A DNA stretch of 64,000 bases from Schaalia canis (GTDB lineage Bacteria; Actinomycetota; Actinomycetes; Actinomycetales; Actinomycetaceae). The position numbers were made by a program, and so were the translations under genes. Where the stretch lies: contig NZ_RQZF01000003.1 of assembly GCF_003858455.1 (NCBI RefSeq), positions 1 to 64,000 on the forward strand, in the 5' to 3' direction. Positions 1 through 64,000 of the stretch are shown here, piece after piece (positions within the stretch are counted from its first letter, which is position 1; each line of letters opens with the position of its first letter). The notes below the pieces were generated by a model. It did no database searches and had not been told where the DNA came from. It was given only the letters and a program-made list of their open reading frames with translations.

Positions 1-789
1 GCCCAACCCGGCACACACACCATCTGCGTCACCGCCCTCAACCAAGGCGCAGGCCACAACACCCCACTCGGATGCCGCACCACCACCCTGGGGGGTGGAC
101 ACCGGTCGGGTTTTAACCCAGCTTCCATCATTAGTGACGAGCAACTTTTTTCCCCCAACACGATGAACGCTGCCAGCATTCAAAGCTTCCTTAACGACAA
201 GGGGCGCTCTTGCCGGGCCAGATCCAACGGTGTTCCCTGCCTTAAGCACTACACCGAACGGACGCTACCCATGACTCTGCCCTACTGCGCAGCTTTTAGG
301 GCCGGGAACTCAGATTCCGCCGCCCAAATCATTGACAAAGCATCTAAAGCCTGTGGCATTAATCCGCAAGTACTTCTTGTTATGCTGCAAAAAGAACAGG
401 GACTCGTGACCGCTTCGGGCAGTACTCTCACCCAAAGTCGCTACGAGCGCGCGATGGGGCTCTCCTGCCCAGATAGCGGTACCTGCGACCCTTCAAAAGC
501 GGGATTTGCCAAGCAGGTTTATGGAGCAGCCGCCCGCTTAGTCAAATATACGAAAGAACCTCACCGATATAATTTTGCGGTAGGCAGAACGTCTCGCATC
601 CAGTTCCACCCCTCCGCATCCTGCGGCGCCTCTTCAATCACCCCACAAAATAGTGCGACCGCGGCGCTCTACAACTACACCCCCTATCAACCCAATACTG
701 CTGCGTTAGACAATATGAACGGCGTGGGTGACTCCTGCTCCTCCTACGGCAACCGAAACCTGTGGAGGCTCATGAAGGCATGGTTCTAG
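1..789 (+). CDS. C-terminal part of a secreted cell-wall protein with a lysozyme-like domain (5' truncated by window)
   Basis: The reading frame is open from the first base, so this is the end of a longer gene. The first ~30 residues (QPGTHTICVTALNQGAG... LGCRTTTL) look like the last copy of an extracellular repeat common in large actinobacterial surface proteins. A domain then starts around NPASIISDEQLF and contains INPQVLLVMLQKEQGLV, where the glutamate of KEQG sits in a lysozyme/transglycosylase-like context, and ends in NLWRLMKAWF. Several Cys residues suggest disulfides in an exported protein. It probably acts on or binds peptidoglycan. It is the upstream neighbour of the glycan export genes. 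A methionine codon at 163 is not needed as a start. The exact enzymatic activity is inferred. Confidence 0.6.
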   Translation, partial: AQPGTHTICVTALNQGAGHNTPLGCRTTTLGGGHRSGFNPASIISDEQLFSPNTMNAASIQSFLNDKGRSCRARSNGVPCLKHYTERTLPMTLPYCAAFRAGNSDSAAQIIDKASKACGINPQVLLVMLQKEQGLVTASGSTLTQSRYERAMGLSCPDSGTCDPSKAGFAKQVYGAAARLVKYTKEPHRYNFAVGRTSRIQFHPSASCGASSITPQNSATAALYNYTPYQPNTAALDNMNGVGDSCSSYGNRNLWRLMKAWF

Positions 790-878
790 ATACAAGCTTC
801 TAGTAGACTGAATTTTCTGCATCTTTTGACGTGCTGCCCACCACTAACCTCGCTGACAGGCTGACAAAGGTCACCGCA

Positions 879-3596
879 ATGTTTGATTGCCAACGTTTGA
901 AACCTCTGCTACCCATAGTCGTTTTTTGGGTGGCAATTGCGAGCATGCTTGGCATCCAACTTGCTAAGCCCCTACTCGGTTATCAAGTTCTCACTGGCTA
1001 TGACATGCTTGACCGCTTCAGCCCGTGGTCTGCGCTTCCTACCGCTCAAGACGAACACTATGGAAATCCATATATCACTGACCAGTTAGATTCACAGTTA
1101 CCTTCCCTCTCTGAGATTACTCATCGCATATCCGAAGGCGACTGGCCCCTACACTCCAATCTTGTCCAGGGCGGCGCCCCCCTCCTCGCAGTCCCCTCCC
1201 TGGCTTTCCTCACCCCCACTCGTTTCCTCTGGCTTGTGCTCCCGATTTCTGTCGCGCCGGCATGGGTCACACTGGTAGAAGTAGCTTTCTCCGCTGGTTT
1301 CGCTTACCTATTTGCCCGCCGCCTTCGTTTTAGTCCCCTTGCTTCCCTAGTAACAGGCTTTGCCACTGCGTTTTCAGGTTTCTCAATCGCGTGGAACGGT
1401 TGGCCTCAAAGCACCGTCGTGGCCTTCATCCCCATGCTGTTATGGTCGATTGAGCGTTTTATCCAACAACGACGCGTCCGCGATCTTGTTCCGGTGGCGT
1501 TGGCCGTTACTTTTCTCATCCTGGGGGGCTTCCCCATTGTTGCGGGGCATTCACTCATCGTTGCCGGACTCTACGCTTTAGCGAGGAGTCTTGCTCTCAC
1601 TGTTATTCCGACCTTCTCATGGAGGAGCCTCGCCTCATGTGGCACACTTCTGGGCGGGCTTCTTCTGTCCGTTATCACGGGATTTGGACTTTCTGCATTC
1701 CAACTCATCCCCTTTGCGACAACAATTGTTTCCGATGCCGATCTCAACTATCGCTCTAGTTGGGCGAGCATACAGGATTTGCCCGTGTACTGGTTGACGA
1801 CGGTTCTCCCTCGTGGCCTTAATATTCCCTTTGCACCCCAAGATGCAGCGGCATTCATTGGTGCTGCCGTCCTTGTCAGCGCAGTTCTTGGTTGCCTAGC
1901 TTTTTTACGTGGGGGCCTTCCCCTGTCCGTCGCCTCGGTATTCATCGGCACTTGCCTATTCGTTGTCGCTTTTGTTTCCTACCAGAGCGTATTGGACTGG
2001 GGAAGCTTCGTTCGCGATCTGCCTTTACTGGCTAATAATCCCCCCGGTCGTCTTCGAGCACAGCTTGGCCTCCCCCTTGCTGTTTTCTCAGGCCTTGGGA
2101 TCATGTGGCTCGAGGGCAAGTCTCCAACAGGTCAGTGGAGAGGTTGGAGGCTCCTCCAACCCGGTTTTTCGGTGACATCCGCCGCAACCGCCACCATGAC
2201 GACGCTCTTCCTCGCCTATGCCATCAGGCACGCCTCACAGAGTGCTGATATCCCTCACCCTGACTTCTATGAGCAGGACGCCGCCATTGCCTTGATTCCC
2301 CTCGCTCTAATCTCAGCGCTCATGTGGATCGCCATCCGTCTTGAATTCTTGCGTTCACTTACTTTGTCAGCCTTGCTCGCCACGATCGCATTGCAACCTC
2401 TACCTGCATTGAACTACTTCTGGCCCGTAGCCGACGCTAACGAGGTATACCCCCATTCGGAAGCTCTTGATTACCTTGCGAGTAGGGTGGGACATAACCA
2501 ACTGGCAACAGTAGGCCTGGCCCTGCGCCCGAATGTGCCGAATATCTACAATATCCGCATGGTGAATGGTCACGCTTTCGTCACCCCAGAATGGAAGGCC
2601 GCCCTGCAGAAGGCTGACCCCACAGTCTTTGTCAAGGGTGGCACCTACAGTTACCTCAATGCGACTCGCGATACGGCCTTTGATAATCCCGCTCTTGACA
2701 AGCTCGGCGTGCGCTATGTCGCTGCCGCCGCAACGGAACCTATTCCAGGAGTTCCTTCCTCTGTCGTTCCTCTCCCAGGAAGCTACGATGTCCCCGAGGG
2801 CGACCACTGGGCTACCATTCCCCCCTCAGGTCTGAACCTAGCCCTCACCGAGAATCTTGAAAAGGTTAACGGCATTGTCACTATTATTAACAATTCCACC
2901 GAGGTAAATATTACCGTTGAGGTAAGCAACGATTCCGGCCAGCGCAGAGAAAACCATCTGCAAGCCTTCCCTCATGGCGAGAGGATTCACATTCCTGTAG
3001 GCATCGCTCTTAACGATTTTGCTACCGAGAATGCGAACATCAAGGTACACATCAACGCCCAGCCATCGTCTGCTGCGCATGCTCCTCAAATCCAAACTGC
3101 CCCAGATGGACAGGCATTTTTCCTCAATCACGGCGATGAGCGATTCCCCTTGGTATACGCCGGAGAGAATACTCTGATTTGGGAACGCACCACAGCTTTG
3201 CCTCGTATTCGCTTTGAGGCGACTGGAAAGCCAGCTCAGCCTGCCAGCATTGATCCTGCGCTCACAATAAAGAGTGACACCGGCGATATTATCGACCTTA
3301 ATGTCCAGACTGCCTCACCAGGACATGTTGTTATCGCCCAAGCCGCTGCCCGAAACTTCATTGCTACAGTAGATTCTCAACCTGTCGACATCATTAATCG
3401 AGGCGACGGCACCGTCGGCATAGCCGTCAGCGCTGGGGAACATAGCGTCACGCTTGAATACCAACCGCGCTACCTCCACGAGGCCTTTCTCATCTCCACC
3501 CTGAGTACGATGCTGCTCCTGCTGACAACGTTCGTACCCATGATTTATGACCGTCGGCGTCGTTCTCTTCCTGACACGAAGGAACAAAGAGTGTGA
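879..3596 (+). CDS. YfhO-family multi-pass membrane protein (GT-C-like)
   Basis: The protein has about 905 residues. A first membrane segment is followed by the extracytoplasmic motif YDMLDRFSPW, the LQGGAPL-type loop (NLVQGGAPLLAVPS) and roughly a dozen hydrophobic segments up to about residue 520. A large soluble domain follows, then one last C-terminal segment and an Arg-rich tail. This layout matches the YfhO family, whose studied members are GT-C enzymes that transfer sugars from polyprenyl phosphate outside the membrane. I prefer ATG 879, which has AAAGG eight bases upstream; a GTG at 831 is also in frame but lacks a ribosome-binding site. Next to the ABC exporter it could decorate the exported polymer. 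Substrate unknown. Confidence 0.75.
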   Translation: MFDCQRLKPLLPIVVFWVAIASMLGIQLAKPLLGYQVLTGYDMLDRFSPWSALPTAQDEHYGNPYITDQLDSQLPSLSEITHRISEGDWPLHSNLVQGGAPLLAVPSLAFLTPTRFLWLVLPISVAPAWVTLVEVAFSAGFAYLFARRLRFSPLASLVTGFATAFSGFSIAWNGWPQSTVVAFIPMLLWSIERFIQQRRVRDLVPVALAVTFLILGGFPIVAGHSLIVAGLYALARSLALTVIPTFSWRSLASCGTLLGGLLLSVITGFGLSAFQLIPFATTIVSDADLNYRSSWASIQDLPVYWLTTVLPRGLNIPFAPQDAAAFIGAAVLVSAVLGCLAFLRGGLPLSVASVFIGTCLFVVAFVSYQSVLDWGSFVRDLPLLANNPPGRLRAQLGLPLAVFSGLGIMWLEGKSPTGQWRGWRLLQPGFSVTSAATATMTTLFLAYAIRHASQSADIPHPDFYEQDAAIALIPLALISALMWIAIRLEFLRSLTLSALLATIALQPLPALNYFWPVADANEVYPHSEALDYLASRVGHNQLATVGLALRPNVPNIYNIRMVNGHAFVTPEWKAALQKADPTVFVKGGTYSYLNATRDTAFDNPALDKLGVRYVAAAATEPIPGVPSSVVPLPGSYDVPEGDHWATIPPSGLNLALTENLEKVNGIVTIINNSTEVNITVEVSNDSGQRRENHLQAFPHGERIHIPVGIALNDFATENANIKVHINAQPSSAAHAPQIQTAPDGQAFFLNHGDERFPLVYAGENTLIWERTTALPRIRFEATGKPAQPASIDPALTIKSDTGDIIDLNVQTASPGHVVIAQAAARNFIATVDSQPVDIINRGDGTVGIAVSAGEHSVTLEYQPRYLHEAFLISTLSTMLLLLTTFVPMIYDRRRRSLPDTKEQRV

Positions 3597-3710
3597 TTTC
3601 ACGCAGGTGCCGACTACACGCAATGGAAGACACACCAATATGATGGATCAGATGACAATAGCGGGATACCCTCCCGTTTTCACACAACCGATGGCTAGGT
3701 GAATGCTTCA

Positions 3711-4550
3711 ATGGGTACTCAGATGACCAAGGGTACGCGCACCAAGCGAACCTTTTGGCAGCAGTGGAACCTTATCCATGCCTTCGCACAGCGCGACCTA
3801 AAATCAAAGTTCAACGCCACCGCCCTGGGGTGGCTGTGGTCGTTAGTGGTTCCTCTGACAACCTTGGGGATCTACACGCTCGTCTTCGGTGGACTATTCC
3901 AGATGCAAGCCCCTCAACTTGCCTCACGCCACGAAGGCATCGCGATTTTTGCCATCTGGCTATTTGCTGGACTCACCATATGGGGCTTCTTCCAGAACTC
4001 CATTAACGCCGGAATCAATGGGCTTGTCAGTTCAGGCGGACTCCTTCAAAAAGTTTACTTCCCTGCCTATGCGCCGATTCTTGGCGCTGGTTACGCAGTA
4101 GCAATCCAGTCCTTCATCGAAGTGGGAATCCTTCTGGCTGTCCTTGCCCTCCTCATGAATATTTCGTGGACATGGCTCCTCCTCATCCCCTTCTTTATCC
4201 TGTTGCTCCTCTTCGTTGCTTCACTGGCTACAGCCCTAGCCGTGTGGAACATCCACGTACGAGACCTCGCACACCTCGTGGGAGTATTCCTCCAACTCCT
4301 TTTCTACGCCACCCCCATCATCTACCAGCTCTCTCTTGTTCCCGAGCATTTCCACGGCATCCCCCTGCGCCAGATCATGGGAGTCCTTCCCATGGCAGAG
4401 TTCATTACTCTGTTCAGGACACTTGTCTATGATCTTTCCCCCGGCACAGCCATCCAATGGCTCGCATGCTTCTTCTGGGCATTTGTCTCTGCATTACTGG
4501 CCTTTTGGGTGCATCGTCGCTTCGGGGCAGACTTGGGCGAGAGGATCTAA
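3711..4550 (+). CDS. wzm: Polysaccharide ABC transporter permease (Wzm/TagG type)
   Basis: This is an ABC-2 type inner-membrane permease of about 279 residues. The N-terminal amphipathic stretch FWQQWNLIHAFAQRDLKSKF followed by LGWLWSLVVPL is typical of Wzm, TagG and RfbA permeases. Six hydrophobic segments follow. The ATPase gene starts six bases after the stop, so the two form the exporter that flips a finished polyprenyl-linked polysaccharide across the membrane. ATG 3711 is preceded by AGGTG at good distance; an in-frame GTG at 3699 and an ATG at 3723 are alternatives. Confidence 0.9.
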   Translation: MGTQMTKGTRTKRTFWQQWNLIHAFAQRDLKSKFNATALGWLWSLVVPLTTLGIYTLVFGGLFQMQAPQLASRHEGIAIFAIWLFAGLTIWGFFQNSINAGINGLVSSGGLLQKVYFPAYAPILGAGYAVAIQSFIEVGILLAVLALLMNISWTWLLLIPFFILLLLFVASLATALAVWNIHVRDLAHLVGVFLQLLFYATPIIYQLSLVPEHFHGIPLRQIMGVLPMAEFITLFRTLVYDLSPGTAIQWLACFFWAFVSALLAFWVHRRFGADLGERI

Positions 4551-4555
4551 TAGTC

Positions 4556-5833
4556 ATGTCTGATGGACTTACCTCAACCGATAGTGACTACTCGATCATT
4601 GTTCGCAATGTGTCGAAAGTCTTTGAAGTACATGCTGATCGTCGTAGCACTTTAAAAGAACGCGTCATGCGCGGAGCGGCCCGTCAACGCTCCGTTTTCC
4701 ACGCCCTTGATGACGTGTCTTTTGTCATTAAAAAAGGCTCCACCTTCGGTCTCATCGGACACAATGGCTCGGGTAAATCCACCATGCTCAAAATCCTGGC
4801 AGGTGTCTACCAGCCCTCCAGTGGTTCGGTGGAAGTCTCCGCAAAAGTCGATGCCCTCCTCGAACTTGGCGCTGGCTTCCATGGCGAACTCAGCGGACGC
4901 GAAAACATCTACCTCAACGGTGCCATCCTCGGTCGATCCCGTAAAGAGATTGACGATACCCTCGATTGGATCATTGACTACGCCGATATCGGCGACTTCA
5001 TTGACGAACCTGTCAAGGTGTATTCCTCAGGTATGACCGTGAGACTCGGATTCGCCGTCGCAGTGGCGGTGCGCCCGGAGATCCTTATCGTTGACGAGAT
5101 TATTGCCGTTGGTGACGAAGAGTTCCAACGCAAATGTTTTGACCTTATGCGTCAGCTCCGCGCTCAAGGCACCACCATCGCCCTCGTCACGCACTCTCTG
5201 GGCCTCGCCCAAGAAATGTGTGACGAAGCGGTGTGGCTTGACCACGGACGGGTTCGTGAAATCGGTGACGCAGGCTCTGTTATTTCGGCCTACCTCGCTG
5301 ACGTGAACCTCCGCGAGAATGCTCAACGTGCAGCTGAGGAGGGAGACGGCGACTTTGATCCCACCGCAGAAGGCGCCGATAACCAAGGAACCGGTCAGTG
5401 TCGAATGACTAGCGTCGAATTCCTTGATCACACCGGCCACCCCGTTCCCTTCTTCACCACGGGGGAAGCAGCCACCATCCGTATCCACCTTCACGCCAAA
5501 GAAACACTTAATGATGTTGAGGTGGGCCTTGCTTTCGTGACCAGTGGAACGATGAGCATCGCCGGGCCGAACTCGCGCGCCTCCGGCATCACATACACCA
5601 TTAATGCGGGCTCAAGTTACGTCGACTACACCATGGACCCGCTTCTCTTTCTTCCCGGACACTACCTTCTTTCCGTTGGAATTGTCAGCGAAGGAACTAT
5701 CTACGACTACTCCGACCGTCGAACAGAAATGCTCGTGCGCGCCAACTCGGTGGTTCAAGAACCTGGGATCGTTGCCCTCCCACCAGGACGATGGAGCGCC
5801 ACCACCGTCCCTGACACCCACAACGTGAGATAA
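4556..5833 (+). CDS. wzt: Polysaccharide ABC transporter ATP-binding protein (Wzt) with C-terminal carbohydrate-binding domain
   Basis: The ATPase of the exporter has about 425 residues. The Walker A motif GHNGSGKST lies near residue 70, the ABC signature is SSGM, Walker B is ILIVDEIIAVGD and the switch histidine is in LVTHS. The nucleotide-binding half is followed from about residue 280 by a beta-rich domain (CRMTSVEFLDHTGHPVPFF onwards). That matches Wzt proteins that recognise the cap or terminus of their polymer before export. ATG 4556 is preceded by GAGAGGA. Open frame upstream of this ATG belongs to the overlapping end of wzm and is not coding. Confidence 0.92.
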   Translation: MSDGLTSTDSDYSIIVRNVSKVFEVHADRRSTLKERVMRGAARQRSVFHALDDVSFVIKKGSTFGLIGHNGSGKSTMLKILAGVYQPSSGSVEVSAKVDALLELGAGFHGELSGRENIYLNGAILGRSRKEIDDTLDWIIDYADIGDFIDEPVKVYSSGMTVRLGFAVAVAVRPEILIVDEIIAVGDEEFQRKCFDLMRQLRAQGTTIALVTHSLGLAQEMCDEAVWLDHGRVREIGDAGSVISAYLADVNLRENAQRAAEEGDGDFDPTAEGADNQGTGQCRMTSVEFLDHTGHPVPFFTTGEAATIRIHLHAKETLNDVEVGLAFVTSGTMSIAGPNSRASGITYTINAGSSYVDYTMDPLLFLPGHYLLSVGIVSEGTIYDYSDRRTEMLVRANSVVQEPGIVALPPGRWSATTVPDTHNVR

Positions 5834-5835
5834 CC

Positions 5836-6054
5836 ATGTCAAACAGTCACGAAGAAGAAATCCGCCTTCTGCGTGCCGCACTGCGACACGCACAATCTGA
5901 ACGCAACAGCCTTGAAAAAGAACTCGAAGCTGCTCGTAAAGAACTTTCCCGCCAAAGGCGGCGAGCCCAGGAAGCGTGGGATCAACTCCGGCTCCTACGT
6001 AGTTCTCTCTCTTGGAAGAGCACTGCCCCTTTGCGGAGGGTGACACACCGTTGA
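5836..6054 (+). CDS. Small coiled-coil protein with a glycosyltransferase-linker motif
   Basis: The 72-residue protein starts two bases after the wzt stop. Residues 5-50 are a charged heptad pattern rich in Glu, Arg and Leu, a clear coiled coil. It ends in LRSSLSWKSTAPLRRV, which resembles the SWRLTAPLR motif that often closes coiled-coil regions inside large cell-surface glycosyltransferases. Its TGA stop overlaps the TTG start of the next gene (TTGA). It may therefore be a split-off coiled-coil module that holds the RgpF-like enzyme to a partner. I know no named family for it, and a frameshift separating it from the next gene cannot be excluded. Confidence 0.6.
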   Translation: MSNSHEEEIRLLRAALRHAQSERNSLEKELEAARKELSRQRRRAQEAWDQLRLLRSSLSWKSTAPLRRVTHR

Positions 6055-6878
6055 TCAAGACACGACAGCGCCGACCATTAGTTTCATATTTGGCACCCCC
6101 TTCAACCATCCAAGTGGAGCAGGGGGATCTGAGCGCAATTAGCACGGAACGGATAGCACTCATCGCGCAGTACTCCGCTGCCCCCGATCAGCCGCGTTCT
6201 CTATCCGAATACGTGGCAGCCCTCGCGCGCGCAGGATTTACGCCCATCATCATCTCGACCTGCCCATCGGAAGATCCTCTTGAGTTCCCCCACGGGCTAC
6301 ACCCATCAACTGTGGTTCTGCGCCGCCCCAATATCGGCTATGACTTTGGATCCTGGGCCTCCGCCCTGGCTTTTCTCCCCCAGGTAAAGACTGCCAATAC
6401 GGTGCTACTTACCAACGACTCACTCCTCGGCCCCTTTAGTGATATCCAACAGATCCTTGAGTGGGCGTGTGAGCCCGGACCGGATATTCGCTCCCTCACA
6501 TCGTCACACCAATACGTTCTCCATCACCAAAGCTACTTCCTTGCTTTTCGTGGGGGAATCCTGGCGGATCCAGCATGGGAAGAGTTTTTTGCCAGAATCC
6601 GCGTTGAACCTGACAAGGAACGAATTGTCCTGCGTTACGAGATTGAGCTTTCCCGGGCGGCCTTCTCTGAAGGTTACTCAGTCGAATCTTACGTCTCGGC
6701 GCCCGAGCTTGGCTGCCCCGATGACAACCCCACTATCGAGGGATGGAAGGCCATACTTGACGAGGGGATCCCTTTCGTTAAACGCACTATGCTCACCCAT
6801 CCCGACCTTGACACACAAGTTCGTGAAGTTCGTGCCGAGGTTGCCGCCCGTTATCTGACCAATATCGATCTTTGGTAG
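6051..6878 (+). CDS. Rhamnan synthesis F (RgpF)-like protein
   Basis: The 275-residue protein contains the family signature RRPNIGYDFGSWASAL and LLTNDSLLGPF, found in RgpF-type proteins of rhamnose-containing polysaccharide loci. I chose TTG 6051: it overlaps the preceding stop by four bases, follows GGAGG at 6035-6039, and gives the natural N-terminus IKTRQRRPL. An ATG at 6012 would bury most of the upstream overlap and produce an unlikely N-terminus. Predicted to be cytoplasmic, acting on lipid-linked polymer before export through the adjacent Wzm/Wzt. The exact sugar transferred is not visible. Confidence 0.8.
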   Translation: MIKTRQRRPLVSYLAPPSTIQVEQGDLSAISTERIALIAQYSAAPDQPRSLSEYVAALARAGFTPIIISTCPSEDPLEFPHGLHPSTVVLRRPNIGYDFGSWASALAFLPQVKTANTVLLTNDSLLGPFSDIQQILEWACEPGPDIRSLTSSHQYVLHHQSYFLAFRGGILADPAWEEFFARIRVEPDKERIVLRYEIELSRAAFSEGYSVESYVSAPELGCPDDNPTIEGWKAILDEGIPFVKRTMLTHPDLDTQVREVRAEVAARYLTNIDLW

Positions 6879-6886
6879 GAGTGCCC

Positions 6887-8944
6887 ATGCGTCGTATTAC
6901 ACGGCAAGGAGTTGCCCGTCGACTGAACCACTACTCCAATAAGGCCCGCCATGCAGCGATAAACTTGCTTGAAACAGGCAACATTAAGGGGGATACTTCC
7001 GAACATCCTGCCGACTTCGTGTCCTATTTGCGCCGTCAGGGGGGCCGCCAGGATGAAGGTTTCCCTGCCGCCTGGAGAGTGGACGATCGTTTAGTCATCG
7101 ACGAGCCTGCGCGCATTGCCGTCGTGCTTAACTGTTACTACACCGATCTTCTGCCCGAGTTACTTCAGCGGCTTGAATACATTCCCATCCCCTTCGACCT
7201 TTTCGTCACCAATGTCTCAGGCCAGAAGGTCACGTTGCCTCAGACTCTCGGAAACGCTCATCATAGTGTCGTCATTGACTGTGACAACCACGGTCGAGAC
7301 ATATTCCCCATGGTTCAGCTCGTTAACGCTCGTCTGCTTGACCCCTACGATCTGATCCTCAAGATTCATACGAAGAAGAGCCCCTGGCGAGCCGCGCATA
7401 ATGAGCTGGCTGGTTCAGGTACTCAATGGCGCGATGAATTCCTCGATGCTCTATTGCCTTCCACTGAACGTGTCGAAGAACTCATGGCAGCCTTCCGTGA
7501 GAATCCCCGTCTTGGTGTCATTACCGCACCAGGCAACATCGTCGGTAAAGAGTTCTGGGGTGGCGATCAACGTATTGTTGAACAGCTTCTGCGTCGCATT
7601 GAATTGACAATCGATCCTGATTCCCTGCATTTCCCCGCAGGTTCCATGTACTGGTGCCGCGGTTTCGTTCTGCAGGGGCTACGCGCTTTCAACCTCATTG
7701 CCGATGACTTTGATCCCGAAGCTGGGCAGGTGGATGGAACGACCGCGCACGCAATCGAGCGGATTATTGGTATTACCACTGAGGAAGCCGGGCTTACGAT
7801 GGTTACCTCCGATGCCATTGAGGCTGTCGAAGACCGCGAGGCCCTCCTCCCGCTCCTTCGTGCCTACTCTCCCGATAGTGAGCCGACAGCCCGCGCGACA
7901 GTCCTACCTTTCTATCTGCCACAGTTCCACCCCTCCCCGCATAACGACCGCTGGTGGGGAACCGGTTTTACCGAATGGCACAATGTTGTTGGCGCAATTC
8001 CCGCCTATGAGGGCCACTACCAGCCTAAGCAACCCACTGATCTAGGTTTTTACGATCTGCGTTTGGACGAGGTTCGTCAAGAACAGGCGGATATGGCCAA
8101 GGCCCACGGTCTTGCTGGCTTCATGTACTACTACTACTGGTTTTCGGGCGAGCGAGTGCTCAACCTTCCCATTGAACGCCTAAAAGAGTCCTCTGTCGAC
8201 TTCCCCTACTGCATTATGTGGGCCAATGAGAATTGGACGCGCCGCTGGGATGGACGCTCCCAAGACATCCTGATTGGCCAAGACTACGATCAGGTACCCG
8301 CAGAGGACTTCATTGACGACATTATGGAGTTCCTTCTGGATCCTCGATACATCCGTGTTGACGGTAAGGCCATGATTGCCGTCTACCGGCCCGGTCAGAT
8401 GCCTCATTTTGGTCAGGTCGCCCGAGAATGGCGCCGCAGAGCCCGCGAGGCAGGCGCCGGTGAGCTCATGATTCTCTCGGTGGCAGTGGCACGAGATTTT
8501 GGTGCTATTGATGCTGATTCACGTTCCGAGGTTGATGGCACTCTCGAGTTCCCCCCTCACGGGCTTCCGTGGGTCGCCGGTCCTGCCAAAGAAGCCCGCC
8601 TTGATGCACGTTACGCTGGTAATTTCATGAGCTACCAAGCCAGTGCCGACGCCTCAATGCAGAATGCACGCGTAATGGACGATGACGAGTTCCCTGGTGT
8701 GATGGTGACCTTCGATAACACAGCACGACGCCAGTGGAAACCCGACATTTGGTACGGTTCAAATCCCTACACCTTCAGGCGCTGGGTAGCCTCGCATCTG
8801 GACGCCCTGATGACGCGTCCCCCCGAATCACGAATCATGTTTGTCAATGCCTGGAATGAGTGGGCAGAAAGTGCCGTACTTGAGCCGACCACGCGTTTTG
8901 GCATGACCTACTTGCTTGCCCTACGTGATGCAATTCGAGGCTAA
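6887..8944 (+). CDS. Bifunctional RgpF-like / WbsX-like glycosyltransferase
   Basis: The protein has about 685 residues in two parts. Residues ~60-310 repeat the RgpF pattern (IAVVLNCYYTDLLPELL, HGRDIFPMVQLV, LILKIHTKKSPWR). Residues ~345-680 match the WbsX family, with PFYLPQFHPSPHNDRWWG, FTEWHNV, MYYYYWFSGERVL, IMWANENWTRRWDG and WNEWAESAVLEP. Both halves occur in O-antigen and rhamnan assembly. ATG 6887 has AGGAG five bases upstream and lies eight bases after the previous stop. It is the last gene of the + strand export unit, followed by a hairpin. Confidence 0.85.
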   Translation: MRRITRQGVARRLNHYSNKARHAAINLLETGNIKGDTSEHPADFVSYLRRQGGRQDEGFPAAWRVDDRLVIDEPARIAVVLNCYYTDLLPELLQRLEYIPIPFDLFVTNVSGQKVTLPQTLGNAHHSVVIDCDNHGRDIFPMVQLVNARLLDPYDLILKIHTKKSPWRAAHNELAGSGTQWRDEFLDALLPSTERVEELMAAFRENPRLGVITAPGNIVGKEFWGGDQRIVEQLLRRIELTIDPDSLHFPAGSMYWCRGFVLQGLRAFNLIADDFDPEAGQVDGTTAHAIERIIGITTEEAGLTMVTSDAIEAVEDREALLPLLRAYSPDSEPTARATVLPFYLPQFHPSPHNDRWWGTGFTEWHNVVGAIPAYEGHYQPKQPTDLGFYDLRLDEVRQEQADMAKAHGLAGFMYYYYWFSGERVLNLPIERLKESSVDFPYCIMWANENWTRRWDGRSQDILIGQDYDQVPAEDFIDDIMEFLLDPRYIRVDGKAMIAVYRPGQMPHFGQVAREWRRRAREAGAGELMILSVAVARDFGAIDADSRSEVDGTLEFPPHGLPWVAGPAKEARLDARYAGNFMSYQASADASMQNARVMDDDEFPGVMVTFDNTARRQWKPDIWYGSNPYTFRRWVASHLDALMTRPPESRIMFVNAWNEWAESAVLEPTTRFGMTYLLALRDAIRG

Positions 8945-8958
8945 CCCTCCTTATAGAC

Positions 8959-9001
8959 GACACTCCTCGGCCTGGGTTTTACAACCTAGCCGGGGAGTGT
9001 C
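8959..9001. terminator. Hairpin between convergent polysaccharide genes
   Basis: GACACTCC at 8959 pairs with GGAGTGTC ending at 9001, and the inner bases CGGC..GGTT / AACC..GCCG extend the stem with small mismatches. It lies between two converging genes and could end transcription from both sides. There is no strong T run. Confidence 0.55.
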
Positions 9002-9088
9002 TTCCAATAGCCTGGCGCATGCAAATGGTGGTGCACGAAAATAGGTGTCACAGCTCCAGCCTTCTACGCCCTCCCAAGGCTTCTCTTC

Positions 9089-10045
9089 TCAGCGCGGGCC
9101 TGAGCGCCCTCGTAATCCGTCTGCCACCCCGCGTATCATCTGCCTGAGGCGTTCACCCCGACGATCGGCTAAAAGCGCGTTAAACGCCATGTACTTGCAC
9201 AACCACAGCACATATCCCAGTGCCCAAGGAAACGTAAAAGTTCCCTGTCGAATCAGCGCTACCGTATTTCGCACAAGATAGTATGTGCGCACCGGCGCAT
9301 GAATATGAATCGGTTGAGCTCGCCACCATAGTTTTGTCGTCATATCACCCAGGCTATGCTCCATCACTACACCCGGGATGGCGTACAGAGCAAAACCGTG
9401 GGCACCCGCGCGCAGCCCCCACTCCAAATCCACGTGATCGATGAACAATGACTCGTTCATGAGCCCAACAATCCTCAGGCAACGCACGTCAATCAAGCAG
9501 CCAGAGGCGATCAAAAAAGGGACACGCAGGGCCTGCGTTGCGAGTTCATCAGGACGAGCCCGTCTGGGCCCCCAACGTCGAGAGACATAGACGAGTTGAT
9601 CCCCACCTTCCTTCATTTCGCCTACCAGCGGCCCCACAGCACCAGGGGGTGGAGAAATACTCACCATCGCCGTCAGCAAGTCATCCACCATTGACTCTGT
9701 CGGCTCAGAGTCGTCATCAGAGAGAAGAATATGGGTAGCTCCGCGTGCCAACGCACGATCAATACCAATATTTTGAGCACACGCGATACCCTCATTCGCT
9801 GCTAAAGCGACACACTCCCTGTTGTTTTCTGCATCGGCCCATCGTTCCAATGCCTCCACCGTGCTCGCAGCTGAGGCGTTATCCACCACGATGACACCTG
9901 CACATTGCGTTGACAGAGCGTCCAATAGAGACAATATGCTCTCTTCAGGGTGGTAGGTCACCACCACTGCATACACTGACGCTTCTGCGACTTTGGCTTC
10001 CACGGTCCTCTCCTGGGATCCTCGTTCGACTGTATCACCCGTCAT
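9089..10045 (-). CDS. Glycosyltransferase family 2, WbbL/rhamnosyltransferase-like
   Basis: The 318-residue GT2 enzyme starts its fold with VYAVVVTYHPEESILSLLDAL and IVVDNASAAS. The metal-binding DDD is in ILLSDDDSEP, and the acceptor region FIDHVDLEWGLRAGAHG is typical of WbbL/RfbN rhamnosyltransferases. The dTDP-sugar gene rmlA lies in the same operon, which fits a dTDP-rhamnose donor, although rmlBCD are not in the window. Its ATG overlaps the flippase stop by four bases. It is the last gene of the long minus-strand operon. Confidence 0.83.
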   Translation of the reverse strand: MTGDTVERGSQERTVEAKVAEASVYAVVVTYHPEESILSLLDALSTQCAGVIVVDNASAASTVEALERWADAENNRECVALAANEGIACAQNIGIDRALARGATHILLSDDDSEPTESMVDDLLTAMVSISPPPGAVGPLVGEMKEGGDQLVYVSRRWGPRRARPDELATQALRVPFLIASGCLIDVRCLRIVGLMNESLFIDHVDLEWGLRAGAHGFALYAIPGVVMEHSLGDMTTKLWWRAQPIHIHAPVRTYYLVRNTVALIRQGTFTFPWALGYVLWLCKYMAFNALLADRRGERLRQMIRGVADGLRGRSGPR

Positions 10046-11313
10046 TGGGTTTCCCCCGCCACTTCAGGACGAGGATCACCCTGCACTGACCTCGACGAAC
10101 GCCCCAGAGCGTAGTACAGCGCCCCACCAGACACGCATAAGGCCACAATGGAGGCAGCAACAAATCCTGCTGTCCCGGCAACAACACCGCTTCCTGGGGT
10201 GATAGCAATGACAGCGGCAGAAGCCCCGAGTGAAAGCCCCCATGTGAGAGCCAGAGTTCCATACCGCTCCAAAGAGACGAAAACAGCCGCTTGAAGCAGT
10301 GCGCCACCCAGGAAAACAGTAGCAACCGATAAGACAACCACCAACAAGGCAGATGCCTCGTAGGAGGGGCCATAGATCAGACGGATAAGCCATGGGCCGG
10401 CAAGCCATGCTCCGCCAGCAACTAGCACAGATGTGATCACAATCCCGACGAGCAAGCGACCCTGAAGCTGAAGTAAACGGCGCCACTCCCCACGCGCCAG
10501 CGCCCTCGTGGTCATGGGAATAATGACAGCTTGCACCGGCGATAGAAGTACCAGAGGCACCCTCGAAATCACGACGACAGCGAAGAAAACCGCCAATCCC
10601 TCCGAGGATCCCACAATGACTGTGACGATGGTGGGATAGCCTGTCAAAATACCGGCAAGAAAAGCGTTCGCGAGAGCAAGTAAAGACATCCGGGTGATGA
10701 TAGTGGTGATACCAAAGCGCTGCCCCTCCCCCTCCAAGAGTTCACGAGTGGGTCGAATAAAGGCAAGCCATGCAAAGGAGCCTGCTGCCGTGGCCACTAA
10801 CGCCCAGCGAGGTAGGGGCACAACACTCACAGCAATCAAAGCAAAGAGAACGAGGAAACGGGAGACAGCCTCTCCAATAATGACCCCTGCGTAGGCCTTC
10901 TCTCGTCCACTTCCCAGCAGCGTTCCTCGAACAAAAAACTGGAAAGAAAATCCTACGTATGCGGCCCCCATAGCCAGGGTGCTCACAACGTCGCCATCAA
11001 GCACCGTCGTTCCCAAGCGGGTGAAGGCGATAAAAGGAATGGCTACTACCGAGGCGATAACGCCTACCGCAAGATACTGAAGAGCGGCAGGCGGAGCTCC
11101 TCGCCCCTGCGTTGCCGCATGGCTTGTCAAACGGGATACTTCCTGTTCAAGCAGCGACAGGATAGACCCTCCGCCAAAAAGAAGTCCCCACAGGGCAATA
11201 AATCGTGCATTGTCATCTGGGGTGAGCCAACGTGCGGTAACACTCAAGAAGAGTACGCCCAAGATGCTCGCAATAATGAGTGCGACGCCGATCGTGCCGA
11301 TACGTTTAAACAT
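10042..11313 (-). CDS. Oligosaccharide-lipid flippase (Wzx/MATE-like)
   Basis: The 423-residue protein is almost entirely hydrophobic, with about 12-14 membrane segments and the small-residue pattern of polysaccharide flippases (GVALIIASILGVLFLS at the N-terminus, VARWLTPDDNARF-like loop). It would move an undecaprenyl-linked repeat unit outward. Coupled by ATGA overlap to the downstream GT2. It is one of two flippases in the locus, beside an ABC exporter. Confidence 0.75.
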   Translation of the reverse strand: MFKRIGTIGVALIIASILGVLFLSVTARWLTPDDNARFIALWGLLFGGGSILSLLEQEVSRLTSHAATQGRGAPPAALQYLAVGVIASVVAIPFIAFTRLGTTVLDGDVVSTLAMGAAYVGFSFQFFVRGTLLGSGREKAYAGVIIGEAVSRFLVLFALIAVSVVPLPRWALVATAAGSFAWLAFIRPTRELLEGEGQRFGITTIITRMSLLALANAFLAGILTGYPTIVTVIVGSSEGLAVFFAVVVISRVPLVLLSPVQAVIIPMTTRALARGEWRRLLQLQGRLLVGIVITSVLVAGGAWLAGPWLIRLIYGPSYEASALLVVVLSVATVFLGGALLQAAVFVSLERYGTLALTWGLSLGASAAVIAITPGSGVVAGTAGFVAASIVALCVSGGALYYALGRSSRSVQGDPRPEVAGETQ

Positions 11314-11319
11314 CGGCGC

Positions 11320-12321
11320 TTATCGAGTGAATTGCTTAGTTGCCATTGCCAGACCACGCATCAGACCCGCTCCAAAAACAATGCCAAAAGGTAGGCACAG
11401 CGCCGTCACCGATGCCGATTGATGCAGTGTGGCACCACACCAACGCGCTCCCATGCCAGCGCTGATAGCGACACCTGCAGCGCCCGCAGCCATGGCACGC
11501 GGTGCGACAAATGCTCCGACAGCGCCCACAGCGACGGCTCCACATGCGGCCGAAAGATAGTAGGCAGGATTGGCATCTTGAGGAAGGTATCCATCAACAA
11601 AGGTCGTCCCCCTGTAGAAAGATTGGCGCACCCAACCTTTTAAAGAGTCCTTCCCATAGTAACCGCATCGAATTTGTGGGGTGAGGTTGATACCGCCGTT
11701 GCGCGCAAAATATCGTAAAAGTCCCGTGTCATCAGAGCTGAAAGAGTGTCCCTCAAAACGCGTAGTGAAGGCCTCCATCGCTGCACGCATGAGGTCTGAG
11801 CGCGCAAAGAATGCCCCCGTCCCCTTAGGGTACTGATCAAAATTATCCTCCGTAAGTACACTTCGACGTGGGTTCTTAAAGTATTCTCGCCACCAGACGC
11901 AGGTAATCCCAAACCAGAAAGATGTCCACGGGGATTCAGCGTTCAAGAGATCCACATGAGCACTCCATACAGGGTGGCTGCCTTCTTGGACCATCGCCCG
12001 CAAAGTGGTGAGGGTATCAGGGTAGAGACGAACGCGAGCGTCCATTAAAAGAACATAATCGGAAACTACTTCTTCCATTCCGCGTTGACGTGCCAGGAAA
12101 CGTCCCATATTTTCCTGGCGAAGCAAGTGAATTCTGCCTTCACTGGCAAGTTCGTCAAGGAACACGGCATGTTCAAAGGTGGAACCGTCATCTATAACGA
12201 TCAGGCGGGTGCTCACTCCCGCGTGGGCTGCTGATTCTTCAATGCTTTCCAGAGCGGCATGAACGTTGTCCTTTTCATTCCACACTGGCATAACGATGTC
12301 AAGACTCGTCAAATCTGGCAT
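11320..12321 (-). CDS. Glycosyltransferase family 2 with C-terminal membrane segments
   Basis: The 333-residue protein opens with LDIVMPVWNEKDNVHAAL and LIVIDDGSTFE, and has LLMDARVRLYPDT in place of the usual DxD. The C-terminal ~80 residues are hydrophobic (AACGAVAVGAVGAFVAPRAM...), suggesting two membrane segments. ATG 12321 lies inside the 3' end of the upstream membrane-protein gene (23-base overlap) and is preceded by AAGGA. Donor and acceptor cannot be read from the sequence. Confidence 0.78.
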   Translation of the reverse strand: MPDLTSLDIVMPVWNEKDNVHAALESIEESAAHAGVSTRLIVIDDGSTFEHAVFLDELASEGRIHLLRQENMGRFLARQRGMEEVVSDYVLLMDARVRLYPDTLTTLRAMVQEGSHPVWSAHVDLLNAESPWTSFWFGITCVWWREYFKNPRRSVLTEDNFDQYPKGTGAFFARSDLMRAAMEAFTTRFEGHSFSSDDTGLLRYFARNGGINLTPQIRCGYYGKDSLKGWVRQSFYRGTTFVDGYLPQDANPAYYLSAACGAVAVGAVGAFVAPRAMAAGAAGVAISAGMGARWCGATLHQSASVTALCLPFGIVFGAGLMRGLAMATKQFTR

Positions 12322-13828
12322 GAGATTTTTCCTTTTCTTGCGACGTGAAGATCAGATGCAGGGCGCAGGTGATCGCGACAAAGAATGCGACAGAGGAAAA
12401 CATCCACCACGCCATAGGTGTGATCGGCAATGACCACCACCATTCTTTTTGGAAATTGAGATCATAGGAGGGGATATCAATGCCTGTCACATAGCGACGC
12501 ATCAGTGAATGTAGAGCCACCGCATTCACTGCAGAGAGTAGCCCTGCAAAAAAGACCTTTTGCCCTGAAGTGAGATGCAGTGCCTGACGATCTGTTGAGG
12601 ACACCCATACCATGAAGAAAACCGCCAATAGCGGTAACAAGTACCGTGGCTGGTAGACGTAGGCCTTGAGATATCCTTGGCTAACCATCATCACCACAGG
12701 GATGCCCGCCAATGCGCCGACAAGCACCACGGCCGAGAGAGTTTTACGTAGATCCAGACTCCGTGCGCCAATAAACAAGCCTGCGCCGACCACGAGTAGC
12801 GAGCCAATCGTTGCTGTTGCTTGCAAGGGTACGTCAAACCATCCCGGCCCCCATTCTCGCCCATAAAAACCGGCGAAATACTCGGGCAGACTGATAATGT
12901 TGCTCATCACCAAGCGCCGGAAAGGTACACCGTAATCAACTTGACTGACACCAATAGTCCCGGACTGACCCGAGCTGCGCATGATGATGACACCAATAAT
13001 GCCAGCCACGGATGACACGACAAATGGAGTAATCCTCTTTTTTGACAGGGGAACGCGCGCGTAGAACGCGACCGCCACAACAAAACAATAAAACGCGGCA
13101 TCGGCGCGACTGGAGCAGGCCACCAAGGCTCCAAAAGCAGCGAGGGCACTTAATAGCCACTGCTTTTTGCCATTCGCTTGGGCGGCAGAGAACAGTGCAC
13201 TGGCAAAGATCGCGATCCCCGACAGCGACCAAGAAGTCGGGTTATTCGAGGCAAGGAAATATACGCCCATCGGCATCCACGCCAGCATCAATGCCATCAG
13301 TATCTCCGAGCGTTGAGCCCGTGAGCTCAACGCTATTACGGCTGTCACTCCAAGGACTGCCACCAGCACATTGAACACACGCATCCATAACACTGAGGCA
13401 TTGATCGCCGAATCGACAGCAAAGAGGTGGTGGATATCGTAGAAGCCAGGCGGATAGTCGCCGTGATCGACGCGGGCAGTGTACGCAGTCACGTCATCAG
13501 CGAAAGAGAGGGTGCATTCCGCTGACTTCTTCGCCTGCATGGCATAGCACAAAGATGCTCGCGCAATCGGCTCGGGTACAGCAACCTCAACTTTATCGTT
13601 CACCATTCGTGTCAGACACTCACCGCTAGCTCCTCCTGAGGGGCACCAAATGGACGGCAGATGATAGTCATCGTCAGGCGAGCCACCCACCGGTGAGGCG
13701 AAAGCCCAGCCCACCAGGGAAATCGTCATGAAAAAGACAGTGATCAGGGGAAGGGAACGCGCAAACAGAACACGTATAGAAGTAAGAAGCTGACGGAGTC
13801 GCCTTCGAAGGATCTGCTTCCTATTCAC
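12299..13828 (-). CDS. DUF2142-family membrane protein
   Basis: A multi-pass protein of about 509 residues. After the first membrane segment comes the extracytoplasmic stretch VGGSPDDDYHLPSIWC with paired acidic residues and several Cys, as in DUF2142 proteins, which are regarded as probable GT-C glycosyltransferases. About ten more hydrophobic segments follow. GTG 13828 overlaps the end of the epimerase gene and has AAGAAGGA seven bases upstream; ATG 13852 is also in frame but lacks such a site. It sits near a GT2/DUF2304 pair that could supply a polyprenyl-phosphate sugar. Confidence 0.72.
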   Translation of the reverse strand: MNRKQILRRRLRQLLTSIRVLFARSLPLITVFFMTISLVGWAFASPVGGSPDDDYHLPSIWCPSGGASGECLTRMVNDKVEVAVPEPIARASLCYAMQAKKSAECTLSFADDVTAYTARVDHGDYPPGFYDIHHLFAVDSAINASVLWMRVFNVLVAVLGVTAVIALSSRAQRSEILMALMLAWMPMGVYFLASNNPTSWSLSGIAIFASALFSAAQANGKKQWLLSALAAFGALVACSSRADAAFYCFVVAVAFYARVPLSKKRITPFVVSSVAGIIGVIIMRSSGQSGTIGVSQVDYGVPFRRLVMSNIISLPEYFAGFYGREWGPGWFDVPLQATATIGSLLVVGAGLFIGARSLDLRKTLSAVVLVGALAGIPVVMMVSQGYLKAYVYQPRYLLPLLAVFFMVWVSSTDRQALHLTSGQKVFFAGLLSAVNAVALHSLMRRYVTGIDIPSYDLNFQKEWWWSLPITPMAWWMFSSVAFFVAITCALHLIFTSQEKEKSHARFDES

Positions 13829-14918
13829 CGTGGGGTCCTTCTTCAAGAACATCAACGATCATCTCAGAGGGATGGAATTTATCGAGACTGGAGGGACGCC
13901 TGTAGCTTTCCCAATTGGCGATGAACTCATCAAGCACATCGACATCCATCTTGGTGAGGACAATATTCTCCCCAAGCCCCTGATGACGTTCCGTGTAGGC
14001 CCGATGGACCGCGCAAGGAATACCCAGTGCGGCGCACTCTTCCTGAAGGCCACCTGAGTCGGTAATAACCAGTTTGGCCCGTAAGAGAATCGACTGGAAT
14101 GCCGAATAGGCAAGCTTGTCGATGGGGATCAAATGATCGTTGAAGATGTCCCCAAATCCGTTCTCTTCAAGAAGCACCCGTTCCGAATGTCCAATAATCA
14201 TCACAAGCGGAATCTTTGTTGAGAGTTCCTGTACGCGAGCGATTACTGCCCTATAGGCATCGCGATCGTGAACAAGCTCAAAACGATGGAGTGTCACGAG
14301 GCCGAACTCGTCAGGAAGTTCAGGTGCAGGGGCGATGTTTTCTCTGGCTGAGCGTAGAGCATCAACGACGGTATTAGCCTCGGTAACGACAACCCTCACC
14401 CCGCGACGCCCGATGCGGTAGCGCAAGTTCTGAGCCTCACGGCTAGTTGGGGCGAAGTGAATATGCGCCAGGCGTCCAACAATCCGACGATTGAGTTCTT
14501 CCGGGAAAGGACTCCGCCACGAGCCGGAACGCAATCCAGCCTCAATGTGAGCAACCCTTGCACCAATAGTTCGGCCAAGAATAGCCCCGATAACCGTAGT
14601 GAAAGTGTCGCCATGAACAACAACAATCCCCTTGTCAGCTTCCTTACGCAAAGTAGACAAGGAGCGCAGGGTGGTCACAGTCAGATCTGCCAGCCAACTG
14701 GGAACCTGAGACACCGTGGCAACTCCTTTTACCCGGTGCTTACGCACCAGGTAGCGGTCCGGCTGGCGCACTCCCAGATCTGCCAATGTTTCCTCAACGC
14801 CCTGAACGTGCTGTGCGGTGCTCCAGATTCGATAGTCAATGCCGCGCTTATCCAGCTCAACGATGACCGGAGCAATCTTGATGAATTCGGCTGTGGTGCC
14901 TGCGACAAAAACAATCAT
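13821..14918 (-). CDS. Divergent UDP-GlcNAc 2-epimerase-like protein (WecB/WbpI superfamily)
   Basis: The 365-residue protein keeps the family core: VVHGDTFTTVIGAILG, VAHIEAGLRSG, FPEELNRRIVGRLAHIHFAPT and ITDSGGLQEECAALGIPC. It departs from WecB at two conserved points: the N-terminal GTRPE is GTTAEF, and the usual RxxTERPE is RAYTERHQG. ATG 14918 has GAGGAAAG upstream and gives the expected MIVFVAGTTAEF start. Together with a canonical wecB at 19909 the locus has two such proteins. This one may act on a different UDP-sugar, such as a 2,3-diacetamido-uronic acid (WbpI-like), or be a hydrolysing relative. Confidence 0.75.
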   Translation of the reverse strand: MIVFVAGTTAEFIKIAPVIVELDKRGIDYRIWSTAQHVQGVEETLADLGVRQPDRYLVRKHRVKGVATVSQVPSWLADLTVTTLRSLSTLRKEADKGIVVVHGDTFTTVIGAILGRTIGARVAHIEAGLRSGSWRSPFPEELNRRIVGRLAHIHFAPTSREAQNLRYRIGRRGVRVVVTEANTVVDALRSARENIAPAPELPDEFGLVTLHRFELVHDRDAYRAVIARVQELSTKIPLVMIIGHSERVLLEENGFGDIFNDHLIPIDKLAYSAFQSILLRAKLVITDSGGLQEECAALGIPCAVHRAYTERHQGLGENIVLTKMDVDVLDEFIANWESYRRPSSLDKFHPSEMIVDVLEEGPHGE

Positions 14919-14949
14919 TTTTCTTTCCTCATGAGGTACGTAAGAGGCG

Positions 14950-15306
14950 TCAGCGTGAGGAGAGTTTTTCCTCAAGTTCGTGTACGCGGTGGTCAAGTTC
15001 AGCGATCTCTTCAACCAGCCGACGTTTGTCGTCTAGGAGACGAGACAGGTCCACCGAGTATTGAAGCGTGATAAACAGCAGCGTCAATCCGGCCAGGAAG
15101 AAGGCAAGGTTGAGAGGAATAATGATGCCAATGGAGCGTGCGGCATTGGCCATTGCATCAGGGAAAATACTGACGGTGAGGACAGCAAAGGCAATAGCAA
15201 CCCACCATGTGGCATAGCGCTGTTTCATCCTCGCGTTCCGTAAGCTCATGAAGATGACCACGAAAACGAGAATGGAGAAGAGTATCCCCAGAAAATAACT
15301 CGTCAT
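14950..15306 (-). CDS. DUF2304-family small membrane protein
   Basis: The 118-residue protein has three hydrophobic segments (FLGILFSILVFVVIFMSL, WWVAIAFAVLTVSIFP, IPLNLAFFLAGLTLLFITL) and a C-terminal coiled coil (LLDDKRRLVEEIAELDHRV). ATG 15306 overlaps the stop of the GT2 gene by four bases. DUF2304 proteins are regularly paired with a polyprenyl-phosphate GT2, and the same pairing recurs at 27845-28940. A role as a lipid-sugar flippase or GT2 partner is inferred. Confidence 0.78.
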   Translation of the reverse strand: MTSYFLGILFSILVFVVIFMSLRNARMKQRYATWWVAIAFAVLTVSIFPDAMANAARSIGIIIPLNLAFFLAGLTLLFITLQYSVDLSRLLDDKRRLVEEIAELDHRVHELEEKLSSR

Positions 15307-16034
15307 GCCTTCCTTCCTCCGGTTAAGGAACGGCGGGTGAGCGAAATGAGCAATGCAAACCACGCACGGATCAGGAAACCAGCAGCTTTAATCGGGCTTT
15401 GTGAGGGTTCCCCGCCCGCACGAGGCCGCATAGCAACAGGCACTTGAGATATGCGCAGTCCTGAACGCTTCGCGATGACCAAGGCCTCAATGGTGTCACC
15501 GAGATACTCAGCGGGATATTCCCGAGCAAAAATCTCGATTGCTCGTCGAGACATGAGCTTGAAACCTGAAGTCGTGTCTGTCAACGTCGTGCTACAGACT
15601 GCCGACAACACCGCTGAGAGTACTCTCATGGCCCACCAACGCGGCCCACTGACACTGTAAGTGCCTTTCCCTGCAAAGCGAGCTCCAATCACAACGTCTG
15701 CACCGCTGTTCCTCGCGTGTTCAATGAGTGTCGCGATTTCTCGTGGGTCGTGCTGCCCGTCGGCATCAAGTTGGAGTGCCCAGTCGTACCCGTGGCGATA
15801 CGCATGGAGAAACCCCGCACGCATTGCACCGCCAACCCCGAGATTAAGGGGTAGATCAAGACAGGAAACGCCGCGTTCGCGGGCGACTTTAACCGTGTCG
15901 TCGACAGATCCATCAGAAACGACAAGGATATCCGCCCCTTGAGATAAAGGACGGAGCTCATCAAGAACGTCTCCGAGGACAGCCTCTTCGTTCCAAGCGG
16001 GAATAATAATGAGAAGCTTCGACGTATCCTGCAT
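15303..16034 (-). CDS. Polyprenyl-phosphate glycosyltransferase, DPM1-like GT2
   Basis: The 243-residue GT2 has LLIIIPAWNEEAVLGDVL, DILVVSDGSVDDT, LNLGVGGAMRAGF and the catalytic LQLDADGQHDP. These motifs are typical of dolichol- and polyprenyl-phosphate mannose/glucose synthases. TDTTSGFKLMSR is the usual acceptor loop. It lacks long membrane domains, so it probably depends on the overlapping DUF2304 protein. A GTG at 16043 is an alternative start. It would make a lipid-phosphate sugar for a GT-C enzyme such as the DUF2142 or YfhO protein. Confidence 0.83.
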   Translation of the reverse strand: MQDTSKLLIIIPAWNEEAVLGDVLDELRPLSQGADILVVSDGSVDDTVKVARERGVSCLDLPLNLGVGGAMRAGFLHAYRHGYDWALQLDADGQHDPREIATLIEHARNSGADVVIGARFAGKGTYSVSGPRWWAMRVLSAVLSAVCSTTLTDTTSGFKLMSRRAIEIFAREYPAEYLGDTIEALVIAKRSGLRISQVPVAMRPRAGGEPSQSPIKAAGFLIRAWFALLISLTRRSLTGGRKA

Positions 16035-16046
16035 AGGTAACACGAA

Positions 16047-16910
16047 CTACTCGGCCAGAAGATCCAGCAGATACTGCCCGTAGCCTGACTTTACAAGCGG
16101 TTCGGCGCGCTCACGCAGACCTTCATCATCAATGAAGCCCATGCGCCACGCCACCTCTTCAGGCGCGCCGATCTTCATCCCCTGACGCGATTCGATCGTT
16201 CGAACGAAGTTTGTCGCATCCGCAAGGGAATCAAAAGTCCCGGTATCCAACCATGCGGTGCCTCGGGGAAGTACCTCGACAGCAAGCTTTCCGGCTTCAA
16301 GATACACACGGTTGACATCCGTGATTTCATACTCACCTCGGGCAGAAGGTTTGAGATCACGGGCAATACTCACTACATCGTTATCGTAGAAATACAAGCC
16401 GGGAACAGCATAATGAGATTTCGGTTTCACAGGCTTTTCTTCAATGGAGATTGCCTTAAAGTCCTCATCGAACTCAACCACCCCATACTCTGATGGATTG
16501 GAGACGTGGTAGGCGAAGACGGCGCCGCCATCTGGGTCGACGTGACGGCGCAAACGAGTACCCATGCCCGGGCCGTAGAAGATATTGTCTCCAAGTACCA
16601 GAGCTGCCGAGTCATTGCCGACATGTTCAGCGCCGAGGACGAATGCCTGGGCAAGACCGTTTGGCTGCTCTTGGACAGCGTAGGAAATATTGACACCGAG
16701 CTGATTACCATCGCCTAAAAGGCGCTCGAACGCAGGCGCATCATGCGGAGTGGTAATCACCAAAACATCCTGAATGCCGGCCAGCATCAGGGTGCTCAGG
16801 GGATAGTAGATCATCGGCTTGTCATACACAGGGACGAGCTGCTTTGAGGTTCCCAAAGTGATGGGGTTCAGGCGAGTACCAGAACCTCCTGCGAGGATAA
16901 TACCCTTCAT
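16047..16910 (-). CDS. rmlA: Glucose-1-phosphate thymidylyltransferase
   Basis: RmlA makes dTDP-glucose from dTTP and glucose-1-phosphate, the first step towards dTDP-rhamnose and other dTDP-sugars. The 287-residue protein has the full signature: [36 protein letters not shown] in the nucleotide-binding N-terminus (GGSGTRL loop), VLGDNIFYG for the metal aspartate, and [22 protein letters not shown]. Length is usual. The remaining rml genes are not in this window, so they must be elsewhere or upstream of base 1. Confidence 0.95.
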
Positions 16911-16977
16911 TTAGTTTCAGCCTTCCATTCGTGAGTAAGCGATTATCTACCCAGCTCTATTATGCCCTCTTTACTCC

Positions 16978-18288
16978 TCATTCCTCGATAGAAGTGGGGA
17001 TTGGCGCACCAATGACCATCCTGACATGCCCCCGCCAGCGTGCCGGATCCGTCACACGACGCCCATCGAAAAGAAGGCGTACTCCTGGCAGATCAGCGGG
17101 ACAGAGTTCTCGATACTGGGCGTGGTCAGCCTGAATAATCACAGCATCAACCTCCTCGCCCATGTGGTAGACCTCCCAACCATAGGCGGCCAGTTCTTCG
17201 TCACTGTACAAAGGGTCATGTACTACGACCCTCGCCCCGCGAGCGCGCAGAGCATCAACGGTAGCGAATACGCCCGAAAAAGCCGTTTCCTTCACCCCAC
17301 CGCGATAAGCACTTCCCAATACAGCAACTGTCAGTCCAGCCAAAGATCCTAGTGTTTGTTCAACGCGCTCCACCGCATACTCGGGCATCTGAGCGTTGAA
17401 TCCCCGCGCTGTACGAACAATGCTCGCGTCAGGATCAGTCGAAAGATATAGACGCGGGTAGACAGGGATGCAGTGCCCGCCCACAGCTATACCCGGTTGA
17501 TGAATATGACTGAAAGGCTGAGAATTGCATGCCTCAATGACGCGTTGAATATCAATACCTGCTTCATCAGCGTAGACAGCGAATTGATTGGCTAGTCCGA
17601 TATTAACGTCACGATAGGTAGTTTCGGCGAGCTTTGCCATCTCTGCTGCCTCGGCACTACCCATATCCCATACGCCATTGGGGCGAGGAAGGTCGGGGCG
17701 TTCGTCAAAGTCAAGCACTTGCTCGTAGAAGGCAAGTCCAGCAGCAGCACCTTCAGCGCTGAGAGCGCCGATAAGTTTAGGGTAGCGGCGCAGGTCAGCA
17801 AAGATACGACCTGTAAGCACTCGTTCAGGAGAAAACACTAGGTGGAAATCCACACCTTCTTGTAAGCCTGAGATCGATTCGATCATGGGAGCCCAACGGG
17901 TACGCGTTGTCCCCACAGGCAGGGTGGTCTCATAGGACACGAGGGTGCCCGGGGTGAGGTGCTCAGCCAGAGCGACAGTGGCAGCATCCATCCACGAGAA
18001 GTCGGGGGCGCCGGACTCGTCAACGAAAAGCGGAACGACGATGACAACCGCGTCTGCCGTGGGGATCGCTTCGGCATAGCTGGTGGTGGCACGCAGGCGG
18101 CCCGCAGCTACCACCTCTGCAAGTGAGGAGGCGAGGTGGGCCTCCCCGGGGAAGGGTTCTTTCCCTTTGTTAATGAGAGCGACAGTGCGCTCAGAGATAT
18201 CCACGCCAATGACCTCATGGCCTTTCGTAGCGTATTGGACGGCGAGGGGGAGACCGATCTTCCCACACGCGACAAGGGCAATTCGCAT
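16978..18288 (-). CDS. Nucleotide-sugar 6-dehydrogenase (UDP-GlcNAc/UDP-ManNAc dehydrogenase family)
   Basis: This NAD-dependent enzyme oxidises C6 of a UDP-sugar to the uronic acid in two steps. The 436-residue protein has the Rossmann start MRIALVACGKIGLPLA, the VSYETTLPVGTTR strand, the central helix residues ETTYRDVNIGLANQ, and the catalytic cysteine in AVGGHCIPVYP. It is closer to WecC/WbpA than to Ugd. ATG 18288 begins at the Rossmann fold; an upstream in-frame start at 18339 would add 17 residues without support. It fits as the first step of a UDP-diacetamido-uronic acid route whose later genes lie at 24727-27681. Confidence 0.88.
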   Translation of the reverse strand: MRIALVACGKIGLPLAVQYATKGHEVIGVDISERTVALINKGKEPFPGEAHLASSLAEVVAAGRLRATTSYAEAIPTADAVVIVVPLFVDESGAPDFSWMDAATVALAEHLTPGTLVSYETTLPVGTTRTRWAPMIESISGLQEGVDFHLVFSPERVLTGRIFADLRRYPKLIGALSAEGAAAGLAFYEQVLDFDERPDLPRPNGVWDMGSAEAAEMAKLAETTYRDVNIGLANQFAVYADEAGIDIQRVIEACNSQPFSHIHQPGIAVGGHCIPVYPRLYLSTDPDASIVRTARGFNAQMPEYAVERVEQTLGSLAGLTVAVLGSAYRGGVKETAFSGVFATVDALRARGARVVVHDPLYSDEELAAYGWEVYHMGEEVDAVIIQADHAQYRELCPADLPGVRLLFDGRRVTDPARWRGHVRMVIGAPIPTSIEE

Positions 18289-18355
18289 GACGCTTCTTCT
18301 TTCGTATGCCTTCAATAAACTGTGATTCCCGGTGTTCAACAGCGTGGTGTCTATC

Positions 18356-19630
18356 TTAGGAGGCAGACGGTAGCACCATCACACTGTCGAGAAGGTCAAC
18401 AACCTGGCGACCTGTCGCTTCCATTGAGCGGTGCGCACACACCCATTGGCGCAGGTGAGCACGCCGACTGTCGGCCAAAGCCGCATCTTCGCTGATCTCA
18501 AGAACCTCACACATTGCAGCAGCAATAGCACTGACCTCGTAGTCGACAGCCCAGCCGAGGCGGTGGGTGCGAATGTCTTCGACTGCTGGCCCAACGCCAG
18601 CGTAAAGGGCCGGAATGCCTGAGGCGAGCGCGGAGAGAATCTTTGTAGGATAAGCGAAATCGTAGCCTCGTCCGGGAATGATGGATACGAGGGCAGCCAG
18701 TGCGCTGACGTGGAAACGTGTTGCGCGCTCCGGAGGGACCAGGGGTAGTTGAATGACAGGCGCGTTGGTGGAGGCCCGCCCCTGCTGGGCTTCAAAGGTC
18801 ATGATCTGCTTTTTGATCTGCGCGATTGTCTCCCAGGAGCTGCCCTGTCCAAGGAAAACGAGTTGGGCGTGGGGATAACGTTCGCGCACGCGTGCGATGG
18901 CGTGGGCGAAGATCTCAGCCCCCTGCCATTCTGAGGCGGTACCTGCGTAGAGGAAGAAGGGGCCGGTAATGCCAAGCTCTTCACGTTCGACAGCGGTCAG
19001 TGGGGGTGCATCTGGGGTGAAGATGTTGGTGTCGATACCGTTGGGAATAACGTGAACGCGGGCGTCGGGCGCAAGCTCACGGACACGTCGGGCGACGCCC
19101 TCGGAGACGGCAATCGTCGCTGCTGCACCTGTGATCGTACAGCGCTCCATCCGGCGCACGAGGGTGGTCACAAGGGGATGTGCTCCAGCGATAGCCGCGG
19201 CATCCGACCAGATATCCGCGGCATACCACACATAGGGGAAGCGTTTGCCACCGAGGGAGCGCAGGACGGTGGCAGCGCGAGCGATGAGACCGGTGGTGGG
19301 AGGTGGTTCGACGAGGAGGACACGCGCACGAGGTGCGAAGAGAAGGCGAGCAAAGAGAGGAAGATCAAAGCTCATATAGGGCAGGTATCCCCGGACATAC
19401 CCCGAGGCATCGCGCAGGACTGGCCAGCGAGAAATACGAAGGAGTGGGGAGCGGCGGTCATCAGCAGGTGTTTGCTCACGAGCATCACAGGTGGTGAGAA
19501 CATGCGTGCGGTACCCGGCGACGATGGCGGCGTTTTCAACGGCGCTGAGGCGAAAGGCAGCGGCGGCGGCTTCAGGAGCATGGATGCGCGTGGCAATCAT
19601 CACATCTACTGCATCTTGGCGCATCCCCAC
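18356..19630 (-). CDS. Glycosyltransferase family 4
   Basis: The 424-residue GT-B enzyme has an N-terminal domain starting VDVMIATRIHAPEAAAAAFR. The C-terminal donor domain contains VHVIPNGIDTNIFTPD, FFLYAGTASEWQGAEIF and LVFLGQGSSWE; the late region ALASGIPALYAGVGPAVEDI replaces the standard E-x7-E loop. It heads the long minus operon; the promoter must lie in 19631-19908, shared with divergent wecB. An ATG two codons inside (19624) is an alternative start. Confidence 0.8.
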   Translation of the reverse strand: MGMRQDAVDVMIATRIHAPEAAAAAFRLSAVENAAIVAGYRTHVLTTCDAREQTPADDRRSPLLRISRWPVLRDASGYVRGYLPYMSFDLPLFARLLFAPRARVLLVEPPPTTGLIARAATVLRSLGGKRFPYVWYAADIWSDAAAIAGAHPLVTTLVRRMERCTITGAAATIAVSEGVARRVRELAPDARVHVIPNGIDTNIFTPDAPPLTAVEREELGITGPFFLYAGTASEWQGAEIFAHAIARVRERYPHAQLVFLGQGSSWETIAQIKKQIMTFEAQQGRASTNAPVIQLPLVPPERATRFHVSALAALVSIIPGRGYDFAYPTKILSALASGIPALYAGVGPAVEDIRTHRLGWAVDYEVSAIAAAMCEVLEISEDAALADSRRAHLRQWVCAHRSMEATGRQVVDLLDSVMVLPSAS

Positions 19631-19687
19631 AACAAATCCTTCCTTGATGTTTTCAGGCGCGTGACTACTCCCTTCAGCCTAGCGTGT

Positions 19688-19719
19688 CGCGAGTGGTCGC
19701 TTAGAAGCGACCACTCGCG
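19688..19719. repeat. Palindromic element copy 1 (divergent promoter region)
   Basis: A 32-base inverted repeat with 15-base arms starting CGCGAGTGGTCGCTT, spacer AG. It lies 57 bases upstream of the GT4 start and ~190 upstream of wecB. It is the only copy seen in the first 33 kb. Confidence 0.95.
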
Positions 19720-19908
19720 TGTATGGTGCTAGGAGAGGAAGGTTGGTGAGTACCTGTTCCCTGCACCGCACGAGTTCACTGCGCCTGTTCACCGCACTGC
19801 ATTTACGTTGTGCTATTTGTATTCTGCGTGCTTCGTTGTGGGGCCTGCTACTCCCAAGTTATTACCAGTGACGTCTGCCGAATGGCATTCACTTAAAGGA
19901 GAGACCTC
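19720..19908 (+). promoter_or_regulatory. Leader and ribosome-binding region of wecB
   Basis: About 190 non-coding bases lie between the palindrome and wecB. A strong Shine-Dalgarno (AAAGGAGA, ending about ten bases before the ATG) fixes the wecB start. I could not place convincing -35/-10 boxes. Confidence 0.5.
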
Positions 19909-20973
19909 ATGCGAGTCATGTCTGTGGTGGGTGCACGCCCACAATTCGTCAAGCTCGCCCCTATCGACCGAGCTTTTCATAACGCAGGCATTGAGCACAT
20001 CATTGTTCACACCGGTCAGCACTACGACCCGATGCTCTCCGATGTCTTTTTCACCGATCTTGGAATCTCTCCCCCCGATGTACACCTCGGCATTGGCTCC
20101 GGCTCACATGGCCGACAAACGGGCGCGATGCTCGCTGCCCTTGACGCAGTTCTTGAGGCCGACCGCCCTGACTGGGTTCTCGTTTACGGAGACACAAATT
20201 CGACCGTCGCGGCCGCCCTCGCCGCCGTTAAGATGCACATCCGCGTTGCTCACCTGGAGGCGGGGTTACGCTCCTTCAACCGTCGTATGCCCGAAGAACA
20301 TAACCGCGTCCTCACTGACCATGCCGCCGACCTCCTTCTTGCCCCCACTCCTACGGCAATGGCTCATCTACACAACGAGGGTCTCCAAGCGCGAAGCGTG
20401 TGCGTGGGCGATGTCATGACCGATATTCTTCTGGCGATTCGTGACGAAGTCGCCCAACGCCCCTCCCCCATTGCCAACCCTGTTCCTGGGGATCAGTACC
20501 ACCTGGCCACCATTCATCGCCCGGATAACACTGACACCAAAGATCGCCTCGAAGAAATCTTCGATTCTCTGGCACGCTGTGATGCTCCGGTCATCCTGCT
20601 CGCTCACCCTCGCCTCATCGCTAAGTGCGCTGAGCATGGTATCAGCATCGACCGAGGCAACCTCTTCTCTCACGCTCCACTGTCCTACCCCGATCTCGTT
20701 GCTGCCGCCTGCCACGCGCGTTCGATCATTACTGATTCGGGCGGCCTGCAAAAGGAAGCGTTTTTATTGCGCGTTCCAGCGACGACAGTGCGTCCAGAAA
20801 CTGAGTGGATAGAAACAGTGGAGCTGGGTTGGAATGTCCTCGCTGAGCCTGGCCCTGAGTTACTTGACGCTATTCATCGCCCGCAGCCTGCACCAACGGA
20901 TGCCACTCCCTACGGGGATGGGCATGCAGCCGCTGCCGTTGTACAGGCCCTTGTAGACGCTCACGAGGAATAA
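19909..20973 (+). CDS. wecB: UDP-N-acetylglucosamine 2-epimerase (non-hydrolysing)
   Basis: WecB interconverts UDP-GlcNAc and UDP-ManNAc. The 354-residue protein has MRVMSVVGARPQFVKLAPI, HTGQHYDPMLSD, VYGDTNSTVAAALAA, VAHLEAGLRSFNRRMPEEHNR, ATIHRPDNTD, SDSGG-type ITDSGGLQKEAFLL and VRPETEWIETVELGWN, all standard family positions. It stands alone on the + strand between two minus operons. It could feed the dehydrogenase (giving UDP-ManNAcA) or act on the diacetamido-uronic acid product of the 24727-27681 genes. Stop is followed by a hairpin. Confidence 0.93.
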   Translation: MRVMSVVGARPQFVKLAPIDRAFHNAGIEHIIVHTGQHYDPMLSDVFFTDLGISPPDVHLGIGSGSHGRQTGAMLAALDAVLEADRPDWVLVYGDTNSTVAAALAAVKMHIRVAHLEAGLRSFNRRMPEEHNRVLTDHAADLLLAPTPTAMAHLHNEGLQARSVCVGDVMTDILLAIRDEVAQRPSPIANPVPGDQYHLATIHRPDNTDTKDRLEEIFDSLARCDAPVILLAHPRLIAKCAEHGISIDRGNLFSHAPLSYPDLVAAACHARSIITDSGGLQKEAFLLRVPATTVRPETEWIETVELGWNVLAEPGPELLDAIHRPQPAPTDATPYGDGHAAAAVVQALVDAHEE

Positions 20974-20980
20974 CGCACCA

Positions 20981-21002
20981 GCGTCCCGATCTCCCGGGAC
21001 GC
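20981..21002. terminator. Hairpin between convergent wecB and GT4
   Basis: GCGTCCC (20981-20987) pairs with GGGACGC (20996-21002) around an eight-base loop, in the 43-base gap between converging stops. There is no T run on either side. Confidence 0.5.
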
Positions 21003-21016
21003 GAGAGCAGGTCTGT

Positions 21017-22237
21017 CTAACGCGAGAGCAGGGGGGAATAAATCTGGTTATAGCATTCAGTGAATGCTTCTGGACTGTAGCGCTGACGAATATCCTGGCC
21101 AATCTCAGCGGCTGACAACCCTGCCGTGGCCCGTAAGACGGCTTCAACGGCGTCGGCGTAGGAAGCCGGATCCTCGCCGGAAACGAGCACCCCCGAGGGC
21201 GGGTGGACGAAGGCACGCTGCCCGCCTTGATCCCCCATGACAACGGGGCGGCCAGCACTCAATGCCTCGGCGGCGGCCAGGCAGAAAGTCTCCCATGCTG
21301 TGGGGAGGAGGAATAGATCGCTGTCAGCTAGTAATTCGCGCACCTGAGTGGGAGGACACGCCCCCGGCGTGTAGATGGGAACGCCAGCACGCTCAGCAGA
21401 TGCGCGCATCGAGGGAAGCAATGGCCCCTCCCCCACCCACGTGAGCTCAACGGGCCTGCCTCGTGCAATAAGTTCAGCGCAGGCAGCGACAGCCAGGAGG
21501 GGACGTTTTCCTTCGACGGCATTAGCCACGCTAATAATGCGCAAGGGGCGGGTGTGTGCCCAGGGATCGGTATGAGGACGTGGCTCACACAGGGCCATAT
21601 CCACGATATTGGGAACCGTGGTCACCTCACGTGCCGACAGATGCGCCATCTGAGCGCTCAACGTGGCTGACACCCCTACGAGGACATCAACCCTGCGCAT
21701 CATGCTCCCCAGCATTCGAAGAGTCAGGCGTTTACCCACACTGGGTGAGGAGGCCTCCTGGGCAGGGGAAAACTCAGCGGGTAAGTTCTCGCCCAGTCGT
21801 ACAGGGAGGGGCACATCGGCATATCCTGACCAATGATCCGTATGTACCCAGGGAATGGGCACATGCGTCGCTCCCAGAGCCAGTAGGGCAGGCGGCGTGG
21901 CGGTGTGGAGGAGGTCGACCTGAGCGAACCTACGGCGTATTCGTCTGCCTGCAGAAAGGAGCGAAAGCGGGTGCGAGGGGGTCGTCAGGACGCGCTCAAC
22001 GGTGATTGTCTGGCCTGCTTCCTGCCAGGTTTCGTGGAGGTGGGCCTTGGCAGCCAGGTGGGGGGCAAGGAGGTGGATGACGTGAATGTCAGCTATGCGC
22101 GTCAAGGCTCGAATGTCGCGCTCAACAAAGATCCCCGTCGTTAACGAGGCCGGTGTAGGCAGCCATGCCGTCACATAGAGGACACGAGGCCGACGCCCTT
22201 GATCATGTCGTGTTTGCAGCGCGCCTTCAGCGATCAC
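21017..22237 (-). CDS. Glycosyltransferase family 4
   Basis: The 406-residue GT-B enzyme opens with RVLYVTAWLPTPASLTTGIFV and has HTDHWSGYADVP in the acceptor domain. The donor domain has TVPNIVDMALC, IISVANAVEGKRPLLAVAACAEL, LTWVGEGPLL and the nucleotide-binding loop LPTAWETFCLAAAEALSAGRPVV, with the family E-x7-E glutamates. The start overlaps the flippase stop by four bases. It is the last gene of the second minus operon. Confidence 0.87.
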   Translation of the reverse strand: MIAEGALQTRHDQGRRPRVLYVTAWLPTPASLTTGIFVERDIRALTRIADIHVIHLLAPHLAAKAHLHETWQEAGQTITVERVLTTPSHPLSLLSAGRRIRRRFAQVDLLHTATPPALLALGATHVPIPWVHTDHWSGYADVPLPVRLGENLPAEFSPAQEASSPSVGKRLTLRMLGSMMRRVDVLVGVSATLSAQMAHLSAREVTTVPNIVDMALCEPRPHTDPWAHTRPLRIISVANAVEGKRPLLAVAACAELIARGRPVELTWVGEGPLLPSMRASAERAGVPIYTPGACPPTQVRELLADSDLFLLPTAWETFCLAAAEALSAGRPVVMGDQGGQRAFVHPPSGVLVSGEDPASYADAVEAVLRATAGLSAAEIGQDIRQRYSPEAFTECYNQIYSPLLSR

Positions 22238-23529
22238 GAAGTTGCCCTCCCCTGACGGTCATAGAGGGTCGAGACGTGACGGGCGAGGAGAATCATGCCC
22301 CCCAGGAGGAGGGCCATCGCCGCACTCATCACACTGATGGTCGTCATGAGGTCTGCTGGTGAGAAGTAGAGGATTGTCAGAGGAACTATGCAGTAGACGA
22401 TGGCGAATCCCAAGAGCCATTGCTGGCGTTCAGTGACGATAAAGACTTGGGAAATAGGAGAGGTCATCACCGTCATGGCAAGCCACGGCGTGAGTGCTCG
22501 GGCAAAGTAGCCTGCCTGATCCCACTGGGATCCAAGGATAAGGGGGAAGAGAGTGGGAGAGAGCAAGAAGATGAATGTGAAGGGGATAATAGCGGCCAGG
22601 GCTGCCCTACGGACGAGCCGCATAACCAGGGGACGCATCTGTCCAGGTTCAACGGTCGTCAACCTCCGGAAAAAGACCTGGGCGACGGCTCCGGTGACGA
22701 GTGCAACGGGGACTTGGAGAAGACGCCATGCCTGGTCAAATTGGCCGAGCTGGCTCACCGCGACCTGGGCGATCAGGATATTAATACCGTTGACACGCAG
22801 AGCATCAACCACCGCATTAGGGCCATTCAGTAGGGGCATACGCCGATAGCGGATAGCCATCTCACGCACAGTGGGGACAGGTCGTCCATCGGCAATGTCA
22901 GAGAGGTCTTGGCGAAGTTCTGGAGTGTGTGCACGCAAACGAAGCAGCGCTAAAAGCTGCCCGGTGGCCTGTCCAATCATGAGTCCCAGGGCGCTGCCCA
23001 GGCCGACGAGGCCGCATAGAAGTTGACCGATGGCAGAAGAAGCCGATTGGAGAACCCGATTCCCCGCCAACACACCGTATCGTTCTGTGCGGGTCAGCCA
23101 AAAGGTACGTGCAGCGAGGGTGGCGCTTAAGGCCACCGTCACGCCCGCCCCGAGGAATACTGTTGCCTGCCGGGGACCGATGGAGGGTAGGGCGGCGAGC
23201 CATGGGTAGCAGGCAAGGGCAAGGAGAAAGGTCAAAGCCGCGGAAAAAAGAATGATCCGAAGGGCAAGAGTCTGGATGACGCGCGCATCGACATCATGAG
23301 CGGGCAGCATGGTCGCCATCTCGTAGCGAGCGCCAGCAAGCACAATAATGACGCCGGTGGCGGAGGTATAGAGTGCAAAAACTCCAAAATCCTCTGGTGT
23401 ATAGATGCGGGCTAGGAGGATGTGGATAAGCACAACCACTACCTGCGCTGCGGCCGTACCAGAGGCAAGGGTGAGAATATGAGAAGCGGTGGGGTGAGCA
23501 TTACGCCAGTGCTTCCAGCGGTGGGTCAT
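22234..23529 (-). CDS. Second oligosaccharide-lipid flippase (Wzx-like)
   Basis: The 431-residue protein has about 12-14 hydrophobic segments. The motif LLARIYTPEDFGVFALYTSA near residue 40 is characteristic of Wzx/O-antigen transporters, and conserved charged residues occur between segments. Overlaps of four bases on both sides tie it to the flanking glycosyltransferases. Two flippases in one locus suggest two repeat-unit pathways or a replaced cassette. Confidence 0.85.
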   Translation of the reverse strand: MTHRWKHWRNAHPTASHILTLASGTAAAQVVVVLIHILLARIYTPEDFGVFALYTSATGVIIVLAGARYEMATMLPAHDVDARVIQTLALRIILFSAALTFLLALACYPWLAALPSIGPRQATVFLGAGVTVALSATLAARTFWLTRTERYGVLAGNRVLQSASSAIGQLLCGLVGLGSALGLMIGQATGQLLALLRLRAHTPELRQDLSDIADGRPVPTVREMAIRYRRMPLLNGPNAVVDALRVNGINILIAQVAVSQLGQFDQAWRLLQVPVALVTGAVAQVFFRRLTTVEPGQMRPLVMRLVRRAALAAIIPFTFIFLLSPTLFPLILGSQWDQAGYFARALTPWLAMTVMTSPISQVFIVTERQQWLLGFAIVYCIVPLTILYFSPADLMTTISVMSAAMALLLGGMILLARHVSTLYDRQGRATS

Positions 23530-24722
23530 AATGCGCTCGCATCCAGAGCAGAGGAGGAAGAGCCCTCACGTTTAAGTGCCCTCAGTTCTTTGGCGACCTG
23601 CTGTGCGCGCGCTGTCCACGTGTGACGCTGTCCCTCCTCCCGGGAGCGCGCCGTCGCGGCAGCAAGCTCTTGAGCGCCCCCCTCCGTGCAGGACAAGCGC
23701 AAGAGAAGGGCACGCAGGGCACTAACCTCGTAGGGCAGCACCCACCCGCATTCGGCATTGCCAACGAGGGTGGCCGCGTGGGTCCCTGAGGTGACAATCA
23801 CCGGTTTAGCGTACCCGAGGTATTCATAGAGTTTGACGGGTGAAGCGAAGCGGCGATATTCATCAGGTTTAAGGAAAAGAACGGCACAGTCAGCCTGGGC
23901 ATAGAGCACGGCGAGCTCCTCCCCTCCAGCATGGACAATGTCGATATTGTCGGCAAGGAGGGGCTCATAGCGAGAGTATTGCGCTTTCCATTCACCCGCT
24001 CGCACACAGATCGTCAGATGTGCGTACGGAACTCCTGCGACGGCTCTGACGCATTCAGCCAGGTCGTAGGCATCTCCGATTCCCCCAACGTAGAGCAATC
24101 GGAGCGACGGCGTACCAGGGACATTGTGCCTGGCTGTTGCATGCGGTCGCTCGGGGACTTGCTCCTCTGAGCTGAGAGGGAAGGTCATGGCACCAGGAGG
24201 TAAAGATCCCATCCGGGTAGGATCAATGCCTGGAATATGCTCTCCCATTGCGAGTGAGGGCAAGTAGAGGCGATCCACGTATCGGCGATACCACGCCAAA
24301 TCGTAGCGGTACAGAAGGCGCATGAGCGTCGCCAGAGGCTGCCTGACCTGCTGCGTATAGGTATCAAAAGCCCAGTAAATATCGCGGTAGAACAGGCCCG
24401 TAGGGATACCGTAAGTGCGCGCGAGTGCAAAAAGGCTGGGGTCAAGCAAGGGGTGGGGTGGCAGGTGGTGGGGCTCGGTGAGCATGGTCGGGATGGTCGC
24501 TGATTCCGAGTACACAAACTCAATGCCGTGATCCGGGGTTGAGACACACAAGGCGCGCACATCTGCAATGGCTTTACGTCGCTGGCGAGCATTACCGGTA
24601 ATCTCAATGACCTCATAGCCGCTTTCCTCGAATGCTTGCCGCATACGCACTGGCCTGATCCCCGAGGCCGAAGTGGCCTGGGGGTTGAGGGGGAAAGGAG
24701 CATGGTAGAGCATACGAGGCAT
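23526..24722 (-). CDS. Glycosyltransferase (GT4-like)
   Basis: The 398-residue GT-B-like protein starts MPRMLYHAPFPLNPQATSASGIRPVRM with an acceptor-domain HIPGIDPTRMGSLPPGA. The donor half has LRLLYVGGIGDAYDLAECVRAV and CAVLFLKPDEYRRFASPVKLYEYLGYAKPVI, which matches the donor-binding E-rich loop of GT4 enzymes. Its start is four bases from the oxidoreductase stop, and its stop overlaps the flippase start. Confidence 0.8.
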   Translation of the reverse strand: MPRMLYHAPFPLNPQATSASGIRPVRMRQAFEESGYEVIEITGNARQRRKAIADVRALCVSTPDHGIEFVYSESATIPTMLTEPHHLPPHPLLDPSLFALARTYGIPTGLFYRDIYWAFDTYTQQVRQPLATLMRLLYRYDLAWYRRYVDRLYLPSLAMGEHIPGIDPTRMGSLPPGAMTFPLSSEEQVPERPHATARHNVPGTPSLRLLYVGGIGDAYDLAECVRAVAGVPYAHLTICVRAGEWKAQYSRYEPLLADNIDIVHAGGEELAVLYAQADCAVLFLKPDEYRRFASPVKLYEYLGYAKPVIVTSGTHAATLVGNAECGWVLPYEVSALRALLLRLSCTEGGAQELAAATARSREEGQRHTWTARAQQVAKELRALKREGSSSSALDASAL

Positions 24723-24726
24723 GGTG

Positions 24727-25785
24727 TTATCCCCGTGTCGGTCTCGCGCCTGCCGCGTTCGGGTGGGAGGTAGGCGAGCCTGTTCGCGTAATGCTGCTCA
24801 ATTCAACGGATTGACCGGTGCGGGCAGAGCTGAGAATAGCGTCAACGACGGCAAGTGCTCGCTGCCCCTCCTCCATAGTGACGTGTTCGCTACTCACACC
24901 CCAGATTGCGTCACGAAACTGCTCGTGTTCAACAGCCAGAGGCTCTCGCTTGGCGAGGGCATAGCGAGTGGCGGCGCCCTCGGAAACGCCGCGGAATGCG
25001 GCCACCTGATCCCATTGCAGAGGGTGGGTGCCGTTCTCGTAGAAGGTTAGGTCGCCCAATATGGTATCGGCGACCAGGGCGCCGTTTTCACCAATGACGA
25101 TAGTTGTCCGGTCTTTGTAGGGGCTCAGCCAGTTAACCAAGTGATTGACGAGAACGCCGTTACTGAGGCGTCCCGCCACTGTCACCATGTCTTCATACTC
25201 CCGTCCCGAGCGAGTCGTGGTCTGGGCGTAGACGGACTCATAAGGAGCACCCACCACCCAGGAGACAAGGTCAACGTCGTGGGTGGCGAGGTCTTTAACC
25301 ACGCCCACGTCGCAGATGCGCGCGGGGAAGGGTGACTGGCGCCTTGTCGAGACCTGATAGATCTGGCCCAACTGTCCGTCGGCAATCCGGCGACGCATTT
25401 CCAGCAATGCGGGGTTGCAGCGCTCAACGTAACCCACGGCACCGACGAGTCCTCGTTCAGCGAAGGCACGGGTCACGCGCTCGCCAGAAGCGTAATCAGT
25501 GGCGAGAGGCTTTTCGACAAGGGTGTGCACCCCTGCCTGAGCCAAGCTCAGAGCAATCTGTTCATGGTAGAGAGTGGGGGTGGCTAGGATCGCGGCATCA
25601 ATCCCTACCTCAATGAGGGCATCGACATCCTGCACGACGGGCAGATCTCCGGCAACATTGTGTGGATCACCAGCGGGGTCAGCCAAAGCAACGAGGCTTA
25701 CGCCCTCGGTAGCTCGCGCGTTTCGGACGTGATGTCTGCCCATGGCTCCCAAGCCAATAACGCCCAGACGAATGGGAGAGTTCAT
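24727..25785 (-). CDS. Gfo/Idh/MocA-family sugar dehydrogenase (WbpB/WlbA-like)
   Basis: The 352-residue NAD(P)-dependent oxidoreductase has an N-terminal Rossmann domain (IRLGVIGLGAMGRHHVRN) and the catalytic EKP motif in HTLVEKPLATDY. A second conserved region is CDVGVVKDLATHDVDLVSW. ATG 25785 has GGAGC just upstream; a longer frame to 25836 would overlap the aminotransferase. It is followed in the pathway order by an aminotransferase and a hexapeptide acetyltransferase. That trio is known from WbpB/E/D, which converts UDP-GlcNAc-uronic acid to its 2,3-diacetamido form. Role inferred from that context. Confidence 0.85.
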   Translation of the reverse strand: MNSPIRLGVIGLGAMGRHHVRNARATEGVSLVALADPAGDPHNVAGDLPVVQDVDALIEVGIDAAILATPTLYHEQIALSLAQAGVHTLVEKPLATDYASGERVTRAFAERGLVGAVGYVERCNPALLEMRRRIADGQLGQIYQVSTRRQSPFPARICDVGVVKDLATHDVDLVSWVVGAPYESVYAQTTTRSGREYEDMVTVAGRLSNGVLVNHLVNWLSPYKDRTTIVIGENGALVADTILGDLTFYENGTHPLQWDQVAAFRGVSEGAATRYALAKREPLAVEHEQFRDAIWGVSSEHVTMEEGQRALAVVDAILSSARTGQSVELSSITRTGSPTSHPNAAGARPTRG

Positions 25786-25786
25786 G

Positions 25787-26995
25787 TCATGCTCCTGCTG
25801 TAGCGCAGGCCGATACAGCCTCGATGATGCGCTCAAGGTCGGCTTCGCTTAATGAAGGGTGGACAGGAAGAGAGAGACATTCCCTTGCGACCTTTTCGGT
25901 GGCGGGCAATTCGCACTCTGGTGCAAAGGAGGCCAAGGAAGTCAGCCGGTGGTTCGGAATCGGGTAGTACACGCCTGTACCAACCTGCCATTCTTCCCTC
26001 ATGGTGTGGGCGATGCGGTCCCGTTCCTCGCCTGTCACCCCATCAAAACAGATGGTGTACTGGTGGTAGACGTGGCGAGCCCCTTCAGGTACGTGTGGCG
26101 TGCGCACGCCGGGCAGGGCGGACAGGCCTGCGGTGAGCACATCAGCATTGTGCTGGCGCCTCTCAGTCCAGGCCGCCACTTTCCTAAGCTGCACTCGCCC
26201 CACGGCCGCAGCCACATCCGTCATGCGGTTATTCAGGCCAACGACCTCGTTGGCGTATTGACGTTCCATCCCCTGATTGCGCAGCAAGCGGCAAACGTGA
26301 GCGAGGTCGGGATCCGTAGTAGTAATCATGCCTCCTTCGAGGCTGGTCATATTCTTGGTGGGGTAAAAGGAGAAGGATCCCCACCGGCCGAAGGTCCCCA
26401 CATGTTGGCCGTTCATAGTTGCGCCGTGAGCTTGAGCGCAATCCTCGTAGACATCAAGATTGTGCTCGCGAGCGATCGCCATGATCTTGTCCATAGCGGC
26501 GGGAAGTCCATAGAGGTGGACGACCTCGATGGCGACCGTCCGCTCGGTGATTGATGCCTCAAGACTCGCTGGGTCAAGAGTAAAGGTACGTGGATCAATG
26601 TCGGCAAAAACGGGTCGTGCACCGCTGAGAGCAACGGAGTTTGCTGTGGCAGCAAAGGTGAAGGAGGGAACGATAACCTCCCTATCTGAGTAAGCAGAGA
26701 CATCAGTTCTGAGCATGTGCGGGACAGGGCTCCGACGGCCGACCTGCGTTTCTATGCTGGGCTCTCCGCGTTCGAGAAGGGCAGCAGCGAGGGTAGCGAT
26801 GTGCTGGGCGGAAGTGCCTGAGTTCACAGCAATTGCATGTGTGCCCGGTGCCATTGCCACGCTGAACTCATCTTCGAAGGCTTGAACCTGCGGCCCTTGA
26901 ACGACCCCGCCCGAGCGCATGACCTCAGTAACAGCGGCGATTTCATCCTCTCCAATGAGGGGCTTCGCTGCTGGGATAAAGTGACGCCCGTTCAT
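25787..26995 (-). CDS. DegT/DnrJ/EryC1/StrS aminotransferase (WbpE-like)
   Basis: This is a PLP enzyme of 402 residues that aminates a keto-sugar nucleotide. Visible sites are VNSGTSAQHIA (cofactor phosphate), EDCAQAHGATMNGQHVG (aspartate and Q-A-H-G), and SFSFYPTKNMTSLEGGMI, whose lysine is the PLP lysine. An insertion of about 28 residues (from EPSIETQVG to SAYSDR) interrupts the usual link between the first helix and VIVPSFTF. The ATG overlaps the acetyltransferase stop. It would act after the WbpB-like dehydrogenase. Confidence 0.9.
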   Translation of the reverse strand: MNGRHFIPAAKPLIGEDEIAAVTEVMRSGGVVQGPQVQAFEDEFSVAMAPGTHAIAVNSGTSAQHIATLAAALLERGEPSIETQVGRRSPVPHMLRTDVSAYSDREVIVPSFTFAATANSVALSGARPVFADIDPRTFTLDPASLEASITERTVAIEVVHLYGLPAAMDKIMAIAREHNLDVYEDCAQAHGATMNGQHVGTFGRWGSFSFYPTKNMTSLEGGMITTTDPDLAHVCRLLRNQGMERQYANEVVGLNNRMTDVAAAVGRVQLRKVAAWTERRQHNADVLTAGLSALPGVRTPHVPEGARHVYHQYTICFDGVTGEERDRIAHTMREEWQVGTGVYYPIPNHRLTSLASFAPECELPATEKVARECLSLPVHPSLSEADLERIIEAVSACATAGA

Positions 26996-27681
26996 TGATT
27001 CTCCTCTGCGTTTGCCGTGTCACTCACTGTGTGATGCATGTACTCTGCGGTGTCCTTCGACGCAGAGGTGTCGCAATGCTCATTGACGCATTCTTCAAGG
27101 CTCTCTGGCTCACGCAGGTAGTAGAGCGCTTGCGTCTGCGGGCAACGGTACAGGCCTGGAGTATCAGGCTCTTCTTTAAGGCGTACTCCGGCTTTTCCAA
27201 CCCACCCGATACGACGGGCAGGCATACCCGCTACGAGGGCGAAGGCGGGCACGTCAGAAGTCACCACTGCACCCGCCGCCACCAAAGCCCACGCTCCGAT
27301 GCGCACAGGGGCCACACAGACTGCACGGGCACCAATGGCGGCGCCCTCGTCAATCTGAACGCCGACGGGGAGCCAATCGGAGGGGCTCTTGAGTTCCCCA
27401 TCAGGGGTAATGGCGCGAGGATTATGGTCGTTGGTCAACACGACGCCGGGACCGATAAAAACCCCATCAGCCAAGTAGGCGGGTTCGTACACCAGGGCAT
27501 GATTTTGGATTTTACAGTTCTTTCCTAGATGGACTCCGACGCCAATGTAGGCACCTCGGCCCACAACGCAGTCTTCTCCGATCGTGGCATCTTCTCTGAC
27601 TTGAGCCAAGTGCCAGATGGTAGCGCTCGGGGCAATATCAGCCGATTCGGCCACATCAGCCGATGGGACGATTCGCGGCAT
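26992..27681 (-). CDS. Hexapeptide-repeat N-acetyltransferase (WbpD-like)
   Basis: The 229-residue protein is a left-handed beta-helix built from hexapeptide repeats: IAPSATIWHLAQVREDATIGEDCVVG, GVHLGKNCKIQNHALVY, VFIGPGVVLTNDHNPRAI. These match WbpD/WlbB, which acetylate the new 3-amino group on a UDP-sugar uronate using acetyl-CoA. A C-terminal tail (GLYRCPQTQALYYL then acidic) is extra. ATG 27681 is preceded by GAGGAG; starts at 27714 or 27795 are open but poorly supported. First gene of the second minus operon. Confidence 0.85.
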   Translation of the reverse strand: MPRIVPSADVAESADIAPSATIWHLAQVREDATIGEDCVVGRGAYIGVGVHLGKNCKIQNHALVYEPAYLADGVFIGPGVVLTNDHNPRAITPDGELKSPSDWLPVGVQIDEGAAIGARAVCVAPVRIGAWALVAAGAVVTSDVPAFALVAGMPARRIGWVGKAGVRLKEEPDTPGLYRCPQTQALYYLREPESLEECVNEHCDTSASKDTAEYMHHTVSDTANAEENQ

Positions 27682-27844
27682 AAAACTCTCCTCGATAAAG
27701 GGGATCTCCCTCATCACATTGCAGGATTCTGTCAAGGCTCCATTATTGACCACTTTATGTCCCCACAGGCAGGTTAAGGCTGCTGAAGTCCGCAATCTCG
27801 CTTTCTTTATCCTCCTGTTCAGGAAGTAATGCGATACTTAGGCT

Positions 27845-28519
27845 ATGAGCACTTTTGATGACACCTGGCTCGTTGTCCCCATGTACAACGAGGCTTGTGT
27901 CGTGGGTGAAGTGGTGGCTGAGCTGCGCACAATCTTCCCACATGTCGTATGTGTCGATGACGCATCTGAGGACAACTCAGTGCGTGAAGCCCTCAGTGCC
28001 GGAGCGCTCGTTCTCTCCCACCCGGTCAATCTCGGGCAGGGCGCGGCCTTACAAACAGGCTTTGACTGGGCCCTCATGCATCCGCAGTGCCGTTATGTCA
28101 TTACCTTCGATGCAGATGGGCAGCACTGCCTCTCAGACGCCCTTGCGATGCGTGAACGAGCCGAGGCATGCGACCTTGCTTTTGTTTTTGGCTCTCGTTT
28201 CCTTGACCACACCGCAGATACTGGGCTGCTCAAACAATGGGTGCTCAAGACTGCAGCAACATTTACTCGATGGCGGACTGGACTGGATGTGACAGATGCC
28301 CACAACGGACTGCGCCTCATTCGCCGTGATGCTCTCGAATCAGTCCGACTCAGCCAGGCACGGATGGCACACGCATCACAAATAGTGGCTCAATTGGCGG
28401 CGACAGGCCTGCCCTGGGAAGAACTCTCGGTCACTATCCACTACACCGACTATTCTCGGTCAAAGGGTCAGCCGCTTCTCAACTCCGTAAACATTCTCGT
28501 TGACTTGGCAATGAGGTGA
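27845..28519 (+). CDS. Polyprenyl-phosphate glycosyltransferase, DPM1-like GT2 (second copy)
   Basis: The 224-residue GT2 has TWLVVPMYNEACVVGEV, VVCVDDASEDNS, NLGQGAALQTGFDWAL and the catalytic FDADGQHCLSD, followed by VTDAHNGLRLIRR. It matches the polyprenyl-phosphate sugar synthase type and, like the copy at 15303, is followed directly by a DUF2304 gene. Divergent from the WbpD-like gene; the ~160-base gap must hold both promoters. The ribosome-binding site is weak. Confidence 0.83.
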   Translation: MSTFDDTWLVVPMYNEACVVGEVVAELRTIFPHVVCVDDASEDNSVREALSAGALVLSHPVNLGQGAALQTGFDWALMHPQCRYVITFDADGQHCLSDALAMRERAEACDLAFVFGSRFLDHTADTGLLKQWVLKTAATFTRWRTGLDVTDAHNGLRLIRRDALESVRLSQARMAHASQIVAQLAATGLPWEELSVTIHYTDYSRSKGQPLLNSVNILVDLAMR

Positions 28520-28523
28520 AGTC

Positions 28524-28940
28524 ATGACCCCCTACTGGCTCATCAAGCTTTTGCTGATTGGAAGTTTTATTTTCGTGACCATTATGCTGATGCGCCCTAT
28601 TCAATCCTCACGTGGTCTTGCCCTGAGGCGCCTTGGGGTTCTCATCATGCTGCTGGCATCGGTGTATGTGGTGATGGTTCCGAGCACACTGACTAAGCTC
28701 GCGCATCTCCTTGGAGTCGAGAAAGGAATCAACCTGCTGGTCTATGCTCTCGTCGTTGGATTCTTCGCCCTCATTGCTTCGTCCTATCGCAGAGAAGCCG
28801 CCCAGCAACGCCGTATAGAAGATCTTGCACGAGCCTTCGCATTACACACCCCCCGTTTCCCGTCAACTGATAGCCATTGCACATCGCAGAGCGCGGATCG
28901 GCCACACCTGGAAAATGAGCAGAGTAACTCCTCGACATAA
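28524..28940 (+). CDS. DUF2304-family small membrane protein (second copy)
   Basis: The 138-residue protein has three hydrophobic segments (LIKLLLIGSFIFVTIMLM, LGVLIMLLASVYVVMV, INLLVYALVVGFFALIAS) and a cytoplasmic basic helix (SYRREAAQQRRIEDLARAF), then a polar tail. It begins four bases after the GT2 stop. Same partnership as at 14950-16034, though with a different C-terminus and no strong coiled coil. Confidence 0.78.
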   Translation: MTPYWLIKLLLIGSFIFVTIMLMRPIQSSRGLALRRLGVLIMLLASVYVVMVPSTLTKLAHLLGVEKGINLLVYALVVGFFALIASSYRREAAQQRRIEDLARAFALHTPRFPSTDSHCTSQSADRPHLENEQSNSST

Positions 28941-29079
28941 CGTTCTTCTTCTGTCCTCTTTCGTCACGATCATCACACGGCGACGAAAAGAGCTTCCACG
29001 CTCAGAATATGGCCAATCGACTGCGTACTGAGGGCAATGTCTCTGCACTAAACGTCACCGATTTGTTACACTTCCAGCG

Positions 29080-30378
29080 ATGAGCACTCACGAGGTATCC
29101 CGTCACCTTCCTGTCACCCATGCGGCCACCCCTTATGGCCGTTTTGGTGCGCTGCATTCTGTCACCGCTTTTTTCATGTCTGTCGGACTATTCGTTTCGT
29201 CGACTGCGGGTTTCATCTACCGCGACATTTCGATGCAGATTGCGGGCAACTCGATCGACGCTTCAGCCTTCCTGAAGGATTCTCCTGACAGCTCCACTGC
29301 TCCAGAACTTCCTTCCGACGCCTTTGAAGGACGCGCAATCAACATTTTGATTGCCAATATTGATTCCCGCTACGACCAAGGAACAGATGAGTACGGGGAC
29401 GTTGACGAAATCGATACAATCCACAGCGATGCCACAATGGTCGCCCACATCTCGGCAGACCGCACGCGTATCCAATTTGTCTCAATTCCACGCGATCTCG
29501 TCACTGACATCCCTTCGTGCATTAATGCCAATAATATCGAGACCTCTCCCTACACAGGTATGTTCAACTCATCCTTCACCACGGGCGCGGTCACCGATAA
29601 TACGGCCGCGGGTATCGCCTGCACCCAACGGGCAACTGAATACCTGACAGGTCTGAGCATCGATGCATTTGTTTTGACAGACTTCCGTGGCTTTACCGGC
29701 ATGGTTAATGCTCTTGGTGGAATCTGGTACTACTTCGACGAGCCCGTCAATGACGATGCTCTTGAACTGTACATCCCTGAGGGCTGCATGAAACTTAACG
29801 GCCCCACGGCATTGGCCTTCTCTCGTGCGCGTTACGGAGTGGGGGACGGTTCCGACCTTAGCCGTATTGGACGCCAACAAAAGCTGGTGGCTGCAATGCT
29901 TCGAGAGCTCTTCTCGAAGAATTTCGTCACCGAGTTTCCCTCCGTTCTTAGTTTCGTCAAATCCTCGCTTGAGGCCGTGAAAACCTCACCTAACCTCTCA
30001 GATCTCAACACAGACATGGGTTTGTTGTTATCACTGTCGAAGCTCGAACGCGCCAATATCCAGCTCATGACCATGCCGATCATGCAGCATCCCGACGATC
30101 TCAACCGTGTCCTCGCCTCTGAATATGAGGCTGAAAACATTTGGCGCGCTCTACGTAACGATGAGCCATTCCCTGCAGGGGCAACCTATACTGATGGGAA
30201 TGGTCAAGAGGTCACGGTCCCAGAGACTTTGCCTTCTCAATCCTCCGCTTCTGCAGAGGGGACAACATCTTCCGCCGAAGAAACGCCAGAAGCTCCCCTC
30301 GAGAATCCGGTTGAGGAGTCTCTAACAACTGAAACTGAACCTTCTGTTCCAATTCCCGAGTGCCCCCCAAAGTCCTGA
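29080..30378 (+). CDS. LytR-CpsA-Psr (LCP) family glycopolymer transferase
   Basis: LCP proteins move polyprenyl-linked glycopolymers onto peptidoglycan outside the cell. The 432-residue protein has a short cytoplasmic N-terminus, one membrane segment at about residues 25-48, and an LCP domain (INILIANIDSRYD, HSDATMVAHISADRTRIQFVSIPRDLV, LTDFRGFTGMVNALGGIWYYF, GPTALAFSRARYG). The usual KINAAY segment is replaced by a Cys-containing stretch. The tail from ~375 is Ser/Glu/Pro-rich and disordered. The next LCP gene starts 12 bases later. Confidence 0.92.
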   Translation: MSTHEVSRHLPVTHAATPYGRFGALHSVTAFFMSVGLFVSSTAGFIYRDISMQIAGNSIDASAFLKDSPDSSTAPELPSDAFEGRAINILIANIDSRYDQGTDEYGDVDEIDTIHSDATMVAHISADRTRIQFVSIPRDLVTDIPSCINANNIETSPYTGMFNSSFTTGAVTDNTAAGIACTQRATEYLTGLSIDAFVLTDFRGFTGMVNALGGIWYYFDEPVNDDALELYIPEGCMKLNGPTALAFSRARYGVGDGSDLSRIGRQQKLVAAMLRELFSKNFVTEFPSVLSFVKSSLEAVKTSPNLSDLNTDMGLLLSLSKLERANIQLMTMPIMQHPDDLNRVLASEYEAENIWRALRNDEPFPAGATYTDGNGQEVTVPETLPSQSSASAEGTTSSAEETPEAPLENPVEESLTTETEPSVPIPECPPKS

Positions 30379-30390
30379 CTGGAATGCAGA

Positions 30391-31965
30391 ATGACGCATT
30401 TTGATCCCCCTTCTTTCCCGCCGCCGGGCGGAAAACGAGCGACTGCGCGTCCTTCTGCTGAATCGGAGGGCTCACCAGGATTATCTGACTCCTCATCGGT
30501 GTCACGTTCGGCCTCATCTTCCCGAAGTTACCCTCCAAGAGAATCAGGCGCTCGTCGTTTGTCCCAACGAGGCTTCGCACCGGACCTTCAACAGGAGGAG
30601 CGCGACCTTTCGGAACATTCCGATTACGCGGTTTTTCTTCCCATTTATCCCCCACGTCAACAGCGCCCCCAAGGCCCTTCTGCGAGTGTCTCTCCCTCCC
30701 ATACACGCAATGCCAACCTTGCTGACTCTCCTCACACCCCTGAGCGCCGATCTCTACTACGCGGGCCAGAACCTCAAGGTGCAGGAAGGTTGACGGAGCA
30801 CCCGCAGCAGCCACGGCCCCAACAACCCCCCAGTTTCCTTCCTCAGGGCCGTCTCGAAGAGTTGAACGCCCGGCCGCGTGGAAGGCCTTCGTCGCCTGCT
30901 TCCTCGGGGGCTGATGCACACCGGATAGCACGTTCATCGGAAACTGCTCATTTTCGGCCAGTTGCACCGAGCAGCGAGGGTTTCCAACCTCCTCGTCGCG
31001 GCTTCGGTGCTACCGCGCGTGAACCACGGCCTCGCCGCCGACGCTTCCGCTTTTCCTTCCCTATCCTTCTCCTCCTCGCAGCCCTCATTGCCTGGCCGCT
31101 GTTCCTCATCATCGACGCGAACAATAACCTCCGACGCATTGATGCTCTGAGCGGAAACGCTGATACTCCCGGCACGACCTATCTGCTTGCTGGCTCCGAC
31201 TCACGTGAAGACGGCGCTGTACTAGACGGTGCTGAAGGCAAGCGATCTGACTCCATCATGCTCGTGCACGTCGCCGAGAATGGGCAGGCCAGCATGGTGT
31301 CGATTCCTCGCGATACCTGGGTGGAAATTCCCGGATACGGCAGCAATAAGATCAACGCTGCCTACTCGTTCGAAGGTCCTTCACTGCTTGTGGCAACCGT
31401 TGAGCAGCTCGCCGGGCTGACCATTGACCACTATCTCGAGATCGGCATGGGCGGGGTTGGCAACATCGTTGACGCCCTCGGAGGTGTCGAGCTCTGTTTG
31501 GATATGGACGTCCATGACGACTACTCCGGCCTCGTGTGGACATCCGGGTGCCATGTATCGGATGGCCCCACCGCCTTAGCTTTTGCCCGTATGCGTTACT
31601 CTGATCCCCTTGGTGACATTGGGCGAGCCGAGCGTCAACGGCAGGTTGTGTCCAAGACGGTCAAAAGTGCACTGTCTCCGGCAACACTCATTAACCCTCT
31701 TTCTGCCTTTAGGCTCGAGCGAGCAGGGGCTAGTGCTCTCACTGTCGATCCAGATACCTCGTCAGTGGATATTGCTCGCCTTGCCTCGGCCTTCCGCCAA
31801 GCAAATACTGAAGATCGCACAGGAACACCGCCTATTGCCTCCCTCGCCTATGAGACAGAGGCTGGGGTTGCGGTTCTTCTCGTGGATGATACGGCGCCCA
31901 GCTTCTTTGAATCCCTGAGAAATGGAACACTCACTCCTGCGGATTTCAAGCAGGAGTTCTTGTAG
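30391..31965 (+). CDS. LytR-CpsA-Psr (LCP) family glycopolymer transferase with long disordered N-terminus
   Basis: The 524-residue protein begins with ~220 residues of low-complexity, Pro/Arg/Ser-rich cytoplasmic sequence, then an Arg stretch and one membrane segment (FPILLLLAALIAWPLFLII). The LCP domain follows with TYLLAGSDSRED, RSDSIMLVHVAENGQASMVSIPRDTWVEIPGYGSNKINAAY (split here as two adjoining motifs), LGGVELCLDMDV and GPTALAFARMRYSDPLGDIGR. It keeps the canonical arginines and aspartates, unlike its upstream neighbour. The N-terminal tail could be a phosphorylation or scaffold region, which is inference. Confidence 0.93.
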   Translation: MTHFDPPSFPPPGGKRATARPSAESEGSPGLSDSSSVSRSASSSRSYPPRESGARRLSQRGFAPDLQQEERDLSEHSDYAVFLPIYPPRQQRPQGPSASVSPSHTRNANLADSPHTPERRSLLRGPEPQGAGRLTEHPQQPRPQQPPSFLPQGRLEELNARPRGRPSSPASSGADAHRIARSSETAHFRPVAPSSEGFQPPRRGFGATAREPRPRRRRFRFSFPILLLLAALIAWPLFLIIDANNNLRRIDALSGNADTPGTTYLLAGSDSREDGAVLDGAEGKRSDSIMLVHVAENGQASMVSIPRDTWVEIPGYGSNKINAAYSFEGPSLLVATVEQLAGLTIDHYLEIGMGGVGNIVDALGGVELCLDMDVHDDYSGLVWTSGCHVSDGPTALAFARMRYSDPLGDIGRAERQRQVVSKTVKSALSPATLINPLSAFRLERAGASALTVDPDTSSVDIARLASAFRQANTEDRTGTPPIASLAYETEAGVAVLLVDDTAPSFFESLRNGTLTPADFKQEFL

Positions 31966-31984
31966 TCCCCTGTTATCAACAGGT

Positions 31985-32023
31985 GTGGCGGTAGTCTCCG
32001 GGGAATACCAGGGCTACCGCCGC
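31985..32023. terminator. Hairpin between LCP gene and galE (convergent)
   Basis: GTGGCGGTAG (31985-31994) pairs with CTACCGCCGC (32014-32023), with one mismatch. It sits in the 126-base gap between converging genes. Confidence 0.6.
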
Positions 32024-32091
32024 ACTTATTGTCTTAGCGATCCTCATGTCTGACGGCACGTTCTACCGACCAGATCGTTAGACTCGTGTTT

Positions 32092-33078
<987 letters not shown>

Positions 33079-33144
33079 GGTCACAACTTTACGCTCTTTT
33101 GATGGGCGTGGTCATCCCGCGTTCCGCCCTCTCCGTCCTATTTT

Positions 33145-33178
33145 TCGCGAGTGGTCGCTTCGAACTGACCACTCGCGA
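33145..33178. repeat. Palindromic element copy 2
   Basis: Outer arms TCGCGAGTGGTC are perfect, but the inner arms differ (CGCTT left, AACTG right), so the centre does not pair. It lies between the galE start and the purE stop. Confidence 0.95.
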
Positions 33179-33282
33179 TAAATACTCAGGGGACGGCAAG
33201 GAAACATTCAGCTAAGAGGGCCCCGCAGGCCCGCCCTCTCCCTCAGAAAAAGAACACGCAAGGCGCGACACAAAGGCGTCTC

Positions 33283-33840
33283 TCAGGAGGAAAGCTGTGC
33301 CGCGAGCGCTGCTCTCTTGTCCATCGCCGCCTGGCGCAGCTCGCTTTGGAAGGCGCGCATCTTTTCGCGTAGCTTCTCGGCGGCCTCGCCCTCGCCGGCT
33401 GCGAGGATACGCGCGGCCAGCAGACCCGCATTGCGCGCGCCCCCGACCGATACCGTCGCTACGGGCACTCCGGCGGGCATCTGCACAATGGAAAGCAGCG
33501 AATCCATGCCGTCGAGGTATTTCAGCGGGACAGGCACACCAATCACCGGCAGTTCGGTGAGCGAAGCGAGCATGCCGGGCAGGTGGGCGGCGCCGCCAGC
33601 GCCGGCGATGATGACGCGTAGCCCGCGGGCTGCGGCCTCGCGGCCGTAGGCGACCATGTCTTCAGGCATCCGGTGGGCGGAAATGACGCCAATCTCTGCG
33701 TCAATGCCGAATTCGGCGAGGGCTTCGGCGGCAGCTTTCATGGTGGGCCAGTCAGAATCTGACCCCATGACGATGCCGACCAGTGGCTGTGAGCCAGTCG
33801 CTGTGAGTTCAGGTTCAACAAAGCTGGGGCTGGTGGTCAT
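33283..33840 (-). CDS. purE: N5-carboxyaminoimidazole ribonucleotide mutase
   Basis: PurE converts N5-CAIR to CAIR in purine synthesis. The 185-residue protein has [29 protein letters not shown] (catalytic His), [17 protein letters not shown] and [22 protein letters not shown], all diagnostic. ATG 33840 follows AGGAG at five bases; an upstream in-frame ATG at 33864 would place that site inside the gene. purK lies just upstream on the same strand, the usual pairing. Confidence 0.96.
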
Positions 33841-33955
33841 CGTTTCTCCTATTGGGACGGCCAAAGGGGGGGTTGGCGGGTTTAGAAGAGGTCATATCCA
33901 GTGTGATGCTTGGTGGAATGCGCTGCTGGATGAAGCGCGCATGGTCCAGGGGCGG

Positions 33956-35122
33956 TTAGGGCCTTTCCTGTACCCCTGCGAGGGCGTCAAGCGCCGAGTG
34001 GGCGGTTGTACGCGACCACTCGAGGGAATCAGAGCAGACGGTGACGTGGCCGAGCTTGCGGCCGGGGCGCACTTCCTTGCCGTACAGGTGGATCTTCGCT
34101 GCGGGAGCGGCTTGCATGGCTGCGGCAAGGCCACAGGAGGGGTCTTCGTGGGCGCTGCCTAAGAGGTTGACCATGACGGCCACGGGAGTTCGCATGGCGG
34201 TGTCCCCTAGTGGCAGGTCGAGGACGGCTCGCAGGTGCTGCTCGAATTGGCTGGTGACAGCTCCGTCAATGGTCCAGTGTCCGGAGTTGTGGGGGCGCAT
34301 AGCGAGCTCATTGACGAGCAGGCGTGGTTGCCCATCCTCGCCGGGAGCGACGAACATTTCAACGGCGAGAACGCCGGTAACGTCAAGCTTGCGAGCGATA
34401 GTGGCGGCGATGTCTTGAGCCTGCTGAGCCAGTTCTTCGGTGAGGTTAGGAGCTGGGGCTGTCACGACGGCACAGACGCCGTCTTTCTGTTCGGTTTGTG
34501 CGACGGGCCATGAGCGAACCTCACCGGAGGGGCGTCGGGCAAGGAGTGCTGCGACCTCGCCGGTGAAGGGGACGCGGGCTTCCGCAAGAAGCGGGCCGCC
34601 AACGGCAAGCCAGTCATTGGCGCCGGTGGCGTCATTGACGAGGCGCACGCCGCGCCCGTCGTAGCCGCCGCGCGGGGTTTTCACGATGATGGGCCAGCCG
34701 TGAGTCTCACCGAAGGCGTGGAGATCTTCGGGGGTGTCGATGCGGGCCCATGCGGGGCATGGGATGTCGAGCTCGGTCAGTCGGGCGCGCATAGCGAGTT
34801 TGTCTTGAGCGTAAAGGAGGGCGTCCCGATGGGGATGGATGGGGAGTTGTTCGGCGCAGGCGTCAAAAGTTTCGCCTGGGATGTGTTCGTGTTCGAAGGT
34901 GAGGACGTCGGCTTCTGCGATGATCTGGGCGAGTGTGTTGATGTCGGTGGGGGCGCCTGCGGGGGCATTGACGATGACTTGTCCAGCTGATCCATTCGTT
35001 GCTTCAACGAGTGCGCGCAATTCAATGCCGAGGGCGATCGCGCTTTCTTGCATCATGCGGGCAAGTTGGCCGCCTCCGATGACGGCGACAACAGGGCGGG
35101 GGCTGGGTTTTGCGGCATCCAC
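33956..35122 (-). CDS. purK: N5-carboxyaminoimidazole ribonucleotide synthase
   Basis: PurK carboxylates AIR with ATP and bicarbonate. The 388-residue ATP-grasp enzyme has VVAVIGGGQLARMMQESAI, LTFEHEHIP, AQDKLAMRARL, IVKTPRGGYDGRGVRLV and VNELAMRPHNSGHWTIDG (metal-binding Glu and Asn). Length is usual. It precedes purE in the transcript, with about 115 bases between stop and purE start. Confidence 0.96.
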   Translation of the reverse strand: MDAAKPSPRPVVAVIGGGQLARMMQESAIALGIELRALVEATNGSAGQVIVNAPAGAPTDINTLAQIIAEADVLTFEHEHIPGETFDACAEQLPIHPHRDALLYAQDKLAMRARLTELDIPCPAWARIDTPEDLHAFGETHGWPIIVKTPRGGYDGRGVRLVNDATGANDWLAVGGPLLAEARVPFTGEVAALLARRPSGEVRSWPVAQTEQKDGVCAVVTAPAPNLTEELAQQAQDIAATIARKLDVTGVLAVEMFVAPGEDGQPRLLVNELAMRPHNSGHWTIDGAVTSQFEQHLRAVLDLPLGDTAMRTPVAVMVNLLGSAHEDPSCGLAAAMQAAPAAKIHLYGKEVRPGRKLGHVTVCSDSLEWSRTTAHSALDALAGVQERP

Positions 35123-35458
35123 CCTTTAAACCTAGCTGCAGCGCGCATGCTCACGCACGCATGTTCACCGAGTGGAAACCGGGCGGAAGGGCGAAACGCA
35201 CTTTGAGGCGCCAGCATGCCTACGCTGCTGCTTCCTTCCGTCTCCCCTGCGGCCGCGCCCAAACCCAAGCCCACAAAATTTGTCTGACACGCGAGTGGTC
35301 AGTTCAAACTGACCACTCGCGAAAAATACTCAGGGAACGTACAGCTGACGGTGAAGAAATGGCCTCTCAGAACTATGAGATGAAGTCCCAATCATCGAAG
35401 GGCAAGCTGGTGTCAGAATCCACCTCTGCTGCGCAGGAGAGTTGCCCCTACGCTCTGT
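35123..35458. other. Gap between purK and histidine kinase
   Basis: No supported gene. It holds the promoter side of purK and one palindromic element (35290-35321). A short + strand frame starting at 35359 runs antisense into the kinase end and is not convincing. Confidence 0.6.
35290..35321. repeat. Palindromic element copy 3
   Basis: A near-perfect copy of the AG variant: CGCGAGTGGTCAGTT, centre CA, then AACTGACCACTCGCG. It lies between the purK start and the kinase stop. Confidence 0.95.
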
Positions 35459-36784
35459 TTAGAAACGGCGACTGCGCCGCCCCGTGGAAACGAGTGGGCC
35501 CTCAGGCATCACTCGATCGGGACGCAACGATGCTGGAATCGCCGCAAGGGAGATCGTAAAGATCGGCGGTGAGTTCTGCGCGAGCTCCAGGCGCCCACCC
35601 ATTCCAGAGGTGAGGTCGCGCGCAAGGGCTAAGCCAATACCGCTGGAGCCGTGCCCCGATACCCCATACTCAAATAGTTCAGCCACCAGATTTTCAGCAA
35701 CGCCTTCACCCTCGTCAGAGACGTCGATCATCACGCCCCGCTTGTTGGCACTTCGGCGCGCCACCACACGGGTTGTACCGGCGCCGTATCGCAGGGAGTT
35801 TTCTATAAGGGTTGCCAGGACCTGCCCCAGCTTGGGAGCGTCAGCGAGGACGGGAAGATCGGCCTCGTCGGTGAAGATTAATTCGCGTCCAGCGCGTTCG
35901 AAAGCCTCCTCCCATTCTTCACGTTGAGCGTTCAGAATCTCAATAATGTGGATGGCTTCGGTGTTACCGCCCGTGCGCGCTGACGCATCCAAAAGCTCAG
36001 TAACAACGGTAGTGAGACGCTCAACCTGTTCAAGACAACTAGCTGCTTCGGTGCGCACTTCCTCTTCTGAGCTGATCATTTCGATCTCTTCAAGCCGCAT
36101 CGACAGTGCCGTCAACGGCGTGCGCAATTGATGGGAGGCGTCGGCAGCAAATTGGCGTTCGGCAGCAAGCCTGCCAGCCATACGTTCAGCTGTTCGAGCG
36201 AGCTCTTCTTGAACAAGGTCAATCTCTTCAATGCCGCAGGGTTTGACGCGCGCGCGTACCTGCCCTGAGCCGATCTGCTCGGCCTGAGCGGCCAGGTAGA
36301 TGAGTGGGGCGGACAGGCGTCGCGCCAAGCGTGAAGCCATCAGCCATCCCACGCCAAGAGAAGTCGCCATACCGCCAAGGAACATTCCAAAGACCATCAG
36401 TACCTTACTGATGGACTTTTGCGCCGAAACCTCCATATGAACGGCGGTCCCACTTGCCGAGGAGGTAAATGCAATGAGTTTTCGGCCAGTTACTTCACTT
36501 CCCACGGCGTAGACCCGCCCGCCGGGGATAGAAACGCGGGCGTGTGCCTCGGCTTGGTTTTTAGAAAACGGCGTTGCCCATGCGTCAATCAGGCTGATGG
36601 GTACGTCAGTGGAGTTTTGGAGGCGGCGATCAACGGCGCGTAGGAGGGATTCTGCGCGTGCTTCGAGTGCGGCTTGATCGTTGTGCCATACGACGATCGA
36701 GGCAGCGATTGCGCCGGGCACACCCAGAAGGAGCGCAACGACTGTGACGGTCGTGAGGATCATGTGGACGGCGCGTTTACGCAC
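35459..36784 (-). CDS. Two-component sensor histidine kinase
   Basis: The 441-residue membrane kinase has a first segment (MILTTVTVVALLLGVPGAIAASIVV), an extracellular loop of ~100 residues, a second segment (VFGMFLGGMATSLGVGWLM) and a HAMP-like linker. Then follow the H-box FAADASHQLRTPLTAL, N-box LATLIENSLRYGAG, and G-boxes DVSDEGEGVAENL and GSSGIGLALARDL. GTG 36784 has GGAGGTGA upstream, which decides the start. Its partner regulator lies upstream, separated by ~260 bases and a hairpin. The stimulus is unknown. Confidence 0.92.
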   Translation of the reverse strand: MRKRAVHMILTTVTVVALLLGVPGAIAASIVVWHNDQAALEARAESLLRAVDRRLQNSTDVPISLIDAWATPFSKNQAEAHARVSIPGGRVYAVGSEVTGRKLIAFTSSASGTAVHMEVSAQKSISKVLMVFGMFLGGMATSLGVGWLMASRLARRLSAPLIYLAAQAEQIGSGQVRARVKPCGIEEIDLVQEELARTAERMAGRLAAERQFAADASHQLRTPLTALSMRLEEIEMISSEEEVRTEAASCLEQVERLTTVVTELLDASARTGGNTEAIHIIEILNAQREEWEEAFERAGRELIFTDEADLPVLADAPKLGQVLATLIENSLRYGAGTTRVVARRSANKRGVMIDVSDEGEGVAENLVAELFEYGVSGHGSSGIGLALARDLTSGMGGRLELAQNSPPIFTISLAAIPASLRPDRVMPEGPLVSTGRRSRRF

Positions 36785-36956
36785 GTTGGTCACCTCCGAT
36801 AGTGGGGCGAGGCCATTGCCGGCCAAGATTAGCAGTCAGCAAAGAGCGCAAGAGCGAGGGATGGTTTCTCTGCATGCTTGCCACCAGTGGTGCGCGCGAC
36901 GCTCTGGGAAGGTGGGGGTGATTCCCAACGTGTGGCGGGCATCGTTGCTGACGAGA

Positions 36957-36994
36957 ATCCCCCGGTTGGAGGCGCAGTGCCTCTGCCGGGGGAT
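36957..36994. terminator. Strong hairpin between response regulator and kinase
   Basis: ATCCCCCGG pairs with CCGGGGGAT, with an inner GAGGC/GCCTC stem. It lies ~50 bases after the regulator stop and ~170 bases before the kinase start on the minus strand. It may attenuate kinase transcription. There is no T run. Confidence 0.55.
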
Positions 36995-37044
36995 GTCTCA
37001 GGTGCGGATACATCGCGTGGAGTGGTTGTCGTTGCTGGTATCCG

Positions 37045-37725
37045 TTAGTTGCTGGTGTTCTCGAAACGGAAGCCCATGCCTCGCACGGTGGTGATGTAGC
37101 GAGGGTCAGCGGCGTCGTCGCCAAGCTTTCTGCGTAGCCAGGACACATGCATGTCGAGGGTTTTGGTGGATCCGGTTGGGTCGGATCCCCATACTTCACG
37201 CATGAGGGCATCACGTTCGACGACGGAGCCTGCTTCACGGACGAGGACGCGCAGGAGGTCGAATTCCTTTGCTGTCAGTTGAAGTTCGCGTTCCTTGACG
37301 AAGGCGCGGTGGGCTGCGACCTCGACGCGCACGTCCTGAGCGATGAGGTCACCGTCGGAGTGGTCGGATCCGGTGCGACGAAGGAGGGCGCGAACGCGGG
37401 CGAGGAGTTCGGCCAGGCGGAAAGGCTTGGTGACGTAGTCGTCGGCGCCTGCGTCGAGGCCAACGACCATGTCGACCTCGTCGGTTCGCGCGGTGAGGAT
37501 GAGGATTGGAACGCTTCGTCCGGAGGATCTGATTTCCCTGGCAACGTCGAGGCCGTCGATGTCTGGAAGGCCAAGATCGAGAACGACGAGGTCGCAGCCG
37601 TCGACTTCAGCGAGGGCGCCGCGCCCGGTTCCGTGGGCGCGCACTTCGTAGCCTTCTCGGCCGAGGGCGCGAGCAAGGGGTTCAGAGATTGCGGGGTCAT
37701 CTTCGACGAGGAGAACTGTAGTCAC
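37045..37725 (-). CDS. OmpR/PhoB-family response regulator
   Basis: The 226-residue DNA-binding regulator has a receiver domain starting VTTVLLVEDDPAISEPLARAL, with the phospho-acceptor aspartate in CDLVVLDLGLPDIDG and the conserved lysine in DDYVTKPF. A winged-helix domain follows (LQLTAKEFDLLRVLVREAG, KTLDMHVSWLRRKLGDD, ITTVRGMGFRFE). GTG 37725 gives the normal N-terminus. The open frame extends upstream through palindrome copy 4, which is non-coding here. It pairs with the downstream kinase. Confidence 0.93.
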   Translation of the reverse strand: MTTVLLVEDDPAISEPLARALGREGYEVRAHGTGRGALAEVDGCDLVVLDLGLPDIDGLDVAREIRSSGRSVPILILTARTDEVDMVVGLDAGADDYVTKPFRLAELLARVRALLRRTGSDHSDGDLIAQDVRVEVAAHRAFVKERELQLTAKEFDLLRVLVREAGSVVERDALMREVWGSDPTGSTKTLDMHVSWLRRKLGDDAADPRYITTVRGMGFRFENTSN

Positions 37726-37830
37726 GCCACGATCATACCCTAATGAGATATTTTCTTGCACAGTTGTTGACCAAGTAAAGACTATTTCAACTCTCGCATT
37801 ACTTTTCCTGTGGCAGCGCCCCTGCATCAT

Positions 37831-37872
37831 TTCTCCGCGAGTGGTCGCTTCGAAGCGACCACTCGCGGAGAA
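37831..37872. repeat. Palindromic element copy 4 (42-base perfect palindrome)
   Basis: It is a perfect inverted repeat. Beyond the shared core the flanks TTCT/AGAA are also complementary. It lies ~105 bases upstream of the response regulator start and downstream of the cyclase stop. Confidence 0.96.
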
Positions 37873-38016
37873 CACTCAGGCATGAAGCAGCGAACGCACA
37901 GGAAAACCCATGAGCACACACGCCAAGAAGGCTCGCCACAATCGGCGAGCCTCCACAACACTCACGCCACCCTTAACGTCCCCCTTCCACAAGAGGAAGA
38001 CCGGGCGGCAACCTCG

Positions 38017-39069
38017 TCAATCAAAACGACGCGACACCAAATACGGCAACACCGTACCAACCCCACGCAACTCAGCGGGTGGGAACTCATCAACCATGTA
38101 CCCCGCTCCCCCTTTACCTGCCCCAATAGCGGCAGCGGTAGACGCATCCGTCAAAATCTTCCCCTCCGGCGCAATCCCCACCAAACGAGCTGCAAGGTTC
38201 ACCGTCGGACCAAACACATCGCCCGAACGAGAAAACACATCGCCCCGCACGAAAGAGGCGCGCACGGGCAAGATTTCATCATCAGCCTGCAAGCGGTCAA
38301 TCAGCGAAGTCACCACTTCCAGCCCAGTCTCCAGATCATCAGCAATAAACAAGACCGCATCGCCAATCATCTTCACCACGCGCCCGCCCGCTTCTGTCAC
38401 AGCGAAACGGCACGCATCTTCGAACCGTCCAATCAGATCAGGCAGTCGCCCACCCAGGATCGTCGACGTGGACGTGTAGGAAACCATGTCAACAAACCCC
38501 AGCGAGCGCGTGAGGGGAAAACGCTTCTTCGCATCCACATGACCACGCCGGGAAACCTCATTAAATGTGCGAGTAAGCAGAGCCTCAAGCTGACGCTGCC
38601 AGGCATGTGTGAAAGCCTCTTGCAGGATTTCCACGCGTTCACGCATATGGTCAAGGACATAGATGCGCGCGGTCGTATCATCCAAACCATGGCGGCGCAT
38701 TGCATCCTCCACCAGAGCCTCCACCTGCCACAATCCCAGCCGGTCAGCAAGGTGCGAGTGCGCGCGCAAAAGGGAGCGCGAGGTGGCCTCGTCAATATCA
38801 CCCGATTCCACCAGAGCGCTCCAGCGCTGGTAGGCATCTAAATCACGGACGGTGAAAGCCTTTTCGTCAGGTGCGACGGTACGAAAACCCATGGCGGACC
38901 AAAAATCATTGACCATCTGGACAGTGGTGGAGGTGCGCGCAGCCAGGTCCTGTGCACTTAAGTTCACAGGGCCCCCAAGCAAACAATCCTCGTAGTCGCT
39001 GATCGTGCTGGGCATCTGGGGATGCTCATTCGAGGAAACCAGAGTCAGATGTGTGTCCGTCATCACCAT
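38017..39069 (-). CDS. Class III adenylate cyclase, Rv1264-like
   Basis: The enzyme makes cAMP. The ~350-residue protein has an N-terminal regulatory part of about 170 residues (GPVNLSAQDLAARTSTTVQMV, DLDAYQRWSALVESG, MRERVEILQEAFTHAWQRQLE) like the autoinhibitory domain of mycobacterial Rv1264. The catalytic domain has SLGFVDMVSYTSTS (first metal Asp), VVKMIGDAVLFIADD (second metal Asp) and FGPTVNLAARLVGIAPEG. ATG 39069 or 39063 could start it. Gene is divergent from maf, with palindrome copy 5 between. Confidence 0.88.
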   Translation of the reverse strand: MVMTDTHLTLVSSNEHPQMPSTISDYEDCLLGGPVNLSAQDLAARTSTTVQMVNDFWSAMGFRTVAPDEKAFTVRDLDAYQRWSALVESGDIDEATSRSLLRAHSHLADRLGLWQVEALVEDAMRRHGLDDTTARIYVLDHMRERVEILQEAFTHAWQRQLEALLTRTFNEVSRRGHVDAKKRFPLTRSLGFVDMVSYTSTSTILGGRLPDLIGRFEDACRFAVTEAGGRVVKMIGDAVLFIADDLETGLEVVTSLIDRLQADDEILPVRASFVRGDVFSRSGDVFGPTVNLAARLVGIAPEGKILTDASTAAAIGAGKGGAGYMVDEFPPAELRGVGTVLPYLVSRRFD

Positions 39070-39130
39070 TAGAGTGTAGTCACGCGGGCGCCAAAATGCG
39101 ATCCCAACCCCGCCCCAAGCCACTTCACAC

Positions 39131-39164
39131 TCGCGAGTGGTCGCATCAAACTGACCACTCGCGA
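39131..39164. repeat. Palindromic element copy 5
   Basis: Outer arms TCGCGAGTGGTC are perfect, with a mixed inner part (CGCAT left, AACTG right). It lies in the divergent cyclase-maf region, ~30 bases before maf. Confidence 0.95.
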
Positions 39165-39196
39165 ACTCTGCATCTCAAATCAGCGACAATAAGACC

Positions 39197-39910
39197 ATGC
39201 GTCTCCTTCTTGCCTCCAAGTCCCCCGCTCGCCGCCAAACCCTCATTAACGCCGGAATTACGCCCCTCGTCGTCGTCTCCGAAGTCAACGAGGACGCCGT
39301 CCTCACCACCCTTCCAGGCGGACGCGCCTTCTCAGGCGGCACCACAACCCCAGCCGATGAAGTTCTCGCGCTAGCAACAGCAAAATGCCAGGCAGTTGCC
39401 ACAGGCCTGCTGACCACCACCGGCACCGACCAGCTCACTGGACAGCCACTCCCCTCCAACGAAAATCTCATCATCATCGGCTGCGATTCAATGCTCGAAC
39501 TCGATGGGCGCATGCTCGGCAAGCCGCACTCACCCGAAGTCGCCGTCGAACGCATCAAAGAAATGCGCGAACGCGACGCCATCTTGTGGACCGGACACTA
39601 CGCCATGCGCCTCACCCCCACCCAAACAGAGAACGACTCCCTCCGAAGTGTCCAGGCAGAAGCAGGCGCTTCTGCGTCCACAACCGTCCATTTTGGAGCG
39701 ATGACTGATGAAGAAATCGAGGCCTACGTTGCCTCAGGAGAACCCCTCAAAGTCGCCGGTTCCTTCACGATTGACTCACTGGGTGGGCCATTCATTACTG
39801 GTGTCACAGGAGACCACCACTCCGTGGTTGGTATCTCCCTGCCTCTGACGCGCTCACTCTTCACCACCCTGGGAGTATTTTGGCCCGACCTGTGGGACCA
39901 CAGGCGCTAA
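39197..39910 (+). CDS. maf: Maf-family nucleoside triphosphate pyrophosphatase
   Basis: Maf proteins hydrolyse non-canonical or pyrimidine nucleoside triphosphates and affect septation. The 237-residue protein has the start RLLLASKSPARRQTLINAGI, EVLALATAKCQAVA, the catalytic aspartate in IIIGCDSMLELDG, LGKPHSPEVAVERIKEM and VASGEPLKVAGSFTIDSLGG. An insert between about residues 135 and 155 (NDSLRSVQAEAGASAST) makes it slightly longer than usual. The start is the first ATG, directly after palindrome copy 5. Confidence 0.9.
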   Translation: MRLLLASKSPARRQTLINAGITPLVVVSEVNEDAVLTTLPGGRAFSGGTTTPADEVLALATAKCQAVATGLLTTTGTDQLTGQPLPSNENLIIIGCDSMLELDGRMLGKPHSPEVAVERIKEMRERDAILWTGHYAMRLTPTQTENDSLRSVQAEAGASASTTVHFGAMTDEEIEAYVASGEPLKVAGSFTIDSLGGPFITGVTGDHHSVVGISLPLTRSLFTTLGVFWPDLWDHRR

Positions 39911-39942
39911 CCCAGCCACGCTGCTACCCCACTTCTCCTTAG

Positions 39943-39972
39943 GCGAGTGGTCGCTTCTATGCGACCACTCGC
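39943..39972. repeat. Palindromic element copy 6
   Basis: Arms GCGAGTGGTCGC and GCGACCACTCGC surround TTCTAT. It lies 32 bases after the maf stop. Confidence 0.95.
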
Positions 39973-40118
39973 AGTCACAGGGGTGCACGAACTGCACACC
40001 CTGACCTCCCTCGCCTCCTATCCTTCCCCTCATCTACTCTGAGAATCTTCACCCGGTGGCATCTTCACTAGGTGGACTGAGCGCGCATCCTTTCGCCCGC
40101 CACCATAAAGTAAAGAAC

Positions 40119-41102
40119 ATGGAAAATAGGAAAGCATGGGGCATCGGCCTCGCCACTGTGACCACCAGCGGCCAAACCCTTGACGTGTGGTACCCCGAGC
40201 CTCACCTCGGCGAGCGCGCCGAAGGCGACGGAAACGAACTGCTTGACACTCTCACCACCCTGCAAACCAGCGACGAAGCCCGCGGGGTCCGCACAACCGT
40301 TGTCACCTGCAGCTGCGACCTTGATGACCAGCCGCAGTCCACCGCAGACGCTTACCTGCGCCTCCATCTGCTCTCCCACCGCCTGGTCACCCCCAATTCC
40401 ATTAACCTTGACGGGATATTCTCGCGACTACCAAATGTCGTGTGGACCACTGTTGGCCCCTGCGCCGTTGAGGATTTCGAAACCACACGCATGCGGCTGC
40501 GCGCGAAGTACGGTTTTGGGGTGACGGTCATCGGAGTCGACAAGTTCCCGCCGATGGTCAACTACGTTGTCCCCTCAGGCGTGCGTATCGCTGACGGCGC
40601 GAAAGTGCGCCTGGGCGCCCACCTGGCCGAGGGCACAACTGTCATGCATGCGGCATTCGTGAACTTCAACGCCGGAACCCTTGGCCGTTCGATGGTTGAA
40701 GGCCGTATTTCTCAAGGGGTTGTCATTGACGATGGCTCCGATGTCGGCGGCGGAGCTTCCACAATGGGCACGCTTTCTGGTGGCGGTCGCGAGCGCGTAC
40801 GCCTGGGGAAGCGCTGCCTCTTGGGCGCCAACTCGGGTCTGGGAATTCCCCTTGGTGATGATTGTGTTGTCGAGGCCGGTTTGTACCTCACTGCCGGCAC
40901 AAAGGTGACGATCATGCCCTCCGGAGGCGTTATTCCAGGACGCCACGGCTTGTTCGCTGAGCCTCGTACGGTTGCGGCGCATGAGCTCGCTGGGGCATCG
41001 AACGTTCTGTTCCGCCGTAACTCCCTGTCGGGTCGGGTCGAGGCTCTTGCTCGGGGTGGCGTCGGCATCGAACTCAACGATGCGCTCCACGCCACGAACT
41101 AG
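40119..41102 (+). CDS. dapD: 2,3,4,5-tetrahydropyridine-2,6-dicarboxylate N-succinyltransferase
   Basis: DapD succinylates tetrahydrodipicolinate in lysine/diaminopimelate synthesis. The 327-residue protein is of the actinobacterial type: [21 protein letters not shown] at the N-terminus, [24 protein letters not shown], then beta-helix repeats ([27 protein letters not shown] as two motifs, [30 protein letters not shown]). ATG 40119 fits the family N-terminus; a GTG at 40056 would add 21 unsupported residues. dapC for the next step lies at 42962. Confidence 0.94.
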
Positions 41103-41107
41103 GCGCT

Positions 41108-41157
41108 AAAACACGAGGGCGGCCACCAGGTGTTCTTCCCGGTGGCCGCTTGTGTTT
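41108..41157 (+). terminator. dapD terminator
   Basis: AAACAC..GCGGCCACC pairs with GGTGGCCGC..GTGTTT just after the dapD stop, with a small bulge in the stem. A good Rho-independent candidate. Confidence 0.8.
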
Positions 41158-41212
41158 CGCTCGCATTGGGGCAGCATGTGCGAGCTTTTCCTGTCTTCTC
41201 CACTCCCCTATG

Positions 41213-41248
41213 TCCGCGAGTGGTCGCTTCGAAGCGACCACTCGCGGA
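41213..41248. repeat. Palindromic element copy 7
   Basis: A 36-base perfect palindrome (TCCGCGAGTGGTCGCTTC and its complement) between the convergent dapD and gltA genes. Confidence 0.96.
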
Positions 41249-41392
41249 AATATCCAGGTGAGGCCCAGGGGCCCTCATCCTTCTGCGCGGGATCGCGCGC
41301 TTCTCGCCACCTCAAGATTCTCCTTAATCACGGGCCTGCCGCCACACGCCCGCGGCACTTCATGCAATTCTCTTGACGCCCCGCGCAAACGA

Positions 41393-41429
41393 AAACCCGC
41401 CCCGATGCACTGTGGCACCGAGGCGGGTT
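41393..41429 (-). terminator. gltA terminator
   Basis: AACCCGCC (41393-41400) pairs with GGCGGGTT (41422-41429), and on the minus strand the stem is followed by TTTTCG. It lies about 30 bases after the gltA stop. Confidence 0.8.
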
Positions 41430-41461
41430 CCCTCGTCAAACGATGATGCGAAAGTGAAGAC

Positions 41462-42886
41462 TCACTTCTCCATGAGGCGCGGGCCGCGTTGACGCAGCGG
41501 CACATAGTCGCGTTCGACCTCGCCGACGTACACCTGGCGCGGGCGGCCGATCTTGGTGGCGGGGTCTTCTGTCATTTCCTTGTACTGGGCGATCCAGCCG
41601 GGCAGACGGCCCAGCGCAAACAGCGGGGTGAACATCTTGGTGGGGAAACCCATGGCTGAGTAGATCAGACCCGTGTAGAAGTCGACGTTCGGGTAGAGCT
41701 TGCGTGCCTTGAAGTAATCATCCGAGAGGGCGATTTCTTCGAGCTCCATAGCGATGTCAAGTAGTTCGTCGCGACGGCCCAGGCGGGAGAGGACGTCGTG
41801 GGCGGTGTCCTTGACGATGGCGGCGCGCGGGTCGTAGTTCTTGTAGACGCGGTGGCCAAAGCCCATCAGGCGCACGCCGTCTTCCTTGTTCTTGACCTTG
41901 TCAACGAAGGTCTGAACGCTCATACCCTCGTCACGAATCTGGTGGAGCATGCGCAGCACTGCTTCGTTTGCGCCGCCATGCAGTGGCCCTGCGAGGGCGC
42001 CCACGCCTGCTGCTACCGAGGCGTAGAGGTTCGCCTGAGAGGAGCCGACGAGGCGCACGGTGGAGGTTGAGCAGTTTTGTTCATGGTCGGCGTGGAGGAT
42101 CAGGAGCATGTCGAGTGCGCGCACGAGTGCGGGGTCGATGTCGTACTCCTGGTAGGGCATGCCGAAGGTCAGGCGAATGAAATCTTCGGTATAGCCGCGT
42201 TGAGCGTCTGGGTAAAGCAGGGGCAGACCGGCTGCGCGCTTAGCGATGTAGCTGATCATGGTGGGGACCTTGGCGATCAGCAGGACAAGGGCGTCGTTAA
42301 GCTGTTGGGGATCGCGAGGGTCAAGGGTGTGCTCGTAGTAGGTGGCGAGGCCTGCGATACCTGCTTGGAGGATCGACATGGGGTGGCCCTTGTGGGGGAA
42401 AGCAGTGAAGAAGGCTTTGAAATCCTCGTGGAGGAGACGATGTTTCTGGACGCGGCGATTGAAAGCCTCCAGGGTAGCGGCGTCAGGGAGTTCGCCGTAG
42501 ATGAGGAGGTAGGCGACCTCAAGGAAGGTGGAGTTTTTGGCGAGCTGCTCAATGGGGTAGCCGCGGTAGCGGAGGATGCCTGCGTCACCGTCAATGTAGG
42601 TGATGGAGGATTCGCAGGATGCGGTGTTGGTGAAACCCGTGTCGAGGGTGACGATGTCGGCTGCGCTCATGAGTGTGCCGATGCGTACGCCGTCGCAGCC
42701 GATGGTTGCGGGGACGCGTGGGAGGTCGACGACGGTCTCCCCGACGGTGAGGGTTGCTGAGGCGGGCACCTGTTCGGGCGTTACTGCGTCCTCGGGGGTG
42801 GTGGCATTGTCAGTCGTGGGGGTTGGGTCGACTGTGGGCGTTGCGTCAGCTTCTTTGCTGGCTGCTGGGGACGCCTTGGGGGTCAT
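41462..42886 (-). CDS. gltA: Citrate synthase
   Basis: GltA condenses acetyl-CoA and oxaloacetate. The catalytic parts are clear: ITYIDGDAGILRYRGYPIEQL, HKGHPMSILQAGI, LILHADHEQNCSTSTVRLVGSSQ (catalytic His), AGPLHGGANEAVLRML (second His), FGHRVYKNYDPRA and the aspartate in NVDFYTGLIYSAMGFP. The 474-residue protein carries an unusual ~45-residue N-terminal tail rich in Thr, Pro and Ala before the conserved start. ATG 42886 has AAGGAGC upstream; the frame is open to 42961 without support. Confidence 0.95.
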   Translation of the reverse strand: MTPKASPAASKEADATPTVDPTPTTDNATTPEDAVTPEQVPASATLTVGETVVDLPRVPATIGCDGVRIGTLMSAADIVTLDTGFTNTASCESSITYIDGDAGILRYRGYPIEQLAKNSTFLEVAYLLIYGELPDAATLEAFNRRVQKHRLLHEDFKAFFTAFPHKGHPMSILQAGIAGLATYYEHTLDPRDPQQLNDALVLLIAKVPTMISYIAKRAAGLPLLYPDAQRGYTEDFIRLTFGMPYQEYDIDPALVRALDMLLILHADHEQNCSTSTVRLVGSSQANLYASVAAGVGALAGPLHGGANEAVLRMLHQIRDEGMSVQTFVDKVKNKEDGVRLMGFGHRVYKNYDPRAAIVKDTAHDVLSRLGRRDELLDIAMELEEIALSDDYFKARKLYPNVDFYTGLIYSAMGFPTKMFTPLFALGRLPGWIAQYKEMTEDPATKIGRPRQVYVGEVERDYVPLRQRGPRLMEK

Positions 42887-42961
42887 TCGTGCTCCTTGGG
42901 CATGTAGGGTCTTCTCGACAATGAAATAGGACTCTCGTCCTAACTGTAGTACGTCGCACAC

Positions 42962-44173
42962 TCAGGCGCGAAAATAGTCCGCACCTAGTTCCATGATTCG
43001 GGCAGAAGCCGCATCAATACGCTCATCCGTGGCAGTCAGGGCGATACGCACATGATCGCGGGCCGCATCACCGTAGAAGGCACCCGGGGCGACAAGGATT
43101 CCAGCCTTCGCAAACAGGTCCACAAGAGCCCACGAATCCCCTTCAACTTCTTCCTCATTTTCGCGAGTGGTCGGTTCGAAGCGACCACTCGCGGAAAAAA
43201 CTGCACCATCGACGCTAGGACGCCTCACCCACAGGTACAAGCCCGCCGCGGACACCTCGTCAATCAGCAAGCCCGCCGACAGTACAGCCTCTTTCAAAAC
43301 CTCACGGCGGCGCGCGTACAAACGGTACTGCTCGGCCACTTGGGCCTCGTCCCGCAATGCCACTGCCATCGCGTGCTGCACGGGCGCGGGCACCATCATT
43401 CCCGCATGCTTGCGGACCTCAACAACCGCGCTAATCAAAGCCGGATCTCCATACATCAACGCCGCGCGGTAGCCCGCCAGATTGGACTGCTTCGACAAGG
43501 AATACAAAACGATGATGCCGCTTGGGTCCTCGCCGCACACGCGCCGATCCAGCACGGACGGCACGCCCCCGGTCACATACGGCTCCTCCCAAGGTAAAGC
43601 CGCGTAGCACTCATCCGAGACAATAACCGCCTTATGAGCGCGCGCCCACTCCACAGCGGCTACGAGTTCGTCAATGGTGAGCACATGCCCGTCAGGGTTA
43701 CCCGGCGAGTTCAAGTACACGAGGCTTGCGTCGGGCCACGTGCCGGGACGTGTGGGGTCAACCGGGATGGGGGTGGCACCAGCCAAGCGCGCCCCCACAT
43801 CGTAGGTTGGGTAGGCGACGTGGGGGACGAGGACGCTCTGGCCGGGTTGGACTCCCAGGAGAAGCGGCAGCCATGCGACGGCTTCTTTAGAGCCGATTGT
43901 GGGGATCACACCTTTGTCGCCAACGTCAACCATGTTGCGGCGGGCACCCCACGCACGGATAGCGTCGCGCACTTCCTGCGTTCCAACGACTGTTGGGTAG
44001 CCGGGAGCGTCGGAGGCATCTTTGAGGGCTTCTTGAATGAGCGCAGGCGTTGGGTCAACGGGGGTGCCAACCGAAAGGTCGCAGATACCATCTGGATGCG
44101 CGCTCGCCTGAGCTTTAGCGGGCGCGAGTTTATCCCAGGGAAAGTCAGGCAGGCCAAGAGTGGTGGGGAGCAT
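42962..44173 (-). CDS. dapC: Succinyldiaminopimelate transaminase with in-frame palindrome insertion
   Basis: DapC is a PLP aminotransferase of lysine/DAP synthesis. The 403-residue protein has LPDFPWDKLAPAKAQA at the start, VYLNSPGNPDGHVLT, IVSDECYAALPWEE, and the PLP lysine in LYSLSKQSNLAGYRAAL. Between VDGAV and EGDSWALVDLFAKAGILVAPG sits FSASGRFEPTTRENEEEV, encoded by palindromic element copy 8 and its flank. This is likely a surface loop near the small domain, so activity may be retained. Neighbouring fdxA is a usual actinobacterial partner. Confidence 0.9.
   Translation of the reverse strand: MLPTTLGLPDFPWDKLAPAKAQASAHPDGICDLSVGTPVDPTPALIQEALKDASDAPGYPTVVGTQEVRDAIRAWGARRNMVDVGDKGVIPTIGSKEAVAWLPLLLGVQPGQSVLVPHVAYPTYDVGARLAGATPIPVDPTRPGTWPDASLVYLNSPGNPDGHVLTIDELVAAVEWARAHKAVIVSDECYAALPWEEPYVTGGVPSVLDRRVCGEDPSGIIVLYSLSKQSNLAGYRAALMYGDPALISAVVEVRKHAGMMVPAPVQHAMAVALRDEAQVAEQYRLYARRREVLKEAVLSAGLLIDEVSAAGLYLWVRRPSVDGAVFSASGRFEPTTRENEEEVEGDSWALVDLFAKAGILVAPGAFYGDAARDHVRIALTATDERIDAASARIMELGADYFRA
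43162..43193. repeat. Palindromic element copy 8, inside dapC
   Basis: Outer arms CGCGAGTGGTC / GACCACTCGCG are perfect with one inner mismatch (GGTT versus AAGC). It is in frame with dapC on the minus strand and encodes SASGRFEPTTRE. Confidence 0.96.
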
Positions 44174-44320
44174 CGCTTGTGTCGCTTCCTGTCGGGCGCT
44201 TCATCGCCGCAGCTGCGTTTGGTTGAAAACGGGCAGCAGTCGCTGAAGCGAAGTGGGCGGGCGGTCATGGATTAGAACTCGACTCTAGCGGGAAGGAAGG
44301 CGTTTCACTCCCCGATTTCA

Positions 44321-44352
44321 TCGAGTGGTCGCTTCTATGCGACCACTCGCGA
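44321..44352. repeat. Palindromic element copy 9
   Basis: GAGTGGTCGC and GCGACCACTC surround TTCTAT. The outer left arm is degenerate (TCGAG instead of GCGAG). It lies between the dapC start and the fdxA stop. Confidence 0.93.
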
Positions 44353-44398
44353 TAACACACGATAAAAAGAGCCACGCGGGCGGGCGATAAGCGCGAAA

Positions 44399-44427
44399 AA
44401 CCCGGGCCACCTTCCGGCGCCCGGGTT
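44399..44427 (-). terminator. fdxA terminator
   Basis: AACCCGGGC pairs with GCCCGGGTT around an 11-base loop. On the minus strand the stem is followed by a T run (TTTTTCG). It lies 15 bases after the fdxA stop. Confidence 0.85.
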
Positions 44428-44441
44428 AGCTCGCACATCAA

Positions 44442-44765
44442 TCAGTCTTGATTTTGGGGAGGCAATGCAGCAATCATCGGCGGGTCAAAATCCTGGACGC
44501 CCGCGCGCTGAGCACCACCAGGAGAGCCCAGATCGTTGAAGAAGTCGACATTCGCTTGGTAGTAGTCGGACCATTCTTCCGGCAGGTCGTCCTCGTAGAA
44601 GATTGCCTCCGTGGGGCAGACGGGTTCGCACGCTCCACAGTCCACGCATTCTTCGGGGTGAATGTAGAGGGAGCGGGCGCCCTCGTAGATGCAGTCCACC
44701 GGGCATTCGTCAACGCACGCGCGGTCCTTGACATCAACGCAAGGCTGCGCGATCACGTACGTCAT
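44442..44765 (-). CDS. fdxA: Seven-iron ferredoxin
   Basis: FdxA is a small electron carrier with one 3Fe-4S and one 4Fe-4S cluster. The 107-residue protein has [29 protein letters not shown] and [21 protein letters not shown]. The cysteine spacing fits the 7Fe type. A C-terminal extension ([23 protein letters not shown]) is normal for actinobacterial FdxA. A strong terminator follows the stop. Confidence 0.95.
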
Positions 44766-44836
44766 TTCTTCTCCTTCACTTGAACTGCCGTAGCAGACGC
44801 TACAGCTTTTCTTCGAGGCACTCTATTATCACTCAG

Positions 44837-45112
44837 ATGAGCGAAAAAGTAGGTGTAGGCGAACCTCAACTGAACACTCCCCCAGCGTCCCCACCCCCTC
44901 CTCGCCTTCCCTGGTTGGAGTGGAAACCTGGTGATCGCGTGGTATTACGTTACCGGCTTGAGGATGGTTTGCACGACGCCCTCGGGGACGTCATCGAATC
45001 CACAGTGGACCATGTCACGATCAATACGCGGCGTGGCCCAGTCCGAGTCGAGGCTCCAACAATGGTCACCGGCAAGAAAGTCCCTCCCCCACCTGCGTTC
45101 CCAGTAAAGTAA
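44837..45112 (+). CDS. Small protein resembling the N-terminal SH3-like domain of actinobacterial GNAT proteins
   Basis: The 91-residue protein has a Pro-rich start (LNTPPASPPPPRLPW), then WKPGDRVVLRYRLEDGLHDALGDVIES, VTINTRRGPVRVEAPTMVTGKKVPPPP. The second part resembles the small beta domain found before the acetyltransferase domain in some actinobacterial GNAT proteins (Rv0428c-like), but here it stands alone. ATG 44837 is divergent from fdxA. The domain match is from memory of the pattern, so the assignment is tentative; function unknown. Confidence 0.55.
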   Translation: MSEKVGVGEPQLNTPPASPPPPRLPWLEWKPGDRVVLRYRLEDGLHDALGDVIESTVDHVTINTRRGPVRVEAPTMVTGKKVPPPPAFPVK

Positions 45113-45267
45113 GCCCCCGGTGAGAGAAAAAGGGGCGCGCCTTGGGGCAGCGTTTCCCCTAATTGGCGAGGCCACCATCGCAGGCACGTTTCGCGAGCAA
45201 TCGAAGATTCGGGGTGGAGAGTTTTTCGTGCCTACACCAGGCTTTTGCGCGCCTCCCATGTTTCCTA

Positions 45268-45307
45268 TTTCCGCGAGTGGTCAGTTCTAACTGGCCACTC
45301 GCGGAAA
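45268..45307. repeat. Palindromic element copy 10
   Basis: A 40-base inverted repeat: TTTCCGCGAGTGG and its complement outside, TCAGTT..AACTGG inside with one mismatch, centre CT. It lies between the convergent 44837 gene and typA. Confidence 0.95.
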
Positions 45308-45348
45308 AAGACAACGCGAGACGGCAGGCTCTCTCTTTCCCCCTAACT

Positions 45349-47268
45349 TCAACGGTTAGCGCGACGCTCGCGGGCAGCAATCTTGAAGCGCTCTTGGGAG
45401 TCAAGCACAACCTTGCGCACGCGCACGGCCTCGGGGGTCACCTCAACACACTCGTCATTCGAGGCAAACTCCAGGGATTCTTCCAAGGTCAAGCGACGTG
45501 AGGGGGTCAGTGACTCGTACACGTCAGCGGTGGCCGAACGCGTATTGGTCTGCTTCTTCTCACGGGTGATATTGACATCCATATCCTCACCGCGCGAATT
45601 CTCCCCCACAACCTGCCCTTCGTACACCTCCGAACCGGCCTCAACAATGAACGAGCCGCGTTCTTGCAGGTTAATCATGGCGTAGGGGGTGGCCTGTCCT
45701 GCACGGTCGGCCACCAGCGAACCGGTCAGTCGCTGCTCAATAGCACCCATCCACGGCGCGTATCCGTCAGAAATCGACGAAGCAATACCAGTGCCACGCG
45801 TCTCGGTGAGGAAACGCGTGCGGAATCCAATGAGACCGCGTGCGGGCACCACGAACTCCAGACGGATCCAGCCACTGCCATGGTTGGCCATGGTTTCCAT
45901 ACGGCCCTTGCGTTGAGCCATGAGCTGGGTGACGGCACCCAAATATTCTTCAGGGATGTCGATGGTCATGCGCTCCATCGGCTCGCAGGTCTTACCGTCG
46001 ATGTCCTTGGTGACAACCTGAGGTTTGCCGACGGTGAGCTCGAAACCTTCGCGGCGCATTTGCTCAACGAGGATGGCCAAGGCGAGTTCGCCTCGTCCTT
46101 GAACCTCCCAAGCGTCGGGGCGTTCGGTGGGCAGGACGCGCAAAGAAACATTACCCACGAGCTCCTTATCAAGACGATCCTTGACCTGACGGGCCGTCAC
46201 CTTGGCGCCCTTAACTCGGCCTGCCATTGGGGAGGTGTTAATGCCGATGGTCATGGAGATCGCCGGATCATCCACCTTAATGAGGGGAAGGGGGCGGGGA
46301 TCGTCGAGGTCAACGAGGGATTCGCCGATGGTGATGTCCTCGATACCAGCCACGGCCACGATGTCGCCGGGATGGGCCTCTTCGGCGGGCACACGCTCAA
46401 GGCCTTCAGTGCGCAGTAGCTCGGTGATGCGCACGGATTTGGTGGTGCCGTCGTGGCGGGCGAGGCCCACGCTTTGGCCCTTGCGTAGGACACCGTTGTG
46501 AATGCGTAGGAGCGCCAGGCGGCCGAGGAAGGGCGAGGCGTCCAGGTTGGTGACGTGCGCCTGAAGGGGGGCAGTTTCGTCGTAGGTGGGGCCGGGGATG
46601 CGCTTGAGGATCGTTTCGAAAAGGGGTTCGAGGTTCTCGGTGGGGAGCTGTCCGTCACCGGGGTTCGTCAGGGAGGACACGCCGGCCTTAGCTGAGGCGT
46701 AGATGACGGGGACGTCAAGGATGGCGTCCACGTCGGCGTCGACGCCCTCGTTCATCAGGTCTTCAGCCAGGGAGAGCAGAAGGTCGGTGGTTTCGGAGAC
46801 GACCTCTTCGATGCGGGAGTCGGGACGGTCAACCTTGTTGACGACGACCACGACGGGCAGGTGAGACTGGAGGGCTTTGCGCAGGACAAAGCGGGTTTGA
46901 GGCAGGGGACCTTCGGAGGCGTCCACGAGGAGGACGACGCCGTCAACCATGGACAGGCCGCGTTCGACCTCGCCGCCAAAGTCGGCGTGGCCGGGGGTGT
47001 CGATAACGTTGATGATCACCCCATCTTCGAGGCCGAGGGCGGTGGCGGAGGGGCCGCGGTAGTGGACGGCGGTGTTTTTGGCGAGGATGGTGATGCCTTT
47101 TTCGCGTTCAAGGTCGCCTGAGTCCATGACGCGTTCGCCGGTTTTTTCGACGGTGTCGCGTTCGGAGAATGCGCCGGATTGCCAGAGCATTGCGTCAACA
47201 AGCGTGGTTTTGCCGTGGTCAACGTGGGCGACGATTGCGACGTTACGCAGGTTGTGGCGCAGCGACAT
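45349..47268 (-). CDS. typA: Ribosome-associated GTPase TypA/BipA
   Basis: TypA is a translational GTPase involved in ribosome assembly and stress. The 639-residue protein has the P-loop [15 protein letters not shown], switch regions [20 protein letters not shown] and [22 protein letters not shown] in [12 protein letters not shown], and the C-terminal [21 protein letters not shown] characteristic of BipA. Length is normal. Start ATG 47268 is the conserved [24 protein letters not shown] lies just upstream. Confidence 0.96.
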
Positions 47269-47292
47269 TGTTCCTCCTCGGGTTTCTCTTTT

Positions 47293-47328
47293 TCCGCGAG
47301 TGGTCAGTTCTATGTGACCACTCGCGGA
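47293..47328. repeat. Palindromic element copy 11
   Basis: TCCGCGAGTGGTCA outside with an imperfect centre (GTTCTATG). It lies 25 bases upstream of typA, so it may be in the typA promoter or leader. Confidence 0.95.
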
Positions 47329-47344
47329 GAAAAGGAAAGAAAAA

Positions 47345-47382
47345 GCGCAGGGTGCTGGCAGATACTGCCAGTTTTTCTGCGC
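47345..47382. terminator. Nested hairpin upstream of typA
   Basis: GCGCAG/CTGCGC encloses CTGGCAG-ATA-CTGCCAG. T runs follow the inner stem on the + strand and the outer stem on the minus strand. It could terminate the gene ending at 47567 or act in the typA leader. Confidence 0.6.
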
Positions 47383-47566
47383 AATCCAGAGTATCGGTTT
47401 TTACCCTTTGTTGACATCCGAGGTTGTTGCGACATGCAACACGTCAACACACACTGAAGCTACCCCGACGCAACATCCTTCTCCCGGTTCAGCAAGCTTC
47501 CTCCCTCCCACAGGCCTCCCCCGTATTCGTATTCGCCTATCACCCCACATCAACGACCTCATTCTT

Positions 47567-48835
47567 TTACGCCTTCGAATGGGAAGCCCCCTCCCTTCTT
47601 CTGCCTCGCCAGAGAATCCACCCCACTTCGTCTGCGCGACTCCACGCATTCCGCACACGGTTCGTCCTCGTCAAACGCCATTTCTCCCTCAAACCCACGC
47701 GAAAACGACGGCCTGTTCGCACCCGTAACGCATCAGCCACAGCACGCTCAAAAACAGGCTCGATTCCCGCCATGTCGTCAGCCCGCACCACAATCGCCTG
47801 CCACCCAACCTCGGCAAGCTCCACTAAACGCTGCTCATCCGACTCGGCTTTCACTCCGCTCGCAGGATGATAGGCCTGGCCGTAATACTCCACAGCTACT
47901 CCACCATCACCACACACCCACCCCAGATCCATCCGAAATTTACGACCACACCCACGCTTCACCTCGATCTGCGTCTTCGGTTCAGGAAGGCCCGCTTCCT
48001 TCAGACGAAGACGAACAGCAGTTTCCTGAGCAGACTCCGAGGACGGGTCAGCCTCTTGAACTGCTCGACGCAGAATCTTCACCCCGCGTCGACCTCGTCG
48101 CTCCCGGATCGCCGACCACAGCTCCTGGACCGTCACCAGATGCTTGCGCAAAAAGTCTTCGACCACCGCCGTCGCACGATCAATTCGTTCCGACATCACA
48201 ATGTCACACAACGTACGAAGCGGTGAGGTGATACGGATCCCCGGGCCAGCCTCGACTACTTCCTCATCCTCAAGCATCATCGAACGGCACCGTTCGCCGG
48301 GCCGCCGAAGAGCACGCTGCCCACGCGGGCGCAACATACACAGACGAAAGGAGTCATCAGGGCGTTTGTGGCTTCGCGTATCAATGCCGTAGAAGAGGGC
48401 CGCTGTCTCTCCAGCGAAAATGACGTCTTTGGGGAGGACCTTTTGGAGTTCCCACAAAAACTCGATGCCTGAGAGAGGTTCTGTTGCATACCAGCCTCGC
48501 GCAATCTGGATGAGTTTTCCTGAACGAACTTTGCGTCGAATGCTCGCGGAGGTTTCGCCTTGGGCGATGAGATCGGCGCGGTAGAAAATCCGCCTACCCT
48601 GGAGGGTTTCGTTTGCTATTACTGGCTCTGCTTGAATATTGGTGCCGTTCTCTGCGTGCTGTTCGTTTGACGAGGCCGACGCCGCTGACACGGAGGGCGC
48701 TGCGGTTTCGGTTCTGTGGGGATGAGAGAGGAATTCTTCGAGGCTACGCGAGTGTAGTGTCAGCACGGGGCTTGACGGAGCGCTTGCACGTTGGCTTTTG
48801 AATGCTGAGAGCGTGATGTTAAGTGGAGAGTTCAT
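47567..48835 (-). CDS. AbiEi-like winged-helix / DUF559-type nuclease-fold protein
   Basis: The 422-residue protein has a Ser/Ala-rich N-terminus, then FYRADLIAQGETSASIRRKVRSGKLIQIARGWYATE. That resembles the AbiEi-type N-terminal DNA-binding domain found in many actinobacterial proteins. The C-terminal part (QIEVKRGCGRKFRMDLGWVCGDGGVAVEYYGQAYHP... RLVELAEVGWQAIVVRADDM) has the DLGW-x-VAVEY and late basic pattern of DUF559/PD-(D/E)xK nuclease folds. Such proteins are common and mostly uncharacterised. No toxin partner gene is adjacent. The protein ends in a very basic tail. Confidence 0.7.
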   Translation of the reverse strand: MNSPLNITLSAFKSQRASAPSSPVLTLHSRSLEEFLSHPHRTETAAPSVSAASASSNEQHAENGTNIQAEPVIANETLQGRRIFYRADLIAQGETSASIRRKVRSGKLIQIARGWYATEPLSGIEFLWELQKVLPKDVIFAGETAALFYGIDTRSHKRPDDSFRLCMLRPRGQRALRRPGERCRSMMLEDEEVVEAGPGIRITSPLRTLCDIVMSERIDRATAVVEDFLRKHLVTVQELWSAIRERRGRRGVKILRRAVQEADPSSESAQETAVRLRLKEAGLPEPKTQIEVKRGCGRKFRMDLGWVCGDGGVAVEYYGQAYHPASGVKAESDEQRLVELAEVGWQAIVVRADDMAGIEPVFERAVADALRVRTGRRFRVGLREKWRLTRTNRVRNAWSRADEVGWILWRGRRREGASHSKA

Positions 48836-48961
48836 AGTCTCAGTTTCGCCACCTGTCGAGCCAGAGAAAAAGGAAAGCTGGGGCGTTGTGGATAGACCCT
48901 TTTGTCATGAAAGCCTGTGGATAAGTTCGTTCCTCGCCAAGGTCTTGGCAGTACTTGCGCT

Positions 48962-49001
48962 TTTTCGCGAGTGGTCAGTTCTATGCGACCACTCGCGAAA
49001 A
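48962..49001. repeat. Palindromic element copy 12
   Basis: TTTTCGCGAGTGGTC and its complement outside; the inner part is mixed (AGTT left, GCG right, centre TCTAT). It lies between divergent genes 47567-48835 and the mutarotase. Confidence 0.95.
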
Positions 49002-49073
49002 GGAACAGGCACAGTCCCTTAAAACTCACCTTAAGTTGTATGTCTTTGTCTGTGGAGGCATTATCCTCACCTT

Positions 49074-49982
49074 ATGTCCCACTCATCCATCCAGAGTGTT
49101 CAAACACCAGACTCCACCCTTGTTGTCCGCGATTTCGGCGCACAAGTTCTTTCCTGGCGGCCACGCGCGTCAGAAGAAGTCCTGTGGGTATCTCCACTTG
49201 CGACAATCACTAGGGCTTCTCCTCTTCGGGGCGGCATTCCTGTGTGCTTTCCGTGGTTTGACAATGCCTCTCGCTCTTCTGCAGTCGAGGCGACACAGGC
49301 CCCCACACATGGATTTGCGCGAAATACCCTGTGGGAACGCAAGAAGAGCACAGAAGGCGACTCGCTCTGTTTCAGTCTCACCCACGCTCCCTTCGCGAGT
49401 GGTCAGCTAGAAGCGACCACTCGCGAACTAGCGGAGGCAGAATATTGGGACCTCTACCCGCATTCTTTCGACGCTGACCTCTCCGTCCGGACTCGTGAGA
49501 CGCTTGAGATCACTCTGACAGTCACGAACACCGACAATCATTCATACGTCTTTGAAGCTGCATTCCACACGTACTTTCGCGTCTCAGATATACGAAATAT
49601 CAACTTGAAAGGTCTTGAAGGAGCCTGCTATATCGATGCTTTGAACGGCTTCACTGCGGGGGTAGGCGATTCCCTTGACACTTTCAGCGAGGCAGTTGAC
49701 CGCGTGTACACAAGCAAGTCTCCGGTGACAATTTCTGACCCTGGCTTGTCTCGAGAGATTCATATCGCGACCGAGGGTTTTGGGAGTTGGATCGTGTGGA
49801 CGCCGTGGAGCGAAGGGGCTCTCAGCATCGAAGATATCCCCGACGAGGCTTGGGCCGACTTTTTATGCCTTGAAGCTGGCAACGTTTTGGGAGACGCACA
49901 GCAGATTTACCCTGGCGAAACACTCGAGATGACTATGCGAGTAAGCGTCTCTGACCTGACCTCATTCCCACCCCAGAGTTAA
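49074..49982 (+). CDS. D-hexose-6-phosphate mutarotase with in-frame palindrome insertion
   Basis: The 302-residue galactose-mutarotase-fold protein interconverts anomers of a hexose-6-phosphate (YeaD type). Visible motifs are DFGAQVLSWRPR, WVSPLATITRASPLRGGIPVCFPWF, HGFARNTLW (catalytic His), EAAFHTYFRVSDI and the late glutamate in CLEAGNV. After SLTHAP the sequence FASGQLEATTRELAEAEYW appears where the family has a short turn; it is encoded by palindromic element copy 13. The stop codon lies inside a further copy (14). ATG 49074 is the first plausible start. Confidence 0.85.
   Translation: MSHSSIQSVQTPDSTLVVRDFGAQVLSWRPRASEEVLWVSPLATITRASPLRGGIPVCFPWFDNASRSSAVEATQAPTHGFARNTLWERKKSTEGDSLCFSLTHAPFASGQLEATTRELAEAEYWDLYPHSFDADLSVRTRETLEITLTVTNTDNHSYVFEAAFHTYFRVSDIRNINLKGLEGACYIDALNGFTAGVGDSLDTFSEAVDRVYTSKSPVTISDPGLSREIHIATEGFGSWIVWTPWSEGALSIEDIPDEAWADFLCLEAGNVLGDAQQIYPGETLEMTMRVSVSDLTSFPPQS
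49392..49427. repeat. Palindromic element copy 13, inside the mutarotase gene
   Basis: TTCGCGAGTGGTC and its complement outside, with a mixed centre (AGCTAGAAGC). It is in frame on the + strand and encodes FASGQLEATTRE. Confidence 0.96.
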
Positions 49983-50030
49983 TAATTCGCGAGTGGTCGC
50001 TTCGAAGCGACCACTCGCGAATTATTAAAA
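49979..50030. repeat. Palindromic element copy 14 (52-base perfect palindrome over a stop codon)
   Basis: The longest copy: perfect over 52 bases, including flanks TTAATAATT and AATTATTAA. The TAA stop of the mutarotase (49980-49982) lies in the left flank. It sits between convergent genes and may also terminate transcription. Confidence 0.97.
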
Positions 50031-50060
50031 ATCAGCAAGCATGTCATGCAGACGGGAACA

Positions 50061-50579
50061 CTACTCTTCGCGAAGAAGCTCTGGCTCCCCGTCTGTGTCA
50101 GCGTCGGTGAAGAGAATCTCTGTAATCTGAACGTGGACTCTTTCGACGTGTGGAACGTCGTGGAGGACAAGAGGTTCTTCGGCAGCCGTTTCGAGGACGA
50201 GGGTGCCGCAACCAAGAAGCCGGTCAAGAAGATCGCGCTCATATTGGACGTTATTTACTCGACGAAGGGGAAGATCGTGTCCCTTGCGGTTGATAACTCC
50301 AGCCCGAGTGATGATGCGACGGTTTGTAATGGTGTAGGTCTGCATACGCCATGTAATGATCGGCCACACCACCCACAGGAGCATCAAAAGCGCCCAAATA
50401 ATAGCGGCGGCGATAAGTCCGTAAGGATGCCAGCTTTCAGGTTCGACGTAGTATGCGCCCCCCAATGCTGCCGTCAGAACAACTCCAAGCAGGATCTGAC
50501 CGAATACTGCTTTCATATGGGTGCGTAAATGGAGGACGACGTATTCGCCTGTACCCAGGTGGCTTTGCGGGATGCCCAT
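50061..50579 (-). CDS. Membrane protein with bacterial PH domain
   Basis: The 172-residue protein has a short N-terminus (EYVVLHLRTHMKAVFGQ), two hydrophobic segments (ILLGVVLTAALGGAYYV and LIAAAIIWALLMLLWVVW) and a bPH2 domain (ITWRMQTYTITNRRIITRAGVI, DLPLRRVNNVQYERDLLDRLLGCGTLVLETA). The pattern is that of the YdbS/YdbT-type PH-domain membrane proteins. ATG 50579 follows GGAGG. A 20-residue acidic tail ends it. Function in the family is poorly defined. Confidence 0.88.
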   Translation of the reverse strand: MGIPQSHLGTGEYVVLHLRTHMKAVFGQILLGVVLTAALGGAYYVEPESWHPYGLIAAAIIWALLMLLWVVWPIITWRMQTYTITNRRIITRAGVINRKGHDLPLRRVNNVQYERDLLDRLLGCGTLVLETAAEEPLVLHDVPHVERVHVQITEILFTDADTDGEPELLREE

Positions 50580-50659
50580 TTTTCCTCCGGTGGACTGAAG
50601 CGACTTCCTTGTAGCATAGCCGCCTCTTCACTCCCGTTGGGTCTTCATCACCCACAGAG

Positions 50660-50699
50660 ATTCCGCGAGTGGTCGCTTCGAAGCGACCACTCGCGGAAT
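50660..50699. repeat. Palindromic element copy 15
   Basis: A 40-base perfect palindrome beginning ATTCCGCGAGTGGTCGCTTC. It lies ~80 bases upstream of the PH-domain gene and 32 bases after the GNAT stop. Confidence 0.96.
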
Positions 50700-50730
50700 A
50701 GAACGGAAAAGACCGACCAGACAGGAACCC

Positions 50731-51243
50731 TCACGCTTCGTCGTCGCCAGCGGCTTCCCACAGCATCACGCCGTCTTTCTCACGCCCCACAACCGCCACA
50801 AACCCCTCACTCTCGTAAAGCGTGCGAGCGAAATTGCCTTCCTCCACCGATAAGCTCACGCGCAACACACCCCGCGCGAGTGCCTCGTCTTTCACAGCGC
50901 GCAAAAGAGCCCGCCCTAATCCTCGCCCACGGTAGCCCTCACGAACCCACAGCCCTAACTCCGGCGTCGCCTCGTCAATAAACCCATACCCCGCCTGAGC
51001 GACGCTGAAATACTGAACCCAAACCGCGCCAACGGCTTCTCCCTCCCATGCTGAATCATCGACGTGTGCGGCAAAACCGAAATCGCCACGCGAGCTGACA
51101 AGAGAGGCATAGCGGGCAAACTCGGGCATTTCATTCACGTCGGCAGCAGTAAAGCGCGGACCACACCAGTTGATATTTCCAAGAACCGCTTCAGCAAGAA
51201 GATCCTTGTCACCATCGACAAGTGGACGAAAAACAGCGTTCAT
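50731..51243 (-). CDS. GNAT-family N-acetyltransferase
   Basis: The 170-residue acetyl-CoA-dependent enzyme has FRPLVDGDKDLLAEAVL at the start, the strand VGAVWVQYF, and the acetyl-CoA loop LGLWVREGYRGRGLGRALLRAV (Q/R-x-x-G-x-G/A type), then LSVEEGNFARTLYESEGFV. Its substrate cannot be read. ATG 51243 gives a natural start and has AGGG upstream; the frame is open to 51309. Confidence 0.88.
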   Translation of the reverse strand: MNAVFRPLVDGDKDLLAEAVLGNINWCGPRFTAADVNEMPEFARYASLVSSRGDFGFAAHVDDSAWEGEAVGAVWVQYFSVAQAGYGFIDEATPELGLWVREGYRGRGLGRALLRAVKDEALARGVLRVSLSVEEGNFARTLYESEGFVAVVGREKDGVMLWEAAGDDEA

Positions 51244-51522
51244 GGGCTTCACCCTAACAGTTACCGTCCCCCAATTAAGAGGGGAGGGAAGAGAAGGCGA
51301 CGGCGGCACTTTCTTTATCAGCAGCGCAGCAAAAACCAGGAGACAGCGTTAGACTTTCCCGTGAAGTGATGCATGACCAGCATGAACATCACCTCTCGCA
51401 CCCCATCACATCACGCAGGCCTCTCTTAGGAGAAATGCCGGCCACCATCTTCACACAGCGCATCCCTGCCTCGATCGCCCCTTGCTAACACCCTGTACCC
51501 GGATCCAGGAAAGGACACACGC

Positions 51523-53067
51523 ATGACATTTCGCTCTCTCGTAGCGGGCGCAGGCAGCGCAGCGCTTTGCCTGAGCCTGCTACCCGCCGGCGCCGCCCTC
51601 GCTGCCGACCCCTCAGCGGGTCCCCACACCGACGCGATTACCGTCGCTACTTTTAATGCCAGCCTTAACCGATCCCGCGAGGGCGAGCTCCTTGAACACC
51701 TCGCCACTGGCGACAATGTGCAGGCGCAAAACGCCGCGGAAACCATCCAGCGTATTAACCCTGACATCATCCTCATCAATGAGTTTGATTACGACGCTGA
51801 GCACAAAGCAGCCGACCTCTTCCGCAAAAACTACCTTGAGGTGGGGCACAACGGTGCTGCGCCTGTCACCTACCCCTACATGTGGACCGGGCCGGTCAAC
51901 ACGGGCGTCCCGTCGGGTTTCGATCTTGATAACGACGGACAGATTAAGCCCGGCAATGATGCGTGGGGCTTTGGCCTGTTCCCCGGGCAGTACGGCATGG
52001 TGGTGTACTCGAAGTTCCCCATCAAGGCCGAGCAGGTGCGCACCTTCCAGAATTTCTTGTGGAAGGACATGCCCGGCGCGGTGCTGCCAGTGAACGCCGA
52101 CGGCACCCCCTGGTATTCGCCAGAGGAGTTGGCGAGCTTCCCGCTCTCATCTAAGACGCACGCTGATATTCCTGTTGATGTCAACGGCACGATCGTGCAC
52201 GTGCTGGCTGCCCACCCCACTCCTCCGGCTTTTGACGGGCCTGAGATGCGTAATCAGAAGCGCAATCATGATGAGATCCGCATGTGGGCGGACTACATTT
52301 CGGGCGCAGGCACCTACTTGTACGACGATAAGGGAGGAACAGGCACGCTGGCGCCAGATGCGAATTTTGTCATTCTGGGCGACTACAACGCTGACCCGGC
52401 CGACGGTAGCTCCTACCAGAACGCCATTATGCAGCTACTCGGGAACGACCGCGTCCTCGATACTCTGCCCACTTCTGAGGGTGGCCCTCAAGAGCACGCT
52501 TTGCAGGGTGAAGCGAATACCACCCATGCGGGTGACCCAAAGTACGACACTGCTGATTTCAGTGACGGTCGCACAGGTAACCTGCGGGTTGATTACGTGC
52601 TGCCCAACCGTGGGGCTGTGGTCGAGGAAGCGCGCGTGTTCTGGCCAACTCGTGAGGATGAGCTTTTCCGCCTGACCGGCCTGGATAAGAATCCTCAGAC
52701 GGGTGAGCGTCAGCCCTTCCCAACCTCGGACCACCGCGCGGTGTGGGTGCGGATGACCTTCCCCGCGAGCGCCGACCAGACGGCACCTCCGACCCAGCCT
52801 GTGCCGCCTGTTACTCCCCCAAAGCAGCCGACGCCTCCCGCTCAGCCGACCCCGCCGACCACGGTTGTGCCGCCAAAGGCAGATGGTCCTGCGTCCTCGA
52901 AGACTCCTTCCACACCGAAGGGCACCGCTAAGCAAGCCCCTTCCAAGAAGACCTCTGAGAAGTTGGCAGCGACGGGCGCGTCTGGCCTGACCTGGGTGCT
53001 TGTGGGAGGTGGCGCGCTGGTGATTGTGGGCGCGTTGCTGGTGTTTCTGAAGCGACGCGGCCAGTAG
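51523..53067 (+). CDS. Secreted endonuclease/exonuclease/phosphatase-fold protein with LAATG sorting signal
   Basis: The 514-residue protein has a signal peptide (FRSLVAGAGSAALCLSLLPAGAALA) and an EEP-fold domain: ITVATFNASLNRSREGEL, ILINEFDYDAEHKAADLF, VLAAHPTPPAFDGPE, NFVILGDYNADPADGS and the catalytic SDHRAVWVRM. A Pro/Thr/Lys-rich wall spacer (about 415-470) leads to LAATG, a membrane segment (WVLVGGGALVIVGALLVFL) and KRRGQ. That is a cell-wall sorting signal of the LAXTG kind used by class E sortases. It may be a surface nuclease or phosphodiesterase; substrate unknown. AAAGGA precedes the ATG. Confidence 0.9.
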   Translation: MTFRSLVAGAGSAALCLSLLPAGAALAADPSAGPHTDAITVATFNASLNRSREGELLEHLATGDNVQAQNAAETIQRINPDIILINEFDYDAEHKAADLFRKNYLEVGHNGAAPVTYPYMWTGPVNTGVPSGFDLDNDGQIKPGNDAWGFGLFPGQYGMVVYSKFPIKAEQVRTFQNFLWKDMPGAVLPVNADGTPWYSPEELASFPLSSKTHADIPVDVNGTIVHVLAAHPTPPAFDGPEMRNQKRNHDEIRMWADYISGAGTYLYDDKGGTGTLAPDANFVILGDYNADPADGSSYQNAIMQLLGNDRVLDTLPTSEGGPQEHALQGEANTTHAGDPKYDTADFSDGRTGNLRVDYVLPNRGAVVEEARVFWPTREDELFRLTGLDKNPQTGERQPFPTSDHRAVWVRMTFPASADQTAPPTQPVPPVTPPKQPTPPAQPTPPTTVVPPKADGPASSKTPSTPKGTAKQAPSKKTSEKLAATGASGLTWVLVGGGALVIVGALLVFLKRRGQ

Positions 53068-53148
53068 GTGACATTTTACGTCTGACGAGGCTGGAGCCGC
53101 CGCTTAGTGTGGCGGGGAGAGAACGTTTGACGTATGAAGCCTGTCAAG

Positions 53149-53185
53149 GGTGGTGGGGCTGGACAATCCGGCCCCACCACCTTTT
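53149..53185 (+). terminator. Terminator of the surface nuclease gene
   Basis: GGTGGTGGGGC (53149-53159) pairs perfectly with GCCCCACCACC (53171-53181), followed by TTTT. Confidence 0.88.
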
Positions 53186-53334
53186 GTCTGCGTTGGTGTG
53201 TCTGGCGGGGAACGAGCGTGGGCGTTTCCGTAGTCACAGGTAAATCGGGGAGGGAGCCAGCGCTAGAGTTGGGAAGGTGGGGCTTCCCTTCCTACATATC
53301 CCGGTCTTTCTCCTGAGGATTTTCGCTAAGGGTT

Positions 53335-53372
53335 TTCCGCGAGTGGTCGGTTAGAAGCGACCACTCGCGGAA
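53335..53372. repeat. Palindromic element copy 16
   Basis: TTCCGCGAGTGGTC and its complement outside, inner mismatch (GGTTAGAAGC). It ends eight bases before the stop of the deaminase-like frame. Confidence 0.95.
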
Positions 53373-53379
53373 TAGGAGG

Positions 53380-53834
53380 TCAGTTCTCAGTAGTGACCGC
53401 AGTATTCACGCGGTATGCCCCCGGGATGAGGTCGGTGGCGAGGACACTCACCTCCCCATCCGAACCGGGCAGGATGACACGCAGGTGGGGATAGTAGTCA
53501 ATGAAAACTTGTCGGTCCCCCCCCCGCACGGTGCGCATACTCCTCGTCCGTGGTTACCGACGGCCACAATGTGCGTGATCTCGAAGGCGCAGGCCGCGCG
53601 CGCAGATCCGAGTGCAACCAGCTCGGCACAGGGGCCGCCGGTGAAGTGGTAGAGGTTCACGCCGGTGAAGATTCGTCCGTCAGCACTGCGAACAGCGGCA
53701 CCCATGGTGTGAATGCCATCCTCGTTGAGGTGTGCGGTGTCGGTGGCGGCGTCAATCGTCTGTCGTGCGCTTTCGATAAGGGCTTTTTCTTCCTCGTTCA
53801 CGGGTCGCGCCGATGGGTACAGGGTTTCGGTCAT
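53380..53834 (-). pseudogene. Cytidine/blasticidin deaminase-like gene, frameshifted at a nine-base G run
   Basis: From ATG 53834 the frame reads TETLYPSARPVNEEEKALIE, MGAAVRSADGRIFTGVNLYHFTGGPCAELVALGSA (zinc His/Cys-A-E region) and VCAPCG, then leaves the family pattern. At the G9 run (C run on the + strand, 53517-53525) a change of frame restores DRQVFIDYYPHLRVILPGSD and continues to a stop at 53380 with a good family C-terminus. A run of seven G would give PCGGDRQ. In the unshifted frame translation continues to 53448. It may be a sequencing error, a true mutation or a phase-variable switch. Confidence 0.8.
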
Positions 53835-54017
53835 GGTGTGGCGCTCCTTCTTTGTTTCCAGCGCTTCGAGCAATGGCCAGTTCCGTGGCCAGATTTGGGA
53901 TTGGTGCCAGACTCTGGATCAAGTTCTGGCGCACGTCCAGGGGTCGAGTCTACCTGCGAGGTTCGGCAGCGGGATAAAAGAGGGGGCTGTCATCATCGGC
54001 GAGTCTGTGACCTCCTC

Positions 54018-54059
54018 ATTTTCGCGAGTGGTCAGTTCTAAGTGACCACTCGCGAAAAT
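54018..54059. repeat. Palindromic element copy 17
   Basis: ATTTTCGCGAGTGGTCA and its complement outside (42 bases) with an imperfect centre (GTTCTAAG). It lies between the deaminase-like start and the ion-channel stop. Confidence 0.95.
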
Positions 54060-54069
54060 AGGGCGGGGA

Positions 54070-54909
54070 TCAGTCCAAATCCTTTAGACGCAGGATCTCA
54101 TCTCGGAGCCGCTCGATGTCCCTCCGCAAGGCTTCAACATCAGCCTTGGTCGCCGCGCATTCTCCGGTGCAACCCGCAGCTTGTCGCCCACGCTCGCCCT
54201 CCCCCTGAGGATCGGCGGCGGGCGCCTCGTCCATCATTCCTCCGTCAGCTCCCTCAAGAGCAGATTCCTCGTCGCTTGCCTGTGCCACCACCCACGAGGC
54301 CAACGTTGCCGTCACAATGCCGATGAGCGAGATCCCGGCAAGCATCAAGATGACAGCAACCATGCGCCCCTCATCAGTAACCGGGGCGATATCGCCGTAG
54401 CCAACAGTTGTGACGGTAACGAATGCCCACCACAGAGCCTCACTCATAGTCGTCAGGGACGAGCCCTCCACACCCCGCTCAAGATCGAGGACAGTCAGCG
54501 CTGACAGCCAGACGAGGAGGGCCGATCCAACTGTCGTGTAGGCCGCGATCCTCCCATGCAAGTGGAGGTTCGCACTGCGTTGAATCACGCCGAGGATCAT
54601 GAGGACGCGCAAAACTCTCAGGGGACGAAGAATAGGAAGGATAACAACGACGAAGTCGAATAGATGCCGTGTAAACCAAGTGCGACGGTCGTGGGCGAGG
54701 TAAAGGCGCACAAGATACTCCACGAGAAAGAACACCCAGATGGCCATGAGGATGACCTCACTGATCTGGAGTGCACGCCCTGTGGGTTGGCTAATGATTT
54801 GCCAGGAGTAGATGACAAGGTAGGCCAGGGCAGCAAGAGTGAGAATCCACTCCATGAGAAGGAAGTACTTCGGGGTGTGGTGTTCTTTGAGCGCAGCATG
54901 ATTCAGCAC
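54070..54909 (-). CDS. Voltage-gated-type potassium channel protein
   Basis: The 279-residue channel subunit has six hydrophobic segments. S4 is basic (LPILRPLRVLRVLMIL), and the pore loop has the potassium selectivity filter TVTTVGYGD before the last segment (VAVILMLAGISLIGIVTATLASWVV). The cytoplasmic C-terminus has an acidic linker with two cysteines and a coiled coil (ATKADVEALRRDIERLRDEIL), which probably helps tetramer assembly. The gene is divergent from the maltokinase gene, with palindrome copy 18 between. Confidence 0.92.
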   Translation of the reverse strand: MLNHAALKEHHTPKYFLLMEWILTLAALAYLVIYSWQIISQPTGRALQISEVILMAIWVFFLVEYLVRLYLAHDRRTWFTRHLFDFVVVILPILRPLRVLRVLMILGVIQRSANLHLHGRIAAYTTVGSALLVWLSALTVLDLERGVEGSSLTTMSEALWWAFVTVTTVGYGDIAPVTDEGRMVAVILMLAGISLIGIVTATLASWVVAQASDEESALEGADGGMMDEAPAADPQGEGERGRQAAGCTGECAATKADVEALRRDIERLRDEILRLKDLD

Positions 54910-54981
54910 ATCGCCATGCTATCGGCTTTCCCCTCATATCCCCACGTTCCTCCCAGCTTCCCTTTCCTTTCTGAGAGTTCC

Positions 54982-55015
54982 CCGCGAGTGGTCAGTTAGA
55001 AGCGACCACTCGCGG
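54982..55015. repeat. Palindromic element copy 18
   Basis: CCGCGAGTGGTC and its complement outside, mixed centre (AGTTAGAAGC). It lies between the divergent channel and maltokinase genes and is the last copy seen in the window. Confidence 0.95.
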
Positions 55016-55079
55016 AAAACACGGTGATGGCTGTACGCCAGCCTCGATCAGGAAACAGAGAGCACGCTACTCTGAGCGT

Positions 55080-56816
55080 ATGGAGACAGGACACGACACT
55101 GTTGCCACGCGCCTTCCCACACGCGCCGCCTCATGGCCGAGCGACGCTGAGATTCTCACGGCTTTGGGGCCGTGGATGTATGAGCGCCGCTGGTATCCGC
55201 TCAAGGATGGCGGTGCTCCCACGCCAGAGTCGATGACGGTCATTGCCGATGTCGAACTCGCTCCTCACGTGCGTGATCTGCTCATTGCTGTCACGCGCCT
55301 GCCCTCGCCTGCGGTAGACGGGAGGGAAGATAGCGCAGCCGCGTCGGCCCCCGTCCTCGTCCATGTCCCCCTTGTTCTCGAAAACGCCGACGCGCTAGCC
55401 AGCTTTGCTCTGCCCGGCGAGGCTGCCGCAGCGGCCGGGTTCATCCTCCCCTCTCCCCCACCTGCAGGCGTCATCACTCCCGCTGAGGCAGGCCGCGGGG
55501 TCGCCCTCGTCGATGGCGCCCGCCACCCCGCATTCTGGGCGGCCTGGGCTGAGGGCGCGCTCCGTTCCGGAAACGCGCTAAACGAGGCCGACGCGCGTGC
55601 GATCCTTGAGCGCAGCGGCGCGGCGCGGGTGATGACCGGCGAGCAGTCGAATACGAACGTCGTTATGCGAGCCCCTGCCGAGTCTGAGACGCCTGACCTG
55701 GTGGCCAAGCTCTTCCGTGTGCTCTCCCCCGGCCCTAATCCCGACGTGGAGGTCTCACGAGCCCTCGCAGCCCACGGGTGGGATCGGGTGCGTAGGCCGG
55801 TGGCGTGGTCAACGCTGTCGTGGGTGGATCCCAGCACCGGCGAGGAAGTACACACCCATTCGGCGGTAGCAACCACCTTCATTCCTGAAGCGCATGATGG
55901 ATTCGAGCTCTTCTGTGCTCTGGCAGCCGAAGATGCGGCGGAGAAAACGATCGCGGAAAAGGCCAGTAGCGCTGCAGCCTCGGGTACTGGGCGTTCAGGT
56001 ACTGGGCGTTCAGGTACTGGGCGTTCAGGTACTGGATCTGACACGCCCAGTGGAGAAGAAGTCGGCTCGGCTCGCCACCGCGCGACTACTCTTGCCCGCG
56101 ACTTGGGTGCAACGACCGCGCAGATGCACAAGATTCTTGCCCTCGCCTGCGGTGAGCACCAGCCTGACTCACCCGCTCGCTTTGTCGATACTCTGCGGCA
56201 ACGGGCAGCCTGGGCGTTGGAAGAGGTTCCCGCGTTACATGAGCAGATTCCTGGACTGGCAGGCAAAATCGCCCATGTCTACGCCCGCATTGATGCTTGT
56301 GATGTGCTTGAGCCCGCAACACGGATCCATGGCGACTACCATCTGGGCCAGGTCCTGCGAGAAAAGATTGCCGGTGAGGATGCCGGGTCTGACTCGGATT
56401 CTGGCCGCTGGTTCGTCCTGGATTTCGAGGGTGAACCATTGCGACCACTCGCGCAGCGTTTGTTGCCTGATCAGCCTCTACGTGATGTCGCCGGGATGCT
56501 GCGCTCCTTTGATTATGCTGCGGCAGTTGGGGCTTCTGCAGACAGCATTGCAGGAAGCCACACGGCTTCCGATTGGCTCGCAGCTGTTCGCGCTGCCTTC
56601 CTTGAAGGCTACGAGGCAGAATTGAATGCCGACCTTGAGGGAGCATCGGCTTCCCGTATCCACGGTAACGACGCATTGACGCCAGCTGAACGCCGCCGTG
56701 CGCTTTTGACCGCCTTGGAACTGGACAAAGCACTCTATGAGGCTGTGTACGAGGCACGCAACCGGCCTGATTGGCTGGAGATTCCGCTGCGCGGCGTTAA
56801 GACATTGGTGAAATAG
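55080..56816 (+). CDS. Maltokinase-like protein (GlgE pathway)
   Basis: Maltokinase phosphorylates maltose to maltose-1-phosphate, the GlgE substrate for glucan synthesis. The 578-residue protein has WMYERRWYPLKD at the N-terminal cap, TGEQSNTNVVMR, the catalytic RIHGDYHLGQVLR, and WFVLDFEGEPLRPLAQRLLPDQPLRDVAGMLRSFDYAA (family motif after the DFEG metal aspartate). An insert near 302-320 is a tandem repeat of GTGRS. It is longer than many stand-alone maltokinases. treS and glgE are not in this window, so the pathway link is family knowledge. Confidence 0.88.
   Translation: METGHDTVATRLPTRAASWPSDAEILTALGPWMYERRWYPLKDGGAPTPESMTVIADVELAPHVRDLLIAVTRLPSPAVDGREDSAAASAPVLVHVPLVLENADALASFALPGEAAAAAGFILPSPPPAGVITPAEAGRGVALVDGARHPAFWAAWAEGALRSGNALNEADARAILERSGAARVMTGEQSNTNVVMRAPAESETPDLVAKLFRVLSPGPNPDVEVSRALAAHGWDRVRRPVAWSTLSWVDPSTGEEVHTHSAVATTFIPEAHDGFELFCALAAEDAAEKTIAEKASSAAASGTGRSGTGRSGTGRSGTGSDTPSGEEVGSARHRATTLARDLGATTAQMHKILALACGEHQPDSPARFVDTLRQRAAWALEEVPALHEQIPGLAGKIAHVYARIDACDVLEPATRIHGDYHLGQVLREKIAGEDAGSDSDSGRWFVLDFEGEPLRPLAQRLLPDQPLRDVAGMLRSFDYAAAVGASADSIAGSHTASDWLAAVRAAFLEGYEAELNADLEGASASRIHGNDALTPAERRRALLTALELDKALYEAVYEARNRPDWLEIPLRGVKTLVK
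55983..56035 (+). repeat. 15-base minisatellite inside the maltokinase gene
   Basis: The unit GGTACTGGGCGTTCA occurs three times in perfect tandem with a partial fourth copy, encoding repeated GTGRS. The unit length keeps the frame, so copy number could vary without breaking the gene. Confidence 0.92.
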
Positions 56817-56876
56817 CAGCGCTGGAGGCCCCCTTCAACGCACTGGCTCAGGCAAGGGGTCACAATCCAGCGTATG

Positions 56877-56910
56877 AGCCCCTCCACGGGAATATTCCCG
56901 TGGAGGGGCT
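56877..56910. terminator. Bidirectional terminator, 34-base perfect palindrome
   Basis: AGCCCCTCCACGGGAAT followed by its exact complement, between the convergent maltokinase and DUF2231 genes. It is unrelated in sequence to the dispersed element. Confidence 0.85.
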
Positions 56911-56975
56911 CACTACCGAGTGTCATCCATCCTCTGCATCAGGTTTTACTCCGGCAGGGAATAGGCTGATCGGGC

Positions 56976-57746
56976 TTACTTCGCGAGGGTCCCGACTGCG
57001 AATTGTTCGAGTGCGTGCTCAGCCTTCTCGTTGCCGCCATGGACGCCACCAAATGCTTCGGTTGCATCAGTGCCGCAGAGTTTCTCAATTGCGCCAGCAC
57101 CGCCGGGGTGCTTCGCGATCCAGTCCGTCAGATCATAGACAGTGCCCTCAACGACTGCGTAGCAGCTTTCGGCGGTGTTGTGGGAGGCGACTTCATCCAT
57201 GGTGAGGGAAACCGCTGCGCCTGCGGCGGCGGAAGGGGCGTCTGCGGAGGAAGCGGGGGCATCTGCCGTGGCGGCCGGGGCTTCTGTGGCGGTAGCCTCG
57301 CCGTTGTTGGCTGCGGTGTTTAGGGTGCCCCACACGGACTCAGCTCCGGTGTGACCAGCAAGCATGGTCATCACCATTGCAACACCTGCCGCGGCAACGC
57401 TCAGCCAGCCAAGAACAGTGTTGGCGGGGGCATCCTTCTCTTTACGGATCATGAAGAACCACAAGAGAGCGAGGGCTGCGGTCGCCAACGCCGCGTACAT
57501 GAGGAGATTTCCCCAGAAAGCGTGTCCGGAAGGAACTCCGCCTGCCATGGAAGCAAGCTGGCCGCCGGAGAATCGTGCAATCACTGCAAACAGAGCCGCA
57601 GCGACAGTAAGGACAAGGGCAAGGTGTGCGTAACGCTCACGCCAGCGCTTGACGGCGGCCACTGCGAGTAGCGCAACAAACGCCAATGGCACAAGCACAA
57701 CGGCGAAATGAACCACCAGCGGGTGGAGCGGCAATCCCATGATCAT
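56976..57746 (-). CDS. DUF2231-type membrane protein fused to a cytochrome b5-like domain
   Basis: The 256-residue protein starts MIMGLPLHPLVVHFAVVLVPLAF, with the His-containing first helix typical of DUF2231, followed by three more membrane segments. An Ala/Thr-rich linker of about 40 residues leads to a cytochrome b5-like domain: MDEVASHNTAESCYAVVEGTVYDLTDWIAKHPGGAGAIEKLCGTDATEAFGGVHGG (described here as DEVASHN, DLTDWIAKHPGG and FGGVHG). The heme-ligand histidines would be those of HPGG and VHG. ATG 57746 follows GAAGGA. It may be a membrane electron carrier; partner unknown. Confidence 0.8.
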   Translation of the reverse strand: MIMGLPLHPLVVHFAVVLVPLAFVALLAVAAVKRWRERYAHLALVLTVAAALFAVIARFSGGQLASMAGGVPSGHAFWGNLLMYAALATAALALLWFFMIRKEKDAPANTVLGWLSVAAAGVAMVMTMLAGHTGAESVWGTLNTAANNGEATATEAPAATADAPASSADAPSAAAGAAVSLTMDEVASHNTAESCYAVVEGTVYDLTDWIAKHPGGAGAIEKLCGTDATEAFGGVHGGNEKAEHALEQFAVGTLAK

Positions 57747-57908
57747 CTCGGTTTCCTTCAGGTCAGGGAACAACTGACAAAGTGCTCCAAGTCTAAGTTG
57801 GGCGACTTCAGCTCTCCCGTTGAAAGCCTGTGATTCATCTTAAGATTCTGACGACCTGTCTGAATCTTTGAGCTACATAAAACCGATCTTGACCTGCGAA
57901 AAGATGGG

Positions 57909-58259
57909 TTACTTCTCGAGAGCCCATCCGTCGCCCGGCCCCATAAGGAACTCCCACTCCCTACGGATCAGCCCGTCCTCGAACTCGAAAATATCAAGGG
58001 AGCGGTTACCGTCCTCGTCAATCAACAGGGTGGCGACAATGTTTGCACTGGCGGACTCAAGCACTTGATGCGTGCGGAAGGTGATGGAGGAGTTGCCATA
58101 GGCCTGGGTGATGAGCTGCATGTAGGCCTCGCGGCCGTAAATGGTGTTGCCGTGAAGTTCCCATTCGACCTCCGGGTGAAGGAACTCCATGTAACGCTCC
58201 CAATCCCGCTGGTTCTCAGCTTCAAAGAACGCGGCGAGGGTGTCGCGCAGCGCGCTCAT
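57909..58259 (-). CDS. SnoaL-like (NTF2-fold) protein
   Basis: The 116-residue protein has ALRDTLAAFFEAENQRDWERYMEFLHPEVEWELHG, typical of small alpha+beta-barrel NTF2-fold proteins, and ends RREWEFLMG. In such folds the cavity binds a small molecule and may or may not be catalytic. ATG 58259 follows AAGGAGG. Substrate unknown. Confidence 0.75.
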   Translation of the reverse strand: MSALRDTLAAFFEAENQRDWERYMEFLHPEVEWELHGNTIYGREAYMQLITQAYGNSSITFRTHQVLESASANIVATLLIDEDGNRSLDIFEFEDGLIRREWEFLMGPGDGWALEK

Positions 58260-58336
58260 GGTGTCTGCCCTCCTTATCACGTGGCCTGATGCTCACGTCG
58301 CATCATCCTCATTATCACACTGTGCTGCACGCTGTT

Positions 58337-59584
58337 TTAGGCGCCAAGCAGAGCCAGAGGAACAACGGCAACGCCGTCAGCTCGACGATAGGCCACCTGA
58401 CCGGTATTAACGACCACGAGGTTGACCACTCGATTTGGGATTTGCTCGCGAAGCCATAGCAAATGACGCACATCATAATCAGTGACTTCCGCAGACAGTT
58501 TGACTTCAATAGCAAGCACCTGCCCCTCTGGTCCTTCGACGATCAGATCCACCTCTCGCTCTCCACCATTCATACGCAGATGACTTACTCGAGCTTCTGC
58601 AGCCTGTGCAGCGACACGAACACTTAGGACGACAAGAGATTCAAATAGTGGTCCGAGCATATGCGCGCCAGCCTCTCCGATGAGACTTCTTTCTGTGAGC
58701 CCCAGCAAACGCGCTGCCAGTGCCGGATCAGCAAGCTGATGTTTCGGTGCCTGCTGGAGCCTCTTGAGAGAATTGTTAGCTGGTAGCCAGCCCGGCACAG
58801 GATCAAGAAGCCACAAACGTGTGAGATGCTCTCGATAGGTAACGGTTGTCGCTTTAGCGGGCTGTCCCCCATCACCACCGGTGGTGGAATCAAGAATCTT
58901 TGAGTACGACGTTGTTGTGGACGACGCTGCAGCATAAGCAGCTAACCAACGACGCAGTGTCTCTGGGCGCCGAACTTCAAAGCCATGATCAGGGAGTTCT
59001 CGATCAATGACGCGTTGCAGATAAGAGTCGAGCATCATACGACGGATGCGAGGAGAGGCAGACATAATCCCTGGAAAACCGCTTGAAACTATGGATTCAA
59101 CATAGTTCTCCAGCACACAATCAGTCGCACCTGACACTGCCGACTCCCCCTCTAATAACGCGGCCAAGGAAACCGATGGCGCCGCTACGCCGCGCTCATA
59201 TAGCGCCATTGGACGCATACGGAGGGAGAGAATTCGACCGGCACCCGTATGGGTGCCCGCTGCATGATGCGGGGTAGCCGATCCTGTCAGGAGGAAACGT
59301 CCAGATGGCGCGCCCTCGTCAACTTTCCGACGGACTGCGTCCCACACCTGCGGCACATGCTGCCATTCATCAATGAGCAAAAGACCTTCTGGCGCCGTTG
59401 ATAGCGCAAAGTCAGCTTTGACGACATCTCTTTGAGCAGGATCATCAAGTTTCCAGGTGAAGTCTGCTCGACGGGATGCAGTGCCTGTCTTTCCAACGCC
59501 TTTGGGCCCATCAAGAGCGATTGCGGGGACATGAGGCAGCAATTCGTCAAGCTCACGGTCAACCGTACGTTCCAAGTAGGCCAT
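58337..59584 (-). CDS. AAA ATPase with DUF4143 domain
   Basis: The 415-residue protein has an AAA-type P-loop (LDGPKGVGKTGTASRRA), Walker B LLLIDEWQHVPQVWDAVRR and the sensor GRFLLTGSATP. The C-terminal DUF4143 part has HLRMNGGEREVDLIVEGPEGQVLAIEVKLSA, a PD-(D/E)xK nuclease-like signature. These proteins are common, often horizontally acquired and of unknown role. The upstream 160 bases are AT-rich. The residues look intact. Confidence 0.85.
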   Translation of the reverse strand: MAYLERTVDRELDELLPHVPAIALDGPKGVGKTGTASRRADFTWKLDDPAQRDVVKADFALSTAPEGLLLIDEWQHVPQVWDAVRRKVDEGAPSGRFLLTGSATPHHAAGTHTGAGRILSLRMRPMALYERGVAAPSVSLAALLEGESAVSGATDCVLENYVESIVSSGFPGIMSASPRIRRMMLDSYLQRVIDRELPDHGFEVRRPETLRRWLAAYAAASSTTTSYSKILDSTTGGDGGQPAKATTVTYREHLTRLWLLDPVPGWLPANNSLKRLQQAPKHQLADPALAARLLGLTERSLIGEAGAHMLGPLFESLVVLSVRVAAQAAEARVSHLRMNGGEREVDLIVEGPEGQVLAIEVKLSAEVTDYDVRHLLWLREQIPNRVVNLVVVNTGQVAYRRADGVAVVPLALLGA

Positions 59585-59745
59585 ACCTCTACAGTAGCAC
59601 TACTAGCCCATTTACAGAACAAATACTAGTCTATTTTCTGATGCATTAGTGGTCGATTTACAGATAATGAGGTCAATGCTGATAGACATACCTCTGAGCG
59701 AGAAGACTGCATGAACAGTCGAGATGTTGACCCAAATCGCTTCAT

Positions 59746-60543
59746 CTAGACTTGGTTGACAACGGCCAGTTCGAGGAGGATCTGTCCATCCTGGTGGCGA
59801 TAGATCTGTCGAACCTCACCCTGAGGGTCAATCCCAGCAGCGAGAAGGGCAATGAGTTCTGGCGAGGCTGGAACGAAGTCTCCGTGTTGAGAAGGAGCCT
59901 CTGCGGCTCTCACAAATGTTTCTTCATGTTCTGGATCGACGCCCACGGTCAGCGAAAACCCTGCGCCAGAATCAACGGGCAGGTCTGCGTGGGGCAGACT
60001 CTGCACTGGAATCGCCCACGTCATTGCTACCGCCCCAGCGTCAGCCTGCATGAAACTCAGCCACCAATAATCGAGGGGCTCACACCCGGCGTCGTGGACG
60101 GCCTGAAGAAGTCCGGCGAAGGCCTCGTTCATCGAATCTTCCACGTCGTCCGTCAGGGACAGTGTGCAGCGGAGCGAGACGATCTTTTGTTCTGGCACTG
60201 TCCGGACTGCGGTAGACGGGAGTTCTGCGTAACCACGTAAGAGATCCTGAACGGTGCGCGCAATAGCGTCCTCAGCGTCACGTTGCTTCGCGCTCTCATC
60301 GAGGAAGGCTTCTACTGCCTGAGTTGCTCCATCATTGAGGGCCGCCTGAATTGTTGGAAGGCCCATGCCCAGCGCTCGTAAAGCGCTAATAGTAGCGGCA
60401 TCGCGTGCTTGTTCCGCTGCATAATAGCGGTAGCCAGTGACGGGATCTGTCGTTTGCGGCGCGAGAAGCCCGATCGAGTCATAGTGGTGCAGCGCCTTCA
60501 CGCTCAGCCCGGTGAGCTGAGAAAAAATCCCGATGGTGAACAT
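59746..60543 (-). CDS. MerR-family regulator with GyrI-like effector domain
   Basis: The 265-residue protein has an N-terminal MerR helix-turn-helix (MFTIGIFSQLTGLSVKALHHYDSIGLL then VTGYRYYAAEQARDAATISALRALGMGL), a coiled linker and a C-terminal GyrI/BmrR-like ligand-binding domain (VSLRCTLSLTDDVEDSMNEAFAGLL). Such regulators sense a hydrophobic compound. The target genes are not obvious; its own promoter is upstream of 60543. Confidence 0.87.
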   Translation of the reverse strand: MFTIGIFSQLTGLSVKALHHYDSIGLLAPQTTDPVTGYRYYAAEQARDAATISALRALGMGLPTIQAALNDGATQAVEAFLDESAKQRDAEDAIARTVQDLLRGYAELPSTAVRTVPEQKIVSLRCTLSLTDDVEDSMNEAFAGLLQAVHDAGCEPLDYWWLSFMQADAGAVAMTWAIPVQSLPHADLPVDSGAGFSLTVGVDPEHEETFVRAAEAPSQHGDFVPASPELIALLAAGIDPQGEVRQIYRHQDGQILLELAVVNQV

Positions 60544-60738
60544 AGTCAGAGCCCTTTCTCACGTTGACGGTGACGTGTGTCCAACCATTCTGGGGCCTCC
60601 TGTAAGAGGAGGGTCAAGGGGGAAAGGAGGGGCTGCCCAAGAGCTAGGTTCACAGCTACTTAACCCGTAGTTTTAACACTCGCTTGAGGTGTGCCCACCC
60701 GTTTCGCACGCCCCAGAAAAAGGGGAGTTACAGGACAA
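60544..60738. other. Non-coding region upstream of the MerR gene
   Basis: No gene seen. It should hold the MerR gene promoter. No clear operator was recognised. Confidence 0.5.
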
Positions 60739-60776
60739 AAGGTTGAAGGCGCGTCTACCGACACGCCTCCAACCTT
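60739..60776 (-). terminator. Terminator of the methyltransferase / ychF operon
   Basis: AAGGTTG..AGGCG (60739 on) pairs with CGCCT..CAACCTT ending at 60776, with two weak pairs. On the minus strand the stem is followed by TTTTG. It lies about 60 bases after the methyltransferase stop. Confidence 0.75.
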
Positions 60777-60837
60777 CACAGGGCACAGTCAGACATTAAA
60801 CCTGAACTCCACTCCAGCCCCAATCTAGTTTTACGGC

Positions 60838-62082
60838 CTAGGAAGACTTTACGCCAGAAACATCGTATTCAAATAAAGCCTTGTTGCTATTACGCTTCCT
60901 GATCACATCCACTGTTACTGATTGATAGCCGAGGGCTCGAAGCATGTCCGCATACCACTCATGAGCAGGGACTTCATGGTTGTAGAAAGTTGAGTTCCCG
61001 ATGATATAAGAAACCTCACCTCCTGGCTTCACTTGCGGGGTTATGGACTCGAAATGCTGCCACATGTCATGGTGATACTTTCTAACATAAGTTGCCAGCA
61101 ATGGGCCGTTCTTTCCACCATCGCGGGAAATTAGTTCTGCCACTGCCGATACTTCAGCATCCACCGGCGTTTCCACTGACGGCTCCCACGACTTGAGCTT
61201 GCTAGTGGCAGTCCCCCATGTACCACCAATCGCTCGCCAATCAAGGTCCCCAGCATCACTCGCCTGATCGAGATAGCGCAACCAGTACATATACGGGCGG
61301 AGCTCGCGGATATACGACATCCGGTTAACATACGGTGGGGATGTAAGCACGAGATCTGCCAATTGAAGATCCTTCACTCCCTCCCGAGAATCACCTTCAA
61401 ATACACGCGCTTTACCAAGCAGATCAAAGCGAGCCGAATCTATCAGGCTTGCTGTCTCAGAACGGAAAAGGTCGTATGCCCGTATTGCATCATCTATCTC
61501 AAAACGTCCCGCTGAGGGGTCGACCTCTTTGAACGACATGCTTTGATGGTTGAATGCGGCGTTCGAACAACCGATAAGTGTACGACAAAATGCGATATCT
61601 AGCAGATTCCGCACCCGCCCGCCATAGTTGTCAATGTTGAATCTCAGCGCCTTCAGGGCATGAAGTGAACCCTGCGACCACCATTTTTCAATCTTGAAAA
61701 GGCTTGGTTGCCATAGGTCGCTTGCATCAGAGACATTCTTGGATGCAGCTAGCGCCTGCTGTACGGCGTCCTCTAACTCGCACAGCACATCGCTCGAATA
61801 GGCGTCCGTTTTTACATTTCCAAGCCAAACTAGGAACGGATTCACATCGATGCTTTGACCGAAGTGTCCCAACTCTGCCGCTGCAAGTGGGGTCGTGCCG
61901 GTACCCGAAAAGGGGTCGATGACAACAGAGCCGGGAGCAAGTTCCTCAATCTTCGTGCGAACAAGTTTTACCCCGTAAGCAGGCGTAAGACGCAACCAAC
62001 CATGCCTACCGACACCCATATTGGCTCGAAAAGTCAGGTGTTCGTTTCGCCCCATGCGCGCATGGGCCCTCTCAAGCGCCAC
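60838..62082 (-). CDS. DNA methyltransferase of a restriction-modification pair
   Basis: The 414-residue enzyme has the AdoMet-binding VVIDPFSGTGTTPLAAAELG near residue 55 and the catalytic LADLVLTSPPYVNRMSYIREL near 240. SPPY is typical of N4-cytosine methylases, so m4C is a likely product, but N6-adenine is not excluded. The GTG start overlaps the last base of the restriction gene stop (TAGTG); an ATG at 62055 is an alternative. The region looks richer in AT than its neighbours, which suggests transfer. Confidence 0.88.
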   Translation of the reverse strand: MALERAHARMGRNEHLTFRANMGVGRHGWLRLTPAYGVKLVRTKIEELAPGSVVIDPFSGTGTTPLAAAELGHFGQSIDVNPFLVWLGNVKTDAYSSDVLCELEDAVQQALAASKNVSDASDLWQPSLFKIEKWWSQGSLHALKALRFNIDNYGGRVRNLLDIAFCRTLIGCSNAAFNHQSMSFKEVDPSAGRFEIDDAIRAYDLFRSETASLIDSARFDLLGKARVFEGDSREGVKDLQLADLVLTSPPYVNRMSYIRELRPYMYWLRYLDQASDAGDLDWRAIGGTWGTATSKLKSWEPSVETPVDAEVSAVAELISRDGGKNGPLLATYVRKYHHDMWQHFESITPQVKPGGEVSYIIGNSTFYNHEVPAHEWYADMLRALGYQSVTVDVIRKRNSNKALFEYDVSGVKSS

Positions 62083-62900
62083 TACTTCGCCTCCAGAAGA
62101 GCCTTCAAAATCTCTTCTGTTCCAGAGCGCAGACGCGCTGTATTGCGCTCAAAAAACTGCACAAGGTCATACCCAACCACCTCGCGCAGAAAATCGAAGG
62201 TGCTATGCGAAGCGTCTTCGCTCCCAACTTCACCCATTAGTACGCACCAATTACCTGTGGTGTAACGTGCGCGGACAATCTCGTTAATCTGAGTTGACAT
62301 GATAGTTAGCACCGGCAAGTAACCATGGCCGAGGGCTTGTGCAGCATTTGCTAGGTCTGCATTTTGCCGCTTACTGTCAGCCGATTTGTAACCCTGACGA
62401 ACCTCGAAGACTGCCCCTTTCAAGGGCACACTGATATTGAGACGTCCACGTTGCTCGTCGACCCACTCCTCAAGTCGGTTTCGAGCTGTCGGGTCATCTA
62501 CATCCTCAAACTCAACTCTTCCGTCTAGAGAGAGGATGCGAGGTTTGACAGCATCGCGCTTCGACGCCATGTCAACATCTGGAAGAACTTCATATGACCA
62601 AACGACCTGTTCAGCCGCTAACTCAAGTTCATCGCGCAGAATCTGACGGAACAGTCGCTCAGCTCCAATCCCCAACTGGCGGTAGATGGAAGTCATCCCC
62701 CCAGCAGCCTTGTGCGCCGCAAACATGAGGGGTGAGTCCAATCCCATCCAGTGGTAAAGAGGGTCTGCGCCGTATAGCTCAGTAAAACCTTCCAAGTCGA
62801 CTTCGCCGGACTTGCCCATCTTCGGCAAGTAGTCGGCAGACTTCTCCAAGGGGCTTAGAAGCGTCCGGACATAAAGATCATCCCGATCGACAGTGCTCAC
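62082..62900 (-). CDS. Putative restriction endonuclease partner
   Basis: The 272-residue protein has no motif I can assign to a named type II family, but it directly precedes and overlaps a methyltransferase. It contains ISVPLKGAVFEVRQGYKSADSKRQNADLANA, in which the Glu, Lys and acidic residues resemble a PD-(D/E)xK nuclease core. Its GTG start overlaps the ychF stop by four bases (GTGA). The restriction function is inferred from this context. Confidence 0.65.
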   Translation of the reverse strand: MSTVDRDDLYVRTLLSPLEKSADYLPKMGKSGEVDLEGFTELYGADPLYHWMGLDSPLMFAAHKAAGGMTSIYRQLGIGAERLFRQILRDELELAAEQVVWSYEVLPDVDMASKRDAVKPRILSLDGRVEFEDVDDPTARNRLEEWVDEQRGRLNISVPLKGAVFEVRQGYKSADSKRQNADLANAAQALGHGYLPVLTIMSTQINEIVRARYTTGNWCVLMGEVGSEDASHSTFDFLREVVGYDLVQFFERNTARLRSGTEEILKALLEAK

Positions 62901-63997
62901 TTCTTACCCCCAGACGTAAGCCCGCTACGGAACTCGACCACGTCCCCGTCGGCCATGACGTAGTCCTTGCCTTCCATGCGCACGCGGCCAGCCGCGCGAG
63001 CCTCGGCAACAGAACCGTAGGTCACCAGGTCCTCGTAGGACACGATTTCGGCCTTAATGAAGCCCTTCTGGAAGTCCGTGTGGATGACGCCGGCGGCCAC
63101 AGGAGCGGTATCGCCTTTGTGGATGGTCCAGGCGCGCGCCTCCTTGGGGCCGGCGGTCAGGTAGGTCTGCAGGCCAAGGGTGTCAAAGCCGACGCGAGCC
63201 AGCTTATCCAGGCCTGACTCGGACTGGCCGGATTCTTCGAGCATCTCGCGGGCGTCGTCCTCGTCCAGTTCGACAAGCTCTGCCTCGAACTGGGCGTCCA
63301 GGAAGATCGCGTCTGCGGGGGCCACCAGTGCGCGCAGTTCATCCTGCTTGGCCTGGTCAGCCATGCCGTCAGCATCCATGTTGAACACGTAGATGAAGGG
63401 CTTGGTGGTCATGAGCTGGAAGGACTTGAGGGCGTCCTGGTCCAGGGGCGCACCCTCGGGGCCGGAGAGGACGTGACCCTTTTCAAGGATTTCCAGGGCG
63501 GCGCGGGCGGTGTCGAGGACGATCGGGTCGGTCTTCTTGCCGCGCACTTCCTTTTCCAGACGCGGGATGGCCTTCTCCAGGGTCTGCATGTCGGCCAGGA
63601 TCAGCTCGGTGGCGATAGTCTCAATATCGTTGGCGGGCTCGACCTTGCCATCAACGTGGATGACGTCGGGGTCGGTGAATGCGCGCGTAACTTGGCAGAT
63701 AGCGTCGGCCTCGCGAATGTTCGCGAGGAACTGGTTGCCCAGGCCTTCGCCTTCGGAGGCACCGCGGACGATACCGGCAATGTCAACGAAGGACACGGTG
63801 GCGGGCAGGATGCGTTCGGAGCCGAAAATGTCGGCCAGGCCCTGTAGGCGCGGGTCGGGCAGGGGTACCACGCCGACGTTGGGTTCGATGGTGGCGAAGG
63901 GGTAGTTCGCGGCCAGAACGGTGGCGCGGGTCAGGGCATTGAACAGGGTCGACTTGCCGACGTTGGGCAGTCCCACGATTCCGATAGTAAGAGACAC
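62897..63997 (-). CDS. ychF: Redox-regulated ATPase YchF (Obg-like)
   Basis: YchF is a conserved ATP-preferring member of the Obg GTPase family bound to ribosomes. The 366-residue protein has the P-loop IGIVGLPNVGKSTLFNALT, DIAGIVRGASEGEGLGNQFL, the altered base-recognition NxxE-type region (FIYVFNMDADGM) and the C-terminal TGS domain (TAGPKEARAWTIHKGDTAPVAAGVIHTDF). GTG 63997 gives the normal N-terminus, so the gene is complete. The downstream restriction gene is coupled by a four-base overlap, which is not a usual ychF neighbour. Confidence 0.96.
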   Translation of the reverse strand: MSLTIGIVGLPNVGKSTLFNALTRATVLAANYPFATIEPNVGVVPLPDPRLQGLADIFGSERILPATVSFVDIAGIVRGASEGEGLGNQFLANIREADAICQVTRAFTDPDVIHVDGKVEPANDIETIATELILADMQTLEKAIPRLEKEVRGKKTDPIVLDTARAALEILEKGHVLSGPEGAPLDQDALKSFQLMTTKPFIYVFNMDADGMADQAKQDELRALVAPADAIFLDAQFEAELVELDEDDAREMLEESGQSESGLDKLARVGFDTLGLQTYLTAGPKEARAWTIHKGDTAPVAAGVIHTDFQKGFIKAEIVSYEDLVTYGSVAEARAAGRVRMEGKDYVMADGDVVEFRSGLTSGGKK

Positions 63998-64000
63998 GCC

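Follow-up and report, generated by a model that had tools for sequence, protein, structure and literature searches.

The window (the whole 64,000-nucleotide stretch of DNA that was analyzed) carries part of a dense array of short palindromes, with a gene for a nuclease-like protein among them. Together, the array and this gene point to an undescribed protein-and-site system. The pairing of gene and array appears well supported genetically, and our sequence comparisons make it very likely that the candidate protein and the palindromes are a cognate pair. We also judge it probable that the palindromes act as double-stranded binding sites of the protein encoded among them, which would form a local nucleoprotein domain. 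Of the three explanations in the original prediction, namely mobile elements that depend on a helper located elsewhere, sites bound by a protein, and RNA hairpins, the second fits best, mobility of the RAYT/HUH type is unsupported, hairpins are unlikely as a conserved function, and the likely partner is encoded inside the array rather than elsewhere.

A regional array of palindromic sites

The dyad has the form CGAGTGGTC-N10-GACCACTCG (28 bp), with two 9-bp arms as the conserved part and a degenerate 10-bp core between them; longer palindromic flanks vary from copy to copy. A search of the whole genome (G000, the window's genome) with ≤2 mismatches found 40 copies, against a mean of 0 for permuted arms, and 37 of these lie within C13:33148-92393, where C13 is the window's contig, numbered as in the window. 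The array extends beyond the window, to C13:92393, and covers ~60 kb at a density of about one site per 1.6 kb, with outlying dyads at 19690, C13:130750, and C35:74419. With ≤3 mismatches, C13:1-155000 contained 40 full dyads; permuted arms averaged 0.1 and never gave more than 1. Single arms (≤1 mismatch) matched 40 times, whereas 100 dinucleotide shuffles averaged 6.3 matches and never exceeded 14.

All 18 copies first listed for the window are present, within ~10 bases of the starts given for them, in which flanks had been counted, but the copy inside purK had been missed; the window contains 19 copies, 18 of them in 33145-55015, instead of 18 and 17 (Table 1). The neighborhood consists of core housekeeping genes with diverse functions. 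Among hand-curated genes, with 66969-68709 omitted as ambiguous, 30 of 42 gene gaps hold sites, and these include tandem, divergent, and convergent gaps. The original prediction had not recognized the repeats as a known REP, BOX, or ERIC family. Rfam gave no match at gathering threshold within the window, and in the aligned flanks, judged by eye, no fixed tetramer of the GTAG/GTGG (or CGTC) REP-head type adjoins the dyad; flank positions past 16 mostly carry <1 bit.

Table 1. Dyads and candidate cognate protein in the window
Feature	Position	Strand	Remarks
Dyad, outlier left of main array	19690..19717	.	Orthologue G001:C3:445413
Dyad, galE/purE gap	33148..33175	.	
Dyad inside purK C-terminal coding sequence	33995..34022	.	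1 arm mismatch; no indel vs relatives
Dyad, purK/histidine kinase gap	35292..35319	.	
Dyad, gap following response regulator gene	37838..37865	.	
Dyad, divergent gap before maf	39134..39161	.	
Dyad, maf/dapD gap	39944..39971	.	
Dyad, dapD/gltA gap	41217..41244	.	Convergent
Dyad inside dapC	43164..43191	.	Loop longer than relatives'
Dyad, dapC/ferredoxin gap	44322..44349	.	
Dyad, ferredoxin/typA gap	45274..45301	.	1 arm mismatch
Dyad, between typA and candidate cognate gene	47297..47324	.	
Candidate cognate protein, 422 aa	47567..48835	-	AbiEi-like N-terminal region 75-246; Vsr/REase_MTES_1575-like nuclease domain ~267-370 (limits inferred from alignment)
Dyad, divergent gap with galM	48968..48995	.	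~130 bp upstream of candidate cognate gene
Dyad inside galM	49396..49423	.	Loop longer than relatives'
Dyad, gap following galM	49990..50017	.	
Dyad, convergent gap	50666..50693	.	
Dyad, convergent gap	53340..53367	.	
Dyad, tandem gap	54025..54052	.	
Dyad, divergent gap	54985..55012	.	Own orthologue not found in G001 (rearranged block)

Conservation of sites and lineage-specific motifs

Comparison with G001, whose DNA is ~80% identical, showed that 39 of 40 G000 positions (C13:1-155000, ≤3 mismatches) have a counterpart there. For 37 of the 40 (a degenerate mfd site, a site with a short core in G001, and the site without its own orthologue were omitted), dyad positions 6, 8, 9, and 11-13 are invariant in the orthologous pairs, and flank positions 22-26 are unchanged in just 8-12 of 37. 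The original prediction had reasoned that copies at the same places in all related species, with no empty site, would make mobility unlikely. G000 and G001 come close to this pattern, but the more distant array species share positions only in part, and most relatives are site-less.

The motif varies by lineage at a constant 28-bp spacing, with CGAGTGGTC and varying cores, a CGAGTGGAC-type motif in G206, and CGACTGGTC in G205. Over 15 non-independent pairs, motif distance correlates with housekeeping divergence (rho -0.64) nearly as it does with divergence of the candidate protein (rho -0.69), so specific coevolution of protein and motif is unproven.

Distribution of the gene and the array among relatives

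Six genomes from two genera (G000, G001, G002, G033, G205, and G206) carry an array, of 16-40 sites each. Among 213 family genomes, each of these six has at least 8 dyads at ≤2 mismatches and the others have 0-2. The same six genomes encode the closest homologues of the candidate protein (306-698 bits; next best in the family, 159), and among 396 sampled genomes of the order, homologues elsewhere score at most 179 bits. In all six, the candidate gene lies inside the array and adjoins typA. In 8 of 13 site-less species, typA and galM are near-adjacent without the gene, and gene and sites are jointly missing from G013, from the other site-less Schaalia species, and from four of six species of the second genus, where typA and other neighbors are retained. 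The candidate-protein and species trees are compatible.

In the site-less regions available (13 of 31 site-less genus members, some partial), neither a recurrent palindrome nor any relic of a site turned up; the reversed-sequence control for palindromes was uninformative because a reversed palindrome remains a palindrome. No array was seen around other homologues (16 of 17 weak same-genus matches, 10 more distant family homologues, and 4 order homologues), which is weak evidence because, in the 20 kb around the G205 and G206 genes, the most that the same method picked up was words occurring 4 times and 2 times, respectively. A mobile island was rejected on the grounds that the genes are core and their order is largely conserved in site-less species. 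A 578-aa protein of the site-less block was also dismissed as a partner, as it occurs in 17 of 35 genus genomes, mostly array-free. In G008, the sole site-less region that reaches their neighbors, galK and a BrkB-like gene, like the candidate gene, had no match.

The candidate partner protein

Profile matches of the candidate protein were limited to AbiEi and nuclease models. AbiEi PADLOC models matched the N-terminal region in all six array proteins, and Pfam AbiEi_4 matched three of six, below its cutoff. The C-terminal domain has weak profile similarity to 1VSR/1ODG (E 0.0013) and to 3R3P (E 0.015), the latter a homing endonuclease (mobile-intron nuclease). REase_MTES_1575 matched four of the six, the window's own protein not among them. 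Unlike Vsr or 3R3P, the candidate protein is associated with many sites instead of one target. Residues E267, E271, D303, H323, and D333, presumably an EDxHD-type site, are invariant in the six array proteins. The aspartate of an ExDG motif is lost in five of six, whereas 9 of 10 others retain it.

The candidate protein is under purifying selection (dN/dS 0.13, with dS near saturation); a 375-aa open reading frame with a dN/dS of 2.2 was put down to a wrong reading frame. A single-sequence AlphaFold model had a mean pLDDT of 35 and gave no usable structure. Pfam identified the neighbors of the gene as typA and galM. A phage or plasmid origin was dropped after searches found the exact dyad in no viral contig, the protein in no phage record, and two partial matches (30-34%) in plasmid records.

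Comparison with known systems and alternative explanations

MatP/matS and ParB/parS each pair a protein that binds DNA with short palindromic sites grouped in one region of the chromosome. The candidate protein differs from MatP and ParB in matching AbiEi and nuclease models. Canonical parS sites, searched for with a 16-mer motif, lie elsewhere, near dnaA, and the array dyad differs from them in sequence; an origin or parS array was discarded. As regards the terminus region, over which matS sites are spread, 0.45-0.52 Mb separates the G002 array from the point opposite dnaA, but a weak sampled GC skew flips sign somewhere between 1.18 and 1.54 Mb. An organizer gene need not sit inside its own array.

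REP/RAYT systems, as excerpted from PMC2817692, comprise short, mainly intergenic palindromes with a fast-evolving gene among them, the presence of the two being correlated. The array is similar in that its palindromes are short, lie mainly between genes, and are paired with a gene in their midst. A serious alternative, though we regard it as rather unlikely, is that an unrelated enzyme spread the sites in REP/RAYT-like fashion, with the Vsr-like nuclease nicking or cutting palindromes and copying sites locally near its own gene, and with the sites selfish or semi-domesticated. Consistent with such spread, the gene is embedded among palindromes, fast evolving, and coinherited, as the same source describes for RAYTs. 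The dapC and galM sites of G000 and G001 sit in loops longer than those of relatives, a G001-only site occupies an interval ~90 bp longer than that of G000 (by eye, in a poor alignment), a few copies in G000 and G206 have complementary outer stems of up to 20 pairs, as if from inverted copying, and the putative active-site residues are invariant. However, instead of genome-wide scatter, the copies are confined nearly entirely to one neighborhood with few outliers, and the dyad is symmetric, has nearly invariant arms and no fixed tag, and keeps its positions between G000 and G001. Sites without any indel exist in the coding sequences of purK (G000/G001) and dapC (G206), neither a target-site duplication nor a clean empty site was seen, and the ExDG aspartate is mostly lost. 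No Y1/HUH enzyme accompanies the sites, as Y1_Tnp (PF01797) matched none of the six array genomes versus 5 of 14 control genomes; this and the 39 shared positions also count against the RAYT/HUH mobility originally raised.

AbiEi proteins bind 23-bp inverted repeats (excerpted from PMC7319586), and the N-terminal region of all six array proteins resembles AbiEi antitoxins (type IV toxin-antitoxin, COG5340). Unlike AbiEi, the candidate protein continues into a nuclease-like domain, its neighbors are typA and galM rather than the AbiEii (DUF1814) toxin of an AbiE operon, and its sites are spread over tens of kilobases. A regulatory reading, in which the protein controls transcription across the 60-kb stretch and the sites serve as its operators, strikes us as improbable: the site upstream of its own gene fits the AbiEi autoregulation described there (PMC7319586) and the majority of gaps carry a site, but five of seven convergent gaps hold sites, some sites lie in coding sequence, and the array genes are functionally diverse. 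RNA or DNA hairpins, whether terminators, mRNA stabilizers, or cruciforms, are scarcely credible. The palindromes are near-perfect, and flank positions 17-22 pair above shuffled in G000 (z 4.9), G001 (3.7), and G206 (3.0), but without clear excess in G002 (1.5), G033 (0.0), and G205 (0.5); core positions 1, 3, and 4 pair below shuffled (z -3.8, -2.8, and -2.8; G000 and G001 combined), and the G000/G001 flanks lean to T before the dyad and to A after it, opposite to an intrinsic terminator. A hairpin function is unlikely because arm position 7 pairs in just 8 of 27 G205 sites and because six of eight divergent gaps hold sites. The extended complementary flanks of some copies are unexplained by double-stranded DNA binding. 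A chance association, with the arrays belonging to another factor and the nuclease-like gene a bystander, seems highly improbable. Gene-presence profiling covered array-region genes only, and the gene has been inherited along with the array. Their co-occurrence is not phylogenetically independent and reflects a few gains or losses, not six; yet gene and sites are jointly absent where typA and other neighbors stay.

A model for the protein and its sites

We favor a model in which the palindromes are binding sites and a symmetric protein reads the two 9-bp arms, one per half-site, flanking the 10-bp core. Specificity probably comes from the AbiEi-like N-terminal part, and the C-terminal part has a predicted Vsr-like (PD-(D/E)XK) nuclease fold. 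We infer that the protein binds as a dimer and that, with 16-40 sites per genome, it may build a nucleoprotein domain that spans tens of kilobases and the housekeeping genes there, possibly regulating itself through the upstream site. Selection would keep gene and sites as a unit in some lineages, the unit being absent in others. More tentatively, the most probable role would be to organize or handle the chromosome segment, by a logic comparable to that of ParB/parS or MatP/matS. We see the case as evenly balanced for an old Actinomycetaceae system consisting of a nuclease of Vsr type, joined to an AbiEi-like DNA-binding module, and its own dense array of 16-40 sites around the gene, with which the protein marks or handles the segment via binding or programmed nicking. 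In the open-licence literature, searched mostly at the abstract level, we found no such protein-site array and no combination of DUF559 with AbiEi.

Should the pairing prove real, a nuclease-like protein would have maintained a site array of its own on a housekeeping segment, seemingly from before two genera diverged, while the site sequence shifted in concert at 16-40 places. The system would then be a new way of marking part of a chromosome and would lend itself naturally to testing how a protein evolves in step with dozens of sites. It would also provide an entry point to the many uncharacterized AbiEi-plus-nuclease proteins across the order.

Dyad array in the S. canis genome

At all 18 places where the original prediction had recognised palindromes in the window, we found the dyad CGAGTGGTC-N10-GACCACTCG, a 28-bp palindrome with two 9-bp arms around a 10-bp core; its count of 18 fell short by one copy, located inside purK. 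Genome-wide counting of the arm pattern (2.58 Mb, 76 contigs), as the prediction had proposed, gave 40 copies with at most 2 mismatches, 39 on the window's contig (C13) and one on contig C35, and 37 of the 39 fall within one array (Table). At up to 3 mismatches, C13:1-155000 contained 40 dyads, while permuted arms averaged 0.1 and never gave more than 1.

Genes in the array, named from Pfam matches, are core genes: purE, purK, a histidine kinase, a response regulator, maf, dapD, gltA, dapC, a ferredoxin, typA, galM, ychF, ispH, uppS, msrA, ppx, ftsB, eno, mfd, pth, and galK. Of 42 intergenic gaps that span 40 bp or more in a manually curated gene set, 30 contain a site (tandem, 19 of 27; divergent, 6 of 8; convergent, 5 of 7), and three more sites are intragenic in the same set. 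The block at 55-64 kb has no sites, and its arrangement differs in Schaalia sp. Marseille-Q2122 (G001).

Table. Locations of the array, the proposed cognate gene, and individual observations
Feature	Location	Remarks
Main dyad array	C13:33148-92393	≤2 mismatches
Additional dyad in window	C13:33995	
Proposed cognate gene	C13:47567-48835 (minus)	422 aa
Site-free block inside array	C13:55080-62900	DUF4143/AAA protein, MerR regulator, cytochrome-b5-like protein, ORFs without clear family; G001 counterpart longer and rearranged; looks like a variable spot
ORF	C13:76238-77365 (L026:1238-2365)	dN/dS 2.2, S. canis versus G001; reading frame probably miscalled
Half-decayed dyad	C13:~77628 (L026 ~2628-2655)	Adjoins site at 77691; one arm intact, other degraded in S. 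canis and G001 (by eye); suggests site turnover
galK; BrkB-like gene	C13:87690-88976; 89881-91422 (L026)	Unmatched in site-less G008, the single site-less region reaching their neighbours, which matched
Lone dyad, S. canis	C35:74419 (L030:10419)	Far from array; ~160 bp upstream of tmRNA gene
Lone dyad, G001	C7:190425 (L053:10425)	Counterpart of the S. canis C35 dyad; far from array; tmRNA gene ~4.6 kb further on
Sites with complementarity reaching far into flanks	G206:C1:266575; 267895	Possible newborn copies
Degenerate dyad (3 mismatches)	G206:C1:283668	Within the proposed cognate gene itself

Conservation of the array and its sites

Four of 35 compared members of the genus, which we take to be Schaalia, carry arrays at up to 2 mismatches (S. 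canis, 40 dyads; G001, 39; G002, 22; and the Actinomyces MAG G033, 27), and the remaining 31 have 0 or 1 dyad each. Scanning 213 genomes of the family for the dyad pattern revealed only two more arrays, in G205 and G206 of another genus, whose fetched regions hold 27 and 16 dyads with the same spacing and different arms (CGACTGGTC in G205 and mostly CGAGTGGAC in G206). With DNA identity across the array at roughly 80%, 38 of the 40 S. canis positions have their own G001 counterpart at up to 3 mismatches, including one degenerate site in mfd, and a 39th is matched by a copy with a core 3 bp shorter. G002 has a site at the matching place or within the matching gap for 15 of the 40 positions and none for 17 (G033, 12 and 20), with 8 falling in one unresolved interval in each species.

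Comparison of 37 pairs of orthologous sites showed no difference at dyad positions 6, 8, 9, and 11-13, and flank positions 22-26 were unchanged in just 8 to 12 pairs. Cores vary by lineage, being TTCGAA-like in S. canis and G001, TGCA in G002, and GC-centred in G033. Complementarity of the flanks outside the dyad exceeded that of shuffles in S. canis, G001, and G206, with no clear excess in G002, G033, and G205, and this symmetry may be left over from the process that creates new copies. Because the flank excess is patchy and G205 arms are frequently non-complementary at position 7, the conserved property is two half-sites at fixed spacing rather than arm-arm base pairing, which argues against the RNA hairpins originally considered.

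A proposed cognate protein co-occurring with the array

The proposed cognate gene lies inside the array in all four array-bearing species of the genus and adjoins typA in G205 and G206 as well. We detected no match to it in any of the matching regions from 13 site-less species, though neighbouring typA was found in all 13; edge genes of the array are not comparable in this way, as few site-less regions extend to them. In 8 of the 13, typA and galM are close together with the gene missing between them; the two are 9 kb apart in site-less G013, and in four species no galM turned up in the region retrieved. A whole-genome protein search of the genus gave only weak matches beyond the four array species (best 37 bits versus at least 211), and in a separate search of the 213 family genomes the top six were the same six array genomes (306-698 bits; next, 159).

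The species tree places G002 as basal in the genus, G033 with G013, and S. canis and G001 beside the remaining site-less species. The protein sequences give the tree ((G205,G206),(G002,(G033,(S. canis,G001)))), one node having a support of only 0.76. Vertical inheritance with joint losses of gene and sites fits these trees, loss being the direction we infer.

AbiEi profiles match residues 75-246 of the S. canis protein, and AbiEi models match all six family members. REase_MTES_1575 matches four of the six, the S. canis protein not among them, and a six-member profile matched Vsr structures with an E-value of 0.0013 and, at 0.015, the mobile-intron protein 3R3P. Residues E267, E271, D303, E316, H323, and D333 are invariant across the six proteins; five of the six have nevertheless lost the ExDG aspartate, which 9 of 10 array-less homologues retain. 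DNA cleavage by this Vsr-like domain is at most putative. With a dN/dS of 0.13 and dS near saturation, the protein is fast evolving yet constrained.

Origin of copies and role of the array

Mobility was another original suggestion. Sites at dapC and galM in S. canis and G001 lie in loops longer than those of relatives, loops whose length varies anyway, and a G001-only site sits in a stretch ~90 bp longer by eye than in S. canis. Sites in the coding sequences of purK (S. canis and G001) and dapC (G206) involve no indels, and sites in homology-supported genes number 3 of 27 in G205, 6 of 16 in G206, 2 of 20 in G002, and 3 of 26 in G033. Because the compared relatives showed no cleanly empty site accompanied by a duplication, insertion is a possible origin for some copies at most.

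That gene and sites occur together and are absent together, in conserved synteny and with site sequences particular to each lineage, strongly suggests a protein-site system, favouring the protein-binding sites also proposed originally. That the protein binds the dyads is predicted, in part because AbiEi proteins bind inverted repeats, as PMC7319586 describes. The main rival to a role in chromosome organisation is local spread of sites driven by the nuclease.

An origin-located array was rejected because in the complete G002 genome the main array lies at 1.64-1.71 Mb and dnaA at 2.40 Mb; ordinary parS sites occur near dnaA, separate from the array. As the sampled G002 GC skew is weak, with a sign change somewhere between 1.18 and 1.54 Mb, the array may lie on the terminus side.

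No known family considered agreed with every membership test made. Neither the protein type nor the local, dense, conserved array is known to match an existing system or one among the papers listed by the literature searches, and their combination may be a new kind unless the protein proves to be a MatP-type organiser. Our best guess is that the protein and its array would organise one segment of the chromosome.
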